DNA of 51,497 bases from Paenirhodobacter populi (GTDB lineage: Bacteria; Pseudomonadota; Alphaproteobacteria; Rhodobacterales; Rhodobacteraceae), in contig NZ_SAUZ01000007.1 in the NCBI RefSeq assembly GCF_004022215.1, positions 1 to 51,497 of the forward strand, in the 5' to 3' direction. How positions within the stretch are numbered: the stretch's first letter is position 1; every line of letters starts with the position of its first letter. A program made the translations under genes and the position numbers. The notes under the pieces were generated by a model, which saw nothing but the letters and a program-made list of their open reading frames with translations, was not told where the DNA came from and made no database searches. Of this stretch, positions 1 to 51,497 are shown in pieces.

Positions 1-122
1 GTTCACCTGCTCAGTCATGAACCGCTTCACATCACTCGGCACGCCCGAGACCGTCCGCAGGCGCTGACCATAGCCGGGAAAGAGACAAATCCGACCTCAT
101 CCCGAATAGCGCAACAAAGCCG

Positions 123-512
123 TCCGCAGGCGAAGAGCTGATCTACGGCTACACCACCGAGGAGCGCGGCGTTCAGGTTCAGCGATACTGGATCAACGAA
201 TGCCAGACCTGCCCGTTGCAAAACCGATGCACCACAGGCACGGAACGCCGCATCACCCGATGGGAGCACGAACATCTGATCGACGCGATGCGCGAAAGGC
301 TGAGCCGGGACACCGATCCGATGACGCTTCGCCGCTGCACCGTCGAGCACCCCTTCGGCACGATCAAGGCCTGGATGGGGCACACCCATTTCCTGACCCG
401 CACGCTGAAAAACGTGCGCACCGAAATGGCGCTGAACGTTCTGGCCTACAACATCAAGCGGGTGGTTTCCCTGATCGGGATCCGGCGTCTGATGCAGGCC
501 ATTCCGGCCTGA
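123..512 (+). pseudogene. IS1182-family transposase, C-terminal fragment
   Basis: The frame ending at 512 encodes only the last ~130 residues of an IS1182-type DDE transposase: the Cys-rich insert (CQTC, QNRC) followed by the conserved tail with HPFGTIKAWMG and the Arg/Lys-rich end. The N-terminal catalytic part is missing. A 13-bp direct repeat (51-63 and 120-132) borders the start of the homology, which suggests a deletion or insertion there. The downstream DNA runs to about 666, where an AAATTTTGACACAGCC sequence looks like the terminal repeat of the element. It therefore appears to have landed in the older Tn7-like right end that starts at 667. A dead remnant. Confidence 0.8.
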
Positions 513-666
513 TCAGGCCTTTCTGCCCCACCTCCGGCGCCGCACTGCGTCTGGCGAGGCTTATCGGGCCGCCACCCGTTCGAAAGGAAGACCTGACGTC
601 GCTATGCCGGGCAGCACGGAAAATCACCCTCCGACAGGCCCCGCCACCAAATTTTGACACAGCCTC

Positions 667-825
667 GGCCGAACATGTCAGACGCCCCCTGCCGAGCCGC
701 ATGACTGCCGCACGCACTTTCGGCGGGAAAGATCTACTTTGCGGGAGTTCTGTGCGCCAAGAAACATGTTGACAGCAATCCGGCAATCTTATGCTTCCGA
801 TTTGCACTGTTATGCTTCGCTGACA
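667..825. repeat. Right end of an older Tn7-like element (direct copy of 25275-25433)
   Basis: This 159-bp stretch matches 25275-25433 at all but about four positions and in the same orientation. It ends in TGACA like that copy and carries the same two TnsB-type repeats. It lies 11 bp outside the left end of the 837-25433 transposon. The simplest reading is a tandem insertion at one attachment site, with the rest of the older element off the window or lost to the IS1182 insertion at ~666. The identity and orientation are seen directly; the history is inferred. Confidence 0.75.
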
Positions 826-836
826 GCTGACACTAA

Positions 837-977
837 TGTCACGGAATCATAACAGTGCGATCTCTGACAGTTCTCGAAACGAATCGGCGGCAAGTTACTG
901 AACATAATTGCTTATTATCGGACTCCACGAGCCCGGAAGCAATTGCGTGCACAGTGGAAGCATATCCGTGCAAATCC
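837..977. repeat. Transposon left end with TnsB-type binding repeats
   Basis: Starts TGTCA. Repeats of one type occur in the same orientation at 843-858 (GGAATCATAACAGTGC), 899-911 (a weaker TGAACATAATTGC), 935-950 (GGAAGCAATTGCGTGC) and 956-977 (GGAAGCATATCCGTGC plus AAATCC). They match the right-end repeats GAAGCATAACAGTGC and GGAAGCATAAGATTGCC. Spaced left-end sites and packed right-end sites are the usual Tn7 arrangement. Binding by the TnsB encoded here is inferred. Confidence 0.7.
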
Positions 978-997
978 GCACGGGCCACATTGGGCAT

Positions 998-1021
998 GAA
1001 AAAAAGCCCGCCAAAGCGGGC
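998..1021 (-). terminator. Rho-independent terminator after the toxin gene
   Basis: Perfect 6-bp stem GCCCGC/GCGGGC (1006-1011 and 1016-1021) with a 4-nt loop. On the minus strand a run of T follows, so it would end the transcript coming from the toxin-antitoxin pair and perhaps from the transposition operon upstream of it. Confidence 0.75.
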
Positions 1022-1113
1022 CTCATGGAACTGGGTTGTATGTAAAGCCCGGCGAGCAGCGCCGCCGTTAAGATGCGGCTTATCGCCGATGGTTCACCAC
1101 TGAGCCCAGATGG

Positions 1114-1389
1114 TCAGGGCCACATCTGGGCCGCATGCAAAACACGCAGGATCGAGATCAGATCGGGCGTTTCCCGATAGATCACAAGGTAATTCGGTCG
1201 AACAACCATCTCGCGCGTGCCAATCATCCGCCCTACCCGATAGGCCTGCGGTTGCTCCGGCAGATGGCCGACCTTGACCTCGATCTCTTCCAGTAAAGCC
1301 AGTGCGGCGGCCGGGTTGTCATCTGAGATGTATTCGAAAATGACCCGCAGATCCTCGCGCGCGGTCCAGCGCCATTCCAGTTCAGGCAC
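1114..1389 (-). CDS. ParE/RelE-family toxin
   Basis: A 91-residue protein of the usual ParE/RelE toxin length. The N-terminal WTxxAREDLRVIFEYI helix, the Arg-rich centre (YRVGRMIGTREMVV) and the closing strand YLVIYRE...ISILRVLHAAQ are typical of the fold. ParE members poison gyrase and RelE members cleave mRNA; the sequence alone does not say which applies here. Its start overlaps the end of the antitoxin gene by 8 bases, the normal antitoxin-first coupling. It probably stabilises the transposon in the host. Confidence 0.85.
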   Translation of the reverse strand: MPELEWRWTAREDLRVIFEYISDDNPAAALALLEEIEVKVGHLPEQPQAYRVGRMIGTREMVVRPNYLVIYRETPDLISILRVLHAAQMWP

Positions 1390-1675
1390 GGCGCTTTCGG
1401 TCGATCATTTCGCGCATCTCAGCCATGACCTCGGCATGGGGCACGGCCGGACGGTCATCATCCAGCGCTTCGCGCACTTTCGCCCGAAACCAGATATCAT
1501 ATGCGTCGGGATCCGCGGTCAGACCGGCCGGAAGGCCGCCTTCTCGGGCCACCCTGGTCAGTAGGATGCGCACCGCATCCGAGAGAGTCAGACCGACTCC
1601 CGCCAGGGCTTCACTCGCCTGAGCCTTGAGCGCGTCGTCCACGCGGACATGCAACATTGAAGTACGTGCAGGCAT
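1382..1675 (-). CDS. RelB/DinJ-type antitoxin
   Basis: From the ATG at 1675 this encodes 97 residues beginning MPARTSMLHVRVDD, a ribbon-helix-helix start typical of RelB/DinJ antitoxins, followed by LTLSDAVRILLTRVAREGGLP, the family signature helix. The acidic, less conserved C-terminal half would wrap the toxin. A longer frame up to 1744 lacks family similarity, so I chose the internal ATG. It forms an overlapping pair with the toxin at 1114-1389 and should repress its own promoter. Confidence 0.85.
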   Translation of the reverse strand: MPARTSMLHVRVDDALKAQASEALAGVGLTLSDAVRILLTRVAREGGLPAGLTADPDAYDIWFRAKVREALDDDRPAVPHAEVMAEMREMIDRKRRA

Positions 1676-1740
1676 TGAACAGCTCCAATCATTGAAATTA
1701 CCGTATCTCATTTGAGACCGTTCGGCAATCTGGGTGCATC

Positions 1741-1920
1741 TCATCGTGGCCAGTCGTGCTTCGAGGCGATCGCCGCGAAAACTTCATCCGCAGGAACGAT
1801 CTTGCCGTCGCGGGCAGCACTGACGCCAGCTCGTATACGGGCTGTCTGCCATTCATTGGTGTGGCCTGTGACATCTGCCGTGGTGATGGTGGCCGGCATA
1901 GACACCGGAAATGTCGGCAT
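1741..1920 (-). CDS. ParD-like antitoxin without a toxin of its own
   Basis: About 59 residues from the ATG at 1920 (an earlier ATG at 1950 is possible). The segment ARIRAGVSAARDGKIVPADEVFAAI matches the C-terminal half of ParD/CopG antitoxins, where Gly-Arg-(V/I)-Val-Pro-x-(D/E)-Glu-Val-Phe is common. No toxin frame follows directly; the next genes downstream form a complete pair. It may be an orphan that neutralises toxins from elsewhere, or a leftover of a lost module. Confidence 0.5.
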   Translation of the reverse strand: MPTFPVSMPATITTADVTGHTNEWQTARIRAGVSAARDGKIVPADEVFAAIASKHDWPR

Positions 1921-2020
1921 GTTACTTACTCCTCGTTGACATGTCGTCATCGTAGCTCATCCAGCCTGTTCTGGGTTTGCCAATCGCATCGTCGTGGCTG
2001 TGTTCTGGCCATCGGCAACC

Positions 2021-3001
2021 TCATCGTTGCGCTGCCGCCCGCTTGTTTTCCCAAAGCTCGAACATCTTTTCCCCCTTGAACAACGGCTCGAACTTCTCGA
2101 TCGAAAACGGCGAGTACCCCGGTGCGAGGGCAGTGCGGGCGGTGAACGCCCGGCAGAAGTGCTCTGATGTCAGAGCCATATCAGCGGAGTTTCGTGCCGC
2201 GACACAGGCGTCGATCAACGGTTCGATGGCCAGCCCCCACCGATTGCCGCAGGCGCAGGCGAGGCGGCGGAAGAAGTCGAGCGAGCTGAGACCCGAAAAA
2301 TCCACCCCTGCCTTGTCGGCATAGGCGAAGCACAGGCTGTTCAATTCTTGCTGATCCTCGGGGCGTTGCAAGCCTATTTCATGAAACTGGACCGGGCGCA
2401 GGAGGTAGGCCAGCTGCTCTTCGCTGGCGATATGCCCGACCAGTTCATCCACGCCCGAGAGCACCAGCATCAACGGCCAATCCGGATTCTTCAGCAGGGA
2501 TTTGAAGCTGTCGAGGATCATGGCCCGGCCCTCGACGCTTTTTCGGGGGAAGATGTGCTGGCACTCGTCGTAATGAATGCCATGCACGCCCTGAGCCCGA
2601 GCCTGAAACCCTACCATATCCCAGATTTCTGTTTGTGTCATCTTGCCCCGCGTCGGCAGATGAAGCCCCTCTCGCAGAGTGTGTACTCCAAGGTCTTTCC
2701 AAGTCATGGTGCCTGCGAGCATGACGCTGACGATTTTTGCCGGCCTGCCATCTGGCATGGCGGTTTCACCATCGTTGACCTTCGCAAGCAGATGCTCGAT
2801 TTCCGCCGACTTCCCTGTTCGTGAAGGCCCGGTTACCAAGAGGCCGCGCGCCTCGAACCGGCGGCCGAGTAAGGCCTTGGACCAATAGTCGGTCAGCATC
2901 CATTCGAACCCCTCGCGCAACTTTTGCGCGCGCGGGAAGGTGTAATGGGCGCCGCGCAGATCGGCAAAGGCCTGAGCGGTATTGGTGTTCACAAAGCTCA
3001 T
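2021..3001 (-). CDS. tnsC: TnsC/TniB-type AAA+ transposition ATPase
   Basis: A 326-residue ATPase of the TniB/TnsC family. The Walker A GPSRTGKS is at residues 58-65 and the Walker B IHYDEC at about 143-147. In Tn7-like elements this protein forms ATP-dependent filaments on target DNA and links the target selector (TniQ) to the TnsB transposase. The ATG at 3001 overlaps the tnsB stop as ATGA, which indicates translational coupling, so an earlier start in the same frame was rejected. It is the last gene of the tniQ-tnsA-tnsB-tnsC operon. Confidence 0.88.
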   Translation of the reverse strand: MSFVNTNTAQAFADLRGAHYTFPRAQKLREGFEWMLTDYWSKALLGRRFEARGLLVTGPSRTGKSAEIEHLLAKVNDGETAMPDGRPAKIVSVMLAGTMTWKDLGVHTLREGLHLPTRGKMTQTEIWDMVGFQARAQGVHGIHYDECQHIFPRKSVEGRAMILDSFKSLLKNPDWPLMLVLSGVDELVGHIASEEQLAYLLRPVQFHEIGLQRPEDQQELNSLCFAYADKAGVDFSGLSSLDFFRRLACACGNRWGLAIEPLIDACVAARNSADMALTSEHFCRAFTARTALAPGYSPFSIEKFEPLFKGEKMFELWENKRAAAQR

Positions 3002-5187
3002 GTCAGTTTGCCCGTGGTATTCGGGCGGCCGAAGGGCGCGGGTTGCGGCAGGTCTTCCGGCTCTGAGATTTGCCCATCGATTGGGGGCGAAAAACCTGCA
3101 CCGATGTCCCATGCCTCCGACATCTCACCAAGGTTGCCGATCATACCTGGGGCCAGCGTCCCTGCCATTGGCTCGGGCCGGTGCGCGTGCATCCCCGCCA
3201 TAAGGCGATTGGCCTTCGTTTGAGCCTCGTTGCGCGTCATGTAGCTGCGCGGGATATCGCGCTCGATGGCGTCTTTGCGCAGCATATCGAACCGTTCCGA
3301 GCGGATACGCGCCAGCCGCAGATCGATGTCCTTGGTGTCCAGAGGGTCTTCTGCGCGCAAGGTCTGAACGTGGGCAAGAAATTCCGGAAACGTCATGTCG
3401 CGCGCCCCGGTCCAGCTGAGGTCAGCCATGATCAGACCGGGGAAGCCTTGCACCACAACGGTCACTTCATTGGTGCTATCCGGGTCGATAAAAACTGCAA
3501 CTTTACGGTGAGCGCTATCGCGATGGCGCTGCAAGGCGGGCGAATTATAGGGCAACCCAAGCACCTTGATGCCCTCGTCGGTAATCGTCGCCTCAAAGCG
3601 CCATCCAAGATGCAATCGCCGATTTTGCGGGGAAACTGGTGGAGTGCCCCAGCCGTCCCTGGCCAGCCTTTCGGCAACATCCAAGGGGCGTTGGCCCATG
3701 AATGTTGTGCCATAATTGCGCTCCAAAGGGTATTCGTCGATCAGGTACTTTGTGATGATCGCATATAGCTCTGCACGGATATAGGCTGCGGATTTGATCG
3801 CGTCATAGCCTTCCAGGGCGCCTGCGCGGTTGCCGGTATAGCCATGGATCAGATTGAATAGGCGGGTCTCCATGCTGCCGAAGAAACGCTCGACATAAGG
3901 CTTGTCGCCACTGTGATAGGCGCGCACATCAACGATCTGGGCGGCCATGCCCAGCAAGGCTGTTTTGACCGCACCGTTGCGCAGGCCTACACCGTTGTCG
4001 TTGCGAACGCAGGCGATACCCACGGCGGGCATCGGATCAGACTCGCAGCCGTAGATAATTCTCTCTCTTTCTTTGCTGCGCGTCGCCATACGCAGCACTT
4101 CAAGCGTTGCCTCGGCATTTGGCGCATCCGCCAATACCCATCCCAGTGGCATACGCGTCGCGACATCAAGCGCCACAACCAGCCACAATCGTGTTTTCAC
4201 GAATGCGTCCAGTTTCTGTAGCGCGGTCTTTTCCTCGACAGAAAGGCGCTGCCACATTCCCACCCGGCGCGTGATCGTGATTAGAGAAATCTTGTTTTCG
4301 TCGATTTCGACCAGTTCGCCGACCGAAAGGGCATGTTCATCTGTGCGGCCCCGCGTGCGGGCGTTTACGGTTGCACGCTCGCCGCTTCGAGCAATAGCCA
4401 AAGCCGTGGCACCAATCGCCTGCATGTGATCCGAGACAGTTTTGCGCGAAACAGGCCGTAAGTCCTCAAGGCCATTCGCCGCGCGTTTAACATTTTCCAG
4501 CGTGATCAGGCTTTCATGACGCCGATGAACTACTGCCGCGTTCGGCTGCTTCAAGTCAAGCGCGACATCGTCGATGGCTTGGTCAATCAACTCTCGCACG
4601 CGAAACGAAATGCGGGAAGTGCGATTACCCCGCATCCACGTCTGGTCAACCAGCGCCATTTCATCATAGCCGGATTGAACAAATCGATCCCAATAAATGA
4701 ACAGCGTTCGCCCCTTTGGCATCGTGGCGACCAAACGGATTGACCCACCGCGCAGCGCTATGCCTATAGGGCGTGTCGTGTAATGCTGACGCGCAACGTC
4801 AAGGATTTTGCGGCGAGTCTCGAGCACATTCAGGTTGGATGCTCTGACAGGCTGGCCCTGTGCGGCGAGCGCCTCAACACCAAAGACCAGAGCTTTTCGG
4901 AAATCCAGCTCGTCGCGGTGCTGCGGTGAGAGTTGATCGCGGTGCATTAGCTTGCCACGTCTCAGCCTGGCAAGAGTTGCCGTCGCGTGGGCATGCCCAG
5001 CTGATTGCGACGCCCCCGGGTGGGTCGATTTCGTAAGATATTCTTGCAGCGTCCATATTTCTTGTCGACCTGTCTCGAGGCTTTCTGCGCGCACGGTGCC
5101 GCCAGGCGATGGATACAGGAGGTGGCTCAAACCATTTTTGGTCAACTGGGTTCCGGGCGCGATCATCGGACGAAATTCTAGCGTCAT
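2998..5187 (-). CDS. tnsB: TnsB-like DDE transposase
   Basis: A 729-residue retroviral-integrase-fold transposase. The likely triad is Asp296 (VEIDEN), Asp397 (RNDNG) and Glu433 (YVERFFG), giving DD(35)E spacing. A Mu-type C-terminal beta-barrel follows, and the first ~280 residues should bind the end repeats. It would bind the transposon ends, cut the 3' strands and join them to the target. It overlaps tnsA by 4 bases at its start and tnsC by 4 bases at its end, so the three genes are expressed together. The length and architecture fit the TnsB/TniA family. Confidence 0.9.
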   Translation of the reverse strand: MTLEFRPMIAPGTQLTKNGLSHLLYPSPGGTVRAESLETGRQEIWTLQEYLTKSTHPGASQSAGHAHATATLARLRRGKLMHRDQLSPQHRDELDFRKALVFGVEALAAQGQPVRASNLNVLETRRKILDVARQHYTTRPIGIALRGGSIRLVATMPKGRTLFIYWDRFVQSGYDEMALVDQTWMRGNRTSRISFRVRELIDQAIDDVALDLKQPNAAVVHRRHESLITLENVKRAANGLEDLRPVSRKTVSDHMQAIGATALAIARSGERATVNARTRGRTDEHALSVGELVEIDENKISLITITRRVGMWQRLSVEEKTALQKLDAFVKTRLWLVVALDVATRMPLGWVLADAPNAEATLEVLRMATRSKERERIIYGCESDPMPAVGIACVRNDNGVGLRNGAVKTALLGMAAQIVDVRAYHSGDKPYVERFFGSMETRLFNLIHGYTGNRAGALEGYDAIKSAAYIRAELYAIITKYLIDEYPLERNYGTTFMGQRPLDVAERLARDGWGTPPVSPQNRRLHLGWRFEATITDEGIKVLGLPYNSPALQRHRDSAHRKVAVFIDPDSTNEVTVVVQGFPGLIMADLSWTGARDMTFPEFLAHVQTLRAEDPLDTKDIDLRLARIRSERFDMLRKDAIERDIPRSYMTRNEAQTKANRLMAGMHAHRPEPMAGTLAPGMIGNLGEMSEAWDIGAGFSPPIDGQISEPEDLPQPAPFGRPNTTGKLT

Positions 5188-5942
5188 GCTTTAACCCTCC
5201 AAATCCGGGAGCGATCGCAGATGACGGCATCCATATCTGCTTGCAGCAAGCCACATGCGACCAGGCGCAGGCAGGCCCTGAAAATCCTTCCAGATGACAG
5301 GTCGATGGTACGGAACAGATCGCTGACGCGCCAAAGAGTGACGAGGTTGGTAGCCGCAGTCATCACGATCGTATCGGCTTCGGGATCAGGTTCGAAAGCC
5401 ACGGCCTGATGCATGCGGCGGAGGTTGTCTCTCCGCGCGCGGCTGTAGGCATCGGCATCAATAACCACGAATTTATGGGCTTCATGAGCCGGTGCCGCCC
5501 TCCATATAGCTCGGATTTCTTCTTTAACACTTGACTTGGTCAAACTCTCTGAGTTGCGCACGAACATCAGGCAGCGAAGCCCTGAGCGGAAGGTGATCCT
5601 CAGATCAATGGTGTGTAAGTGGGTGCTGCCGTCTGGCCGCTGATAGTAAAACTGAAGGGGCTGGAACTCTACATCATGGATGTCGGGATTGATCAAAGCC
5701 TCATGTGCCACGGCCAGTTCCGCCAGGCTTTCAGCCAGACCGACTTTCGGCTGCCAATTGTTCGCCCCAGTTCTGTATTTAAACGTAACTTTCTGACTGA
5801 CACTGCTGGTAGTCAGCGGATTTCTTACACCCGTAAAGGGCAACACCCCAGGGATCGGGCGTAGCTCGATCTTACCCGCTGATTTAAGCTTGGGCTGACC
5901 ATAGGCCCATTCGTCGTGATCGACAATATATTGACTATGCAT
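5184..5942 (-). CDS. tnsA: TnsA-like endonuclease, active site altered
   Basis: A 252-residue protein between tniQ and tnsB. Position and the pattern Glu75 (SLAELA) ... Asp113 (HTIDLR) ... hydrophobic strand identify it as TnsA-like; TnsA cuts the 5' strands so that Tn7 moves by cut-and-paste. The usual Gln/Glu-x-Lys after the second strand reads Phe127-Val-Arg129 here, so one metal-ligand position is hydrophobic and the lysine is arginine. It may be a divergent or weakened nuclease. If inactive, the element would form cointegrates. The family call rests on context plus a partial motif. Confidence 0.7.
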   Translation of the reverse strand: MHSQYIVDHDEWAYGQPKLKSAGKIELRPIPGVLPFTGVRNPLTTSSVSQKVTFKYRTGANNWQPKVGLAESLAELAVAHEALINPDIHDVEFQPLQFYYQRPDGSTHLHTIDLRITFRSGLRCLMFVRNSESLTKSSVKEEIRAIWRAAPAHEAHKFVVIDADAYSRARRDNLRRMHQAVAFEPDPEADTIVMTAATNLVTLWRVSDLFRTIDLSSGRIFRACLRLVACGLLQADMDAVICDRSRIWRVKA

Positions 5943-5998
5943 GACTTATACCTCCGCAACTCGGCAGAACCGATTGCTTTCTATATTCTAAGGGATGT

Positions 5999-7942
5999 TC
6001 AGTTCGGGAACAGGCTGTGAAGCCGCGCCTCATCGACAAGAAGGAGCCGCGCTAAACGCTCTCCACCCGGAAAGTAAGCGATGCGCTCGATGTCGGTGCG
6101 CCGGAAGATTTTTCGGCTATCTCCAGCCAACGGCAAAGGCGCGATACCATGCGCGACGATATAACGCTGTGTCTCTTCGAAGTTTGCCCTTCTGGTGCCG
6201 CTCAACGCGCGAAGAACGATGTATTCATTCGCAAAAACCTCAATATCAGCGTGCCGAAACAAACGAACCGCGCGGTTTGCAAGGCGAAAATCTACCATGA
6301 CCCCGGGCAAGAATCCGCCCTTGGCAAGAGCATGAATGGTGCCCGGCTTTACGCCCATCAGCTTGGCCGCCGAAGCCGCTGTCATAAATTCGGCAGGAAA
6401 TTCGGACAGGCGCAGATGAATAGCGACTAAGTTCACATAAAAGTCCGGCAACCTGAACGGCGCATCAATCGGTGAGGTAAGGCGGAATTCACCGGAAAGT
6501 GCGCGTGTAAGTAATGCGGCAATCGTGCAGTGGCACCGCGCTGCTGCTTCGGGCAGTGGCACATGGTCCGAGTTTGGCGTGATGCAACAATCGGTGGCAG
6601 CCTGAAGACGCCGCACGAAACGAACTATTTCGTCCTCATGAAAAACTGGCATACCCTCATCATCAATCAGGAAGTGCGGGTTTATTACTCGATCTGCGCA
6701 GAGACGCTCCATCGTATATCGATCCGCGCCGATCGTGCTGCGCGTAACAGCGAAAGAAGTAAACTTTCGAACCTCTGCGACTGCGGTGTCCATGATTCCG
6801 CGAGGAATGAGCGTGGCGCGATCGCTGATCGTATTGCTAGAAGTTTTTCCTTGTATTGCGCCAACCAAGCTGAGTTGCCGATTCAGTAGGGAAATCGGAA
6901 CATCAGATTCTTTTGCCGCAATGCCGATCGTTACTACCCGTGAGGTATGGGATACTTCCCCCAAAACGGAAGTCCCGTCGGGAACATGGAAATTATTGAG
7001 GATGAATTCGCGTACCAGGCGGCGGAGTTCGTCGAAAGCTTCATCTTTGCGCCGCTCGCGAAGACAGGCTAACAATGGAGTGTAAAGCTTACCGTAGTCC
7101 GCCTGATCGGCACCCGCCCTCGCCTGAAGTTCCTTGAGGCAGGATGTAATTCTGGCCGGTCCATCACGGAAGACTTGGAAGCCAGCAGCACCAGCTTCAA
7201 TCAGGTTTTGTGCCGAAAGAGCATGAGCACGGGCATTCGAGCCGAACTGCATGAGCGTCCCAAGGGCTTCGCAAAAGAGTGCAACTACATGAAATTCGAA
7301 GCGGTCTGCCCAGTCTTCACATCGGCCCTTTGCAATCCGGTCAAGCAGATGGGCTTCGAGCATTTGTGCGTTTTTGGGTATGGATGTCGGCGGGGACGGT
7401 CTCCAGGCGCGTAGGTGCGGGATGATGTCGTGGGCTTCTCGGGTTGTGCAACCAAGCCTGTTGCGCTCAAGCACGACGCGATGCCGATGACAGCTGCGAA
7501 TGGAGCCGACCTGCCAAATTCCTCGCTGAAAGAGGCCGGCATCGCCATCGACGGCCCTGTCCTCCAGCAGGCAAACAGGACAGATTTGGCCGCCTATCCG
7601 TTGGAACACCGAAAATTTGATCCGCTCTCGCCCAAGCACAAACCAACCCGGCTCGGTCAAGCAGGGCGTATTGAATAGGAGCCGTTCAGGATCGGCAGCC
7701 GTGAGCCGCGCAACGCTTCGGACTTCATCCTCGCGACCGTTGGCGAGTTCCCGGAACAAAATCTGCTGGTCGGCGCATGCATCCTGAAGGCGGTCATACC
7801 CGTTTGCCCGCGCGGCTCTGCCCAGCAATGAAGCGGCGGTTTCGCCGTGACCCGCCAGGACCGGGATGGGAAAGGAACGCCTTGAAGGCGCGACGAAGCC
7901 TCCCGCCGCTTCACGCGGCCAGGTGAGAACTTTGACTGTCAT
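5999..7942 (-). CDS. tniQ: TniQ/TnsD-type target-selection protein
   Basis: A 647-residue TniQ-domain protein. The N-terminal region (about 20-160) has the zinc-binding pairs CPVC (121-124) and CHRH (151-154). A long C-terminal part follows, with a helix-turn-helix-like segment AASAAKLMGVKPGTIHALAKGGFL near residues 525-550. Short TniQ proteins lack such an extension; long ones (TnsD type) read a fixed chromosomal site. This fits the insertion next to tRNA-Ala, so it probably recognises sequence in that tRNA gene (inference). First gene of the operon, 56 bp before tnsA. Confidence 0.85.
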   Translation of the reverse strand: MTVKVLTWPREAAGGFVAPSRRSFPIPVLAGHGETAASLLGRAARANGYDRLQDACADQQILFRELANGREDEVRSVARLTAADPERLLFNTPCLTEPGWFVLGRERIKFSVFQRIGGQICPVCLLEDRAVDGDAGLFQRGIWQVGSIRSCHRHRVVLERNRLGCTTREAHDIIPHLRAWRPSPPTSIPKNAQMLEAHLLDRIAKGRCEDWADRFEFHVVALFCEALGTLMQFGSNARAHALSAQNLIEAGAAGFQVFRDGPARITSCLKELQARAGADQADYGKLYTPLLACLRERRKDEAFDELRRLVREFILNNFHVPDGTSVLGEVSHTSRVVTIGIAAKESDVPISLLNRQLSLVGAIQGKTSSNTISDRATLIPRGIMDTAVAEVRKFTSFAVTRSTIGADRYTMERLCADRVINPHFLIDDEGMPVFHEDEIVRFVRRLQAATDCCITPNSDHVPLPEAAARCHCTIAALLTRALSGEFRLTSPIDAPFRLPDFYVNLVAIHLRLSEFPAEFMTAASAAKLMGVKPGTIHALAKGGFLPGVMVDFRLANRAVRLFRHADIEVFANEYIVLRALSGTRRANFEETQRYIVAHGIAPLPLAGDSRKIFRRTDIERIAYFPGGERLARLLLVDEARLHSLFPN

Positions 7943-8135
7943 GGTTTGCTTGGCAGTCCGCGCGCATTTGGCGGCAAAAGCCGTCTTCAGGCGCGCGCCT
8001 GCATCTCCTTCATCAGGTTGAACTGTTCCGCCCGATGGCGGCGCGCCATCGGATGGTTGACTTTCGCGATGATTTCAGGGATGAAGATCTTGTCGGAAGT
8101 TTCTCGGCGACTGACAGACCTTCATCTGAAGGACG

Positions 8136-8172
8136 AGGCCTTTTCGCGTTGGCGCGCGGAAGGCCTTTTTCT
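8136..8172 (+). terminator. Terminator-like hairpin between tniQ and the Ner-like gene
   Basis: AGGCCTT (8136-8142) pairs with AAGGCCT (8160-8166), with further GC pairing in the arm, followed by a T run on the plus strand. No plus-strand gene clearly feeds it. The rest of 7943-8171 holds a minus-strand stop-to-stop reading of about 44 codons ending at 7996 that lacks a start and is not recognised. Confidence 0.4.
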
Positions 8173-8432
8173 TATGACTTCATGAGATGATCCTTTTCAT
8201 ACCTCTCGGGGAAGAGCTCTTGGGGTGTTGTACTGAGCGCTTTCGCAATGGCGCTTTGGATTCTATGAGACCGCCCTCGGCCGATCGAGCATGAGCTGAC
8301 GCTCGTGCGCGTCACGCCCAAATTTCGCGCAATATCTGCGAAAGAAGTGCCTGCAAGCCGAAGCTTCATGCGAAGGGTTTCGTGACGATGGCGATCTTGA
8401 TCCACGCTGACAGCCTTAGTGCTAAAGTACAC
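8172..8432 (-). CDS. Ner-like helix-turn-helix regulator
   Basis: An 86-residue protein (GTG start at 8432; an internal ATG at 8369 gives 65 residues). The core GTSFADIARNLGVTRTSVSS...RSHRIQSAIA...TTPQELFPERY matches the Ner/Nlp family, small DNA-binding repressors of Mu-like phages. It lies upstream of tniQ on the same strand, about 230 bp away, and could control the transposition operon; that role is inferred from position and from how Ner works in phage Mu. Confidence 0.75.
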   Translation of the reverse strand: MYFSTKAVSVDQDRHRHETLRMKLRLAGTSFADIARNLGVTRTSVSSCSIGRGRSHRIQSAIAKALSTTPQELFPERYEKDHLMKS

Positions 8433-8576
8433 TTGAGACTGTGGCGCATCCCGATTCGCGGTGCAAGATGCCGATTCGGAGCGGTAACCCGGATCGTACC
8501 AAATCTCCCAACAGGTTCTTCCTCAGCTATTTTGATACTATTTTCAATGGATTAGGTTTTCGCAAAGATCACATTC

Positions 8577-8714
8577 ATGCCCAAAGCATTGTCCTCATTG
8601 AAGATTTTCACAGAACCCAACGCAACGTCATTTGGAGCGCGTCTTGAAGAAACCGGAAAATTTCGTCTTCAGGAGCGCAAGGGGAAAATAAATACGGTAA
8701 TCATATTTTCGTGA
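8577..8714 (+). CDS. Possible 45-residue protein, unrecognised
   Basis: An ATG frame of 45 codons (MPKALSSLKIF...) rich in Lys and Arg, ending at TGA 8712-8714. It has no recognisable family and no strong ribosome site. It lies between the divergent Ner-like gene and the HTH gene at 8810. Composition is plausible for a small cargo protein, but chance cannot be excluded. Confidence 0.25.
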   Translation: MPKALSSLKIFTEPNATSFGARLEETGKFRLQERKGKINTVIIFS

Positions 8715-8809
8715 TGATCGGCCAGGCGGACACGATACCCGACAGCCAAAGGTTTTCGAAGCCATATGTTCTCTATATGTTCCAGTCCGTAATGATTGGA
8801 GGTCATAAG

Positions 8810-9190
8810 ATGCGGACACTGATGAGTGAAGCGGAAGAGTGGGTGTCTCGCCTTCGCGAGCGAGTTCGAACGTCCGAGGCTGAAGCTATCGTAGACGACG
8901 AGGCAAGCCTGATCAGCCTTTTGGTGTGTGACCTTAAACGCGCCGAAAAAAGAACGATGTCGGCAATCGTCGCACATGAGATCAACAAAGCACGGGCGCG
9001 GGGCAAGCCACATGGACGCCCGCGGTCGATGACTCCGGAGCGCATAGCTGTTGCCATCGCAATGGCGAGGGTGGGGCAGTCAGGTCAGATCATCTGGAAG
9101 ACGCTGGCCGCTATGCCGGGGCCGCAGATCGGGCGCTCGGCTTATTATCTCTGGCTCAAAGGCCATCGCACAAATCCGCAGCATCTGTGA
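8810..9190 (+). CDS. Small protein with resolvase-type C-terminal HTH
   Basis: 126 residues from an ATG preceded by a good ribosome site (TTGGAGGT, 6 nt upstream). The N-terminal ~70 residues form a predicted acidic/basic helix (MSEAEEWVSRLRERVRTSEAE). The C-terminal part GRPRSMTPERIAVAIAMARVGQSGQ...IGRSAYYLWLKG resembles the helix-turn-helix tail of serine recombinases, without the catalytic domain. It may be a regulator derived from a resolvase. Part of its HTH coding region is copied at 14491-14577. Confidence 0.55.
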   Translation: MRTLMSEAEEWVSRLRERVRTSEAEAIVDDEASLISLLVCDLKRAEKRTMSAIVAHEINKARARGKPHGRPRSMTPERIAVAIAMARVGQSGQIIWKTLAAMPGPQIGRSAYYLWLKGHRTNPQHL

Positions 9191-9256
9191 AATTGGATTC
9201 CACGCGAAGCGGCTGCGACCTGACCGCGCGTCGGCCAATACGGAAAAGGATGCGGA

Positions 9257-9643
9257 ATGAACACGCTCACCATTCGCCTGAGTACCATGTCCGACACGAG
9301 GGCTCGCATTTCCCGAGCGACCAAGCTCGCCCTCGCAGGGAAGACTGTCCGGGCGGTTCCTACGCTGAATTTCGCCAGCTTCGACCACATGCACCGTGTG
9401 CTGGCATCATCACGCATCGCCATCCTGAGGGCTTTGATGGGGCAAGGTGTGCTGTCGATCTGCAAGCTGGCGGACCTGACCGACAGTGATGTGAAGGCGG
9501 TGGATCACGACGTGGCCATACTTGTGAAAGCCGGCATCGTTGACCGCAACCAAAGCGGGGTCGAGTTCCCCTATGATAGTCTCCATTTCGAGTTCGATAT
9601 CAGCCTGACAATTGAGGCAGTCCGTAGAGAACGGATCACCTGA
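9257..9643 (+). CDS. COG4190/HVO_A0114-type winged-helix regulator (antitoxin-like)
   Basis: 128 residues. The stretch FDHMHRVLASSRIAILRALMGQGVLSICKLADLTDSDVKAVDHDVAILVKAGIV is the winged-helix core of this predicted regulator family, which often partners TumE-type toxins. Its ATG overlaps the stop of a short upstream frame (ending 9260), as in coupled toxin-antitoxin pairs, but that frame contains no recognisable toxin. Probably an orphan antitoxin or a transposon regulator. Confidence 0.65.
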   Translation: MNTLTIRLSTMSDTRARISRATKLALAGKTVRAVPTLNFASFDHMHRVLASSRIAILRALMGQGVLSICKLADLTDSDVKAVDHDVAILVKAGIVDRNQSGVEFPYDSLHFEFDISLTIEAVRRERIT

Positions 9644-9668
9644 GCATTCGTCGATTCCACGTTACAGT

Positions 9669-9731
9669 ATGGACTTCATGCCGCAATTTGATGATGTTCG
9701 CTTCGAGTTCGATGTCAGGGTGTCAGTGTAA
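9669..9731 (+). pseudogene. Tail-like repeat of the preceding regulator
   Basis: A 20-codon frame whose end (FDDVRFEFDVRVSV) echoes the end of the regulator just upstream (YDSLHFEFDISLTI). It may be the leftover C-terminus of a second, related gene. Very short, so tentative. Confidence 0.3.
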
Positions 9732-9831
9732 GCAGCCTTGGGGAATCACGATGACCTAACCACCTCTCCGTTCCGCGCAGCACCGCGAATTCCTCGCGGC
9801 CATTTTCTATGCGCGCATGACAGGAGAGAAT

Positions 9832-10152
9832 ATGCACCCCAAGGATTTACCCCGGATACAAGGGCGCGCGTTTGACATCGAGACGCTTCAGCATGAGGCG
9901 CTATCCCTCGCGAAACAGGCCCGGAAGGGTCCGACATGGATCAGGCAGGGTGGCAGGATCGCCTATGTGGTGATGACCGAAGAAGTCTTCGATGAGGTTT
10001 GGCCCGACAAGCAGCGCGCGTTGAGCCTTCACGACATGCCGTTACGTTACGAGCAAATGCTGCTGCAAGGCCTGGAAGAAAATGCGGCCCGACTTCTAGC
10101 GGAAAAGTCCGACCAAAATGCGCCGAACTTGCGTATTATCGAGACTGAATAG
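9832..10152 (+). CDS. Phd/YefM-like antitoxin (putative), toxin missing
   Basis: 106 residues from the ATG at 9832, which has AGGAGA 6 nt upstream (a second ATG at 9817 is less well placed). The order helix-helix-WIRQGGRIAYVVMTEEVFDEV resembles Phd/YefM antitoxins, where a beta hairpin 'GxxxxVxxTxEEF' follows two helices. IS66 debris begins immediately after the stop, so a downstream toxin gene may have been lost. The family is inferred from pattern only. Confidence 0.45.
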   Translation: MHPKDLPRIQGRAFDIETLQHEALSLAKQARKGPTWIRQGGRIAYVVMTEEVFDEVWPDKQRALSLHDMPLRYEQMLLQGLEENAARLLAEKSDQNAPNLRIIETE

Positions 10153-10155
10153 TTC

Positions 10156-10420
10156 TCACCTTGCCCGCGCTGTGCAATTCTTGTGGGCATGTGCCCAACA
10201 GAAGGCCAGCCGCAAAGGGGGTGCCCCCGTGCGTTTCGGCGTGGCGAGATGGGTATAGGCACCATAGGCATCGACCTGGATCGTGTCATCGAAGCCGTCG
10301 AGGATTTCGGGGGCATATTTCCGCTTTCGGCCGGGCCGGTAGTGGAACACCACGCGGGGCGGCGCGGTGCCGCCCCAACCGCGGTCTTCGCGCAAATAGG
10401 CCCCGAGATAGCCGGTTTAC
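10156..10420 (-). pseudogene. IS66-family TnpC transposase fragment
   Basis: The minus strand reads ETGYLGAYLRED and RGWGGTAPPRVVFHYRPGR, then FDDTIQVDAYGAYTHLATPKR and LRLAFCWAHAHK, the central DDE region of IS66 TnpC including the Asp of VDAYG. Both ends are missing. It is about 85 codons long and not functional. Confidence 0.85.
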
Positions 10421-10629
10421 CGCCTCGCTAACAGTAATGCCGGCAAGTGGCGTTGATCCCGATCCAGACATCTGACGACGATTGGCGCTGACGGGCGAGT
10501 GCGCCATGGCACGAGCCAGCTACGTGGGAAGCGTGCGCGCCATGGCGCACATCCTCACCAACCGGCCTGGTTTTGCTCCGCCACCATGGACGACTTTTGC
10601 GCCGCCGTTGACAGCCGTCCTCGACTGTC

Positions 10630-10731
10630 CAGCTCGATATTGTTCTGCTAAACGGGCGGCGCCTGCTCGTGCCCTCGTCGGTGGACCCGGACGCATTGGC
10701 GCGGCGGCTGCCCATCCTTGAGGTCAAATGA
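10630..10731 (+). pseudogene. IS66-family TnpA C-terminal fragment
   Basis: The plus strand encodes VQLDIVLLNGRRLLVPSSVD followed by PDALARRLPILEVK and a stop, the usual end of IS66 orf1 (TnpA). The upstream part is frameshifted. It faces the TnpC fragment, so the region is rearranged. Confidence 0.65.
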
Positions 10732-10739
10732 TTGCCTTC

Positions 10740-10983
10740 CCGGCGGGGGTGGACGCAGCAGGTAGCGGCAGATCAGGTCAACGGCCTGCGACCCTGAAGC
10801 CGTCAGCAGAATCGTCTCGAGGCTGATATCCAGGCCCTCCTCGGCAAACTGGCGCGCGAGGATCCGGCGCAGGTTGAGCGGGCCGAGACTGTTGCCATAT
10901 TCGGTCAAAAGCGCATCCGGCCCGCTTGCCAGGCCGCGCAAAGCCCGTTGGATGGCAGCCTGCGGCATCCAGTCCGGTGGCAC
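10740..10983 (-). pseudogene. MocR/PdxR-type aminotransferase-domain regulator fragment
   Basis: About 80 codons resemble the start of the fold-type I aminotransferase domain of MocR regulators (LLTEYGNSLGPLNLRRILARQ, then ILLTASGSQAVDLICRYLL). The GntR helix domain and the rest of the enzyme domain are absent. It joins the IS66 fragment near 10740. Confidence 0.7.
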
Positions 10984-11159
10984 AGCCGCACCCCGGCTTC
11001 AGCACCTCCGGTTTCGCATCGAGCGACTGGCGGGACAGCGTAAGCAGCCTTCGGGAAGACGTGCCCGACCAATGCTCATCGAAGCTGCGGGTTTCTCACC
11101 TCGCTTTCTCTATAGAAAGTTCCGGCCCGAGCGGGCGACGCCGGTCTGGGCGGAAAGCG

Positions 11160-12514
11160 TCATCCGCGCTCATCCAGCAGTCCCAGCTCAACCCACATCC
11201 AGCTGAAATCGTATCGGCCAATCGGGCTGTCTGGTTGATGGGCGCTGCGGTTCTCGATCAGCTTCAGCCATTCACCGACCTCGCGCCGTCCCCTGGCCGA
11301 TTTCACTGCCTGCCTGGGGGTCTTGTCCCCAGGGCCGGGATCGACTGGTCGAGAGTGTCGCGGTAATGCCGATCCATCTGCTCGCGGATGATCTGCTCGA
11401 CGATTTTTGGCGGGATGTCATCCGATGCGGATTCAGGGTGATCACGATCGTTATTCTGCTCGGACATCATCTGTTCGACGGTGGTGATGGATGTGAACGG
11501 TGGGCACAGCAGTCCGCCTGTCGCCTTCGTTACCATCGCAATGCCGCGCTCGGCGCGAGCAGCAGAGTTCACCGTCAACACCAGAGTTTTGCCCTTCAGT
11601 TCCAGCATCCCAAGCACCGTTGCCTCATCGAACATGGGGGCCTCGCCCGACAAGCGTTTCGTCGCAGCGGCGCCGCGCTTCTTCGCGGCAAGCCAATGCC
11701 AGGTTTTAACGCCATCGGCTTCCAGCCCTTTCACCTTGCCGAGCCAGGCGGCAATATCTTTCTGCAACACTCCTTGGGCGAAGGGAAAGCGAACCTCATG
11801 GAAGACGAGAGGATCGCCGTCGCTGTTCGTCATCTCCGGCAGCTCCTGCGACGCAGCGGCCCGGTCCAGTTCCATGAATAGCCAGGCCGTGACGAAGAGC
11901 GGGGCGCAGCGGTGCAATTGCACGCGGTCAAGGCAGATATCCTGCGTCTTCTTCAGCTTCAGGACCTGACGGATGCCATCGGTCAGCATTTCCGTTGCTG
12001 CCGCCGAGAATGGCAGGAGCCCGCCTGAGATGACATGGTGATCGCGTCGTGGCACGACGCGCACGGCAATCTTGTCCCATTTTTTCAGGGATCGTGTGGC
12101 GGATTTTTCACGGACATTGATCAGTTCTTCATCGGACAGAAGATTCCGCAGGATCAGTCCATCGTCAGGCTGCACCTCTACCACCTCGTAGAGACTGATG
12201 ACGGCATGACGCAGTCCCTCGATATAGGCGCGGTTCAGCGCCTTTTCCGACCAGCCGCGCCGCTTCAGGTACTGATCGATGATGTTTTCGTGGTTCTGGC
12301 CATATTCGCGCGACAACAGGTCTTCGAAGGCGCAGCCCCACAGGGTCATGGGCCAGTGATCCCCGACGATGTCGCCAAGTTCCTCGAAATCGACATCGAA
12401 CTCCTCCATGGCGGGGCCGAAATGCTCATCGAGCACATCCTGAAGCCGCTCGCGCCAGATGTCGTCGCGACCGAGAAAACGCATCAGCCCTTCGAGATCG
12501 TGGCCGGATTTCAT
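11160..12514 (-). pseudogene. Uncharacterised protein with MbcA/ParS-like tail, frameshifted
   Basis: The main frame (12514 to 11303) gives 403 residues ending ...DQSIPALGTRPPGRQ. In the next frame the sequence continues LGDKTPRQAVKSARGRREVGEWL...DFSWMWVELGLLDERG to a stop at 11160. 'IPALG-x-(K/R)-TPRxA-x(4)-GR' is a recurrent tail motif in SEC-C and MbcA/ParS-type proteins, so the true protein probably spans both frames. One extra G in the GGGG run near 11327-11330 would explain the shift. The first ~350 residues are not recognised. A sequencing error or a real inactivation are both possible. Confidence 0.6.
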
Positions 12515-12746
12515 AGAAAGTCCTCAGGTTGGTTCGTGCTCTCAAACCGTACGCCGGCCCTCCCACTGGGTGAACGGGCAAGCGTCATTTCAGGAACGGC
12601 TCCCATGGCGGGGTAATCCTACCGTTTTAACGAGGCGTAGAAGTAGACTTCGAGCTATAATCGAAAGTTGGTGATGCCGGATCGCTGCTCGCGATCGCGT
12701 GAAATCACTGCCCGTCATCGCGCGAAACGGGCGCCCGCCATCATCT

Positions 12747-12926
12747 GAAATCACTGCCCGCCATCACGCGAAACACGCACTCACGGATTTCCGGGTTGTC
12801 GGGCGGTCGCTCACGCCGCACCGTCTTCGGATCGACACCGATCAGGACACAGGCCCGGCGTTGAGAGATCGGATGATCCTTCATCGCCCGCAGCACTGCG
12901 TCCCGCCGTTGCATCGGCGTCGTCAG
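12747..12926 (-). pseudogene. IS3-family OrfB N-terminal fragment
   Basis: Following OrfA on the minus strand, the frame reads TPMQRRDAVLRAMKDHPISQ, RRACVLIGVDPKTVRRERPP and NPEIREC, the start of an IS3 OrfB with its helix-turn-helix. It is cut before the DDE domain. Next to it is a ~28-bp imperfect direct repeat (12700-12728 and 12746-12774, 'GAAATCACTGCCCGYCATC'). Confidence 0.7.
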
Positions 12927-13186
12927 GGCTTTCCCAGCAGATCCTTCAGAACCACATTGTCGAGCATGACATCTGCCACCAGACGCTTGAGCTTCGCATT
13001 CTCATCCTCGAGCTGCTTTAGCCGCTTGGCGTCGGACAGGTCCATACCGCCATACTTGGCCTTCAGCTTGTAGAACGTCGCGGGGCTCAACCCGTGCTTC
13101 CGGCAAAGCTCGGAGGTGGGCAAACCCGCCTCCTGTTCTTTGATCATCCCGATAATCTGCGCCTCGGTGAAACGGCTTTTCCTCAT
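12923..13186 (-). CDS. IS3-family OrfA of a truncated, interrupted element
   Basis: 87 residues beginning MRKSRFTEAQIIGMIKEQEAG, a complete IS3-family (IS407-like) OrfA with helix-turn-helix (TSELCRKHGLSPATFYKLKAK) and a C-terminal leucine zipper. Its OrfB partner is truncated. The 5' end of the element was split off by another IS3 insertion: 14442-14460, ending in TCTACA (TGTAGAGTCTGCCC in its own orientation), is the missing terminus. Confidence 0.8.
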   Translation of the reverse strand: MRKSRFTEAQIIGMIKEQEAGLPTSELCRKHGLSPATFYKLKAKYGGMDLSDAKRLKQLEDENAKLKRLVADVMLDNVVLKDLLGKP

Positions 13187-13286
13187 GTCGTCTGCTCCTT
13201 CAGGTTGCTCTGCCCCCTGGAAACTGGATCGTTTGAAACTGGAGTTTTCGGCTACGTTTCCCTGGCTGGGAGAGGAGCTGAGAACG

Positions 13287-13553
13287 ATGAAGGCATCTAA
13301 GTTCACGGAGGCGCAGAAGGCGTTCATCCTGAGGCAGGGCGAAGAGGGCACGCCTGTTGCGGAGATCTGCCGCAAGGCGGGGATCAGCCAGGCGACCTAC
13401 TTCAACTGGAAGAAGCGCTATGGCGGGTTGCTTCCCGACGAGATGCGACGGTTGAAGGCGCTCGAGGACGAGAATGCACGGCTGAAGAAGATCGTCGCGG
13501 ACCTGACACTCGACCGGGAGATGCTGCAGGACGTCATTCGCCGAAAGCTCTGA
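13287..13553 (+). CDS. IS3-family transposase OrfA
   Basis: 88 residues, MKASKFTEAQKAFILRQGEEG with the helix-turn-helix VAEICRKAGISQATYFNWKK and a heptad-repeat zipper (LKALEDENARLKKIVADLTL). It is the DNA-binding part of the IS3 transposase and precedes orfB with the usual short spacing and frame change. A longer upstream frame crosses the terminal repeat and is not used. Confidence 0.88.
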   Translation: MKASKFTEAQKAFILRQGEEGTPVAEICRKAGISQATYFNWKKRYGGLLPDEMRRLKALEDENARLKKIVADLTLDREMLQDVIRRKL

Positions 13554-13585
13554 GGCCTGCCCGGACGCGCAAGCTTGTCGACGGG

Positions 13586-14389
13586 ATGTTGGTCGACTGG
13601 GGTGTCTCGATCCGGCGGGCCTGCCAGGCTCTTCGGTTTGACACCTCGAGTTACCATTACAGATCCCGCCGCCCCGGACAGGCCGGCCTTGAACTGCGGA
13701 TCCGTGAGATCTGCGCGACGCGTGTGCGCTATGGCTACCGGCGCATCCATGTGCTGCTGCGGCGGGAGGGCTGGCAGGTGAACATCAAGAAGACGCGCAG
13801 GATTTACAATGAGTTGGGCCTGCAGCTGCGCAACAAGCATCCGAAGCGCCGGGTGAAGGCGAAGCTACGCGAGGACCGCCAGGAGGCCTCTGGACCGAAC
13901 GAAGTATGGGCGATGGATTTTGTCCATGACCAGCTCGCCTTGGGCAAGAAACTGCGGATATTGACCATCGTGGATATCCATTCGCGTTATTGCCCGGCAA
14001 CGGATCCACGATTTACCTACCGGGGCGAGGACGTGGTTCAGACCTTGGAACGGGTCTGTCGGCAGATCGGCTACCCGCAGACGATCAGGGTCGACAACGG
14101 CGGCGAGTTCATCTCCCGCGACCTTGATCTCTGGGCCTATGCCAACGGTGTCACATTGGACTTCTCCCGGCCTGGCAAGCCGACCGACAACGGCTTCATT
14201 GAGGCGTTCAACAGCAAGCTGCGGGCGGAATGCCTGAACGCCCACTGGTTCATGGATCTTGCGGATGCGCGCGAAAAGTTGGAGGCTTGGCGCAGAGACT
14301 ACAACGAGGTCCGGCCTCACAGCGCGATCGGTTACAACGTGCCGATCGACCTGCATATTCCCGGTGGTGCAACCAGCCCGCCCCCGTGA
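13586..14389 (+). CDS. IS3-family transposase OrfB (DDE)
   Basis: 267 residues from the ATG at 13586; the same frame is open and family-like back to about 13555 (RPARTRKLVDG), so the natural product is probably made by frameshifting from orfA. The catalytic residues are visible: Asp in WAMDFVHD, Asp in IRVDNGGEF, Glu in DNGFIEAFNS. The closing WRRDYNEVRPHSAIG is the family signature. It appears complete and active. Confidence 0.9.
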   Translation: MLVDWGVSIRRACQALRFDTSSYHYRSRRPGQAGLELRIREICATRVRYGYRRIHVLLRREGWQVNIKKTRRIYNELGLQLRNKHPKRRVKAKLREDRQEASGPNEVWAMDFVHDQLALGKKLRILTIVDIHSRYCPATDPRFTYRGEDVVQTLERVCRQIGYPQTIRVDNGGEFISRDLDLWAYANGVTLDFSRPGKPTDNGFIEAFNSKLRAECLNAHWFMDLADAREKLEAWRRDYNEVRPHSAIGYNVPIDLHIPGGATSPPP

Positions 14390-14490
14390 TCAGAGCCGCG
14401 AAACTCCAGATCGCGGCGGTCCAAACCCGGGGAGCAGAGCAAGGTTGGGCAGACTCTACATCACGGCGAGGGAACTTCCGGGGGGCAGGT

Positions 14491-14577
14491 CACTGTCGCC
14501 ACCGCAATGGCGAAGGCGGGGCAGTCAGGTCAGATCATATGGAAGACGCTGGCCGCTATGCGGGACCGCAGATTGGA
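14491..14577 (+). pseudogene. Copy of the HTH coding segment of the 8810-9190 gene
   Basis: About 86 bp here match 9048-9133 closely (shared core GGGGCAGTCAGGTCAGATCA, then TGGAAGACGCTGGCCGCTATG). Translation gives MAKAGQSGQIIWKTLAAM against MARVGQSGQIIWKTLAAM. The rest of the gene is absent; the terminus of the older IS3 remnant lies about 30 bp upstream. Confidence 0.75.
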
Positions 14578-15134
14578 GGGAGCATCAAAACTGACTCGCT
14601 CCAGCGGACAGATCAGCCATTGCGCGACGGCACATCTGCCAACCAGCATTTGTCCAACAGCTGTGGCGCGAAGGCGGGAAGCGCGAAGACCTCACATATC
14701 GCAGCGTTTCCCGCCTTCGCTATCCCCCCACATCGTCAGGTTGGGCGGAGAGCGGACTAACGGCAGTGCGGCTTGGCGTTGGCAGAAACCTTGTCAATCC
14801 AGCCGTTCATGCAGAGCGCAGCGACAATCCAGTCGAAACGGCCATCAGGGGCGGCAAGCGGTCTGACGGCAGGGCAGCATGAGGCTAGCTGCAACTCAGG
14901 CGAGGCGGACACCTATACTCAGTGCACCGACCCCACCGCGACACTTTACGTGACCTGCCACTGAAGTTTTCTTCAGACACATAGACGCCGGTACAGTTAG
15001 CACATCCACCGTGCTGGTGTCGCTCAGTGGGTAGGGCACTCCAGACCCTAATCTGCCGTAAAGGCGCGGGGGATACTGCGCCCGACCTAGTACTGTCCGC
15101 CGCACCCGGACAATGGTTGCAACCCGTCCATCGG
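14578..15134. other. Cargo DNA with no gene seen
   Basis: Short frames occur on both strands, but none has a ribosome site, family motif or sensible composition. The only clear structure is the inverted repeat at 14668-14720. Confidence 0.5.
14668..14720. repeat. Inverted repeat, 13-bp perfect arms
   Basis: GCGAAGGCGGGAA (14668-14680) is perfectly complementary to TTCCCGCCTTCGC (14708-14720), with a 27-nt loop. There is no T run, so it is not a standard terminator. It could be a transposon end, a recombination site or a protein-binding site. Confidence 0.6.
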
Positions 15135-15707
15135 CTATACCTGTGGCCAGCGTGCAGAGACGGCTGCGCGCACTGGAGTTTGAACCGGCTCCGGTGCCTT
15201 GCGGATGTATTCGAGGGCGCGCGGCAAGTGCTCTTCTGGCTGGGCCTCGAGGAACCTGATAGATGCTTCGACCGAGAACGCCTCACCGGCGCGTTCCGCG
15301 AAGTTGTTTGCCAATGCTGTCCAGATCACTGCGTCGAAGTCGCTGGCGGCAAGCCATGCTTCTATCGCCATCACGGCTTTGGGGTGCCGCTCGATCGCTC
15401 GCGCGCTTGAGGCGCCGCCCTTAACGGCAAACCCGATGCCGTTGACATGCGCAAGCCCCTCGCGGCTCCGCAGGTTCTCTCGCGCGGCCTCAAGATCGTC
15501 GAATGCGCTGAGGGCAACATAGGTCTGGCATTGAACGCCTATATCGTCATCGATCACAAGGGTCAGTCGGCGCGGCGGATTGTCATTTCCAGAGACGCGG
15601 CAGAACTCGATCGGCAGGATCGGACCAATTGGGTTGAACCCGTCAACCAAAGCGAGTTCGCGTGGGTCCCAAGTTAACGAACCCCAACCTATTATGGCTA
15701 TTCTCAA
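15135..15707 (-). CDS. Small protein of the 'GWGSLxWDP' family, third gene of the defence operon
   Basis: 190 residues from a TTG start that overlaps the stop of the methyltransferase gene (TTGA), so its translation depends on it. The N-terminus RIAIIGWGSLTWDPRE followed by LPIEFCRVSGN and RRLTLVID resembles the glycine-rich entry of gamma-glutamylcyclotransferase-like folds, and similar proteins occur beside restriction genes. No catalytic assignment can be made. The tight coupling suggests a role with the helicase and methyltransferase. Confidence 0.6.
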   Translation of the reverse strand: MRIAIIGWGSLTWDPRELALVDGFNPIGPILPIEFCRVSGNDNPPRRLTLVIDDDIGVQCQTYVALSAFDDLEAARENLRSREGLAHVNGIGFAVKGGASSARAIERHPKAVMAIEAWLAASDFDAVIWTALANNFAERAGEAFSVEASIRFLEAQPEEHLPRALEYIRKAPEPVQTPVRAAVSARWPQV

Positions 15708-18700
15708 TACTCTTGCTCCTCGTAAACCCCGACTCCCGAAAGTCCAGACTTGGCAAATATCGCATTATGCTCGCGAATATCTGCAAAGAAGCCGTACTCA
15801 ATTCCGACATCGGCCTGCTCGATAGCAGTGTCGATCTTCAGCACTACATCTTGGCACCCGGGCAGAAAGAAGTTCCCAATCCTACCCTTGTTATCTTTGA
15901 ACACATACTGAGCACGAAGGGCGATAAGTAGCTCTGCTCCCAGACTGGAGATCAACGCTCGGTCTCTTGCCGAAAACATCCTTGTCGAAACAGGAAACGC
16001 ATCAAGCAACCATTTCTTGAGATTGAACCCATCAGAGGCAACCGACCACCACCAGTACCCCATCGAACTGCACAGGAGTGCGAAAACCAAATTGGCCTCG
16101 TCTTCGGTCGCAAATCGATAGCCTGCCGTTCTCGCCGGTAGCGACGGACGTCCATCGACATCTGTCGTCTCTGGGATTTCTCTCCAAGCTGGAAACCAGT
16201 TGTATGCAGTTCCTCCAACATAGACAGCATTCCGTGGAAATCTTGGCGCCATCCTCGCCAAGGCAGCGAACGGAATTGTATCCCTCAGGTCCAGTCCAAG
16301 CGGTAGGTTTCGTTTAAGCAAAGCATCAACTGTTCTAGATTGGATATTCGAGCTTAGCTTCAATATGCGCGGTCCAATTTCAGATGGAACACCCGAATAG
16401 GTAAGCCTCGCAAAGAGCGTGTCCCTGGCATCCGCGCTCCAACGGAACAAGGCAGTCGACAGGGTATTCTTCTTCTGTGAAGAATCTCTAGAAATTACAA
16501 CTATCGTACAACGTGTCCGGACCTCATTTCCGAACAGAGCGCTTGGTATCCGATCAAAATGAGAATAGGCGGACAGTGTGCCTTCTGTTTCTAGGACTTC
16601 GCGCAACTTAGTGTAGGGACGTTTCGTCGAAAACGCCAATGAGAGCGGCAAGATCATTCCAAACTGGCCTGACTCTGCCCTTAGCAGTCGCAGACTGCGT
16701 TCGACAACCAGCGTATACAGGTCCTCATCTCTACTCCACTTCTCAAGCGCAGTCTTGAAGACTGAACGCAGGAGATGGCGATTTGTGTGTTTCGGTATCT
16801 CTGCATAGGGCGGGTTGCCGACGATCACATCAAAACCACCCGCATCCATGATTCCGAAGAACTCAATGAACCAGTGGAACGGACGATGGGATTTCGCCCA
16901 AGCATCCATCGCGCTCAAATCATTCAGCTTTACACCACAAGACTTGGCAAGCTGATTATTCAATCGCTGCTCAAGCACACCCAAGCGCTTTTTCAGCTCT
17001 TCCTTGTCCGCCCCAGGTACTGAGCCATCGCCCATAATTTGCCGTCGCCGGAACTCATTAAATGCCTGCTGTAGGTCAGCCGCCTTCGGTCTTATCTGCT
17101 CAAGCTCTTGCTGCCTGATCCAGTCGCCCTCTGCGCTCTTTTCAACCTCCGCCCAAGTGGCATAGCCGACGAGCGTGTTGCCTGCCTTGATGTTGAAGTC
17201 GATATCCGGCAGCGGCTCGATCCCAAGGTTCGCGGCCCGCATATCGGGCTCTACCTGCGCCGCCAGCTTCAGGAACAGGCGGAGTTTGCAGATCTCCACC
17301 GCCTCTTCCATGATATCGACGCCGAAAAGGTTGTTCAGGATGATGCTTTTCAGGATGAAGTAACGGGCGTTGGGATGCGCATCGATGCGCGCAAGCACTT
17401 CGCGGAACCCTTTGGGGTTGTCTTCTTCCTTGCCGCTTGCGCGCTGCCGGTCGGCCACAAAGGCCTCCATCCGGTCAAAGCAGGCGGCATAAAGCGGTTC
17501 CAGGATGTTCAGCGCGGCAAACAGGAAGGCACCCGACCCGCAGGTAGGGTCAAGCACGGTGAGGTTCTCGATGGCCTTCCAGAAGGCGCGAAGAAGATCA
17601 GGCCCCTCACACCGTTCGATCACATCCTGGACAAACTGGCGGATATCGAGGTTCAGGGTGATCAGATCATTGATCTCTCGCACCTCGCCGTTCGCCAGTT
17701 TGGCGCGCACCTCGGCATAGCGGGTGCGACGGGCAACAACCTCGCGCCAAATCTCGGTGGGGAGGGAGAAGTCAGCGGGCGCGCTGCGGTTCCAGTCGCC
17801 GCGCTGGGCAACGTCTGCGATCCCCGCGGCTATGTTTGCGGGGAGGTCGTGCGGCGAATCTAGCGGTGCCCCACGGCCTTCGTCGGCATGGATATCCCAG
17901 CTGATGCCATGTTTCACCGCTGGGTAGATATAACGGTCAGGATCATCGCGCAGATGGTCCCAGACCGTCGGGCCGCCGGGGTTCTCAAAGGCGACGTTGC
18001 ACTTGGCTTTGGCCGCATTGAACAGAAAGGGGATCACCGTGTTTTTCGAGATGTACTCGGTGATATCCCCCTTGGTGTAGTAGGCTCCCATCTGCTTTTG
18101 GTTGATGTACTTTTCGAAGATGTACCCGAGGACGTCTGGGTTGATCTCGTTCTCGTTCCGCAGCGGCCGCTCGTCGAGGTGCCAAGTGTAGCGGTCGAAA
18201 TAAGCGAAGATGCGCTCGAACGCGGCATCGGGGATCTGGATGTCGGGGCAGCGGTCTTCGATTGGGTGCTTTTCAAAGAGACCACCGTTCAGGTAGGGAA
18301 TCTTGCCGAGCAACCTAACCAGTTCGGGATCATGTGGGCGACTGCCGAGGCCCTCATGGAACAGGCGGATCAGGAAGTAGCGGTAGAAGGAATAGAAGGC
18401 GTCCTTGCCCTTTTCCGCCTGGCACTTGGCCAAACGGGTCCGGAGGTAGTCGGACTCGCCGTTCAGAAAGCCCTTCTTCTGCATGAAGTAGATAAACATC
18501 AAGCGGTTCAGCATCAGGGATGCGTACCACTCCTTGTCAGCAACGTCCTCGATGCCCGAAATGAACCCGAGGAAAGCCTTATGCTCCTTAGTGAACTGGT
18601 CGAAGAAGCGCTTGGTCACGCGTTCGACGTCGAGGGCACTGCGCAGGCGATTGGTGACGTCTATCAGACCGAGGCCACCTTCCTCGGTAAAGGTGAAGGT

Positions 18701-19105
18701 AATGGCTTCAAGCTTCTGAAGGAATGCCCGGTTGGCGCTACCTACACGCCAGAAATGCTCGAGCACGGCCACAGGCTTGCCCGGCTCTCGTCGCGCCCAA
18801 CACCAAATCTGCTCCCTCTTGGCGCTGTCGGTAAAGATGATCAGATGCTCGAGTGTTGTCTTGGCCACCTGGCGCTCGATCTTCTTCCGAACCTCACGGT
18901 CCGGGAGAAGGGCGCCGGGAGCGGAATCCATGCGCCAGACGACGACACCTCTTTTCTGGGCGCAGGCATTGAGAGCGAAGCTATCCCCCTCGACGTCCAC
19001 CGTGAGCGACGCGGCATGGTTGTCCCAGCCCATTTCATCGATGAATAGTCGCTGGAAATCAAAGGCGTCCAGTAGGACACGCGCCCGTTCGACCTTAAGT
19101 TTCAT
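15704..19105 (-). CDS. Eco57I-like N6-adenine DNA methyltransferase
   Basis: 1133 residues. The SAM-binding motif DPTCGSGAF is at 519-527 and the catalytic NPPY at 763-766, in the order of gamma-class adenine methyltransferases. Segment 340-350 (GAYYTKGDITEYI) is the usual entry to such domains. The C-terminal third probably contains the target-recognition domain. The first ~330 residues are of the kind found in large type IIG/Eco57I enzymes, but I cannot point to a clear nuclease motif. It starts 12 bp after the helicase-PLD gene, which may provide cleavage. It would methylate host sites so they are spared. Confidence 0.85.
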   Translation of the reverse strand: MKLKVERARVLLDAFDFQRLFIDEMGWDNHAASLTVDVEGDSFALNACAQKRGVVVWRMDSAPGALLPDREVRKKIERQVAKTTLEHLIIFTDSAKREQIWCWARREPGKPVAVLEHFWRVGSANRAFLQKLEAITFTFTEEGGLGLIDVTNRLRSALDVERVTKRFFDQFTKEHKAFLGFISGIEDVADKEWYASLMLNRLMFIYFMQKKGFLNGESDYLRTRLAKCQAEKGKDAFYSFYRYFLIRLFHEGLGSRPHDPELVRLLGKIPYLNGGLFEKHPIEDRCPDIQIPDAAFERIFAYFDRYTWHLDERPLRNENEINPDVLGYIFEKYINQKQMGAYYTKGDITEYISKNTVIPFLFNAAKAKCNVAFENPGGPTVWDHLRDDPDRYIYPAVKHGISWDIHADEGRGAPLDSPHDLPANIAAGIADVAQRGDWNRSAPADFSLPTEIWREVVARRTRYAEVRAKLANGEVREINDLITLNLDIRQFVQDVIERCEGPDLLRAFWKAIENLTVLDPTCGSGAFLFAALNILEPLYAACFDRMEAFVADRQRASGKEEDNPKGFREVLARIDAHPNARYFILKSIILNNLFGVDIMEEAVEICKLRLFLKLAAQVEPDMRAANLGIEPLPDIDFNIKAGNTLVGYATWAEVEKSAEGDWIRQQELEQIRPKAADLQQAFNEFRRRQIMGDGSVPGADKEELKKRLGVLEQRLNNQLAKSCGVKLNDLSAMDAWAKSHRPFHWFIEFFGIMDAGGFDVIVGNPPYAEIPKHTNRHLLRSVFKTALEKWSRDEDLYTLVVERSLRLLRAESGQFGMILPLSLAFSTKRPYTKLREVLETEGTLSAYSHFDRIPSALFGNEVRTRCTIVVISRDSSQKKNTLSTALFRWSADARDTLFARLTYSGVPSEIGPRILKLSSNIQSRTVDALLKRNLPLGLDLRDTIPFAALARMAPRFPRNAVYVGGTAYNWFPAWREIPETTDVDGRPSLPARTAGYRFATEDEANLVFALLCSSMGYWWWSVASDGFNLKKWLLDAFPVSTRMFSARDRALISSLGAELLIALRAQYVFKDNKGRIGNFFLPGCQDVVLKIDTAIEQADVGIEYGFFADIREHNAIFAKSGLSGVGVYEEQEY

Positions 19106-19117
19106 GATCGTGCACCC

Positions 19118-22100
19118 TCAATTCGTCCCACTAGCTAAGCCGAGCGAACAGATGATCTGCGGCTCGTCCTGCTGCTGCTCATCTTGTACTATGCAAAGCC
19201 GGTCTTCCTCTCGCAGCGCCAGCACAAGATCGGCCAGTTTTTCGTCAGAAATCCCTAGTTTGAGCTGCCGGTTCAGTGTGTCTGTTGCCGCCTGGCGCAA
19301 CGGGAACCTATAGATCTCTTCGACCGCCCTAGAAAGTTCCGGCGTATCAAAGAGCTCTCCTTTTACCTTTGCGGCATAGTCCTTGAGACGCTCATACGTA
19401 CGGAATCGTGCTCCTGTCGGCCGCCCCAGCTGACCTCCGACCTTCTTCTCTTCAGCAGCGATGTGTGAGACAGCCTTGCCCACGATAGCATGGTGATGAT
19501 CCTGCCGCGGAAGTGCCATCGTGCCAGGCTCACAAGCCGCAGCCCGCAGAATTTCAAACTGCGACTGGGTAACCGCATCCCCAACGTGGTCCACCCACGT
19601 CAGTGCATCGTTGCCTTGTGCTGTTCGCATGTAGACCAAAGCGCCACCGGGCCGATTTGGCGATGGAGCATAAGCCTTGGTCGCATAAATCACGTCCGGC
19701 AAAGACGGAACAAGTCTCGCCAGCACAGGATTACTCTCGGTCGCGTTCCGCCATATCTGATAGGCATAAGAAGCAAGATCAACCTCAGTGTCTGCGTCTC
19801 CGTCTAGGATGCCCGACTTCTCGCTGTAGAGATCAATCAACGCCCCTGAGTCCCCTTCGTCCTCAAAGAAACTCTCATCTGTTCCGACAACTTCAGCATT
19901 TTCACGAAGCCGTTGAGAGACCCGTGCACGAAGATTGATAAGCCGCTCTACGCCATCCGCGGGAAGGAACGAATAGCAGCGGATTTCAGCCGCCTTCTGG
20001 CCAATTCGGTCAACTCGGCCAGCACGCTGGATGAGACGAATAATGGCCCAAGGAAGGTCAAAGTTCACCAAGATGGAACAGTCCTGAAGGTTTTGCCCTT
20101 CGCTCAGAACATCAGTGGCGATCAAGATCCGCAGCTCGTCCTGCTCCTTCACTTGAGCCCGCTTACCGTTCGAAACAGGGCTAAAGCGCCAAGCGTAGCT
20201 TGTTGGGTCCTCAGTTTCTCCCGTTACGCCAGCAACTGCCTCAAACCCCTTCTTTTTCATCTGGCGCTCAAGATAACGCACAGTGTCTGCGAACTGGGAG
20301 AAGATCATGACTTTTTCTGTCGGGTGCGTCGTTTTCAGAAGGGATAGCAGGGCTTCCAACTTTCTGTCTTGCGACGCTTTCCAGGGACCGCAGTCATTAA
20401 GTATTTTCATCAACGTCGCGCTATCCTCGAGGAGATGCGATCGCAAATCTGAAACGAAGAGGCCTGGGCGCAGCCACTTAAAGCGCTTCTTGAAGCGCCC
20501 AGAGTACAGTTCATACGCATTAGCAGCCCTTCGCTGAAACGACGGGATATCCCTCAGATTAAGGGCCTGTGCTGCCTGGAAGAGGTCATCTTCGCCCTCA
20601 GCCACTATCTCAGCATCGGCGCTCTGGTCATCGATGTCTTCATCATAATTTGCGGTGTCCAAAAGGCCCGCATCCTGCGTCCCGAGCGGCAGGGGGAGGT
20701 CATTTTCGATAGCGTGTAGGAAAACATAATTCCTAAGGACATGCCGCTCCAAAGACTGTTGAAATGCTTCACCACTACTTTCAAGGCGCTTAAACAGGTT
20801 CGTACGACAGAAACCCATGAGACGCTTCCCCGCGCGAGACAGATCATCCAGCTGACGAGCCTCCGGCGTTGTGGGAGGGCTATCCGGAGCAGGAGCGACA
20901 TAATTCCCAAGGCCATATCTCGGCAAATGCATCTCATTTATCGCATCCACAACCGAGGATGCATATAAACCAGCATACTGATCTGTCGCGTCCTCATCAC
21001 TGATCTTAAACTTGACCGTGCGTGGACGCCGTTCCGGAAAATAGGAGCGCGCCCCATCCTCAAAAGTCAGATATCGCCGACCATTCTCCGGGTCTGTGGA
21101 GGCGTAGTTTTCTTGAATGAAGGTGCGGGTTCTGCGAACCATATACAGGCGCATGAGTTCACGCCAGTCGTCTGGGAACTCGCTCTTCTCGAAAGCCGCC
21201 AGTGATCGAACCGAACATTGATGTCGACGGATGAACTCGGTCTCGCCTATGCCGGATAGCAACCGTTCGGGGCGGATTCCTAGGTCATGATCCTCCGGCA
21301 CAAAGAGTCGAAGTTGGCTAGAAAGGTCGATGTAGGCCTTGTTGTATGGTGTAGCCGACAGGAGAATGCAGCGGCTCTCGTTTTCGGCAAGATACTCCCG
21401 AATCGCCTTATAGCGTTGCCCCTCTCGGTTTCTGAGGTTGTGGCTTTCGTCAATTAGGACCAACCGGAACCGTCGCAAATTAGGAAGCTCACGAACTGCA
21501 CGTGTTACCGATAAGACCTTTGCGATTAAGCGATATTCTTCAACATAACCCTCCCACATCTTCACCAAGTTCTTTGGGCAGATGATGAGAGTTTCAGTGG
21601 AGTGATCATCCTGAAAAATTTTCGCCACCGCTGTGGCCATAAGTGTCTTTCCAAGACCAACGACATCCCCGATCAGAACACCACCTCTTTTCTGAAGATG
21701 ATGCGCAGATATTTTCACAGCGGCTTCTTGATACGGAAAAAGCTTCTTGCCAAACTCCCTCGGTATCCGAAACTCACTTAGCCCTGAACGCGCCTCTTGG
21801 GCTAGGTGATATGCCATTTTTACATAAATCAAGTACGGATCAACTAGATCGTCTCTAGCCCAACTCTCTTCGATGACTTCAATCAGGTCGGAAGTGATAT
21901 CAATACACCACCGGTCTTCCCAACGATCGTCGAACCAGTTAGTCAGCTTCTTTGTTGCGTCATGATCTAGAACATCAACATTAAGCTCGCCTTGCTTTGA
22001 AAGCCCGGATAGCGTCAAGTTGCTGCTTCCCAAGAACCCAGTAATCGGATTGTTCGGATCAGAACGAAACATCAAGTAGAGCTTGGCATGAAGGGTATGC

Positions 22101-22525
22101 CGAAGAAAAAGCCTTACGACCACTTTTCCAGATCGTAGCTGTTCGGCCAGGCGCCGCAGCCCTGCTTCATCCTCGTTGCTTGGCATTCCGAGCGTTAGTT
22201 GCGCACGGAACTCCTCCGCAAGTTTGCGCTTCAGACGAATAGCGGTTTGATTATCTAGTGCCGGTTCTTCGTTCCCGACCCCCAAAGCAGAGCGTAGCTC
22301 ATCTTCAGGCAAACGCTGCATGCCGACGAGAAGTCGACAACAAGAGCCTTCGCCACCAGGCCAAAGTGCAATCAGATCATCTATGGCCTTCCATCCGCGC
22401 AGATTAAAATATCCGACGCAGAAATCACTTCGATTGGATACCCTCAGTGTGTCACGCAGGGCGGGCAACAGCCCACTTTCAATATTGTCAAAAACTCTAG
22501 GCACCCACGGTCCCCCTTCCGGCAT
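19118..22525 (-). CDS. PLD-nuclease/SNF2-helicase fusion, candidate restriction effector
   Basis: 1135 residues. An N-terminal phospholipase-D-type nuclease motif occurs at 146-169 (HAKLY ... GSSNLT; one HxK copy, so it should act as a dimer). The SNF2 helicase core follows: GLGKT (290-294), DESH (359-362), LLSATPY (388-394), and near 880-905 the C-terminal TDVLSEGQNLQ and QRAGRVDRIGQ. Such proteins move along DNA with ATP. It is the first gene of the three-gene operon with an Eco57I-type methyltransferase, recalling the helicase/methylase/PLD parts of DISARM, but no drmA or drmB is present. Confidence 0.85.
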   Translation of the reverse strand: MPEGGPWVPRVFDNIESGLLPALRDTLRVSNRSDFCVGYFNLRGWKAIDDLIALWPGGEGSCCRLLVGMQRLPEDELRSALGVGNEEPALDNQTAIRLKRKLAEEFRAQLTLGMPSNEDEAGLRRLAEQLRSGKVVVRLFLRHTLHAKLYLMFRSDPNNPITGFLGSSNLTLSGLSKQGELNVDVLDHDATKKLTNWFDDRWEDRWCIDITSDLIEVIEESWARDDLVDPYLIYVKMAYHLAQEARSGLSEFRIPREFGKKLFPYQEAAVKISAHHLQKRGGVLIGDVVGLGKTLMATAVAKIFQDDHSTETLIICPKNLVKMWEGYVEEYRLIAKVLSVTRAVRELPNLRRFRLVLIDESHNLRNREGQRYKAIREYLAENESRCILLSATPYNKAYIDLSSQLRLFVPEDHDLGIRPERLLSGIGETEFIRRHQCSVRSLAAFEKSEFPDDWRELMRLYMVRRTRTFIQENYASTDPENGRRYLTFEDGARSYFPERRPRTVKFKISDEDATDQYAGLYASSVVDAINEMHLPRYGLGNYVAPAPDSPPTTPEARQLDDLSRAGKRLMGFCRTNLFKRLESSGEAFQQSLERHVLRNYVFLHAIENDLPLPLGTQDAGLLDTANYDEDIDDQSADAEIVAEGEDDLFQAAQALNLRDIPSFQRRAANAYELYSGRFKKRFKWLRPGLFVSDLRSHLLEDSATLMKILNDCGPWKASQDRKLEALLSLLKTTHPTEKVMIFSQFADTVRYLERQMKKKGFEAVAGVTGETEDPTSYAWRFSPVSNGKRAQVKEQDELRILIATDVLSEGQNLQDCSILVNFDLPWAIIRLIQRAGRVDRIGQKAAEIRCYSFLPADGVERLINLRARVSQRLRENAEVVGTDESFFEDEGDSGALIDLYSEKSGILDGDADTEVDLASYAYQIWRNATESNPVLARLVPSLPDVIYATKAYAPSPNRPGGALVYMRTAQGNDALTWVDHVGDAVTQSQFEILRAAACEPGTMALPRQDHHHAIVGKAVSHIAAEEKKVGGQLGRPTGARFRTYERLKDYAAKVKGELFDTPELSRAVEEIYRFPLRQAATDTLNRQLKLGISDEKLADLVLALREEDRLCIVQDEQQQDEPQIICSLGLASGTN

Positions 22526-22540
22526 TCTGCGGCATTGATG

Positions 22541-23431
22541 TCAAAGTCTTCTTCGGGAGAGCCTGATGACCGCGAGCAACCTCCGTGCACACCTCATAGA
22601 GCCTGACCGATCGCATAAGTTCAAGAGATCTATGCAAGGCTCTGAATCGTCGAGGAGCCTTTTTTCTTCGATTAGCATCTGATGCTTGGCCTTGGGTTCA
22701 ACGTACTGCATCGGCACAACCCGCAACTGCGACTTCAGCATCTCACCCACGAGGTTCACCTCGGCGCGTCGAGAAGCGACTAGGCAGAACATGACGGTAG
22801 CGGCGAGGGCGATAGCTGACAGAAAGACTTTCGGTGACCGGTCGTAGCGGGAGGCAACCCTTCGCCAATCCTTCAGGCGGCCGAACATGATCTCGATCCT
22901 GTTACGGCGTTTGTAGCGACGCTTGTCATACTTGATGGGCTTTCCCTGTTCGACATGGATCAGCATCCGGTCGCTGTCGATATCGCCGATCTTCAGGTTG
23001 CAGACCTCGGCGGCGCGCAGTCCCGCGCCGTAGGAAATGCTCAGCGCGGCGCGATACTTCAGCCCCGGCCCGGGCGCCGCCATCAGAATGTCGGAGACTT
23101 CCTCGACGCTGAACACCACCGGCAGTTTGCGCGGCTCGGTCCTGAACTGCATGAACCGCTTCATATCCTCGCGCCCGCAGGTCATGCCGAAGAAGAACCT
23201 GAGCGCCACGATCCGCACATTGAACGTCGACGGCGTGACCCCGGTGTCGGTCATGTGCAACTGATAGGCCCGCAGTTCCTCGCGCGTGGCCGCATCAGGC
23301 GAAGGCCCGAGAAAGGCCGCGAAATCCTTGATGGCACGGATGTGCGCTTGCTGGGCCTTCTCGCCCATGCCACGGATGCGCATGTCTTCGATCATCCGCT
23401 GGCGCAGCGGGGTGGTTCGTTCCTCCGTCAT
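22541..23431 (-). pseudogene. Chimera: truncated IS91-type tyrosine recombinase joined to IS5 transposase tail
   Basis: From the ATG at 23431 (AGGAGG ribosome site) the first ~165 residues are the N-terminal and early catalytic part of a tyrosine recombinase, like those accompanying IS91 elements; the first catalytic Arg (GAGLRAAEV) is present. Near 22939 the frame passes into an IS5-family transposase tail (YKRRNRIEIMFGRLKDW, then RVASRYDRSPKVFLSAIALAA), so the recombinase lacks HxxR and Tyr. The last ~80 residues are unrelated run-on. Non-functional. Confidence 0.75.
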
Positions 23432-23668
23432 AGAAACCTCCTGTCTGATGAAGGGGAAAGTCCCCAATCGTCAGACAGAAATGCACGCAGCCAAATGCAC
23501 GCGGCTCATATCATCGCTGAACCCTCACCAAGGGCGCCAATGCCGCGGAGCGGCTTCGTCCATGGGCCGAGGCTGGAAGGGGGCAGAGGTGCGTTCCGGC
23601 CAGTAGCTCGACGCTTCGAGACAGAAGGAGACGACCAGGTCCAGCGCATGGCTTGATCCTAATCAAGA

Positions 23669-24226
23669 TCATGCTTGATTTCGTGCAGCTTGATCTCGCA
23701 TCATAATAGCCATCCATACATCCATGATCCTTCCGCGTTCGTGGCGAACCTTATCCCGCCATTCATCGATTTCTGCAGCCGTATGCGCGTATCTCTTGTT
23801 GGCTTCACGCGATGCAATATGACCTAACGGATCCAGCGTGGAAGAAAGAAAATTGCCTCTCTTCACAATGAGACCGTCAATGGTCTCGTTGATCTCGGAG
23901 ACGTGCCCGTGAGCAATCTCGTTCCTTGTTGGAGCGAGTTTGTCTATCTTCTTCATTGCGTCGGTCACTATAGAGGTTTCCTCTGGCGTCGCACGAGAGG
24001 CATGGTGCCTTAGTGCGGACTTTATCATCATTGCCCGTGATTGCCGCGGGGCAACCCGAAAAGTCTCGGCTGCCACCGGTTCCTTCGCTCCGCAAAGCTG
24101 CGTAAAAAGCATTTCAAGTATGTCCTCGGATGCCTCCCACCATGAAAGAGCAATACCCACAGACAGGTAGACCTCATGTGCAGTTGGAGAGCCCTCGCGG
24201 GTAGGTGGCACGACATTCTGGCTCAT
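23669..24226 (-). CDS. HEPN-motif protein (putative)
   Basis: 185 residues, mostly helical. The segment LAPTRNEIAHGHV carries R-N-x3-H, the RxxxxH pattern with a polar residue after Arg that marks HEPN ribonucleases, which often act in toxin or anti-phage systems. The flanking helices (ALSWWEASEDILEMLFTQL before, AEIDEWRDKVRHERGRIMDVW after) fit the four-helix layout. No partner nucleotidyltransferase is seen. The assignment rests on the motif and fold expectation. Confidence 0.5.
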   Translation of the reverse strand: MSQNVVPPTREGSPTAHEVYLSVGIALSWWEASEDILEMLFTQLCGAKEPVAAETFRVAPRQSRAMMIKSALRHHASRATPEETSIVTDAMKKIDKLAPTRNEIAHGHVSEINETIDGLIVKRGNFLSSTLDPLGHIASREANKRYAHTAAEIDEWRDKVRHERGRIMDVWMAIMMRDQAARNQA

Positions 24227-24455
24227 TTCAATAACCTTTCAACGTAGAAACTTCCGTAAAACGGACTGATGTTTCATCCCGCATCAGAGACATTGCCCGG
24301 TTAGAATTGCTGCGGCAAGCATGACTGACCGCTCTGGGGAGGCCGCCCTGTAGCGCTCGACGGTAGTCGACCGGCGGTTAAGGGCCGAGCGCGTAGCGCT
24401 AAGGCTTGGCGGCTCATACGCCCATGCTGCTGCGCCGCGTGACCGGTTCGATCCC

Positions 24456-25118
24456 TCACTTCATGAACAGGATCCCCCTGGCTGACTTTTCGCACAGGAT
24501 TTTGCATCTAATCATTCGCCCGATCGCAAGACGTTTCGGATACCATCGCCCATCATAAAAGACCTCAATGTGTTTGCTGGGCATCGTGACGATCGCAGTT
24601 AGCCTGCCTTCACGCGACTTGGCTTCGCCAATGTTGGCGGGGCGGAGGTCGAACATCGACGATGGATATTCGTGAATGAGTGGGAGATCGGGCCGGAAGG
24701 TTCGTCCTTCAAACCCTGCCAAGCTGATCCGCGTCATGAGCCGCATGGGGCGGTCGAGTACACCTGCCCGACCCTTTAGTGCGAGGACAACGCTGTCGAG
24801 AGGCGACGCCCCAAGAGCGTTCGCTGTCGGTTCATTCGATTGAAAGGCGATGGCATCTTCGACATCGGTGAGGAACCAAAGGCCGCACCACGACTGCCCT
24901 ATCTGCAGCTGAGGGATGTGAGCGTGGTCTTCGATTCGGTCGATCTGTGCAAAAATGCGATACGGTCGATCCTCCAGAAAATATTGTTCGAAGATTTCCC
25001 AGACCGATTCCAAACGATAGACATACCTGCCACCGAGGGCATCGATATGACCAATTTTGTCTGGGGACACGATGGAGACTCCAACCGACCGCTGCGAACT
25101 AAAAGACGTCGGTGACAC
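24456..25118 (-). CDS. Unrecognised cargo protein
   Basis: 220 residues with normal composition, no signal peptide and no membrane segment. Features include an early GRYVYRLESVWEIFEQYF and a central basic stretch; no known motif is visible. It lies between the HEPN-motif gene and the transposon right end, a usual place for defence cargo, but nothing in the sequence fixes a function. The 24227-24455 gap before the HEPN gene shows no gene. Confidence 0.5.
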   Translation of the reverse strand: MSPTSFSSQRSVGVSIVSPDKIGHIDALGGRYVYRLESVWEIFEQYFLEDRPYRIFAQIDRIEDHAHIPQLQIGQSWCGLWFLTDVEDAIAFQSNEPTANALGASPLDSVVLALKGRAGVLDRPMRLMTRISLAGFEGRTFRPDLPLIHEYPSSMFDLRPANIGEAKSREGRLTAIVTMPSKHIEVFYDGRWYPKRLAIGRMIRCKILCEKSARGILFMK

Positions 25119-25274
25119 CGTAACTAAAACAGACCTTCACGTACATCTCAGTGTAAGTCCGTTCCGTCCTCACTTCAGACCGTAGCGCCTCGGAAAATGC
25201 TGCACGATGCCACGGATGACCGGTTCGAGTGGGCCGCACCGCAGCGAGCCCGAACCTGGCGAAGGTCTGGATAG

Positions 25275-25433
25275 GGCCGAACATGTCAGACGCACCCTGC
25301 CGAGCCGCATGACTGCCGCACGCACTTTCGGCGGGAAAGATCTACTTTGCGGGAGTTCTGTGCGCCAAGAAACATATTGACAGCAGTTCGGCAATCTTAT
25401 GCTTCCGATTTGCACTGTTATGCTTCGCTGACA
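25275..25433. repeat. Transposon right end with TnsB-type repeats
   Basis: Read inward from 25433 it starts TGTCAGCG. It has two repeats: 25405-25426 (GAAGCATAACAGTGC plus AAATCGG) and 25390-25406 (GGAAGCATAAGATTGCC), about 21 bp apart. It is nearly identical to 667-825. It borders the tRNA-Ala gene at a distance of 10 bp. Confidence 0.8.
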
Positions 25434-25443
25434 CTAAACGGCT

Positions 25444-25519
25444 TGGTGGAGCTGAGGGGGATCGAACCCCTGACCTCATCATTGCGAACGATGCGCTCTC
25501 CCAACTGAGCTACAGCCCC
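25444..25519 (-). tRNA. tRNA-Ala (anticodon CGC)
   Basis: 76 nt including the encoded CCA. The cloverleaf is complete: acceptor GGGGCTG/CAGCTCC with the G3-U70 pair that defines alanine tRNAs, D-arm GCTC/GAGC, anticodon stem CATCG/TGATG with loop TTCGCAA (anticodon CGC, reading GCG) and T-arm AGGGG TTCGATC CCCCT. The transposon lies directly past its 3' end, leaving the tRNA whole. Confidence 0.97.
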
Positions 25520-25533
25520 TCGCCGTGGCGGTG

Positions 25534-25562
25534 CTTTTGGCGCAGCCGCGGGCGCGTGTCAA
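25534..25562 (-). promoter_or_regulatory. Promoter of the tRNA-Ala gene
   Basis: On the minus strand TTGACA (25557-25562), 17 bp, then CAAAAG (25534-25539), with the tRNA starting 15 bp further on. The -35 box is perfect and the -10 box is weak. Confidence 0.5.
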
Positions 25563-26017
25563 GAGCCGACGCGATACGGGAAATGACAATTTGCATATTC
25601 CTCTCGGACTTTCGCGCGGGACACTGGAAGGAAGCCGGCGCGCCTCCCCGCCTGTAGAAAATACTCCGGCGCAGATATGCAAATCCTGCTGCGGGACCGC
25701 GAGGTTCCCCGTGAATCCGGTCGTGATCGCGTGCCGACAACTGCATGAGGTCAGCGGCGGGGGGATCGGGTGAGATCAGGTCGTCTGACAGATATCTCAA
25801 GTCTTCGTCAGGATGTCCTCGATGTCTGGCCCCGGCCGAGGTTCTGGGGTGTATCGGGCTCTGCGTCTTCGGAAGGCCCGTGGCCCTGCGGAAAAGGTCT
25901 CGGCTGGCCGAGCCGTTCCCCGGCCTCTGGTCGGTCGGCAAACGCACGTCCCTCAAACGGGTGAACCTCCGCCCCGCAATGACCTCACGGACAGAGGCGA
26001 TCGCGGGAAATGCCTGC
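25563..26017. other. Intergenic, no gene seen
   Basis: Between the tRNA promoter and the APH/AAA gene. Long GC-rich frames exist on both strands, but their composition is that of antisense shadow and none carries a domain. Confidence 0.5.
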
Positions 26018-27565
26018 TCAGCACCTCTGGTCAAACAGCCGGGGCAGCCGCTCCCGCAGTTGATCGAGCACGCGGGGGAGCGGGGCCGCCGCGGTTATGG
26101 ATTGCCAGCCGGGGGGACATTGCGCCTGCGCGGACTGGCTCCGGACCACCTCGGCCGTCGCGTCCGAGGCATCCGCGCCGCGATGGTCGACCCGGTCGAT
26201 CGCCGCCGCGACCGGCAGGTCGAGCCAGATCCCGTCGAAAGGCACCCGCTCGCGCGTCGCCAGATTTTCCGCACAGGCCCACCACTGCGGGTCGAGGAAC
26301 GTCGCATCGAGGATCACCGGCCAGCCCGCGCGCAACGCCACCCGGGCGTCCCGGGCCATCCGGACCAGAACCCGGCGGCTGACGCGGGCGGAATAGGCCT
26401 TCGCGGGCAGATGCGTCTCGGGCGCCACGCCGGCCAGCCGCTTGCGCACCACGTCGGAGCGCAGGACCACCGCCCCCGTCAACGCCCCCATCTGCGGCGC
26501 AAGGCCGCGCGCGACGCTCGACTTGCCGCTGCCGGACAGGCCACCGACGGCGATCAGCCGCGGCGGGCCCGCCCCGCGCAGCGCATCCTGCGCGAAGGCG
26601 AAATCATGCGCGGCCTCGGCCTCGGCCCCGCGCGAAGCCGCCGTCATCGCCCGCACCGCGCCGCGCATCGACAGGAACAGCGGCATCAGCGGCAGCCCGC
26701 CATAATCCCGCGTCGCGCCCAGATACCGGTTGAGCACCACATTCGCCAGATCGGGATGCCCGCGCATCAGCAGGTCCGAGAGCGTCAGCGCCAGATCATA
26801 CAGCACGTCGATCGAGGCGATCGCCTCGTTGAACTCGATCGCGTCGAAAGGCACCGGCCGGTCCCCGATCATCACCACATTGCCAAGATGCAGATCACCG
26901 TGACAGCGCCGGATCCGCCCGGCGCGATGGCGGCGCGCCACCAGACCGCGGTGCACGATCCGCGCGCGATGGGCGGCGGTGCACCAGCCCTCGATCCCCT
27001 CCGCGAAGGCCATGCCCCCCGCGGCCTGCCGCAACGCCCCGGCGATCTGCTCGATCCTCCCGTCCAGATCCGCGTCGTCGCCGAACCCCGGCGTGACGGG
27101 CGCGGCGCGGTGCATCTGCGCGATCTCATCGGCCAGACGCTCGGCGATGTCGCGGGTCAGCCCGCCCCGGTCGCACAGCCGCGCAAGCTCCCGCTCGCGG
27201 TCGAAGCGGCGCATTTCGACCAGCCATTCGACCGGCTCCCCTGCCCCGCCCAGGTGCAGCGCCCCCTCCCGCCGGACGACCGGAACGACCCCCAGATAGA
27301 TATCGCCCGCCGCGGCATTCACCTCCATCTCGCGCCGGCAGCTTTGTTCGCGGTTCGCCAGCGTGGTGAAGTCGAGGTAATTCGTCCGCAGCGCCCGCTT
27401 CATCTTCCACGCCCGGTCTCCGGCCAGAAAGATCCGCGAGATATGCGTTTCGACCCGCTCGACCGCCGCGCCGCCATGGGTGGCGGGATCGGCAAGGAAC
27501 TCGATCACCGGCTGCTGTTCCGCCTCTGTCACCCCGGCCTGCGCCATCCTGATCCCCCGTCGCAA
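26018..27565 (-). CDS. Bifunctional aminoglycoside-phosphotransferase-like / P-loop kinase protein
   Basis: 515 residues with two parts. The N-terminal ~330 residues resemble APH-type kinases: CHGDLHLGNVV is the catalytic loop and PFDAIEFNE the following metal-binding Asp region. The C-terminal ~170 residues form a zeta-toxin/gluconate-kinase-like P-loop domain with Walker A GLSGSGKSS. This fusion is common in proteobacteria; its substrate is unknown. An internal ATG six codons later is also possible. It stands alone, convergent with nothing nearby. Confidence 0.8.
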   Translation of the reverse strand: MRRGIRMAQAGVTEAEQQPVIEFLADPATHGGAAVERVETHISRIFLAGDRAWKMKRALRTNYLDFTTLANREQSCRREMEVNAAAGDIYLGVVPVVRREGALHLGGAGEPVEWLVEMRRFDRERELARLCDRGGLTRDIAERLADEIAQMHRAAPVTPGFGDDADLDGRIEQIAGALRQAAGGMAFAEGIEGWCTAAHRARIVHRGLVARRHRAGRIRRCHGDLHLGNVVMIGDRPVPFDAIEFNEAIASIDVLYDLALTLSDLLMRGHPDLANVVLNRYLGATRDYGGLPLMPLFLSMRGAVRAMTAASRGAEAEAAHDFAFAQDALRGAGPPRLIAVGGLSGSGKSSVARGLAPQMGALTGAVVLRSDVVRKRLAGVAPETHLPAKAYSARVSRRVLVRMARDARVALRAGWPVILDATFLDPQWWACAENLATRERVPFDGIWLDLPVAAAIDRVDHRGADASDATAEVVRSQSAQAQCPPGWQSITAAAPLPRVLDQLRERLPRLFDQRC

Positions 27566-27623
27566 GCGGCCCCGCCCCGGCCGCGCCTATCACGTTAGCA
27601 CCATTCGGACGGAATGGGCGGCC

Positions 27624-28502
27624 TCAGAGATTTTCCGCCAGATAGTCGATGAACACCGCGACCCGACGCGACAGGCGGCGGCTGGCCGGATAGACGGCAT
27701 AGAGGTTGATGTCGGGCAGGGTGAAATCGTCCAGCACGGATTCCAGCCGCCCGGCGGCCAGATCCTCCTCGATGTCGATGCTGGATTTCAGCACCACCCC
27801 CGCCCCCGCGATCGCCCAGTTCCGCAGCGCGCCGCCGTCGTTCGCCGTCCTGTCGCCGCGGATGCGCACGCCGAATTCGCGGTCGCCCTCGCGGAAATGC
27901 CATGTCGTCTGCGGCGCGTCGGGCCGCGCCAGCACCATGCAGTTGTGCTGCGCCAGATCGCGCGGATGCGCGGGCCGCCCGGCCCGGTCCCAATAGGCGG
28001 GCGCCGCGCAGATCTTGCGGGTGCCGCACAGCAACAGCCTCTGGCCCGGGCGCGACCCGACAAAGGGGCCGACGCGCACCGCCACGTCGAAGCCCTCCTC
28101 GGTCAGGTCGAGCACCGAATCGCTCAGCATCAGGGCGACGCTGATTTCCGGATTGGCGCGCATGAAGCGGTCGATGACCGGCACCAGCCGGTTGCGGCCG
28201 AAATCGTTCGTCCCGGTCACGCGGATCTCGCCGCGCAGGCGGCCGCGGTCGGCGGCGGCCTCCATCGCCTCGTCCACATCGGCAAGGATGCGGCGGCAAT
28301 CGGCAAGGAAGCGTTCCCCCTCGGGCGTCAGGGACAGCCGCCGGGTGGTGCGCGTCACCAACGGGGCGGCCACCCGCTCTTCCAGCCGCTGAAGGCCGAC
28401 CGTCACCGTCGCGGGCGACAGCGACAGGGCCCGCCCGGCGGCGGCAAGGCTGCCGTGATCGGCGATCGCCACGAACAGCCGCAGCAGGTTGAACTGATCC
28501 AT
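27624..28502 (-). CDS. LysR-family transcriptional regulator
   Basis: 292 residues. The N-terminal winged helix (LLRLFVAIADHGSLAAAGRAL, SPATVTVGLQRLEERV) and the helix RRLSLTPEGERFLADCRRIL are classic LysR; the remainder is a periplasmic-binding-protein-like effector domain starting at GEIRVTGTNDFG. It is divergent from the four-gene redox/efflux operon at 28623, which it probably controls. An inverted-repeat operator lies directly at its start codon, suggesting autoregulation. Confidence 0.92.
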   Translation of the reverse strand: MDQFNLLRLFVAIADHGSLAAAGRALSLSPATVTVGLQRLEERVAAPLVTRTTRRLSLTPEGERFLADCRRILADVDEAMEAAADRGRLRGEIRVTGTNDFGRNRLVPVIDRFMRANPEISVALMLSDSVLDLTEEGFDVAVRVGPFVGSRPGQRLLLCGTRKICAAPAYWDRAGRPAHPRDLAQHNCMVLARPDAPQTTWHFREGDREFGVRIRGDRTANDGGALRNWAIAGAGVVLKSSIDIEEDLAAGRLESVLDDFTLPDINLYAVYPASRRLSRRVAVFIDYLAENL

Positions 28503-28503
28503 A

Positions 28504-28520
28504 ATTCGGCCTGTCCGAAT
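28504..28520. promoter_or_regulatory. LysR box in the divergent promoter region
   Basis: A perfect inverted repeat ATTCGG-N5-CCGAAT, containing the T-N11-A LysR consensus (TCGG-N5-CCGA). It abuts the start of the lysR-type gene and lies 102 bp before the divergent operon. Confidence 0.65.
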
Positions 28521-28622
28521 AGTCCCTTATCCAGTGATCTAATTATGTGTCACAGGCGGCATGATAATGTCCATGCTGGCCGCGATCCGGGGCGGGAAAC
28601 GCCGGTTCAGGAGGGATTGAAG

Positions 28623-29675
28623 ATGACAGGACGGAAACATGCGCTGGTGGCCGGCGGGCTTGGCGTCATCGGCCGCAATCTGGTCGAGCATCTGGCCGCG
28701 CAGCCCAACTGGAAGGTGACGGCGATTTCGCGCCGCAGCCCGGATTTCGACACGCCCGCGCGGTTCCTGTCACTCGACCTGATGGATGCGGGTGCGGTGC
28801 GGGCGGGGCTGGCGGATGTTTCCGACGTCACCCATGTCTTTTACGCCGCCTATCAGGAACATGCGGACCCGGCCGTGCAGGTTTCGGCCAATCTCGCCAT
28901 GCTGCGCAATCTGGTCGAGGGGGCCGAGGCCGCCTCCCCCGCCCTGCGCCGGGTGGTCTTGTATGAGGGCGCGAAATATTACGGCGCGCATCTGGGCGCC
29001 TTCCCGACCCCGGCGCGCGAGGATGCGCCCCGCGTCATGCCGCCGATGTTCTACTACGATCAGGAAGACTGGCTGCGCGACCGGGCGGCGGGCCGGCCTT
29101 GGGACGTGGTCGTGCTGCGCCCCGATGTGGTCTGCGGCTTTGCCGTCGGCAATCCGATGAACCTGTCGATGGTGATCGCGGTCTATGCGGCGATCTCGAA
29201 GGAACTCGGGATGCCCTTGCGCTTTCCGGGCACGGCGGATTGCTACGGCCGGCTCGCGCAGGTGACGGATGCGGCGCAGCTTGCCGCGGGATCGGAATGG
29301 GCGGCGGATCATGCGACGGGGGGCGAGGCCTACAACCTGACGAACGGCGACCTCTTCCGCTGGAACCGGCTATGGGAAAAGATTGCCCGCCATCTGGGCA
29401 TGGAGCTGGCGCCACCCATGACCATCTCGCTGACCGAGATGATGGCCGACAAGGGGCCGGTCTGGGACAGGATCGTCGAAAAACACGGGCTGATCCCGGT
29501 GCCGTTCGACAAGGTCGCCTCATGGGGTTTCGGCGATTTCATCTTCCGCTGCGACTGGGACGTGATTTCCTCGACCACGAAAATCCGGCAGGCGGGCTTT
29601 GCCCCCGTGGTGGAATCCGAGGCGATGTTCATGCGGCTCTTTGATGAATTCCGCGCCCGCAGGGTCATCCCTTGA
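28623..29675 (+). CDS. PRISE-type NAD(P)-dependent reductase (SDR superfamily)
   Basis: 350 residues, an extended SDR of the progesterone 5-beta-reductase/iridoid-synthase-like group. It has the nucleotide-binding GGLGVIGRNL near the N-terminus, SRR for NADPH preference, VVLYEGAKYYGAHLG where the group's active-site region lies, and FYYDQEDWL, the PRISE signature with its Tyr. Members reduce activated C=C bonds of enones. It is the first gene of an operon: the next start (TTG 29672) overlaps its stop. A longer upstream frame is a read-through of antisense DNA; this ATG follows AGGAGGGATTGAAG. Confidence 0.85.
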   Translation: MTGRKHALVAGGLGVIGRNLVEHLAAQPNWKVTAISRRSPDFDTPARFLSLDLMDAGAVRAGLADVSDVTHVFYAAYQEHADPAVQVSANLAMLRNLVEGAEAASPALRRVVLYEGAKYYGAHLGAFPTPAREDAPRVMPPMFYYDQEDWLRDRAAGRPWDVVVLRPDVVCGFAVGNPMNLSMVIAVYAAISKELGMPLRFPGTADCYGRLAQVTDAAQLAAGSEWAADHATGGEAYNLTNGDLFRWNRLWEKIARHLGMELAPPMTISLTEMMADKGPVWDRIVEKHGLIPVPFDKVASWGFGDFIFRCDWDVISSTTKIRQAGFAPVVESEAMFMRLFDEFRARRVIP

Positions 29676-31096
29676 CAGGCGCGGCACTTGCCCCGGCGAC
29701 CGGGCGGCAGACCGCGCTTGCCCTGCTGGTCGCGGGGACCTTCTTCATGGAAAACCTTGATGCCACGGTGATCGCCCCGGTGCTGCCTCATATGGCGCAG
29801 AGCTTCGCCGTCGCGCCGGTCGATCTGAACACCGGGGTTTCGGCCTATATGCTGACGCTGGGGGTTTTCATCCCGGTCAGCGGCTGGATGGCGGAAAGGT
29901 TCGGCGCGCGGTGGGTCTTTGCCGGGGCCATCGCGCTGTTCACGCTGGCGTCGATCCTGTGCGCGATGTCGCAGAGCCTGCCGCAATTCGTGGCCGCGCG
30001 CATTCTGCAGGGCATCGGCGGCGCGCTGATGGTGCCGGTCGGGCGGCTGGTGGTGTTGCGCGTCACCCCGAAGGACCGGCTGATCGCCGTCATCGCCACG
30101 CTGACATGGCCCGCGCTGGTGGCGCCGGTTCTGGGGCCGCCGCTTGGCGGGCTGATCGCCGATCACGCGGACTGGCGCTGGATCTTCTGGCTGAACCTGC
30201 CGCTGGGGCTGATCGCCTTTGCGCTGGCCTGCGGGCTGGTGCCGCGCGGCTCGGGGCGCGCGGCGGATGGTTTCGACTGGCCGGGTTTCTTGCTGACCGG
30301 CGGCGCGCTGGTGCTGCTGCTCTATGCGACCGAGGCCCTTGCCCGCCCCGATGTGGTCTGGAGCGTGACGAGCCTGTCGGTCCTGATCGGCATCGCGCTG
30401 CTGGCCGTCGGCGTGCGGCACCTGCGGCGGGCGGCGGCGCCGATGATCCGGCTGGACGCGCTCGCGGTGCCGAGTTTCGCGGTGACGATCTGGGGCGGAT
30501 CCTTGTTCCGCATGGGGGTCAGCGCGGTGCCCTTCCTGTTGCCGCTGATGTTCCAGATCGGCTTCGGTTTCAGCGCCTTTCACGCGGGCGCGCTGCTCAT
30601 GGCGGTGTTTGCCGGCAATCTGGTGATGAAGCCGATGACGACGCCGGTGCTGCGCCGCTTCGGCTTCCGCCGGGTGCTGGTGGTCAACGGGCTGATCAAC
30701 GCGCTGGCCATCGCCGCCATCGCGGCGTTCGGGCCGGGGCTGCCGCTCTGGCTGATCTGCGGGGTGCTGTTCATCGGCGGCATGGCCCGGTCGATGCAGT
30801 TCACCGCGCTCAACACCATCGCCTTCGCCGACATCCCGCCCGCGGGCATGTCCAGCGCGAACACGCTGTTTTCCACCGCCTTCCAGCTGGCGATGGGGCT
30901 GGGCATCGCGCTTGGCGCCATCGCCTGGCGGATCGGAACGGTGGCGACGGAGGGCGGCGATCCGGTCCTGCCCTTCCGCATCGCCTTCCTGATCGTCGCG
31001 GCGGTGTCGCTGGCCGCGATTCTCGACTGCCTGCGGCTGGAACCCGGGGTGGGCCGGCATGTTACTTCCCCTGACAAAAGGAGATCGAAACCATGA
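29672..31096 (+). CDS. MFS drug-efflux transporter, DHA2 (EmrB/QacA) family
   Basis: 474 residues from a TTG that overlaps the previous stop. FMENLDATVIAPVLPHMA is the family's first membrane helix with motif D1; GWMAERFGARW is motif A; APVLGPPLGG is the motif C of exporters. About 14 membrane helices are visible along the length. It should pump out small hydrophobic compounds with protons, perhaps substrates or products of the neighbouring reductases. It overlaps the next gene by 4 bases. Confidence 0.9.
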   Translation: MTGAALAPATGRQTALALLVAGTFFMENLDATVIAPVLPHMAQSFAVAPVDLNTGVSAYMLTLGVFIPVSGWMAERFGARWVFAGAIALFTLASILCAMSQSLPQFVAARILQGIGGALMVPVGRLVVLRVTPKDRLIAVIATLTWPALVAPVLGPPLGGLIADHADWRWIFWLNLPLGLIAFALACGLVPRGSGRAADGFDWPGFLLTGGALVLLLYATEALARPDVVWSVTSLSVLIGIALLAVGVRHLRRAAAPMIRLDALAVPSFAVTIWGGSLFRMGVSAVPFLLPLMFQIGFGFSAFHAGALLMAVFAGNLVMKPMTTPVLRRFGFRRVLVVNGLINALAIAAIAAFGPGLPLWLICGVLFIGGMARSMQFTALNTIAFADIPPAGMSSANTLFSTAFQLAMGLGIALGAIAWRIGTVATEGGDPVLPFRIAFLIVAAVSLAAILDCLRLEPGVGRHVTSPDKRRSKP

Positions 31097-31803
31097 CCCT
31101 GAAAGACAGGCGCGTCCTCGTCGTGGGGGGCAGCTCCGGCATCGGCTTCGGCGCGGCACGGGCGGCGCTGGCGGACGGGGCGGCGGTCACCATCGCCTCC
31201 CGCTCGCAGGACAGGATCGACGCGGCGCTGGCCCGGCTTGGCGCGGGGGCGGAGGGGCATGTCCTCGACACCACCGACGAGGCCGGGGTCGAGGCCTTCT
31301 TCGCCGCCCGCCCGGCCTTCGACCATGTGGTCGTCTCGGCCTCCAAGACCAAGGTGGCGGCGGTGCGGGAATTGCCGCTTGCAGATGCCTATGGCTCGAT
31401 GAATTCCAAATTCTGGGGCGCCTACCGCATCGCCCGCGCGGCGAAGATCGCCGAGGGCGGATCGCTGACGCTGGTCTCCGGCTTTCTGTCGCAGCGGCCA
31501 AGGAAGGGCGCCGCGATCCAGAGCGCGATCAACGCCGCCGTCGAGGGGCTGACCCGCGGCCTCGCGCTGGAATTCGCGCCGGTGCGGGTCAACTGCGTCT
31601 CGCCGGGGCTGGTGCAGACCGAGATGTATGACAGCCTTGACGAAGCCGCCCGCAGGACGATGTACGAAAATGGCGCCGCCCGGCTGCCTGCCGGTCTTGT
31701 CGGCACGCCGGAACATATCGCGGTGCAGATCATGGCCTTCATCGCCAACCCCTATATCACCGGCTCCACCGTCTATGTGGACGGCGGCGGCCTGATCGCC
31801 TGA
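31093..31803 (+). CDS. Atypical short-chain dehydrogenase/reductase lacking YxxxK
   Basis: 236 residues with the classical Rossmann start VVGGSSGIGFG (12-18 region), an active-site Ser129 (LVSG), and a C-terminal SPGLVQTEM and GSTVYVDGGG. At the catalytic Tyr-x3-Lys position it reads Gln143-SAI-Asn147, so both residues are replaced. It may bind a cofactor without normal SDR catalysis, or use another mechanism. Translationally coupled to the MFS gene upstream; the aldo-keto reductase follows after 21 bp. Confidence 0.85.
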   Translation: MTLKDRRVLVVGGSSGIGFGAARAALADGAAVTIASRSQDRIDAALARLGAGAEGHVLDTTDEAGVEAFFAARPAFDHVVVSASKTKVAAVRELPLADAYGSMNSKFWGAYRIARAAKIAEGGSLTLVSGFLSQRPRKGAAIQSAINAAVEGLTRGLALEFAPVRVNCVSPGLVQTEMYDSLDEAARRTMYENGAARLPAGLVGTPEHIAVQIMAFIANPYITGSTVYVDGGGLIA

Positions 31804-31824
31804 CAACAACGAAAGGACGAACCA

Positions 31825-32778
31825 ATGGAAAAACGAGCACTTGGAAAGACCGGGCTGAACATCGCCCCGGTGGTCTTCGGCGGCAATGTCTTTGGCTGGA
31901 CGATCGACGAAAAGACGAGCTTCGCCGTCCTCGACGCCTTTGTGGATCAGGGCTTCGATGCGATCGACACGGCCGATGTCTATTCGGCCTGGGTGTCCGG
32001 CAACAAGGGCGGCGAGTCCGAAACCATCATCGGCAACTGGCTCAAGGCCCGTCCGGGGATGCGCGACAAGGTTACGATCTTCACCAAGGTCGGGTCGGAT
32101 CTGGGCCAGCCGGGGCAGAAGGGGCTGTCGGAAAAATGGATCCTGCAAGCCGTCGAAGGGTCGCTCTCGCGCCTTGGGATCGAGACGATCGACCTGTATT
32201 TCTCGCACTGGCCGGACCCGGAAACGCCCTATGCCGAAACGCTCGGCGCCTATGACAAGCTGCTGAGGGCGGGCAAGATCCGCGCGGTGGGCGCGTCTAA
32301 TCTGGATGCGGAGCATCTGGCCGAGGCGCTGAAGGTCGCGAAGGATGCGGACCTGCCCGCCTATCAGGTGCTCCAGCCGCAATACAACCTGTATGACCGG
32401 GACAGCTATGATGGCGCCCTGCGCGATCTGTGCCTGAAAGAGGGGCTGGGCGTCGTGACCTATTACAGCCTCGCCTCGGGCTTCCTGAGCGGCAAATACC
32501 GCTCCCGCGACGATCTGGGGAAATCCAAGCGCGGCGGCGGAATCGCGAAATACCTGACCCCGCGCGGGGAGGCGATCCTGAAGGCGCTGGATCAGGTTTC
32601 CGGTGCGCATTCGGTCAAGCAAGCCGAGGTGGCGCTGGCCTGGCTGATCGCGCGCGAAGGCGTGACGGCGCCGATCGCCTCGGCCACCAGCGTGGCGCAG
32701 GTCGAGAGTTTCGCCAGAGCGGCCAGCCTGAAGCTGACGGCCGAGGATATCGCGGCGCTGGATCGCGCGAGCGCCTGA
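31825..32778 (+). CDS. Aldo/keto reductase
   Basis: 317 residues, complete TIM-barrel AKR with the catalytic tetrad Asp48 (AIDTA), Tyr53 (DVYS), Lys88 (TKVG) and His128 (SHWP). The C-terminal ATSVAQVESFARAASLKL matches the NADPH-binding end. It reduces aldehydes or ketones; the specific substrate is unknown. Preceded by GAAAGGACGAACC as ribosome site. Last gene of the operon with the PRISE reductase, MFS pump and SDR, which together look like detoxification of reactive carbonyls or quinone-like compounds under LysR control. Confidence 0.92.
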   Translation: MEKRALGKTGLNIAPVVFGGNVFGWTIDEKTSFAVLDAFVDQGFDAIDTADVYSAWVSGNKGGESETIIGNWLKARPGMRDKVTIFTKVGSDLGQPGQKGLSEKWILQAVEGSLSRLGIETIDLYFSHWPDPETPYAETLGAYDKLLRAGKIRAVGASNLDAEHLAEALKVAKDADLPAYQVLQPQYNLYDRDSYDGALRDLCLKEGLGVVTYYSLASGFLSGKYRSRDDLGKSKRGGGIAKYLTPRGEAILKALDQVSGAHSVKQAEVALAWLIAREGVTAPIASATSVAQVESFARAASLKLTAEDIAALDRASA

Positions 32779-32890
32779 CCCCGGACACCGCCCGCCGCCT
32801 CATGGCGGCGGGTGCGCGGGTGTGGGTTCGTTGACAGCTTTGCCGTGGCGGCAGGCACAGGGAACCGCGCGCGATCCGCCGCGGGGGAAA

Positions 32891-32956
32891 GGGGGCGCTG
32901 CCCCCTCTTTGCCTAACGGCAAATTCACCCCCGGGATATTTATGGAAAAACGAAGG
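32891..32956 (-). repeat. Dispersed structured intergenic element, copy 1
   Basis: On the minus strand: TTTTTCCATAAATATCCCGG, GGGTGAA, a hairpin TTTGCC-GTTA-GGCAAA and a second hairpin GGGGGC-AGC-GCCCCC. The same modules occur at 38398-38463 and 43433-43493. Here it lies after the aldo/keto reductase gene and points back toward it. Confidence 0.75.
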
Positions 32957-33561
32957 CCAGAGGGCGTCACGGCAGGGCCGCGGGGCGCGCGGAGGCCGGG
33001 GCGGTTTCGCGGTCTGTCGGGCTGACCCACCGATCCGCGTGGTCGGGCCAATGTGACGGGATATACCCGGGGGGCGGGGCGGCGGGCTCTTTCGCCGCCG
33101 TCCCCGGTCTGTGTTCATCGCCCTGATCCGTTCTGGCCGCGGGTCGGAAAGCCGCCGTCGCGTGGTCGCCCCATCAAGCCCGGACGCCGGAACGGGCGCG
33201 GCGGATCCGGCGTCCTCTTGTCCCGGGCAGGGGAAATCCCCATGGCGCATCAGGGGCGATTCACCCCTGTTCGTCCGGATTCCCTGTCCACGGCAGGTGT
33301 TCGGCACATGCACGCTGCGCGTGCATCCGGACTTCGTGGAACACCTTGGACAGGTCTCTGCCGCCCCTCAATCGATCAAATTATGGGCAATTCGGTAAAT
33401 TCACTGTGCAAACCGCCTACCCCATCGTCATCCTGCACCTATTTAATCAGGTGTTCAGGCAAAGCTGAAATGACACGGGTCCGGAACCGCGCTGATCCTG
33501 TCGATCAGCTCCGGCATCGGATCGCATCTGGACATTTGACCCCACCGTCGAAGAGGATAGC
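32957..33561. other. Intergenic, no gene seen
   Basis: GC-rich at first, then AT-richer from about 33360, where the promoter of the prkA operon should lie. Overlapping frames have no family similarity. The ribosome site for prkA is GAAGAGGAT just before 33562. Confidence 0.5.
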
Positions 33562-35505
33562 ATGCATAACGACCCGGTTTTCAGTGCATTCACCCGCTCT
33601 TTCGAGGCCCGTCGCGAGACGGAAATGACACTGTCGGAATATCTCGAATCGTGCCGGAACGATCCGATGCGATATGCCAATGCGGCCGAACGGCTGCTGG
33701 ACGCGATCGGCGAGCCGCAATTCGTCGATACCGCGCGCGACCCGCGGCTCGGCCGGATCTTCCTGAACAGGACGATACGCATCTATCCGGCCTTCGAAGG
33801 GTTCTACGGCATGGAAGAGACGATCGAGCGGATCGTTTCCTTCCTGCGCCATGCGGCGCAGGGGCTCGAGGAGCGCAAGCAGATCCTGTATCTGCTCGGC
33901 CCGGTCGGCGGCGGCAAATCCTCGCTTGCCGAACGGCTGAAGGCGCTGATGGAGGTGCATCCGATCTACGTGCTGAAGGCGGGCGACGAGATCAGCCCGG
34001 TCTTCGAAAGCCCGCTCGGCCTGTTCGAGCCGGAAACCATGGGCCCAATGATCGAGGAACGCTACGGCATCCCGCGCCGCCGCCTGTCCGGGCTGATGAG
34101 CCCCTGGTGCCTGAAGCGGCTGGAGGAATTCGACGGCGACATCTCGCGCTTTCGCGTGGTGCGGCTGCAACCCTCGCGCCTGCGGCAGATCGCCATCGCA
34201 AAGACCGAACCGGGGGATGAGAACAATCAGGACATTTCCTCGCTGGTCGGCAAGGTCGACATCCGCAAGCTGGAAACCTTCTCGCAGAACGATCCGGACG
34301 CCTACAGCTATTCGGGCGGGCTGAACCGCGCCAATCAGGGCGTTCTCGAATTCGTCGAGATGTTCAAGGCGCCGATCAAGATGCTGCATCCGCTGCTGAC
34401 CGCCACGCAGGAAGGCAATTACATCGGCACGGAAAACATCGGCGCGATCCCGTTTTCGGGCATCATCCTCGCCCATTCGAACGAGGCGGAATGGCAGAGC
34501 TTCCGCAGCGACAAGAACAACGAGGCCTTCATCGACCGGATTTCCGTCATCAAGGTGCCCTATTGCCTGCGGGTGACCGAAGAAGGCCAGATCTACGAAA
34601 AGCTGATCCACGGCTCGGAGTTGGCCGCCGCCCCCTGCGCCCCCGCGACGATCGAGACGCTGGCGCGTTTCGCGGTGCTGTCGCGGCTTCGTCGGCACGA
34701 GAACTCGACCCTCTTCGCCAAGATGCGGGTCTATGACGGCGAGGCGCTGAAGGAATCCGATCCCAAGGCCCGCAGCGTGCAGGAATACCGCGACGCCGCC
34801 GGGGTGGACGAGGGGATGGACGGCATCTCGACCCGCTTCGCCTTCAAGGTGCTGGCCGCGACCTACAATCACGACACGACCGAGATCGCGGCCGATCCGG
34901 TGCATCTGATGTATGTGCTGGAACAGATGATCCGCCGCGAACAGTTGCCGGATGAGACCGAACGGCGCTATCTTGAGTTCATCAAAGGAGAGCTGGCACC
35001 GCGCTACGCCGAGTTCATCGGCCATGAGATCCAGAAGGCCTATCTCGAATCCTACGCCGACTACGGGCAGAACATCTTCGACCGCTATGTCGCCCATGCC
35101 GATGCCTGGATCGAGGATCTGGATTTCAAGGACCCCGACACCGGGCAGATGCTCGACCGCGAGGTGCTGAACCAGGAGCTGACCAAGGTGGAAAAACCGG
35201 CCGGCATCGCCAATCCGAAGGACTTCCGCAACGAGGTCGTCAAGTTCTCGCTCCGCACCCGGGCGAACAACGGCGGGCGCAACCCGTCCTGGACCAGCTA
35301 CGAAAAGATCCGCGACGTGATCGAAAAGCGCATGTTCGCCCAGGCCGAGGATCTGCTGCCGGTGATATCCTTCGGGTCCAAGAAGGACGGCGAGAGCGAA
35401 AAGAAGCATGAGGAGTTCGTCGATCGCATGGTGGCGCGCGGCTACACGGAACGTCAGGTCCGTCGGCTGGTTGAATGGTACATGCGCGTCAAGCAGGCGG
35501 GCTGA
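33562..35505 (+). CDS. prkA: PrkA serine protein kinase (YeaG-like)
   Basis: 647 residues, full length for the family. The AAA+ N-terminal part has Walker A GPVGGGKSS (113-121), and the GLNRANQGVLEFVEMFKAPI region is highly characteristic of PrkA. The C-terminal PrkA domain follows. E. coli YeaG acts in stationary-phase and nitrogen-starvation responses, and the B. subtilis protein affects sporulation. It is first in the conserved trio prkA-yeaH-spoVR, whose members sit 24 bp apart and then overlap, so they are co-transcribed. Confidence 0.95.
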   Translation: MHNDPVFSAFTRSFEARRETEMTLSEYLESCRNDPMRYANAAERLLDAIGEPQFVDTARDPRLGRIFLNRTIRIYPAFEGFYGMEETIERIVSFLRHAAQGLEERKQILYLLGPVGGGKSSLAERLKALMEVHPIYVLKAGDEISPVFESPLGLFEPETMGPMIEERYGIPRRRLSGLMSPWCLKRLEEFDGDISRFRVVRLQPSRLRQIAIAKTEPGDENNQDISSLVGKVDIRKLETFSQNDPDAYSYSGGLNRANQGVLEFVEMFKAPIKMLHPLLTATQEGNYIGTENIGAIPFSGIILAHSNEAEWQSFRSDKNNEAFIDRISVIKVPYCLRVTEEGQIYEKLIHGSELAAAPCAPATIETLARFAVLSRLRRHENSTLFAKMRVYDGEALKESDPKARSVQEYRDAAGVDEGMDGISTRFAFKVLAATYNHDTTEIAADPVHLMYVLEQMIRREQLPDETERRYLEFIKGELAPRYAEFIGHEIQKAYLESYADYGQNIFDRYVAHADAWIEDLDFKDPDTGQMLDREVLNQELTKVEKPAGIANPKDFRNEVVKFSLRTRANNGGRNPSWTSYEKIRDVIEKRMFAQAEDLLPVISFGSKKDGESEKKHEEFVDRMVARGYTERQVRRLVEWYMRVKQAG

Positions 35506-35529
35506 CAGGCAGGCAGGCAGGGAGAGCCG

Positions 35530-36810
35530 ATGCAGATCATTGACCGACGTCTCAACCAGGGGAACAAGAGCCTGGAAAACCGCCAGCGCTTCCTGCGCCG
35601 TGCGAAGGCCCATGTGCAGCGCGCGGTGCGCGAGGCCACGGCCGGGCGCGACATCCCCGACATCCTCGAAGGCGGCGAGATCAGCATCCCCGCGGGCGGC
35701 ATCGACGAGCCGCAGTTCCGGCCGGGCGCCGGCGGCATCCGCGACGAGGTGATGCCCGGCAACCGGACCTTTTCCGAAGGCGACGTCATTCCCCGCCGCG
35801 ACGGCGAGGGGGGTGGCGCGAACAGCGCCGGCGATGGCGGCGAGGCGACCGAGGACGCCTTCCGCTTCATGCTCAGCCGGGAGGAGTTTCTGGACATCTT
35901 CCTCGACGATCTGGAACTGCCGGACCTCGCCAAGCGCAAGCTGAAGGAGGTCGCGACCGAGGGCGTGCGGCGCGCCGGCTATTCCGTCTCTGGCTCGCCC
36001 GCGAGCCTTGCGGTGACCCGCACCATGCGGATCGCCATGTCGCGGCGCATCGCGCTCGGCCGCCCCGCCCCGCATGAGATGGAGGCCCTGCAGGAAGAAC
36101 TCGCCGCCTGCGAGGACGAGGGCCGCCGCGCCTTCCTCGAGGCCGAGATCGCGGCCCTTGCCGCCAAGATGCGCCGCATCCCCTATATCGACCCGATCGA
36201 CATCCGCTACCGCCGGTTCGAGAACCGGCCGAAGCCCATGGCGCAGGCGGTGATGTTCTGCCTGATGGACGTGTCCGGCTCGATGTCCGAGCACATGAAG
36301 GATCTGGCGAAGCGGTTCTACATGCTGCTCTACATCTTCCTGACGCGCCGCTACAACCATGTGGAGATCGTCTTCATCCGCCATACCGACCGGGCAGAGG
36401 AGGTGGACGAGCAGACCTTCTTCTACAACCCCGCGACCGGCGGCACGGTGGTGTCGAGCGCGCTTGAGGCGATGCGCCGGATCATCGCGGAACGGTATCG
36501 GCCGCAGGACTGGAACATCTACGCGGCGCAGGCCTCGGACGGGGACAACTTCCCCTCGGACAACGAGGTGGCGGCGCGGCTGCTGCGCGACGAGATCCTG
36601 CCCGTCTGCCAGTATTTCGCCTATCTTGAGGTCGGCGAGGCCGGGCGCGATCCCTCGGCCCGGCCGGATTCGACGCTGTGGCGGCTTTACGAACGGCTCC
36701 GCGCCGAGGGCCAGCCGCTGGCGACCCGCAAGGTCGGCGCGCGCGCCGAGATCTACCCGGTCTTCCGCGACCTGTTCCAGCGCCGCGAGGCGGAGAGGGC
36801 CGGTTCATGA
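35530..36810 (+). CDS. yeaH: YeaH/YhbH family protein (DUF444)
   Basis: 426 residues. It starts MQIIDRRLNQGNKSLENRQRF, the family signature, and has a von Willebrand A-like C-terminal half with the metal site DVSGSMSEHM near residue 245. In E. coli it is co-regulated with YeaG and is thought to work with it in stress signalling. Ribosome site AGGGAGAG upstream; its stop overlaps the spoVR start (ATGA). Confidence 0.93.
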   Translation: MQIIDRRLNQGNKSLENRQRFLRRAKAHVQRAVREATAGRDIPDILEGGEISIPAGGIDEPQFRPGAGGIRDEVMPGNRTFSEGDVIPRRDGEGGGANSAGDGGEATEDAFRFMLSREEFLDIFLDDLELPDLAKRKLKEVATEGVRRAGYSVSGSPASLAVTRTMRIAMSRRIALGRPAPHEMEALQEELAACEDEGRRAFLEAEIAALAAKMRRIPYIDPIDIRYRRFENRPKPMAQAVMFCLMDVSGSMSEHMKDLAKRFYMLLYIFLTRRYNHVEIVFIRHTDRAEEVDEQTFFYNPATGGTVVSSALEAMRRIIAERYRPQDWNIYAAQASDGDNFPSDNEVAARLLRDEILPVCQYFAYLEVGEAGRDPSARPDSTLWRLYERLRAEGQPLATRKVGARAEIYPVFRDLFQRREAERAGS

Positions 36811-38339
36811 CGACAGCAAGAATGGCGCCGCTTTACGAAGGCGCCGAATGGGACTTCGCGACGCTGCAACGCATCCATGACGCCTGCGCCGACATCGCCG
36901 TGTCGGAGCTGGGGCTGGATCTGTATCCGAACCAGATCGAGGTCATCACGGCCGAGCAGATGCTTGACGCCTATTCCTCGACGGGGATGCCGCTGTTCTA
37001 CAAGCACTGGTCCTTCGGCAAGCATTTCACCCAGCACGAGGCGGTCTATCGCCGCGGGCTTCAGGGACTGGCCTATGAGATCGTCATCAACAGCTCGCCC
37101 TGCATCTCCTTCCTGATGGAGGAGAATACCGCCACGATGCAGGCGCTGGTGATCGCGCATGCCTGCATGGGGCACAACCATTTCTTCAAGAACAACTACC
37201 TGTTCCGCCAGTGGACTAATGCCGAAGGCATCCTCGACTATCTGAGCTTCGCGCGGAACTACGTCGCGCGGTGCGAGGAACGCTACGGTCAGGCGCGGGT
37301 GGAACGCACGCTCGACGCCGCCCATGCGCTGATGGGTCAGGGCGTCCACCGTTATCCGGGCAAGAAGAAGCCCGACCTGCGCGACGAGGAACGCCGCGAA
37401 CGCGAACGCCGCGCCTATGACGAGCAGAACTTCAACGACCTGTGGCGCACCGTGCCCGGAAGCGACACGAGCCCCGCGCCCTCCGGCATCAGCGCCGAAC
37501 GCAAGCGCGCGCTGCTTGGCCTGCCGCAGGAGAATATCCTGTATTTCCTGGAAAAATCCGCCCCGCGGCTGGAGCCGTGGCAGCGCGAGATCCTGCGCAT
37601 GGTGCGCCAGATCGCGCAGTATTTCTATCCGCAGCGCCAGACCAAGGTGATGAACGAGGGCACCGCCACCTATGTCCATTACCGGATCATGAACATTCTG
37701 CACGAACGGGGCGGCATCTCCGACGGGAACTTCATGGAATTCCTGCAATCCCACACCAATGTCATCTTCCAGCCGGCCTATGACGATCCGCGCTTTTCCG
37801 GCTTCAACCCCTACGCGCTCGGCTTCGCGATGATGCGCGACATCGAGCGGATCGTGACCACGCCCGAGGAGGAGGACCGCCAGTGGTTCCCCGAGATCGC
37901 CGGCACCGGCGATGCGATGGCGGTCCTGCGCGACATCTGGGCCAATTACCGCGACGAAAGCTTCATCGGCCAGTTCCTCAGCCCGCATCTGATGCGACAG
38001 ATGCGGATGTTCCAGATCCACGACGACCCGGGGGTGAGCGAGGGGATCCGCATCGACGCGATCCAGAACGAACGCGGCTACCGCCGGATCCGCCGCGCGC
38101 TCGCGCGCAGCCACGACGTGGGCTGGATCGACCCGAATATCGAGGTGGCCGACGTCGATCTGACGGGCGATCGGCGGCTGATCCTGCACCATCATGTCGT
38201 CAACGGCATCCTGCTGACCGAGGCGGACGCCCGCCGCGTGCTTCAGCATCTGGCCAATCTGTGGAGCTACGACGTGATCCTGCGCGAGATCGACAGCGAC
38301 GGCACGGTGCTGAAGGAAAAATCCTGCAGCCCCGCCTGA
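36807..38339 (+). CDS. spoVR: SpoVR family protein (YcgB-like)
   Basis: 510 residues from the ATG at 36807, which overlaps the yeaH stop. It carries family blocks such as FYKHWSFGKHF, INSSPCISFLMEEN, AHACMGHNHFFKNN and the strongly conserved NEGTATYVHYRIM. Named for a B. subtilis spore-cortex gene; in Gram-negatives its biochemistry is unknown but it always accompanies prkA and yeaH. A longer frame in phase begins inside yeaH and is rejected. Confidence 0.94.
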   Translation: MTTARMAPLYEGAEWDFATLQRIHDACADIAVSELGLDLYPNQIEVITAEQMLDAYSSTGMPLFYKHWSFGKHFTQHEAVYRRGLQGLAYEIVINSSPCISFLMEENTATMQALVIAHACMGHNHFFKNNYLFRQWTNAEGILDYLSFARNYVARCEERYGQARVERTLDAAHALMGQGVHRYPGKKKPDLRDEERRERERRAYDEQNFNDLWRTVPGSDTSPAPSGISAERKRALLGLPQENILYFLEKSAPRLEPWQREILRMVRQIAQYFYPQRQTKVMNEGTATYVHYRIMNILHERGGISDGNFMEFLQSHTNVIFQPAYDDPRFSGFNPYALGFAMMRDIERIVTTPEEEDRQWFPEIAGTGDAMAVLRDIWANYRDESFIGQFLSPHLMRQMRMFQIHDDPGVSEGIRIDAIQNERGYRRIRRALARSHDVGWIDPNIEVADVDLTGDRRLILHHHVVNGILLTEADARRVLQHLANLWSYDVILREIDSDGTVLKEKSCSPA

Positions 38340-38350
38340 TGCCGCCGAAC

Positions 38351-38371
38351 CCGGGGCGCGGCGCGCCCCGG
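38351..38371 (+). terminator. Strong GC hairpin after spoVR
   Basis: CCGGGGCGC/GCGCCCCGG forms a 9-bp stem 11 bp past the spoVR stop. No T run follows, so it may protect the 3' end or act as a weak terminator. Confidence 0.4.
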
Positions 38372-38397
38372 CTCTCTCCCGCAACGGCCTTCCTGCC

Positions 38398-38463
38398 GTC
38401 GTTTTTCCATAAATATCCCGGGGGTGAATTTGCGCGTCAGCGCAAAGAGGGGGCTGGCCCCCT
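38398..38463 (+). repeat. Dispersed structured intergenic element, copy 2
   Basis: Order on the plus strand: TTTTTCCATAAATATCCCGG, GGGTGAA, hairpin TTTGCGC-GTCA-GCGCAAA, hairpin AGGGGGC-TGG-CCCCCT. It follows the prkA operon and its GC hairpin. Confidence 0.8.
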
Positions 38464-38516
38464 ACCCCCTCTCCACACGCGCCAACGGTTCCGGCACAGA
38501 AACCGGCCACCGCCAA

Positions 38517-38548
38517 AATAAAAACGCCCCCGGCATCACTGCCGGGGG
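38517..38548 (-). terminator. Rho-independent terminator of gcd
   Basis: Nine-bp stem CCCCCGGCA/TGCCGGGGG (38527-38535 and 38540-38548), loop of 4, followed on the minus strand by TTTTTATTTT. It lies 27 bp past the gcd stop. Confidence 0.9.
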
Positions 38549-38574
38549 AGTCCTGTGTCAGGTATCCGCGCGCC

Positions 38575-41040
38575 TTACTGGCCCACGTTCCCCGGCAGCG
38601 TGTAGGCGATGACATCGTCACCGCGGTTGTCGTTGGTGCCGGTCCGCGTGGCCCCACCCGCAACGACGACGATGTATTGCTTGCCGTCCTTGCCGATGTA
38701 GCTCATCGGGGCGCCCTGCCCGCCAACCGGCAGACGACCGCGCCACAACTCCTCACCCGAGTCGTTGTCGAAGGCGCGGACATAGTAGTCAAGCGACCCG
38801 TGGAAGAAGGTCAGCCCACCGCCGGTCACCAGCGGCCCGCCCATCGTCGGCATGCCGAGCGGAATGCGCACGCCCGGGACGATGCCATGCACCGGCGCAT
38901 CCTGGATCGAGCCCACCGGAACCTGCCACTTGGTCTTGCCGCTGTTCAGGTCGATCGCGGTCATCGTGCCGAAGGGCGGCTTGAAGCACGGAACGCCGAG
39001 CGGCGAGATGAACATGGAACGTTCAACCCCCCAGGGCGTGCCGGTCTGGGTCGAATATTCGCCCTCGGTCGTGGCTTCGAGCCCGATCTTCTCCGCCGCG
39101 TCCTGCTTGATGAAGCGGCCCCATTGCGCCATCCGGATGTCGTTGACGATCAGCGTGCCGGTCGAGGCGTCGATCGCGCCGCCGCCCCAGTTGAAGCCGC
39201 CGTAGTAGCCAGGATAGATCAGCGTGCGCTTCTGGTCCGACAGCGGCGTGAACTCGCCTTCCCACCGCATGTCCTTGAACTGGATGCGGCAGTAGAGCTG
39301 ATCGAAGATCGTCGCGCCCCACATGTCGCTTTCCTTGAACGGCGTGGTGCCGACCGAGATCGCCGAATGCGGCTGCGTCGGGGCGACGTTCATGCCCGGC
39401 ATCGCATCGGTGGCGACGGGCTGCTGAACGACCGGAACCACCGGCTCGCCCGTGCGGCGGTCGAGCACGAAGATCTGGCCGCGCTTGGTCAGCTGGATCA
39501 GCACCGGAACCGTGGTGCCATCCGCCTTGGGCAGATCGTAGAGGATCGGCTGCGACGAGACGTCATAGTCGAACTGGTCGATGTTCGCCGTGCGGAAGTG
39601 CCAGCGTTCCTGCCCGGTCTTCACATCCACCGCCACGACCGCATCGTTGTATTCGTCGGAATAGGGGTGACGGTTGCCGGTCCAGAAGTCGGGCGTCTGG
39701 TTGCCGGTCGGGAAGAAGGCAAGGCCAAGCTCGGGATCATAGGCCGCGGTGCCCCAGAAGTTCGGGGTTTCGGGCTTGTAGATCTCGCCCTCCGGCAGCG
39801 GGCTGCTGTCGGTGGCGCCGCGCGACGGATCCCATGCCCAGACGAGATCGCCCGAGGCCACGTCATAGCCGCGCACCACGCCCGAGGCTTCCCCCACGGT
39901 CAGGTTGTCGTTCAGCTTGCCGCCGATCATCACGATGCCTTCGGCCACCAGCGGCGCCGAGGTCAGGTAGTAGGACCCCTCCGCCGTCGGGCCGAGGCCC
40001 TTCAGCAGGTCGACATAGCCCCCGTCCCCGAAATCGGGGCAGAGCGCGCCGGTTTCCGCGTCGAGCGTGAAGACCCGCGCATCGACCGTCGTGGTCACGA
40101 TCCGCTTGTGGCAGATCGCGGCGGCGATCCCCGGCGCGGGCGCGACGGGCGTGACGGGCGCGGTGCCATCGGTGCCGGTCTGGTCGGCAGCCGGCGTCAC
40201 GCGCCACGAAGGCGGCGGCGTCTGGTCGAGGTCGATATAGGCGACGCCCCGGCAGCGCTTCCAGTTCTGGTTGCCGAAGTTGTCCTTGACCTCGGGGTCG
40301 AAGCGCCAGCGCTCGGCGCCGGTCGTCGGGTCAAGCGCGATCACGATGTTCGACGGCGTGCACAGATACATCGTGTCGTCGATCTTGATCGGCGTGACCT
40401 GGTATTCCTTGCCGTCCACCGCCAGATCGCCGGTGTGATAGGTCCAGGCGACCTGCAGATCCTTCACGTTGTCACGGTTGATCTGGTCGAACTGGGCGAA
40501 ACGGTTGCCCTCGGTGTTGCGGCCATAGGCGGGCCAGTCGTTGCCGCTGTCCTGCCCGGCGTCGGCCTTGATCACCGCGGCCTTGGCGCCGGCGTCGGCG
40601 ATGACGGTCGGATGCGGACGGAACATGTTGGCGAAAAGGGCGACCAGCGCCACCGCCAGAACGACGGACAGCGCCGCCGCAGGCTGCCAGCGCAGCGCGG
40701 GCTTGCCCGATTTGTCCACCAGCACCGGCGAGACGATCGCCGCGCCGAGCGCGATGAACAGGAAGACGATGACACGCGGCACGGTCTGCCAGAAGTCGGT
40801 GCCGACCTCCCAATACGACCACAGCCCGCTCACCACCAGCAGGCCAAGCGCCACCCACAGCGCCGGCGCCCGCAGGCGGAACACGAACCAGCCGGTCGCG
40901 ATCATCGCGAGCCCGGCCAACAGATAGAACCAGGACCCGCCCAGCGAGATGAGCTTTACGCCCCCCAGTGCCAGCGCAAGCCCGAGAAGGGCAACAACGA
41001 TCCCAAGACCGCTGATCACCCATCGAACCCAAGGTTTCAT
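38575..41040 (-). CDS. gcd: Membrane-bound PQQ-dependent glucose-type dehydrogenase
   Basis: 821 residues. Five hydrophobic membrane helices occupy the first ~145 residues, followed by the periplasmic eight-bladed propeller of PQQ enzymes (NDWPAYGRNTEGNRFAQFDQI, the family entry motif; repeated W-motif blades; C-terminal GKQYIVVVAGG). It oxidises glucose or related polyols (quinate, shikimate) in the periplasm and passes electrons to ubiquinone. No PQQ synthesis genes are in the window. A good ribosome site (AAGGAG) precedes the ATG and a strong terminator follows. Confidence 0.93.
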   Translation of the reverse strand: MKPWVRWVISGLGIVVALLGLALALGGVKLISLGGSWFYLLAGLAMIATGWFVFRLRAPALWVALGLLVVSGLWSYWEVGTDFWQTVPRVIVFLFIALGAAIVSPVLVDKSGKPALRWQPAAALSVVLAVALVALFANMFRPHPTVIADAGAKAAVIKADAGQDSGNDWPAYGRNTEGNRFAQFDQINRDNVKDLQVAWTYHTGDLAVDGKEYQVTPIKIDDTMYLCTPSNIVIALDPTTGAERWRFDPEVKDNFGNQNWKRCRGVAYIDLDQTPPPSWRVTPAADQTGTDGTAPVTPVAPAPGIAAAICHKRIVTTTVDARVFTLDAETGALCPDFGDGGYVDLLKGLGPTAEGSYYLTSAPLVAEGIVMIGGKLNDNLTVGEASGVVRGYDVASGDLVWAWDPSRGATDSSPLPEGEIYKPETPNFWGTAAYDPELGLAFFPTGNQTPDFWTGNRHPYSDEYNDAVVAVDVKTGQERWHFRTANIDQFDYDVSSQPILYDLPKADGTTVPVLIQLTKRGQIFVLDRRTGEPVVPVVQQPVATDAMPGMNVAPTQPHSAISVGTTPFKESDMWGATIFDQLYCRIQFKDMRWEGEFTPLSDQKRTLIYPGYYGGFNWGGGAIDASTGTLIVNDIRMAQWGRFIKQDAAEKIGLEATTEGEYSTQTGTPWGVERSMFISPLGVPCFKPPFGTMTAIDLNSGKTKWQVPVGSIQDAPVHGIVPGVRIPLGMPTMGGPLVTGGGLTFFHGSLDYYVRAFDNDSGEELWRGRLPVGGQGAPMSYIGKDGKQYIVVVAGGATRTGTNDNRGDDVIAYTLPGNVGQ

Positions 41041-41352
41041 ACTATGCCACTCCTTATGCGACGGCGGAGCCGGCGCCTTTGCGGGATATTCGTCCGCACG
41101 ACGAAGGTGCCGCGGGTCTTGCGGAAAACCGGCAGGTCTTCGCAGCCCGGGTGCCCGACGTCAGACGCCCCTTGCGGCTGCTTCCGGAACGCGGCCGGGA
41201 TGGCATGGAACCATCCGCCGGACGCGGGAACCGATCCGCAGGAGCGCAAGCGGGATGCCGTCGCATATCGCCCGTCCGGAGGGTGAGACAAGTCGCCGCG
41301 CCCCTCCAATTTGACGTGTTCGCGTCAAATTTTGAGGTTGCCTTTTGCGGGC
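41041..41352. other. Intergenic, no gene seen
   Basis: Upstream of gcd and downstream of the lacI-type gene, so it should hold the gcd promoter; I see no convincing boxes. An imperfect palindrome (TTTGACGTGTTCGCGTCAAA, 41310-41329) stands out and could be an operator. Confidence 0.45.
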
Positions 41353-42402
41353 TCAGACATTCGTCTGGCAGTAGATCCGGAATTCGGGGCCGCGCGGCGC
41401 GGATGCGCCGTTTTCCGTCCCCTCCCCGCCATCGATTGCCCCGCCAGAGATGGCCATGCCGACCGCCCAGGCGATCTGCGCGTCCGGATCCTGATCCAGC
41501 ACGAAATCCAGCACCCCCTCGCGCAGTAGGCCCACATGGGCGGGGCTGAGTTCATGGCTGATCCACACCGGTTTGACGGGTTGGTCCCGGACGATATCGG
41601 CGATCGCCTCGGGGGTATGGCCGGTCAGGTAAATGCCGGAAACCGGCCCCCGGCGCAGCGCCTCGAGCGTCAGCGCCCGAGTCCGCTCGGCGGTTTCGTC
41701 GGTGACGATCACATCGACCGGAAACCGCGCGGCGACCGTTTCGGCAAAGCCCTGGACCCGATCCTTGTGATCCTGCCGCTGATCCCCCGGGGCCAGCACC
41801 AGAAGCCTGCCCTCGCCCCGCACGAAACCCGACATCAGGAATCCCGCGGTCCGGCCGGCGGCGCGGTTGTCGATCCCGGCATAGGCATGCGGCGGCAGGC
41901 CGGGAATATCGGTCACGATGGTCAGAAGCTGCTCCCCCCGGTCGATGACCGAACGCAGCGCCTGCCGGATCGCGTCCGACGCATCGGGCGGGAGGATCAG
42001 CGCGTCGCGCTGCACCGGCGGATGCAGGATGGCCTGCCGCAATGCCTCGACATCGCCTTCGGGAATGCGGGTGCGGTGGAACGCGACATGCGCGGGGGCC
42101 AGCCGCGCCTCGCGCTGCGCGGCCTGATCCAGCCGGTCCCAGAACGGTGTCGCATTCCCCGGCCTGTTCCGCGGCAGGATGATCTCGACCCGGCGCGTCC
42201 GGTGCCAGGCCTCGGGCAGGATCCTGCGGATGCCAAGCAGGCGCGCGGCCTCCAGCACGCGGTCCCTGCGCTCGGCCGAGACGCTGCCGCGTTCGTTCAG
42301 CACCCGGTCGACGGTGCTGACGCTGACGCCCGCACGTTCCGCGATCGCCCGGAACCCGCCCCGGGCCGACGCCTCATGAAGGCCCTTGATCGGCACGGTC
42401 AT
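41353..42402 (-). CDS. LacI-family transcriptional regulator
   Basis: 349 residues from the ATG at 42402. The N-terminal helix-turn-helix (IAERAGVSVSTVDRVLNERG) with a hinge helix is the LacI type, and the rest is a sugar-binding-protein-like sensor domain (AYAGIDNRAAGRTAGFLMSGF is the typical ligand-site strand). An earlier in-frame ATG adds an Arg-rich stretch without similarity. It precedes gcd on the same strand, so control of gcd or sugar use is possible but not shown. Confidence 0.88.
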   Translation of the reverse strand: MTVPIKGLHEASARGGFRAIAERAGVSVSTVDRVLNERGSVSAERRDRVLEAARLLGIRRILPEAWHRTRRVEIILPRNRPGNATPFWDRLDQAAQREARLAPAHVAFHRTRIPEGDVEALRQAILHPPVQRDALILPPDASDAIRQALRSVIDRGEQLLTIVTDIPGLPPHAYAGIDNRAAGRTAGFLMSGFVRGEGRLLVLAPGDQRQDHKDRVQGFAETVAARFPVDVIVTDETAERTRALTLEALRRGPVSGIYLTGHTPEAIADIVRDQPVKPVWISHELSPAHVGLLREGVLDFVLDQDPDAQIAWAVGMAISGGAIDGGEGTENGASAPRGPEFRIYCQTNV

Positions 42403-42897
42403 GCCTCCGCGCAGGGTTGCGGACGGGCGCGCGCGGGGGAGCCCGTCCCCGCGACGTCGGGCTGATCCGGGCCAAAGCCGCATATCTTCGGAATCATGTC
42501 ATTCACGCTCCGCAGCAGGCCACAGCGCGCCCGCAATGGCAATTGCCGCCGCGTCAACGGAAAGCCGGCATGCAAAAGACGGAACCGCCAATGCGTCGGA
42601 AAGGGAACAGGGGGCGGTGGCATCCCCCGCCCGTTCCATGATAGACGTTCGGATATCGAGGCCGCACACCGCGACCGACCCTCCGGCCTGTCGCCTGCCA
42701 TGCGTCCTCGACGCGCCCGCCGGATGCACCGCAAAGCCGGTCGGCAAAACGAACACCAACCGCACGTGGCGCCCACCGCCACGGACCGGCCCCGCCCGAT
42801 CGGCGAAATCACGCCGCGCCAGCGAACTCTCTCTGGCGCCCCCCCGTCCGTCGGGTAGGTTGCACGCCGCCGCCCGCGAACCCAGGAGAGCCACCCC
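42403..42897. other. Intergenic, no gene seen
   Basis: Long overlapping frames exist on both strands, as expected at this GC content, but none has a recognisable domain or a good ribosome site. CCAGGAGAG at 42880-42888 serves the gene at 42898. Confidence 0.45.
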
Positions 42898-43179
42898 ATG
42901 CCCGACCTGCCAGAACTCGGCTTTCAGCATCTGGATGAAAAGGCCATCGTCTTCATCACCCGGCAGATGAGCGGCATCTCCAAGGCAGAGGTGCGCTTCG
43001 TCGGCCAGCACCCGGAATTCGAGGAGGAATTCCTGAACCTGCTCCTCGGTCTCGGGGTGTCGGCGAGCTTCACCCATCTCGGCAGGGTCGCGCCCGAGCT
43101 ATTGCGCATGTTCCGGCTGCAATTCTCCGGAAACCGGGCCGTCATCACCGTGGACCGGACCAAGCCGCTGATGGGCTAG
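42898..43179 (+). CDS. Conserved-looking small protein of unknown function
   Basis: 93 residues, mixed alpha/beta, no signal peptide, preceded by the ribosome site AGGAGAG. The sequence (LGFQHLDEKAIVFITRQMSGI ... VSASFTHLGRVAPELLRMFRL) looks like a folded cytoplasmic protein, but I recognise no family. The next gene begins 3 bp after its stop, so they are probably an operon. Confidence 0.6.
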   Translation: MPDLPELGFQHLDEKAIVFITRQMSGISKAEVRFVGQHPEFEEEFLNLLLGLGVSASFTHLGRVAPELLRMFRLQFSGNRAVITVDRTKPLMG

Positions 43180-43182
43180 CCG

Positions 43183-43389
43183 ATGCGCCGCGCGCTGTGC
43201 ATTCTCGCGGCATTCGCCATCCTTTGTCTGGCGATCGGCTCGCATATGCTCGATTTCCGCATCGGCGAGCGGGCGACCGGCGGCTATGACGGCGCGCCAT
43301 CCATCTCGCCCGATCAACTGGAGCGGGCGCAGCGCGAGGCCCGGGACGCCGCGGCACAAGCCGAACGCGCGGCAACCGGGACCGAGTGA
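43183..43389 (+). CDS. Small membrane-anchored or exported protein
   Basis: 68 residues. An N-terminal hydrophobic segment ALCILAAFAILCLAIGSHML follows RR, then a soluble tail ending in an Ala/Arg/Glu-rich coil (QLERAQREARDAAAQAERAA). It is probably inner-membrane anchored with a periplasmic coiled coil. Function unknown. Follows the 42898 gene directly. Confidence 0.55.
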   Translation: MRRALCILAAFAILCLAIGSHMLDFRIGERATGGYDGAPSISPDQLERAQREARDAAAQAERAATGTE

Positions 43390-43432
43390 CCGCGGGGGTT
43401 CAAAGCGCATCCTCCCCACACGACCTCCTGTT

Positions 43433-43493
43433 CTTCGTGTTTCCATAAATATCCCGGGGGTGAGCCCGGAACGGGCGAGGGGGCTGGCCCCCT
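43433..43493 (+). repeat. Dispersed structured intergenic element, copy 3
   Basis: TTTCCATAAATATCCCGGGG, GTGA, hairpin GCCCG-GAA-CGGGC, then hairpin AGGGGGC-TGG-CCCCCT. The central hairpin has a different sequence from copies 1 and 2 but is still fully paired. It lies between convergent genes. Confidence 0.8.
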
Positions 43494-43522
43494 GCAACCC
43501 CTATCCGCGCGCGCAGACTTGC

Positions 43523-43786
43523 CTATTCCCGTTCTCCGCACCCACGCGCGATCGCCACCCGCATCCGCCATCCCAGACAGACCAGCGCCAGCCCGGTCGC
43601 CAGAGGCACCCAGAACATCCACGCCTCATGCGACAGGATGAACTCCGCAAACAGCGCCGTCCCGCTTTGCCGGCATCCCGCCGTGCCCATGCCGCAGGCA
43701 AAGACCACCAGCCAGTAGATGGCCGGAAAGGTGGCGAGCGTCAGCAGAACGCCAAAGGTGCTCAGCAGGAGGGCGAGGATGCGCAT
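43523..43786 (-). CDS. Small two-helix membrane protein
   Basis: 87 residues from the ATG at 43786. Two hydrophobic spans (ILALLLSTFGVLLTLATFPAIY and WMFWVPLATGLALVCLGW) flank a short loop with two Cys (GMGTAGC). It ends in a basic/acidic tail. No family recognised. A longer upstream in-frame start lacks plausibility. Confidence 0.6.
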   Translation of the reverse strand: MRILALLLSTFGVLLTLATFPAIYWLVVFACGMGTAGCRQSGTALFAEFILSHEAWMFWVPLATGLALVCLGWRMRVAIARGCGERE

Positions 43787-43998
43787 GCCCGGATCTGATC
43801 CGCACGGCGCGGCCGGCGCAAGCCCGAAACCGCGCCGCGCATCGCGCCCCATCCCGGCAAAATGGCGCCGGACCGGCTCCGTTTCAGCGCATTCCCGCCG
43901 CCGGCTCCATTCCGACGGAACCCCGGCCGCCTCCGCGGGTTTTCCCTGCACATGACGGCTCAAGCCCGGGACGTCGTGAACAAGAGAAGGAGACGAAC

Positions 43999-44385
43999 AT
44001 GCAGACCGAAGCTACTCTCCCCCCCACCGGGGCAGACATTTCCGTGGATTCGTCGCTCATCTCCGGCAAGACCATTCAGGGGACCAAGGTATTCAGCCCC
44101 GCTGGCGATGAACTCGGTCATATCGAGGATATCATGATCGACGCGGCGTCCGGCAAGGTTGTCTATGGCATCCTTCAGTTCGGCGGTTTCTTCGGTATCG
44201 GGTCTGATACCCACCCGATTCCGTTCGGCCGCCTGCGCTATGACAGCGGGCTGCACGGCTATGTCACCGACCTGACGCAGGCGGATCTCGAAGGCGCTCC
44301 GCCGGCGGCGGATACCTGGCGCAGCGACCGCGACTGGGAAAAGCGGACCTACGACTATTACGGCCTTCCGCCCTATTGGATCTGA
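43999..44385 (+). CDS. PRC-barrel domain protein
   Basis: 128 residues. Residues 20-90 (SSLISGKTIQGTKVFSPAGDE, LGHIEDIMIDAASGKVVYGIL, PFGRLRYD) form a PRC barrel as in RimM and photosynthetic H-subunits; the tail is acidic and aromatic (YDYYGLPPYWI). Stand-alone PRC-barrel proteins in alphaproteobacteria are often stress-induced; partner unknown. Ribosome site AGAAGGAGAC upstream and a strong hairpin after the stop. Confidence 0.88.
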   Translation: MQTEATLPPTGADISVDSSLISGKTIQGTKVFSPAGDELGHIEDIMIDAASGKVVYGILQFGGFFGIGSDTHPIPFGRLRYDSGLHGYVTDLTQADLEGAPPAADTWRSDRDWEKRTYDYYGLPPYWI

Positions 44386-44403
44386 TCCTCTGGCGCGGAA
44401 ACG

Positions 44404-44438
44404 AAACGGCCGGCGTCCCCCCCGGGCGCCGGCCGTTT
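44404..44438. terminator. Terminator between the convergent PRC-barrel and epsC genes
   Basis: Twelve-bp perfect stem AAACGGCCGGCG/CGCCGGCCGTTT with an 11-nt loop. The symmetric A/T ends allow use from both sides. Confidence 0.85.
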
Positions 44439-44458
44439 GATGCGCGGCGCCCGATGCC

Positions 44459-45412
44459 TCAGGCGGTCCTGCGTTCCTCCGGCTGCCCGACCGAGCGCAT
44501 CCGCGCCTGCGAAACGATGGTGTGCGGGGCCACATCCTCCGTCACCCAGACCGAGCCGCCCAGAATGGCCCCCTGCCCGATGGTGACGCGGCCCAGCACC
44601 GTCGCGCCGGAATAGATGACCACATCGTCCTCGACGATCGGATGGCGCGGCGCGCCCTTGATCGCGCGGCCCTCGGCATCGGTCGGGAAGCTCTTGGCGC
44701 CAAGCGTGACGGCCTGATAGATCTGCACCCGGTCGCCGATGATCGCCGTCGCGCCGATCACGATGCCGGTGCCGTGGTCGATGAAGAAGCGTTCACCGAT
44801 CGTCGCGCCGGGGTGGATGTCGATGCCCGTCGCGCCATGCGCCAGTTCCGACACCATCCGCGCGATCAGCGGCACCCCCAGCAGATGCAGCCGATGCGCG
44901 ATCCGGTAATGGATCAGCGCCTGAATGCCGGGATAGCACAGCAGCACCTCATCGACGCTGCGGGCGGCGGGATCGGCGTTGAAGGCCGCAAGCACATCGG
45001 TGTCGAGCAGGCGCCGGATATCGCTCAGCCCGTTGGCGAAATCGGTGACGATGGCCTCGGCGCCGCGCGGCAGCGGCGCGGCCCCCTCGGCGGCGATATG
45101 GCGCGCCTCCCACGCAAGCTCCAGCCGCACCTGTTCCAGCAGCACCCCGAGTGCGGTGTCCAGCGTCAGCGCGACATAGCGGTTTTCATGCTCCTGCCGC
45201 AGGTCGGCGGGGCCGAGCCGCATCGGATACAGCACGCCGCGCAGGGCCTCGACAATCTCGGCCACCCGTTCGCGGGACGGAAGCTCGCGCGGGCCGGGTT
45301 CGTTCAGCCGGTGATGCGCCGAACGCCAGTCATGGCGCGCGGCGGCAAGCTCGCGCACGACGGCGTCGATATCGGGGAAATCGTCACGGGGCGGGGAAAG
45401 ATCGGCGGTCAT
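44459..45412 (-). CDS. epsC: Serine O-acetyltransferase (EpsC/CysE type)
   Basis: 317 residues from the ATG at 45412. The N-terminal helical domain (VLLCYPGIQALIHYRIAHRL) precedes the left-handed beta helix with hexapeptide repeats (ATGIDIHPGATIGERFFIDHG, TGIVIGATAIIGDRVQIYQAV) and the active-site His in IDHGTG. It makes O-acetylserine for cysteine synthesis. The long upstream frame extension has no similarity, so the later start is preferred. It converges on the PRC-barrel gene. Confidence 0.9.
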   Translation of the reverse strand: MTADLSPPRDDFPDIDAVVRELAAARHDWRSAHHRLNEPGPRELPSRERVAEIVEALRGVLYPMRLGPADLRQEHENRYVALTLDTALGVLLEQVRLELAWEARHIAAEGAAPLPRGAEAIVTDFANGLSDIRRLLDTDVLAAFNADPAARSVDEVLLCYPGIQALIHYRIAHRLHLLGVPLIARMVSELAHGATGIDIHPGATIGERFFIDHGTGIVIGATAIIGDRVQIYQAVTLGAKSFPTDAEGRAIKGAPRHPIVEDDVVIYSGATVLGRVTIGQGAILGGSVWVTEDVAPHTIVSQARMRSVGQPEERRTA

Positions 45413-45432
45413 CTGCGATGGGGTCCCGGCTT

Positions 45433-45567
45433 TCAATCCTGCCGCCGCGGCAGGACACGGGAACGCCAGTCCTCCCCCGCGCCGATGGCGCCGTGGATCG
45501 CCCTCTTTGGCCGCTCCGGCACGGACCAGATCCCGGTCGCGCCGCTGGTGTCGCCCCGTCGGGTCAT
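45433..45567 (-). CDS. Possible 44-residue protein upstream of epsC
   Basis: The frame MTRRGDTSGATGIWSVPERP continues to RRQD and a stop 20 bp before epsC, with AAAGGAAC 7 nt before the ATG. It is rich in Arg and Trp and unlike antisense noise, but no family is known to me. It could be a leader peptide or small protein made with epsC. Confidence 0.3.
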   Translation of the reverse strand: MTRRGDTSGATGIWSVPERPKRAIHGAIGAGEDWRSRVLPRRQD

Positions 45568-45952
45568 CGGTCCGTTCCTTTCGCTTGCTCAGCCGCGCGC
45601 TGAAATCCGGCTTTGGCCGATGATAAGGCCCCCGAACGAAAGCGCGGAAGCGAAAACCACGGCCCGGAACGGACGGGGCGCCAACTTGGCAGCCACGTTT
45701 CGCCAAGGCGGCGGAAGGGAGAATTGTTCCACTGTCACGGGCGCGCCGACGATAGGAAAGTTCTCCGCCTCCGGGCAGGGACGGCAGGCCGTCGCGGCAC
45801 CGGCGTCCCAACGTGCTGATTGCGCGGGCTATTCCGGTGGCGACCTCAATTTCCCCGCCTTCGGGACCCTGACAAAACCCAAATCCAACCGAAACAGTCA
45901 GGCGAAAGTCCCCGAGGAAATCACTCAACTATTTGATAATAAAAGAAAAAAC
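45568..45952. other. Intergenic, no gene seen
   Basis: The region falls in GC content toward 45920-45960, where the promoter of the gene at 46050 is found. No frame with family similarity. Confidence 0.4.
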
Positions 45953-45980
45953 TTGACGACCCCGACGCGGCCCCTATATG
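45953..45980 (+). promoter_or_regulatory. Sigma-70-type promoter of the four-cysteine protein gene
   Basis: TTGACG (45953-45958), 16 bp, TATATG (45975-45980), preceded by an A/T-rich stretch (TTGATAATAAAAGAAAAAAC) that may act as an UP element. The leader that follows contains repeated CAGCCAGC-type units up to the AGGAGG ribosome site. Confidence 0.7.
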
Positions 45981-46049
45981 GTGTTCATCAGACAGCAAGC
46001 CAGCCGAAAGCCAGCCAGCAATCCACCATCAGCCAGCCAGGAGGTTATC

Positions 46050-46244
46050 ATGGCTCATAACTGCAACGCCTGTGCGTTCTATGAAAACCATGCCGCCAAC
46101 TCCGACAGCCAGCTCTCCGATGCCGGCCTGTGCCGCGCGAATCCGCCGGTCACCCAAAAGGATGCCGACAGCCGCGGTTACTGGCCGGTCGTCAAGCCCA
46201 CCGATTGGTGCGGCGAGTTCGCGACGAAGTTCGCGGCTGAATAA
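46050..46244 (+). CDS. Small four-cysteine protein, probable metal or Fe-S binder
   Basis: 64 residues with Cys5-x2-Cys8, Cys28 and Cys54. The spacing and context (GLCRANPP ... [14 protein letters not shown]) match a recurrent 'GxCRxxPP...WPxVxxxDWCGE' pattern seen in small proteins with a HiPIP-like cluster or zinc. The N-terminal ATG follows an ideal AGGAGG 6 nt upstream and a clear promoter, so it is probably strongly expressed. Partner unknown. Confidence 0.75.
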
Positions 46245-46270
46245 TCCGCTTCTTCACCGAAGCACCTATG

Positions 46271-46294
46271 GAAGGCAGCCTCCGGGCTGCCTTC
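46271..46294 (+). terminator. Terminator of the four-cysteine protein gene
   Basis: Ten-bp perfect stem GAAGGCAGCC/GGCTGCCTTC with a TCCG tetraloop, 27 bp past the stop; only a short T-containing tail follows. Confidence 0.8.
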
Positions 46295-46385
46295 TGTCGT
46301 TTCGGGCAACCGCCCTGCTCAGGCAACGTCCGAACCTTGCGCCCGTTGACGGAAGCCCACCCGGATCGCGCGGTCCTGTCCCGGC

Positions 46386-46958
46386 CTAATCGGTGATGAT
46401 CTCGGCATCCCAGTAGAGGAAGTCCATCCAGGTCTGGTGCAGCTCACCCTTGGTGAACGGCAGGCGGCGGGCGGCCTGATCGAGTTGATGCACCGTCGGC
46501 TCGAACGGGCGGCGCAAGAGCTTCATCCCCGCCTGTTTCACCGTCAGATTGGCCTTGCGCAGATTGTCGGCGCTGCAGGAGGCAACGATATTCGTCCAGC
46601 TCGAACTGCCGCCTTTCGAGCGCGGCACCACATGGTCGAAGGTCAGCTCCTTCGCCGCGAAGCGCTGGCCGCAATACTGGCAGGTGAATTCGTCGCGCAG
46701 GAACAGATGGTAGCGGGTGAAGGCCACCTTCTTGCGTTTGCGGTAGCGTTTCAGCGCCACCACCGCCGGCACCTCATAGGTGCGCGAGGCGGAATGGACC
46801 ACCACATCGTCGTAGGTCTTGACCTGAATGACCCGTTCCCGGTGGACGGCGACAAAGGCGTCTTCCCAGCTCCAGACCGAAAGCGGTGCCCAGCTCAGCG
46901 GCTGCATGTCGGCGTTGAGGACAAGCGTCCTCAACCCGTTGAGGTTTTGCGTCATCAT
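46386..46958 (-). CDS. HNH endonuclease family protein
   Basis: 190 residues. A DUF-like N-terminal part (TLVLNADMQPLSWAPLSVWSW) precedes the HNH fold: Cys93-x2-Cys96, FDHVVPRSKGG (His109), TNIVASC (Asn123, Cys128). The fourth zinc ligand of the usual second CxxC is Asp131 here. This family is widespread in the chromosomes of alphaproteobacteria and probably has a house-keeping rather than a homing role. Ribosome site AAGGAGG; two ATGs in tandem at the start. Confidence 0.85.
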   Translation of the reverse strand: MMTQNLNGLRTLVLNADMQPLSWAPLSVWSWEDAFVAVHRERVIQVKTYDDVVVHSASRTYEVPAVVALKRYRKRKKVAFTRYHLFLRDEFTCQYCGQRFAAKELTFDHVVPRSKGGSSSWTNIVASCSADNLRKANLTVKQAGMKLLRRPFEPTVHQLDQAARRLPFTKGELHQTWMDFLYWDAEIITD

Positions 46959-46992
46959 GCGGCCTCCTTCCCCGGCGCCCTGCCCCGGACAT

Positions 46993-47276
46993 GAAAAAAG
47001 CGCGTGTCGGCCACGCGCTTCATCGGTCTGTCTCGATCATTCCGGACCCGAACCGGCATCTGGGCTATCGCCTCACGCCAGATCGTCACCCCCGGTTGCG
47101 GCATCCGCGGGCGACTGTGCGCAGAGTCGGGACAGGGCACGATCCCGCCGCGCGCCGGGCGGGTCATCCCCCGGGGCGCGACTGCGAAAACCGACCTGTC
47201 ACATCCGTCTAGCATCACGGATCCATCCTTGCCTCGATGCGCGATCCGGGCGGGGCCGCCGAAGACCTCCGCCATC
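46993..47276 (-). ncRNA. Candidate non-coding RNA of ~285 nt
   Basis: On the minus strand a promoter TTGTCA (47305-47310), 16 bp, TATAGT (47283-47288) is followed about 285 nt later by a terminator: 9-bp stem AAGCGCGTG/CACGCGCTT (46998-47006, 47012-47020) plus a T run. The interval can form other hairpins, e.g. ATCTGG/CCAGAT. An ORF of 106 codons overlaps it but runs through the terminator and looks random. It does not match tmRNA, RNase P or SRP RNA cores that I know. It could also be the leader of the HNH gene. Confidence 0.4.
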
Positions 47277-47379
47277 GGTCCGACTATATATGGCGTTTTG
47301 CATCTGACAAGCCCCGCAATCTGCGCCAGATCACCACGGCCGAAAGATCGCAGCCCCGGATGACAGAGGCGTGACAGGG

Positions 47380-48048
47380 CTAGAGCCGGTCCTTCAGGAA
47401 CGACAGCGCGACCGCAAGGCCATCGGGGGCGATCCCGTGCGCCGTGCCGCGCATCACATGGGCATAGGTCTCGAACCCTTCGGAGACCAGCGCGTCGCCC
47501 GCCAGCCCCATATTCTCGAACGGCACCACCGGATCCGCATCGCCATGCAGCAGCAGGACCGGCGGTTTCGTCTTGGTATCCTTCGCCAGTTTCTCGGGCC
47601 GCAGCAGGCGCCCCGAACAGGCCACCACCGCGGCCAGACGCTCCGCCCGGCGGGGCGCGACCTCGAGTGCCATCATCGCACCCTGCGAAAAGCCGAAGAG
47701 CGCGAGGTGATCCGCCCCGATCCCCTCCTGCGCGATGATCTCGTCGAGGCAGGCATCAAGATCCCGCGCCGCGGCAGCGAAGCCCGCGGCCGCCTGTTCG
47801 TCATCCGAATCGTCGAACCCGGGCAGCGGGAACCACTGACGCCCGAAAGGCGCACCCCGGCAGGGTTCCGGCGCATCGGGCGCAAGGAACAACGTATCCG
47901 GCAACTGTTCCGCCATCGGCTCGGCCAGACCCAGCAGATCCGCGCCATCGGCGCCATAGCCATGCAGGAACACCAGCACCGATTTCACCGTGCCCGATTT
48001 CGGCGCGACGCGCCCGATCTTCAACTCACGTGTCACTTCTTCCGTCAC
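47380..48048 (-). CDS. Alpha/beta-hydrolase (phospholipase/carboxylesterase type)
   Basis: 222 residues. Catalytic Ser in GFSQGAMM, Asp in LHGDADPVVP, His in GTAHGI, and the oxyanion strand LVFLHGYGADG. This matches the phospholipase/carboxylesterase (YpfH/EstB-like) group that hydrolyses short acyl or thioesters. Its ATG overlaps the stop of the glycosylase gene (48045-48048), so the two are translated together. Confidence 0.9.
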   Translation of the reverse strand: MTEEVTRELKIGRVAPKSGTVKSVLVFLHGYGADGADLLGLAEPMAEQLPDTLFLAPDAPEPCRGAPFGRQWFPLPGFDDSDDEQAAAGFAAAARDLDACLDEIIAQEGIGADHLALFGFSQGAMMALEVAPRRAERLAAVVACSGRLLRPEKLAKDTKTKPPVLLLHGDADPVVPFENMGLAGDALVSEGFETYAHVMRGTAHGIAPDGLAVALSFLKDRL

Positions 48049-48677
48049 GGAGCTACTCCCTCACGTTGTTTCAGATGCGCATAGTAGGCCCAGAGCCCGC
48101 GCGCGGCCACCGCCCGCCAGGGCGACCACCGCAGGGCCATGTCGTGGAATTCGCCGCGCTTCGGCCGCGCGGGCAGGCGAAACAGCAGACGCGCCGCCTC
48201 GGCCAGCGCCAGATCGTCCACCGCGAAGACGTCCGAGCGGCCAAGCGCGAAGATCAGATACATCTCGACCGTCCAGCAGCCGATTCCCGGCAGCGGCAGC
48301 AGCCGCTCCATCACCGCCGCATCCGGCATCCCGCGCAGGGCGCTGAAGTCGATCCCCGCACGGGCGAGCGCCTGAAGATAGACGATCTTCTGCCGCGACA
48401 GGCCGCAGGCGCGCAGATCCTCGGCCGTGGCCACCGCGATCGCCTCGGGCGCGCCCAGCCCCGCCGCCAGAAGACGACCGCGCATCGCATTCGCCGAGGC
48501 GACGGACACCTGCTGGCCCAGAATCGCATCGCGCAGCGCGGCGAAACCCTCCTCGCGGCGGCGCAGGGGCCAGGGGCCGGTCAACAGCGCCACCTGCGCG
48601 AATTGCGGCTCGCAGGCGGCGAGCCAGTCCATGCCCTCGGCAATATCGCTTTCGCTCAGGATGATCCGCGGCGTCAT
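48045..48677 (-). CDS. DNA-3-methyladenine glycosylase II (AlkA-like)
   Basis: 210 residues with an HhH-GPD fold. The helix-hairpin-helix LPLPGIGCWTVEMYLIFALG is followed by VFAVDDLAL, whose Asp is the catalytic residue. DAILGQQVSVASANAMRGRL is the conserved entry helix. It removes alkylated purines in base-excision repair. It lacks the Ada-like N-terminal extension of E. coli AlkA, as is common in short versions. Coupled to the hydrolase downstream. Confidence 0.9.
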   Translation of the reverse strand: MTPRIILSESDIAEGMDWLAACEPQFAQVALLTGPWPLRRREEGFAALRDAILGQQVSVASANAMRGRLLAAGLGAPEAIAVATAEDLRACGLSRQKIVYLQALARAGIDFSALRGMPDAAVMERLLPLPGIGCWTVEMYLIFALGRSDVFAVDDLALAEAARLLFRLPARPKRGEFHDMALRWSPWRAVAARGLWAYYAHLKQREGVAP

Positions 48678-48740
48678 GACGCCACCCTGCCCGAAGCACG
48701 GCGATCCCGCCAGCCCGTTTTCCGCACGACGGCAGCGCGC

Positions 48741-49787
48741 CTACACCCGGCCCGAGGCGATCAGCTGCTGCGCGATCGCGGCATAGGCCTGCGCGGCAGG
48801 ACCATCGCCCGTCGCGGCCGGCGTGCCCGAATCGCCTGAAAGCCGGACCTCCAGATCCAGCGGCAGCGCGCCGAGGAAGGGAATATCCAGCCGCTTCGAT
48901 TCCGCCTCGACCCCTCCATGACCGAACAGATGCACCTCATGGCCGCAGTTCGGGCAGACATAGGTGGACATGTTCTCGATCAGGCCGATCACCGGCGTGT
49001 TCAGGCGGCGGAACATGTCCAGCGCCTTGCGCGCATCCAGCATCGCGATGTCCTGCGGGGTCGACACGATGATCGCCCCGTCGATCCTGGTCTTTTGGCA
49101 CAGCGACAACTGGATATCCCCGGTGCCGGGCGGCAGATCGACGATCAGCACGTCCAGCGCGCCGTAGTAATCCCACACGACCTGCCCGAGCATCTGCTGC
49201 AGCGCGCCCATCAGCATCGGCCCGCGCCAGATGATCGCCTCTTCCTCCTTCAGCATGAAGCCGATCGACATCAGCGTCAGCCCATGCGCCTGCAACGGCA
49301 GGATCGTCTTGCCGTCGGGCGAGGCCGGGCGGCGGTTGATGCCCATCATGCGCGGCTGGCTCGGCCCGTAGATATCGGCGTCGAGCAGGCCGACCTTCTT
49401 GCCCGCCCGCGACAGCGCCACCGCCAGATTGGCCGAGACGGTGGATTTCCCCACGCCCCCCTTGCCCGAGCCGATGGCGATCACATGTTTCACCCCCGCC
49501 ACCGGCAGCGGCCCCGCCTGCGGCGTGGGATGGCCGCCGATGCGCGGCGCCGAGCCTGCGGGAATCACCGCCGTCACGCTGACCACGCCGGGCAGTTCCT
49601 TCACCGCCGCCTCGACCCGCGGGCGCAGTGATTCGAGTTCCGACAGCGGCGCGCCCTCCAGAACGAAGCGCACAACGCCCGTTTCCACCGCCAAAGCGTG
49701 AATCAGTCCGCGCGAAACGGGGTCCCCGCCGGGTTCAAGGGCGACATTACGCAGCGTCTCGAGCACCGATTCCTTGCTCAGGGTCAT
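48741..49787 (-). CDS. mrp: Mrp/ApbC Fe-S cluster carrier ATPase
   Basis: 348 residues. An N-terminal MIP18-like domain (1-85) is followed by a deviant Walker [12 protein letters not shown] and the switch [12 protein letters not shown]; the CPNC pair near residue 277 binds the bridging Fe-S cluster. It carries clusters to apo-proteins. Complete and standard in length. Confidence 0.95.
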
Positions 49788-50074
49788 TTCATTCTCCAGA
49801 TGTTTGGGGTGGACTGTGGCGTTTTTGCCGCAAAGTTCAAGGCGAATGGCGCAAACATGACTTCACGATGCTTCTTTTGCGGGCCACCACGAAAGATCAT
49901 TGCCAAAAATCGCCGAAAAATAGGTCAGCAGACGTTATGCAATTCGCGCATGGCTGCGATGAGGCTCAACCCTATTGTGCAGATGCAGCATTAGGCCCAT
50001 GTTTGCGTCAACAGCGAAGGGAAACCAACCCCGAGCCAAGGCGGACCGACCCGCCGAAACGACATAAAGTTCCT
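49788..50074. other. Leader region before the hairpin array
   Basis: Lower GC than its surroundings. It should contain the promoters for mrp (minus) and the RNA array (plus). No DUF1127-type small ORF (the gene that precedes the CcsR RNAs in Rhodobacter sphaeroides) can be read in any plus frame. No promoter is convincing by eye. Confidence 0.45.
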
Positions 50075-50517
50075 GAGGCTCCTCCTCCTCCCTGAGCCTC
50101 GGAAATCGGCGGCGCTCTCCTCCTCCTCCCTGAGGGCGCCGCCACCCTATACCGGCCCCAGCCGAAAGGCACTGCCGGAAAGCCGATGCGATGGCCTCCT
50201 CCTCCTCCCTGAGGCCTCGTTACGAAGGCGGCGACCCCTCTCCTCCTCCCTGGGGTCGCCGTTTTCCCCTTCGGCGACGTGTTTGCGCAGGCCCACCTCC
50301 TCCCGGGCCCACGCTTAAGGCGGTGCTCTCCTCCTCCTCCCTGAGGGCACCGCCAATCTATACCGATGGTTCTCCTCCTCCCATTTGGACCATCGGGAGG
50401 CGCTGCTCTCTCCTCCTCCCTGAGCGGCGCCAGTCATGCCAGGACCCCCTCCTCCTCCCTGGGGTCTGGTTGATTGACGGCGGCACCCCCTCCTCCTGGG
50501 TGCCGCCGTTTTCTTTT
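50075..50517 (+). ncRNA. Cuckoo/CcsR-type small-RNA array: ten hairpins with CCUCCU loops
   Basis: Ten stems each enclose a loop with CTCCTCC(T/C): 50075-50100, 50108-50143, 50193-50216, 50230-50260, 50290-50309, 50319-50354, 50365-50394, 50399-50431, 50443-50466 and 50479-50507. Spacing groups them as five pairs. The stems differ in sequence while the loops are constant. The fourth and tenth are followed by T runs (GTTTTC; GTTTTCTTTT), the latter a good terminator. This is the design of the CcsR ('conserved CCUCCUCCC motif stress-induced') RNAs, known from Rhodobacter as a processed tandem group. The loops could pair with Shine-Dalgarno-like GGAGG. It may be processed into ~65-70 nt RNAs. 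Confidence 0.88.
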
Positions 50518-50593
50518 GCGGCCATGACATCCGGGTTGCGGGCATCGCCCGCACAGGTCATTCAGGGCAGGCACCGATACGGCGGAGGCCCCC

Positions 50594-51391
50594 ATGCTGT
50601 CCTATCAACATATCTATCACGCCGGAAATCTGGCCGATGTGCACAAGCACGCGCTGCTGGCGGTGATGATCGACTACATGACCCGCAAGGACAAACCGCT
50701 GAGCTATCTGGAAACCCATTCCGGCCGCGGGACCTATGCGCTGGACGCAAGCGAGGCGGTCAAGACCGGCGAGGCCGCGGCGGGGATTTCGCGGATCGAA
50801 CGGCTCGGCTGGTTCGGGCCGGATCACCCCTATATGCGGGCGCTCGCGGCCACCCGCGCGGCGCATGGGCGGGCGGCCTATCCGGGCTCGCCCATGGTCG
50901 CGGCGACGCTGCTGCGGCCGATCGATTCCATCCAGCTGTGCGAACTGCACCCGCGCGAGTTCGAGGCCCTGCGCACCGCCATGGCCCCCTATGGCGGCAT
51001 CCTGCACCACAAGGACGGGTTGCAGATGGCGCTGGCCATGGCGCCGCCGGTGCCGCGGCGCGGGCTGATGCTGATCGACCCCTCGTGGGAGGTGAAAACG
51101 GATTACGAGACGATCCCGAGGCTGATCGGCCAGATCGCGCGGAAATGGAACGTCGGGGTGATCGCGCTCTGGTATCCGATCCTCGCGCCCGCGGTCGCGG
51201 TCGCGCAGGATCAGGCGGCGATGGCGCGCGGCCTTGCACGGGCGCATCCCGAGGCGCTGATCTCCGAGGTGCGCTTCCCCCCTGCCCGCGAAGGCCACGG
51301 CATGATCGGATCCGGCATGTTCGTGCTGAACCCGCCCTGGGGGCTCGAAGGCGAATCGCAACGCATCGCCCGTCTCTTCGCCAAGCTCTGA
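50594..51391 (+). CDS. rlmJ: 23S rRNA (adenine-2030-N6)-methyltransferase
   Basis: 265 residues, full length. The start MLSYQHIYHAGNLADVHKHAL is the family signature and the SAM site is YLETHSGRGTYAL. The catalytic motif is DPSWE where E. coli has DPPYE. It methylates A2030 of 23S rRNA. It begins 77 bp after the terminator of the RNA array and is probably separately transcribed. Confidence 0.94.
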   Translation: MLSYQHIYHAGNLADVHKHALLAVMIDYMTRKDKPLSYLETHSGRGTYALDASEAVKTGEAAAGISRIERLGWFGPDHPYMRALAATRAAHGRAAYPGSPMVAATLLRPIDSIQLCELHPREFEALRTAMAPYGGILHHKDGLQMALAMAPPVPRRGLMLIDPSWEVKTDYETIPRLIGQIARKWNVGVIALWYPILAPAVAVAQDQAAMARGLARAHPEALISEVRFPPAREGHGMIGSGMFVLNPPWGLEGESQRIARLFAKL

Positions 51392-51413
51392 ACCGGGCGC
51401 GGGCGGGGTGTTC

Positions 51414-51433
51414 AGAGGGGGCTCGCCCCCTCT
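51414..51433. repeat. GC hairpin resembling the last module of the dispersed element
   Basis: AGAGGGGG-CTCG-CCCCCTCT, an 8-bp perfect stem 22 bp past rlmJ. It matches the GGGGGC-hairpin module of the elements at 32891, 38398 and 43433 but lacks the CATAAATATCCCGGGGG module. Probably a terminator or a partial copy. The rest of the window shows only C- and G-runs. Confidence 0.5.
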
Positions 51434-51497
51434 GGCGGGGGGTGGGGGGGGCCGGCCCCCCCCCGTGCCCCCAGCGGACGGCCGATGGGCCGCGAGA

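What the first reader, a model, noticed from the sequence alone, without database searches (positions are those of the whole stretch)
837..25433. A 24.6-kb Tn7-like transposon defined by its own ends, next to tRNA-Ala(CGC)
Seen: inward TGTCA at 837 and (reverse) 25433, the shared CATAACAGTGC at the same offset, further GGAAGCATAA-type repeats in both ends, and tniQ-tnsA-tnsB-tnsC inside. The right end stops 10 bp past the 3' end of an intact tRNA gene. Known: Tn7 relatives insert just downstream of a conserved gene read by TnsD/TniQ. Inference: this one uses tRNA-Ala, which keeps the tRNA functional and gives a site present in nearly every host.
Basis: partly seen in the sequence, partly recalled or inferred. 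Interest (0 to 1): 0.85.

Follow-up and report, generated by a model that had tools for sequence, protein, structure and literature searches.

The report
Tn7-like transposon stacked beside a tRNA
A 24.6-kb relative of the bacterial transposon Tn7 sits just behind an intact alanine tRNA gene, which its target-choosing protein most likely recognises, and it is parked against the end of an older sister element, so the same safe spot seems to be used repeatedly.

Summary
Ends, genes and tRNA are as reported: left end 837, right end 25433, intact tRNA-Ala(CGC) 25444-25519, tniQ-tnsA-tnsB-tnsC. So this is one element of a tandem set, and the proposed empty-site test cannot be run on this contig.

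Relatives support tRNA-Ala targeting through TniQ. Of 15 genomes with a related TniQ, 13 have the matching right end 8-10 nt past the CCA of tRNA-Ala(GGC), one past tRNA-Pro(CGG); the closest sister is unresolved. Of 9 with both flanks visible, 5 have identical 5-bp duplications, a sixth nearly so, 3 do not. Left-end|5 bp|right-end junctions recur; one species has four right ends flanked by the same 5 bp.

TniQ and TnsC trees conflict strongly: the window combines one lineage's TnsABC with another's tRNA-Ala TniQ. tRNA-homing Tn7-like elements are known; tRNA-Ala, the short offset and this swap were not found in the papers searched. New variant of a known kind.

The parts
1..673 (.). IS1182-family transposase fragment; the contig begins inside it and it abuts the second right end
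   Evidence: 122-670 is 80.4% identical to an IS1182 transposase of Paracoccus aminophilus; window = whole contig C67
667..825 (-). second right end (RE2) of an older element, terminus at 825
   Evidence: 97% to 25275-25433; 155 of 160 identical
826..836 (.). junction between RE2 and the left end: GCTGACACTAA = 7-bp repeat of the RE terminus plus CTAA flank
837..1000 (+). left end (LE): TGTCA terminus and GAAGCATA-type repeats
1114..1744 (-). ParE-like toxin (1114-1389) and RelB-like antitoxin (1382-1744)
2021..3112 (-). tnsC (AAA ATPase, TniB family)
2998..5187 (-). tnsB (DDE transposase)
5184..5942 (-). tnsA (endonuclease-like)
5999..7942 (-). tniQ/tnsD-like target selector, 647 aa
13586..14389 (+). 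IS transposase (rve) in the cargo
15704..19105 (-). type IIG restriction-modification enzyme (cargo, defence)
   Evidence: (PDLC03628, 1.4e-279)
19118..22525 (-). PLD + SNF2-type helicase (cargo, defence-like)
25275..25433 (-). right end (RE1), terminus at 25433
25434..25443 (.). 10-bp spacer between right end and tRNA 3' end
25444..25519 (-). tRNA-Ala(CGC), intact: presumed attachment site

Best explanation
A Tn7-like transposon of the TnsA-TnsB-TnsC-TniQ kind, 24,597 bp (837-25433), inserted about 10 bp behind the 3' end of tRNA-Ala(CGC). Inferred mechanism: TniQ (a TniQ core followed by a string of MerR/BldC-like helix-turn-helix modules) binds the tRNA gene, recruits TnsC, and TnsC brings TnsA/TnsB holding the two ends; insertion is oriented, right end towards the tRNA, with a 5-bp duplication, leaving the tRNA whole. 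Because the tRNA is untouched the site can be used again: a later element enters between the tRNA and the older one, giving tandem sets in which left end, about 5 bp and the next right end follow each other. The window shows the youngest such element against the right end of an older one. Its selector was exchanged between transposase lineages, and the tRNA-Ala site went with the selector. Shown: ends, genes, fixed offset, tandem junction, relatives at tRNA-Ala, conflicting trees. Inferred: TniQ binds the tRNA gene; order of insertions; activity today.
For: Ends and tRNA. Operon. Same genus: right-end-like DNA at the same tRNA, 11-14 nt past CCA, in G006, G009, G013, G015, i.e. 4 of 17 other genomes by BLAST extent. 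Relatives of TniQ: 16 loci in 15 genomes; right end 8-10 nt past tRNA-Ala(GGC) CCA in 13 of 15 and 9 nt past tRNA-Pro(CGG) in one; tniQ and tRNA on one contig in 5 of those 13. Whole-genome scan of the right-end sequence in the 15 genomes (up to 3 mismatches): 22 places, reversed control 0; 11 at tRNA-Ala(GGC), 10 at left-end/right-end tandem junctions, 1 elsewhere. Both flanks visible in 9 genomes: same 5 bp in G312, G313, G315, G320, G323, and in G319 with two spare bases. Tandem: Rhodovulum kholense has four right ends each preceded by GCTTT on contigs C9 and C26. Trees: window + Pelagimonas TniQ with the tRNA-Ala(GGC) group, 100/100; their TnsC elsewhere; holding either the other way is rejected (p-AU 5e-72 and 2e-76). 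TniQ model pLDDT 78, top PDB matches are TniQ structures.
Against: The window's own 5-bp duplication is imperfect (CTAA only), and 3 of 9 relatives also fail it (G317, G318, G325). The closest sister, with the same operon (Pelagimonas, G143/G311), has no tRNA on its 38-kb contig and no RE there; in four relatives that hold the flanking gene no tRNA lies in the 20 kb fetched around it, so for the exact operon type tRNA-Ala rests on the window alone. In 8 of the 13 relatives tniQ and the tRNA are on different contigs; four of these are tied by the same 5 bp, four only by end sequence. One right end lies at no tRNA-Ala (G317:C1:1808041). Same-genus genomes G009, G013, G015 have right-end-like DNA but no TnsB. 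The second element beyond RE2 is unseen. The groups in the AU tests were named after the trees were seen.
Confidence: 0.82

Rival explanations
1. The target is set by TnsABC or by a general tRNA-hotspot effect, not by TniQ; the element's place beside tRNA-Ala is incidental.
For: tRNA genes collect many kinds of islands (general knowledge). A TnsB-TnsC element of the window's own genus without a visible TniQ (G014) lies 13 nt behind what reads by eye as the 3' half of a tRNA.
Against: The offset is fixed to a few bases in 13 genomes; right ends occur at tRNA-Ala or at tandem junctions in 21 of 22 places. Site follows the TniQ tree, not the TnsC tree. G589, whose TnsC is in the window's 12-row clade but whose TniQ is not in the tRNA-Ala clade, has no tRNA in the 40 kb fetched, though its ultimate target is not known.
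Confidence: 0.1
2. The second right end (667-825) is not a remnant of an older element but a product of a faulty event of the same element (one-ended insertion, recombination or duplication).
For: RE1 and RE2 are 155/160 identical; nothing of a second element is visible beyond it, only IS1182; no further left end was found in the genome with up to 1 mismatch apart from a single weak C1 match.
Against: The same LE|about 5 bp|RE junction occurs 10 times in the 15 relative genomes, and between two such junctions on Rhodovulum kholense C26 lies a complete element with its own TniQ; similar junctions in three TnsABC relatives, G421, G589 and G330, of nine tested.
Confidence: 0.2
3. An integrase-type island inserted into the tRNA 3' end, with Tn7-like genes as passengers.
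For: tRNA 3' ends are classical integrase sites; an integrase-domain fragment lies at 22541-23467.
Against: No copy of the tRNA 3' end at the left border: the own-genome search with 25380-26100 matched only the locus itself, RE2 and another tRNA. The tRNA lies 10 bp outside the element; the integrase ORF is a truncated chimera.
Confidence: 0.03

Closest known systems
Type I-D and I-B2 CRISPR-associated Tn7-like transposons with a tRNA-homing TnsD (PMC10293859, PMC11406308: passages seen)
   Same: TnsA/TnsB/TnsC machinery and a large TniQ-family protein that homes behind a tRNA gene; orientation-specific insertion outside the tRNA
   Different: Those carry Cascade and a second small TniQ, have fused TnsAB, use tRNA-Leu or tRNA-Val, and the I-D element inserts about 30-33 nt behind the tRNA; here no cas genes were seen, TnsA and TnsB are separate, the site is tRNA-Ala and the offset 8-14 nt
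Tn7 (TnsABC+D at glmS)
   Same: TnsA, TnsB, TnsC and a TnsD/TniQ selector, 5-bp duplication, insertion behind a conserved gene
   Different: glmS site, TnsE present, tnsABCDE order (partly recalled); here tniQ leads the operon and no tnsE was seen
Rhodobacterales tnsB-tnsC-tniQ elements at tRNA-Ala(GGC) (found here)
   Same: Related TniQ (28-31% identity), same tRNA amino acid, same geometry, tandem junctions
   Different: Different TnsB/TnsC lineage (25-28% identity), different ends (TGAAAAG...), no TnsA match, GGC isoacceptor
Tn5053/Tn402-type TniABQ transposons
   Same: TnsB/TnsC/TniQ core
   Different: They lack TnsA and use a resolvase (PMC11406308 passages); here a TnsA is present

Membership tests
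Tn7-like transposons | DDE transposase TnsB | tested here: met
   (solved TnsB chains, 8.9e-19)
Tn7-like transposons | AAA regulator TnsC | tested here: met
   (TniB, AAA_22)
Tn7-like transposons | TniQ/TnsD selector | tested here: met
   PF06527; TniQ structures rank first
Tn7-like transposons | TnsA endonuclease (in most) | tested here: met
   fold match to Tn7 TnsA, E 2.7e-5, from a low-confidence model; no sequence-level hit; activity not testable: the presumed catalytic Lys is Arg in 24 of 25 aligned relatives (column equivalence judged by eye from recalled Tn7 residues)
Tn7-like transposons | ends with several TnsB sites and TGT..ACA termini | tested here: met
   binding itself not tested
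Tn7-like transposons | 5-bp target duplication | tested here: inconclusive
   window: CTAA shared, fifth base differs; in 9 relatives 5 exact, 1 exact with two spare bases, 3 not
Tn7-like transposons | fixed insertion behind a conserved gene | tested here: met
CRISPR-associated transposon (CAST) | cas genes and a CRISPR array in the element | tested here: not met
   no Cas among the proteins scanned (not every ORF); no array-like repeat family among repeats of 25 nt or more in 1-27000; no dedicated CRISPR finder was run
tRNA-integrated island of a tyrosine integrase | tRNA 3'-end repeat at the far border and an intact integrase | tested here: not met

The most novel reading that the evidence does not exclude
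These elements do not exclude their own kind from a filled site: they queue. Each newcomer enters between the tRNA and the last arrival, so a tRNA-Ala gene feeds a growing, oriented array whose order records the order of arrival, even when the ends are nearly identical (97% in the window; identical first 24 bases at three of the four right ends in Rhodovulum kholense). That would mean target immunity, the rule that keeps Tn7 away from DNA that already holds Tn7 ends, is absent, very short-ranged or overridden by the TniQ-tRNA complex, while TniQ modules are traded among transposase lineages to gain entry to the queue.
Probability: 0.3. Interest if true: 0.7.

Novelty: new variant of a known kind. 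Interest (0 to 1): 0.5.

Why it matters
It gives a natural series in which nearly the same ends appear at tRNA-Ala and at tRNA-Pro, and in which one TniQ clade serves two unrelated transposase lineages: a ready set for asking which part of TniQ reads a tRNA gene, and for re-aiming protein-guided insertion without CRISPR. tRNA genes are present in every cell and stay intact, so they are good safe sites. The tandem junctions with near-identical ends question how target immunity works outside Tn7.

Tried and rejected

Blind search for end pairs in 25 stretches: ranked the window pair first by one base and gave nothing clear elsewhere; five stretches had no TnsC, and the script stopped with an error at G427, so G014 and G001 were not reached.

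Site of the closest sister (Pelagimonas): looked for a tRNA in relatives holding its flanking gene; 5 of 41 genomes matched including itself, none of the four others had a tRNA in 20 kb. Left unresolved.

Other TnsABC relatives' targets: nine were tested; both right end and tandem junction found for G589, tandem junction for G421 and G330, a right end behind a tRNA-like 3' half for G014; the rest gave no second end in the DNA held.

TnsA sequence search in PDB: no hit. TnsA fold was poor. CAST, integrase island and chance adjacency were considered and rejected as given under rivals and membership.

Rows dropped: tree inputs excluded TniQ hits under 350 aa and TnsC hits under 180 aa, so the interrupted G286 TniQ is not in the trees. 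The TniQ structure alignment used the window and 12 of the 16 loci.

Literature: seven papers searches bear on novelty. No paper held all of Tn7, tRNA-Ala and TniQ (ranking puts more terms first). One search listed only 10 of 101, so Tn7-like with tRNA-Pro in an unlisted paper is not excluded. Only passages of PMC10293859, PMC11406308 and PMC8649781 were seen; the rest as listings. That Tn7-like elements can share one attachment site in tandem is recalled from the Tn7 literature, not from a call.
Full report
What is there. The reported ends are real: TGTCA at 837 and its inverse at 25433, with the shared CATAACAGTGC at the same offset. The 22-base pattern has three exact matches in the genome, all on this contig, plus one match with a mismatch elsewhere; the reversed control has none in this genome. 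tRNA-Ala(CGC) is intact at 25444-25519, so the right end stops 10 bp behind it. On the minus strand lie tniQ (5999-7942), tnsA (5184-5942), tnsB (2998-5187) and tnsC (2021-3112). TnsA is recognised only by fold, and from a weak model.

The third exact match, 804-825, is the terminus of a second right end: 667-825 is 97% identical to 25275-25433, 155 of 160 bases in the stretch compared. It points the same way as the first right end and lies 11 bp outside the left end. Left of it is a piece of an IS1182-type transposase, in which the contig ends. The left flank is therefore another element's end, not host DNA. The junction reads left end, TTAG, TGTCAGC, then TGTCAGCG of RE2. The tRNA side of RE1 reads TTTAG. 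Four bases agree; a perfect 5-bp duplication is not there.

The site in the genus. All 18 genomes searched have the tRNA. Four besides the window (G006, G009, G013, G015) have DNA like the right end at the same tRNA, 78-84% identical over 50-67 bases, starting 11-14 nt past CCA. G009, G013 and G015 have no TnsB at E 1e-5, so these are probably decayed or non-autonomous copies; their contigs break close to the end or inside the element, so this is not proved.

The site in the TniQ clade. TniQ was found in 45 of 295 family genomes at E 1e-10, most at 21-30% identity. One scan of genome contigs with an alignment of four TniQs gave 16 loci in 15 genomes. In 13 of the 15, the tRNA-Ala(GGC) gene is followed, 8-10 nt past CCA, by a common right end (TGAAAAGCACCAGATAGTTCTGCC or a variant). 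In five of these (G315, G317, G318, G319, G322) tniQ is on the same contig, 9-16 kb away, transcribed away from the tRNA as in the window. In Paracoccus alkanivorans (G321) a like end follows tRNA-Pro(CGG) by 9 nt, on the tniQ contig, while its tRNA-Ala(GGC) has none; its TniQ branches within the group. Pelagimonas (G311 = G143), the only other genome seen with a clade TniQ in the tniQ-tnsA-tnsB-tnsC order, is unresolved: left end found, right end off the contig, no tRNA nearby.

A scan of the 15 genomes for the right end found 22 places, none with the reversed control: 11 at tRNA-Ala(GGC), 10 directly after a left end, 1 elsewhere (G317:C1:1808041). Where the tRNA-side flank and the left-end flank are both visible (9 genomes) the 5 bases agree in G312 CTTCA, G313 CTCTT, G315 GCTTT, G320 CCCTT and G323 CCCTC; in G319 TCCTT agrees but two more bases follow; G317, G318 and G325 differ. 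Rhodovulum kholense (G315) has four right ends, on C9 and C26, each preceded by GCTTT, with three clade TniQ genes. That the two contigs form one array is inferred.

Two histories. In the TniQ tree (50 rows) the window and Pelagimonas are sisters of the 16 TniQs of the tRNA-Ala/tRNA-Pro group, in an 18-row clade at 100/100. In the TnsC tree (51 rows) the same two fall with G187 (99/95) in a 21-row group of TnsABC elements, on the other side of a 100/99 branch from the TnsC of the tRNA-Ala(GGC) group. Holding the window and Pelagimonas with the GGC group in the TnsC tree is rejected (p-AU 4.95e-72); holding their TniQ with the TniQs found near TnsABC genes is rejected (2.43e-76). The groups were chosen after seeing the trees, but the likelihood gaps (154 and 354) are large. 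The direction of the exchange is not known. The TnsA family is common: 61 of 390 order genomes.

How it probably works. The TniQ model (pLDDT 78, pTM 0.58) has a TniQ core that matches TniQ structures (E 1.6e-5 for the best) and, further on, stretches that match small MerR/BldC-like DNA-binding folds with high Foldseek probability but poor E-values. I infer that this string of modules reads the tRNA gene, as TnsD reads glmS, and that TnsC and TnsAB follow. The fixed offset, the orientation and the site following the TniQ tree support this; no binding was tested. Insertion outside the tRNA leaves the site usable, which explains the tandem junctions. In the TnsABC relatives, clear tandem junctions were seen in G421, G589 and G330 of nine examined, so stacking is not limited to tRNA-Ala elements.

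Compared with what is known. PMC10293859 (passages seen) reports a type I-D element whose TnsD inserts about 30-33 nt behind tRNA-Leu and relates it to I-B2 sites; PMC11406308 (passages) says tRNA genes were repeatedly acquired as att sites through TnsD/TniQ and stresses selector exchange; PMC8649781 (passages) mentions integration downstream of tRNAs. So the kind is known. tRNA-Ala as a TniQ site was not found in the searches made (with the limits stated), and the shorter offset and this exchange in Rhodobacterales look new. I rate it a new variant, of moderate interest, with the queueing and immunity question as its boldest part.

Noticed in passing
window 15135-22525: Cargo looks like an anti-phage set: a type IIG restriction-modification enzyme (PADLOC 1.4e-279), a PLD+SNF2 helicase and a small protein without a family.
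   Followed up: partly
window 1114-1744: ParE-like toxin and RelB-like antitoxin directly inside the left end, which could help keep the element.
   Followed up: no
window 22541-23467: An ORF that joins the first part of a tyrosine integrase to part of an IS transposase; looks like a broken chimera.
   Followed up: no
window 9048-9119 and 14493-14564: 72-nt direct repeat, 92% identical, on either side of the IS-bearing middle of the cargo.
   Followed up: no
window 5184-5942: At the presumed catalytic Lys of TnsA this family has Arg in 24 of 25 aligned members (Lys in G278); whether it cuts is open.
   Followed up: partly
L088:14980-15038 (G014:C1): A tnsB-tnsC element of the window's genus, no TniQ seen, starts 13 nt behind what reads like the 3' half of a tRNA (tRNA-Arg(CCT) by eye; ARAGORN found none and Rfam scored below threshold), hinting that a tRNA 3' half is enough as a target.
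   Followed up: partly
L122 (G313) and L132 (G323): Weak right-end-like sequence also behind tRNA-Ala(CGC) in two genomes whose elements sit at tRNA-Ala(GGC) (by eye).
   Followed up: no
L253 (G317:C1:1808041): A right end with one mismatch that follows neither tRNA-Ala nor a left end; a tRNA-Gln lies about 0.85 kb upstream.
   Followed up: partly
L015-L029 set, G016:C5:138427: A 34-bp exact copy of the tRNA-Ala(CGC) 3' region 5.8 kb from the tRNA, typical of an integrase island at the same tRNA.
   Followed up: no
L080 (G000:C29), L081 (G000:C4): Two further Tn7-like elements with other TniQ types in the same genome.
   Followed up: no
L100 (JAFKDC010000053.1): Record titled Enemella evansiae (an actinobacterium) carries this Rhodobacterales-type element, and its genome is grouped in the window's family (G019); the name is probably wrong.
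   Followed up: no
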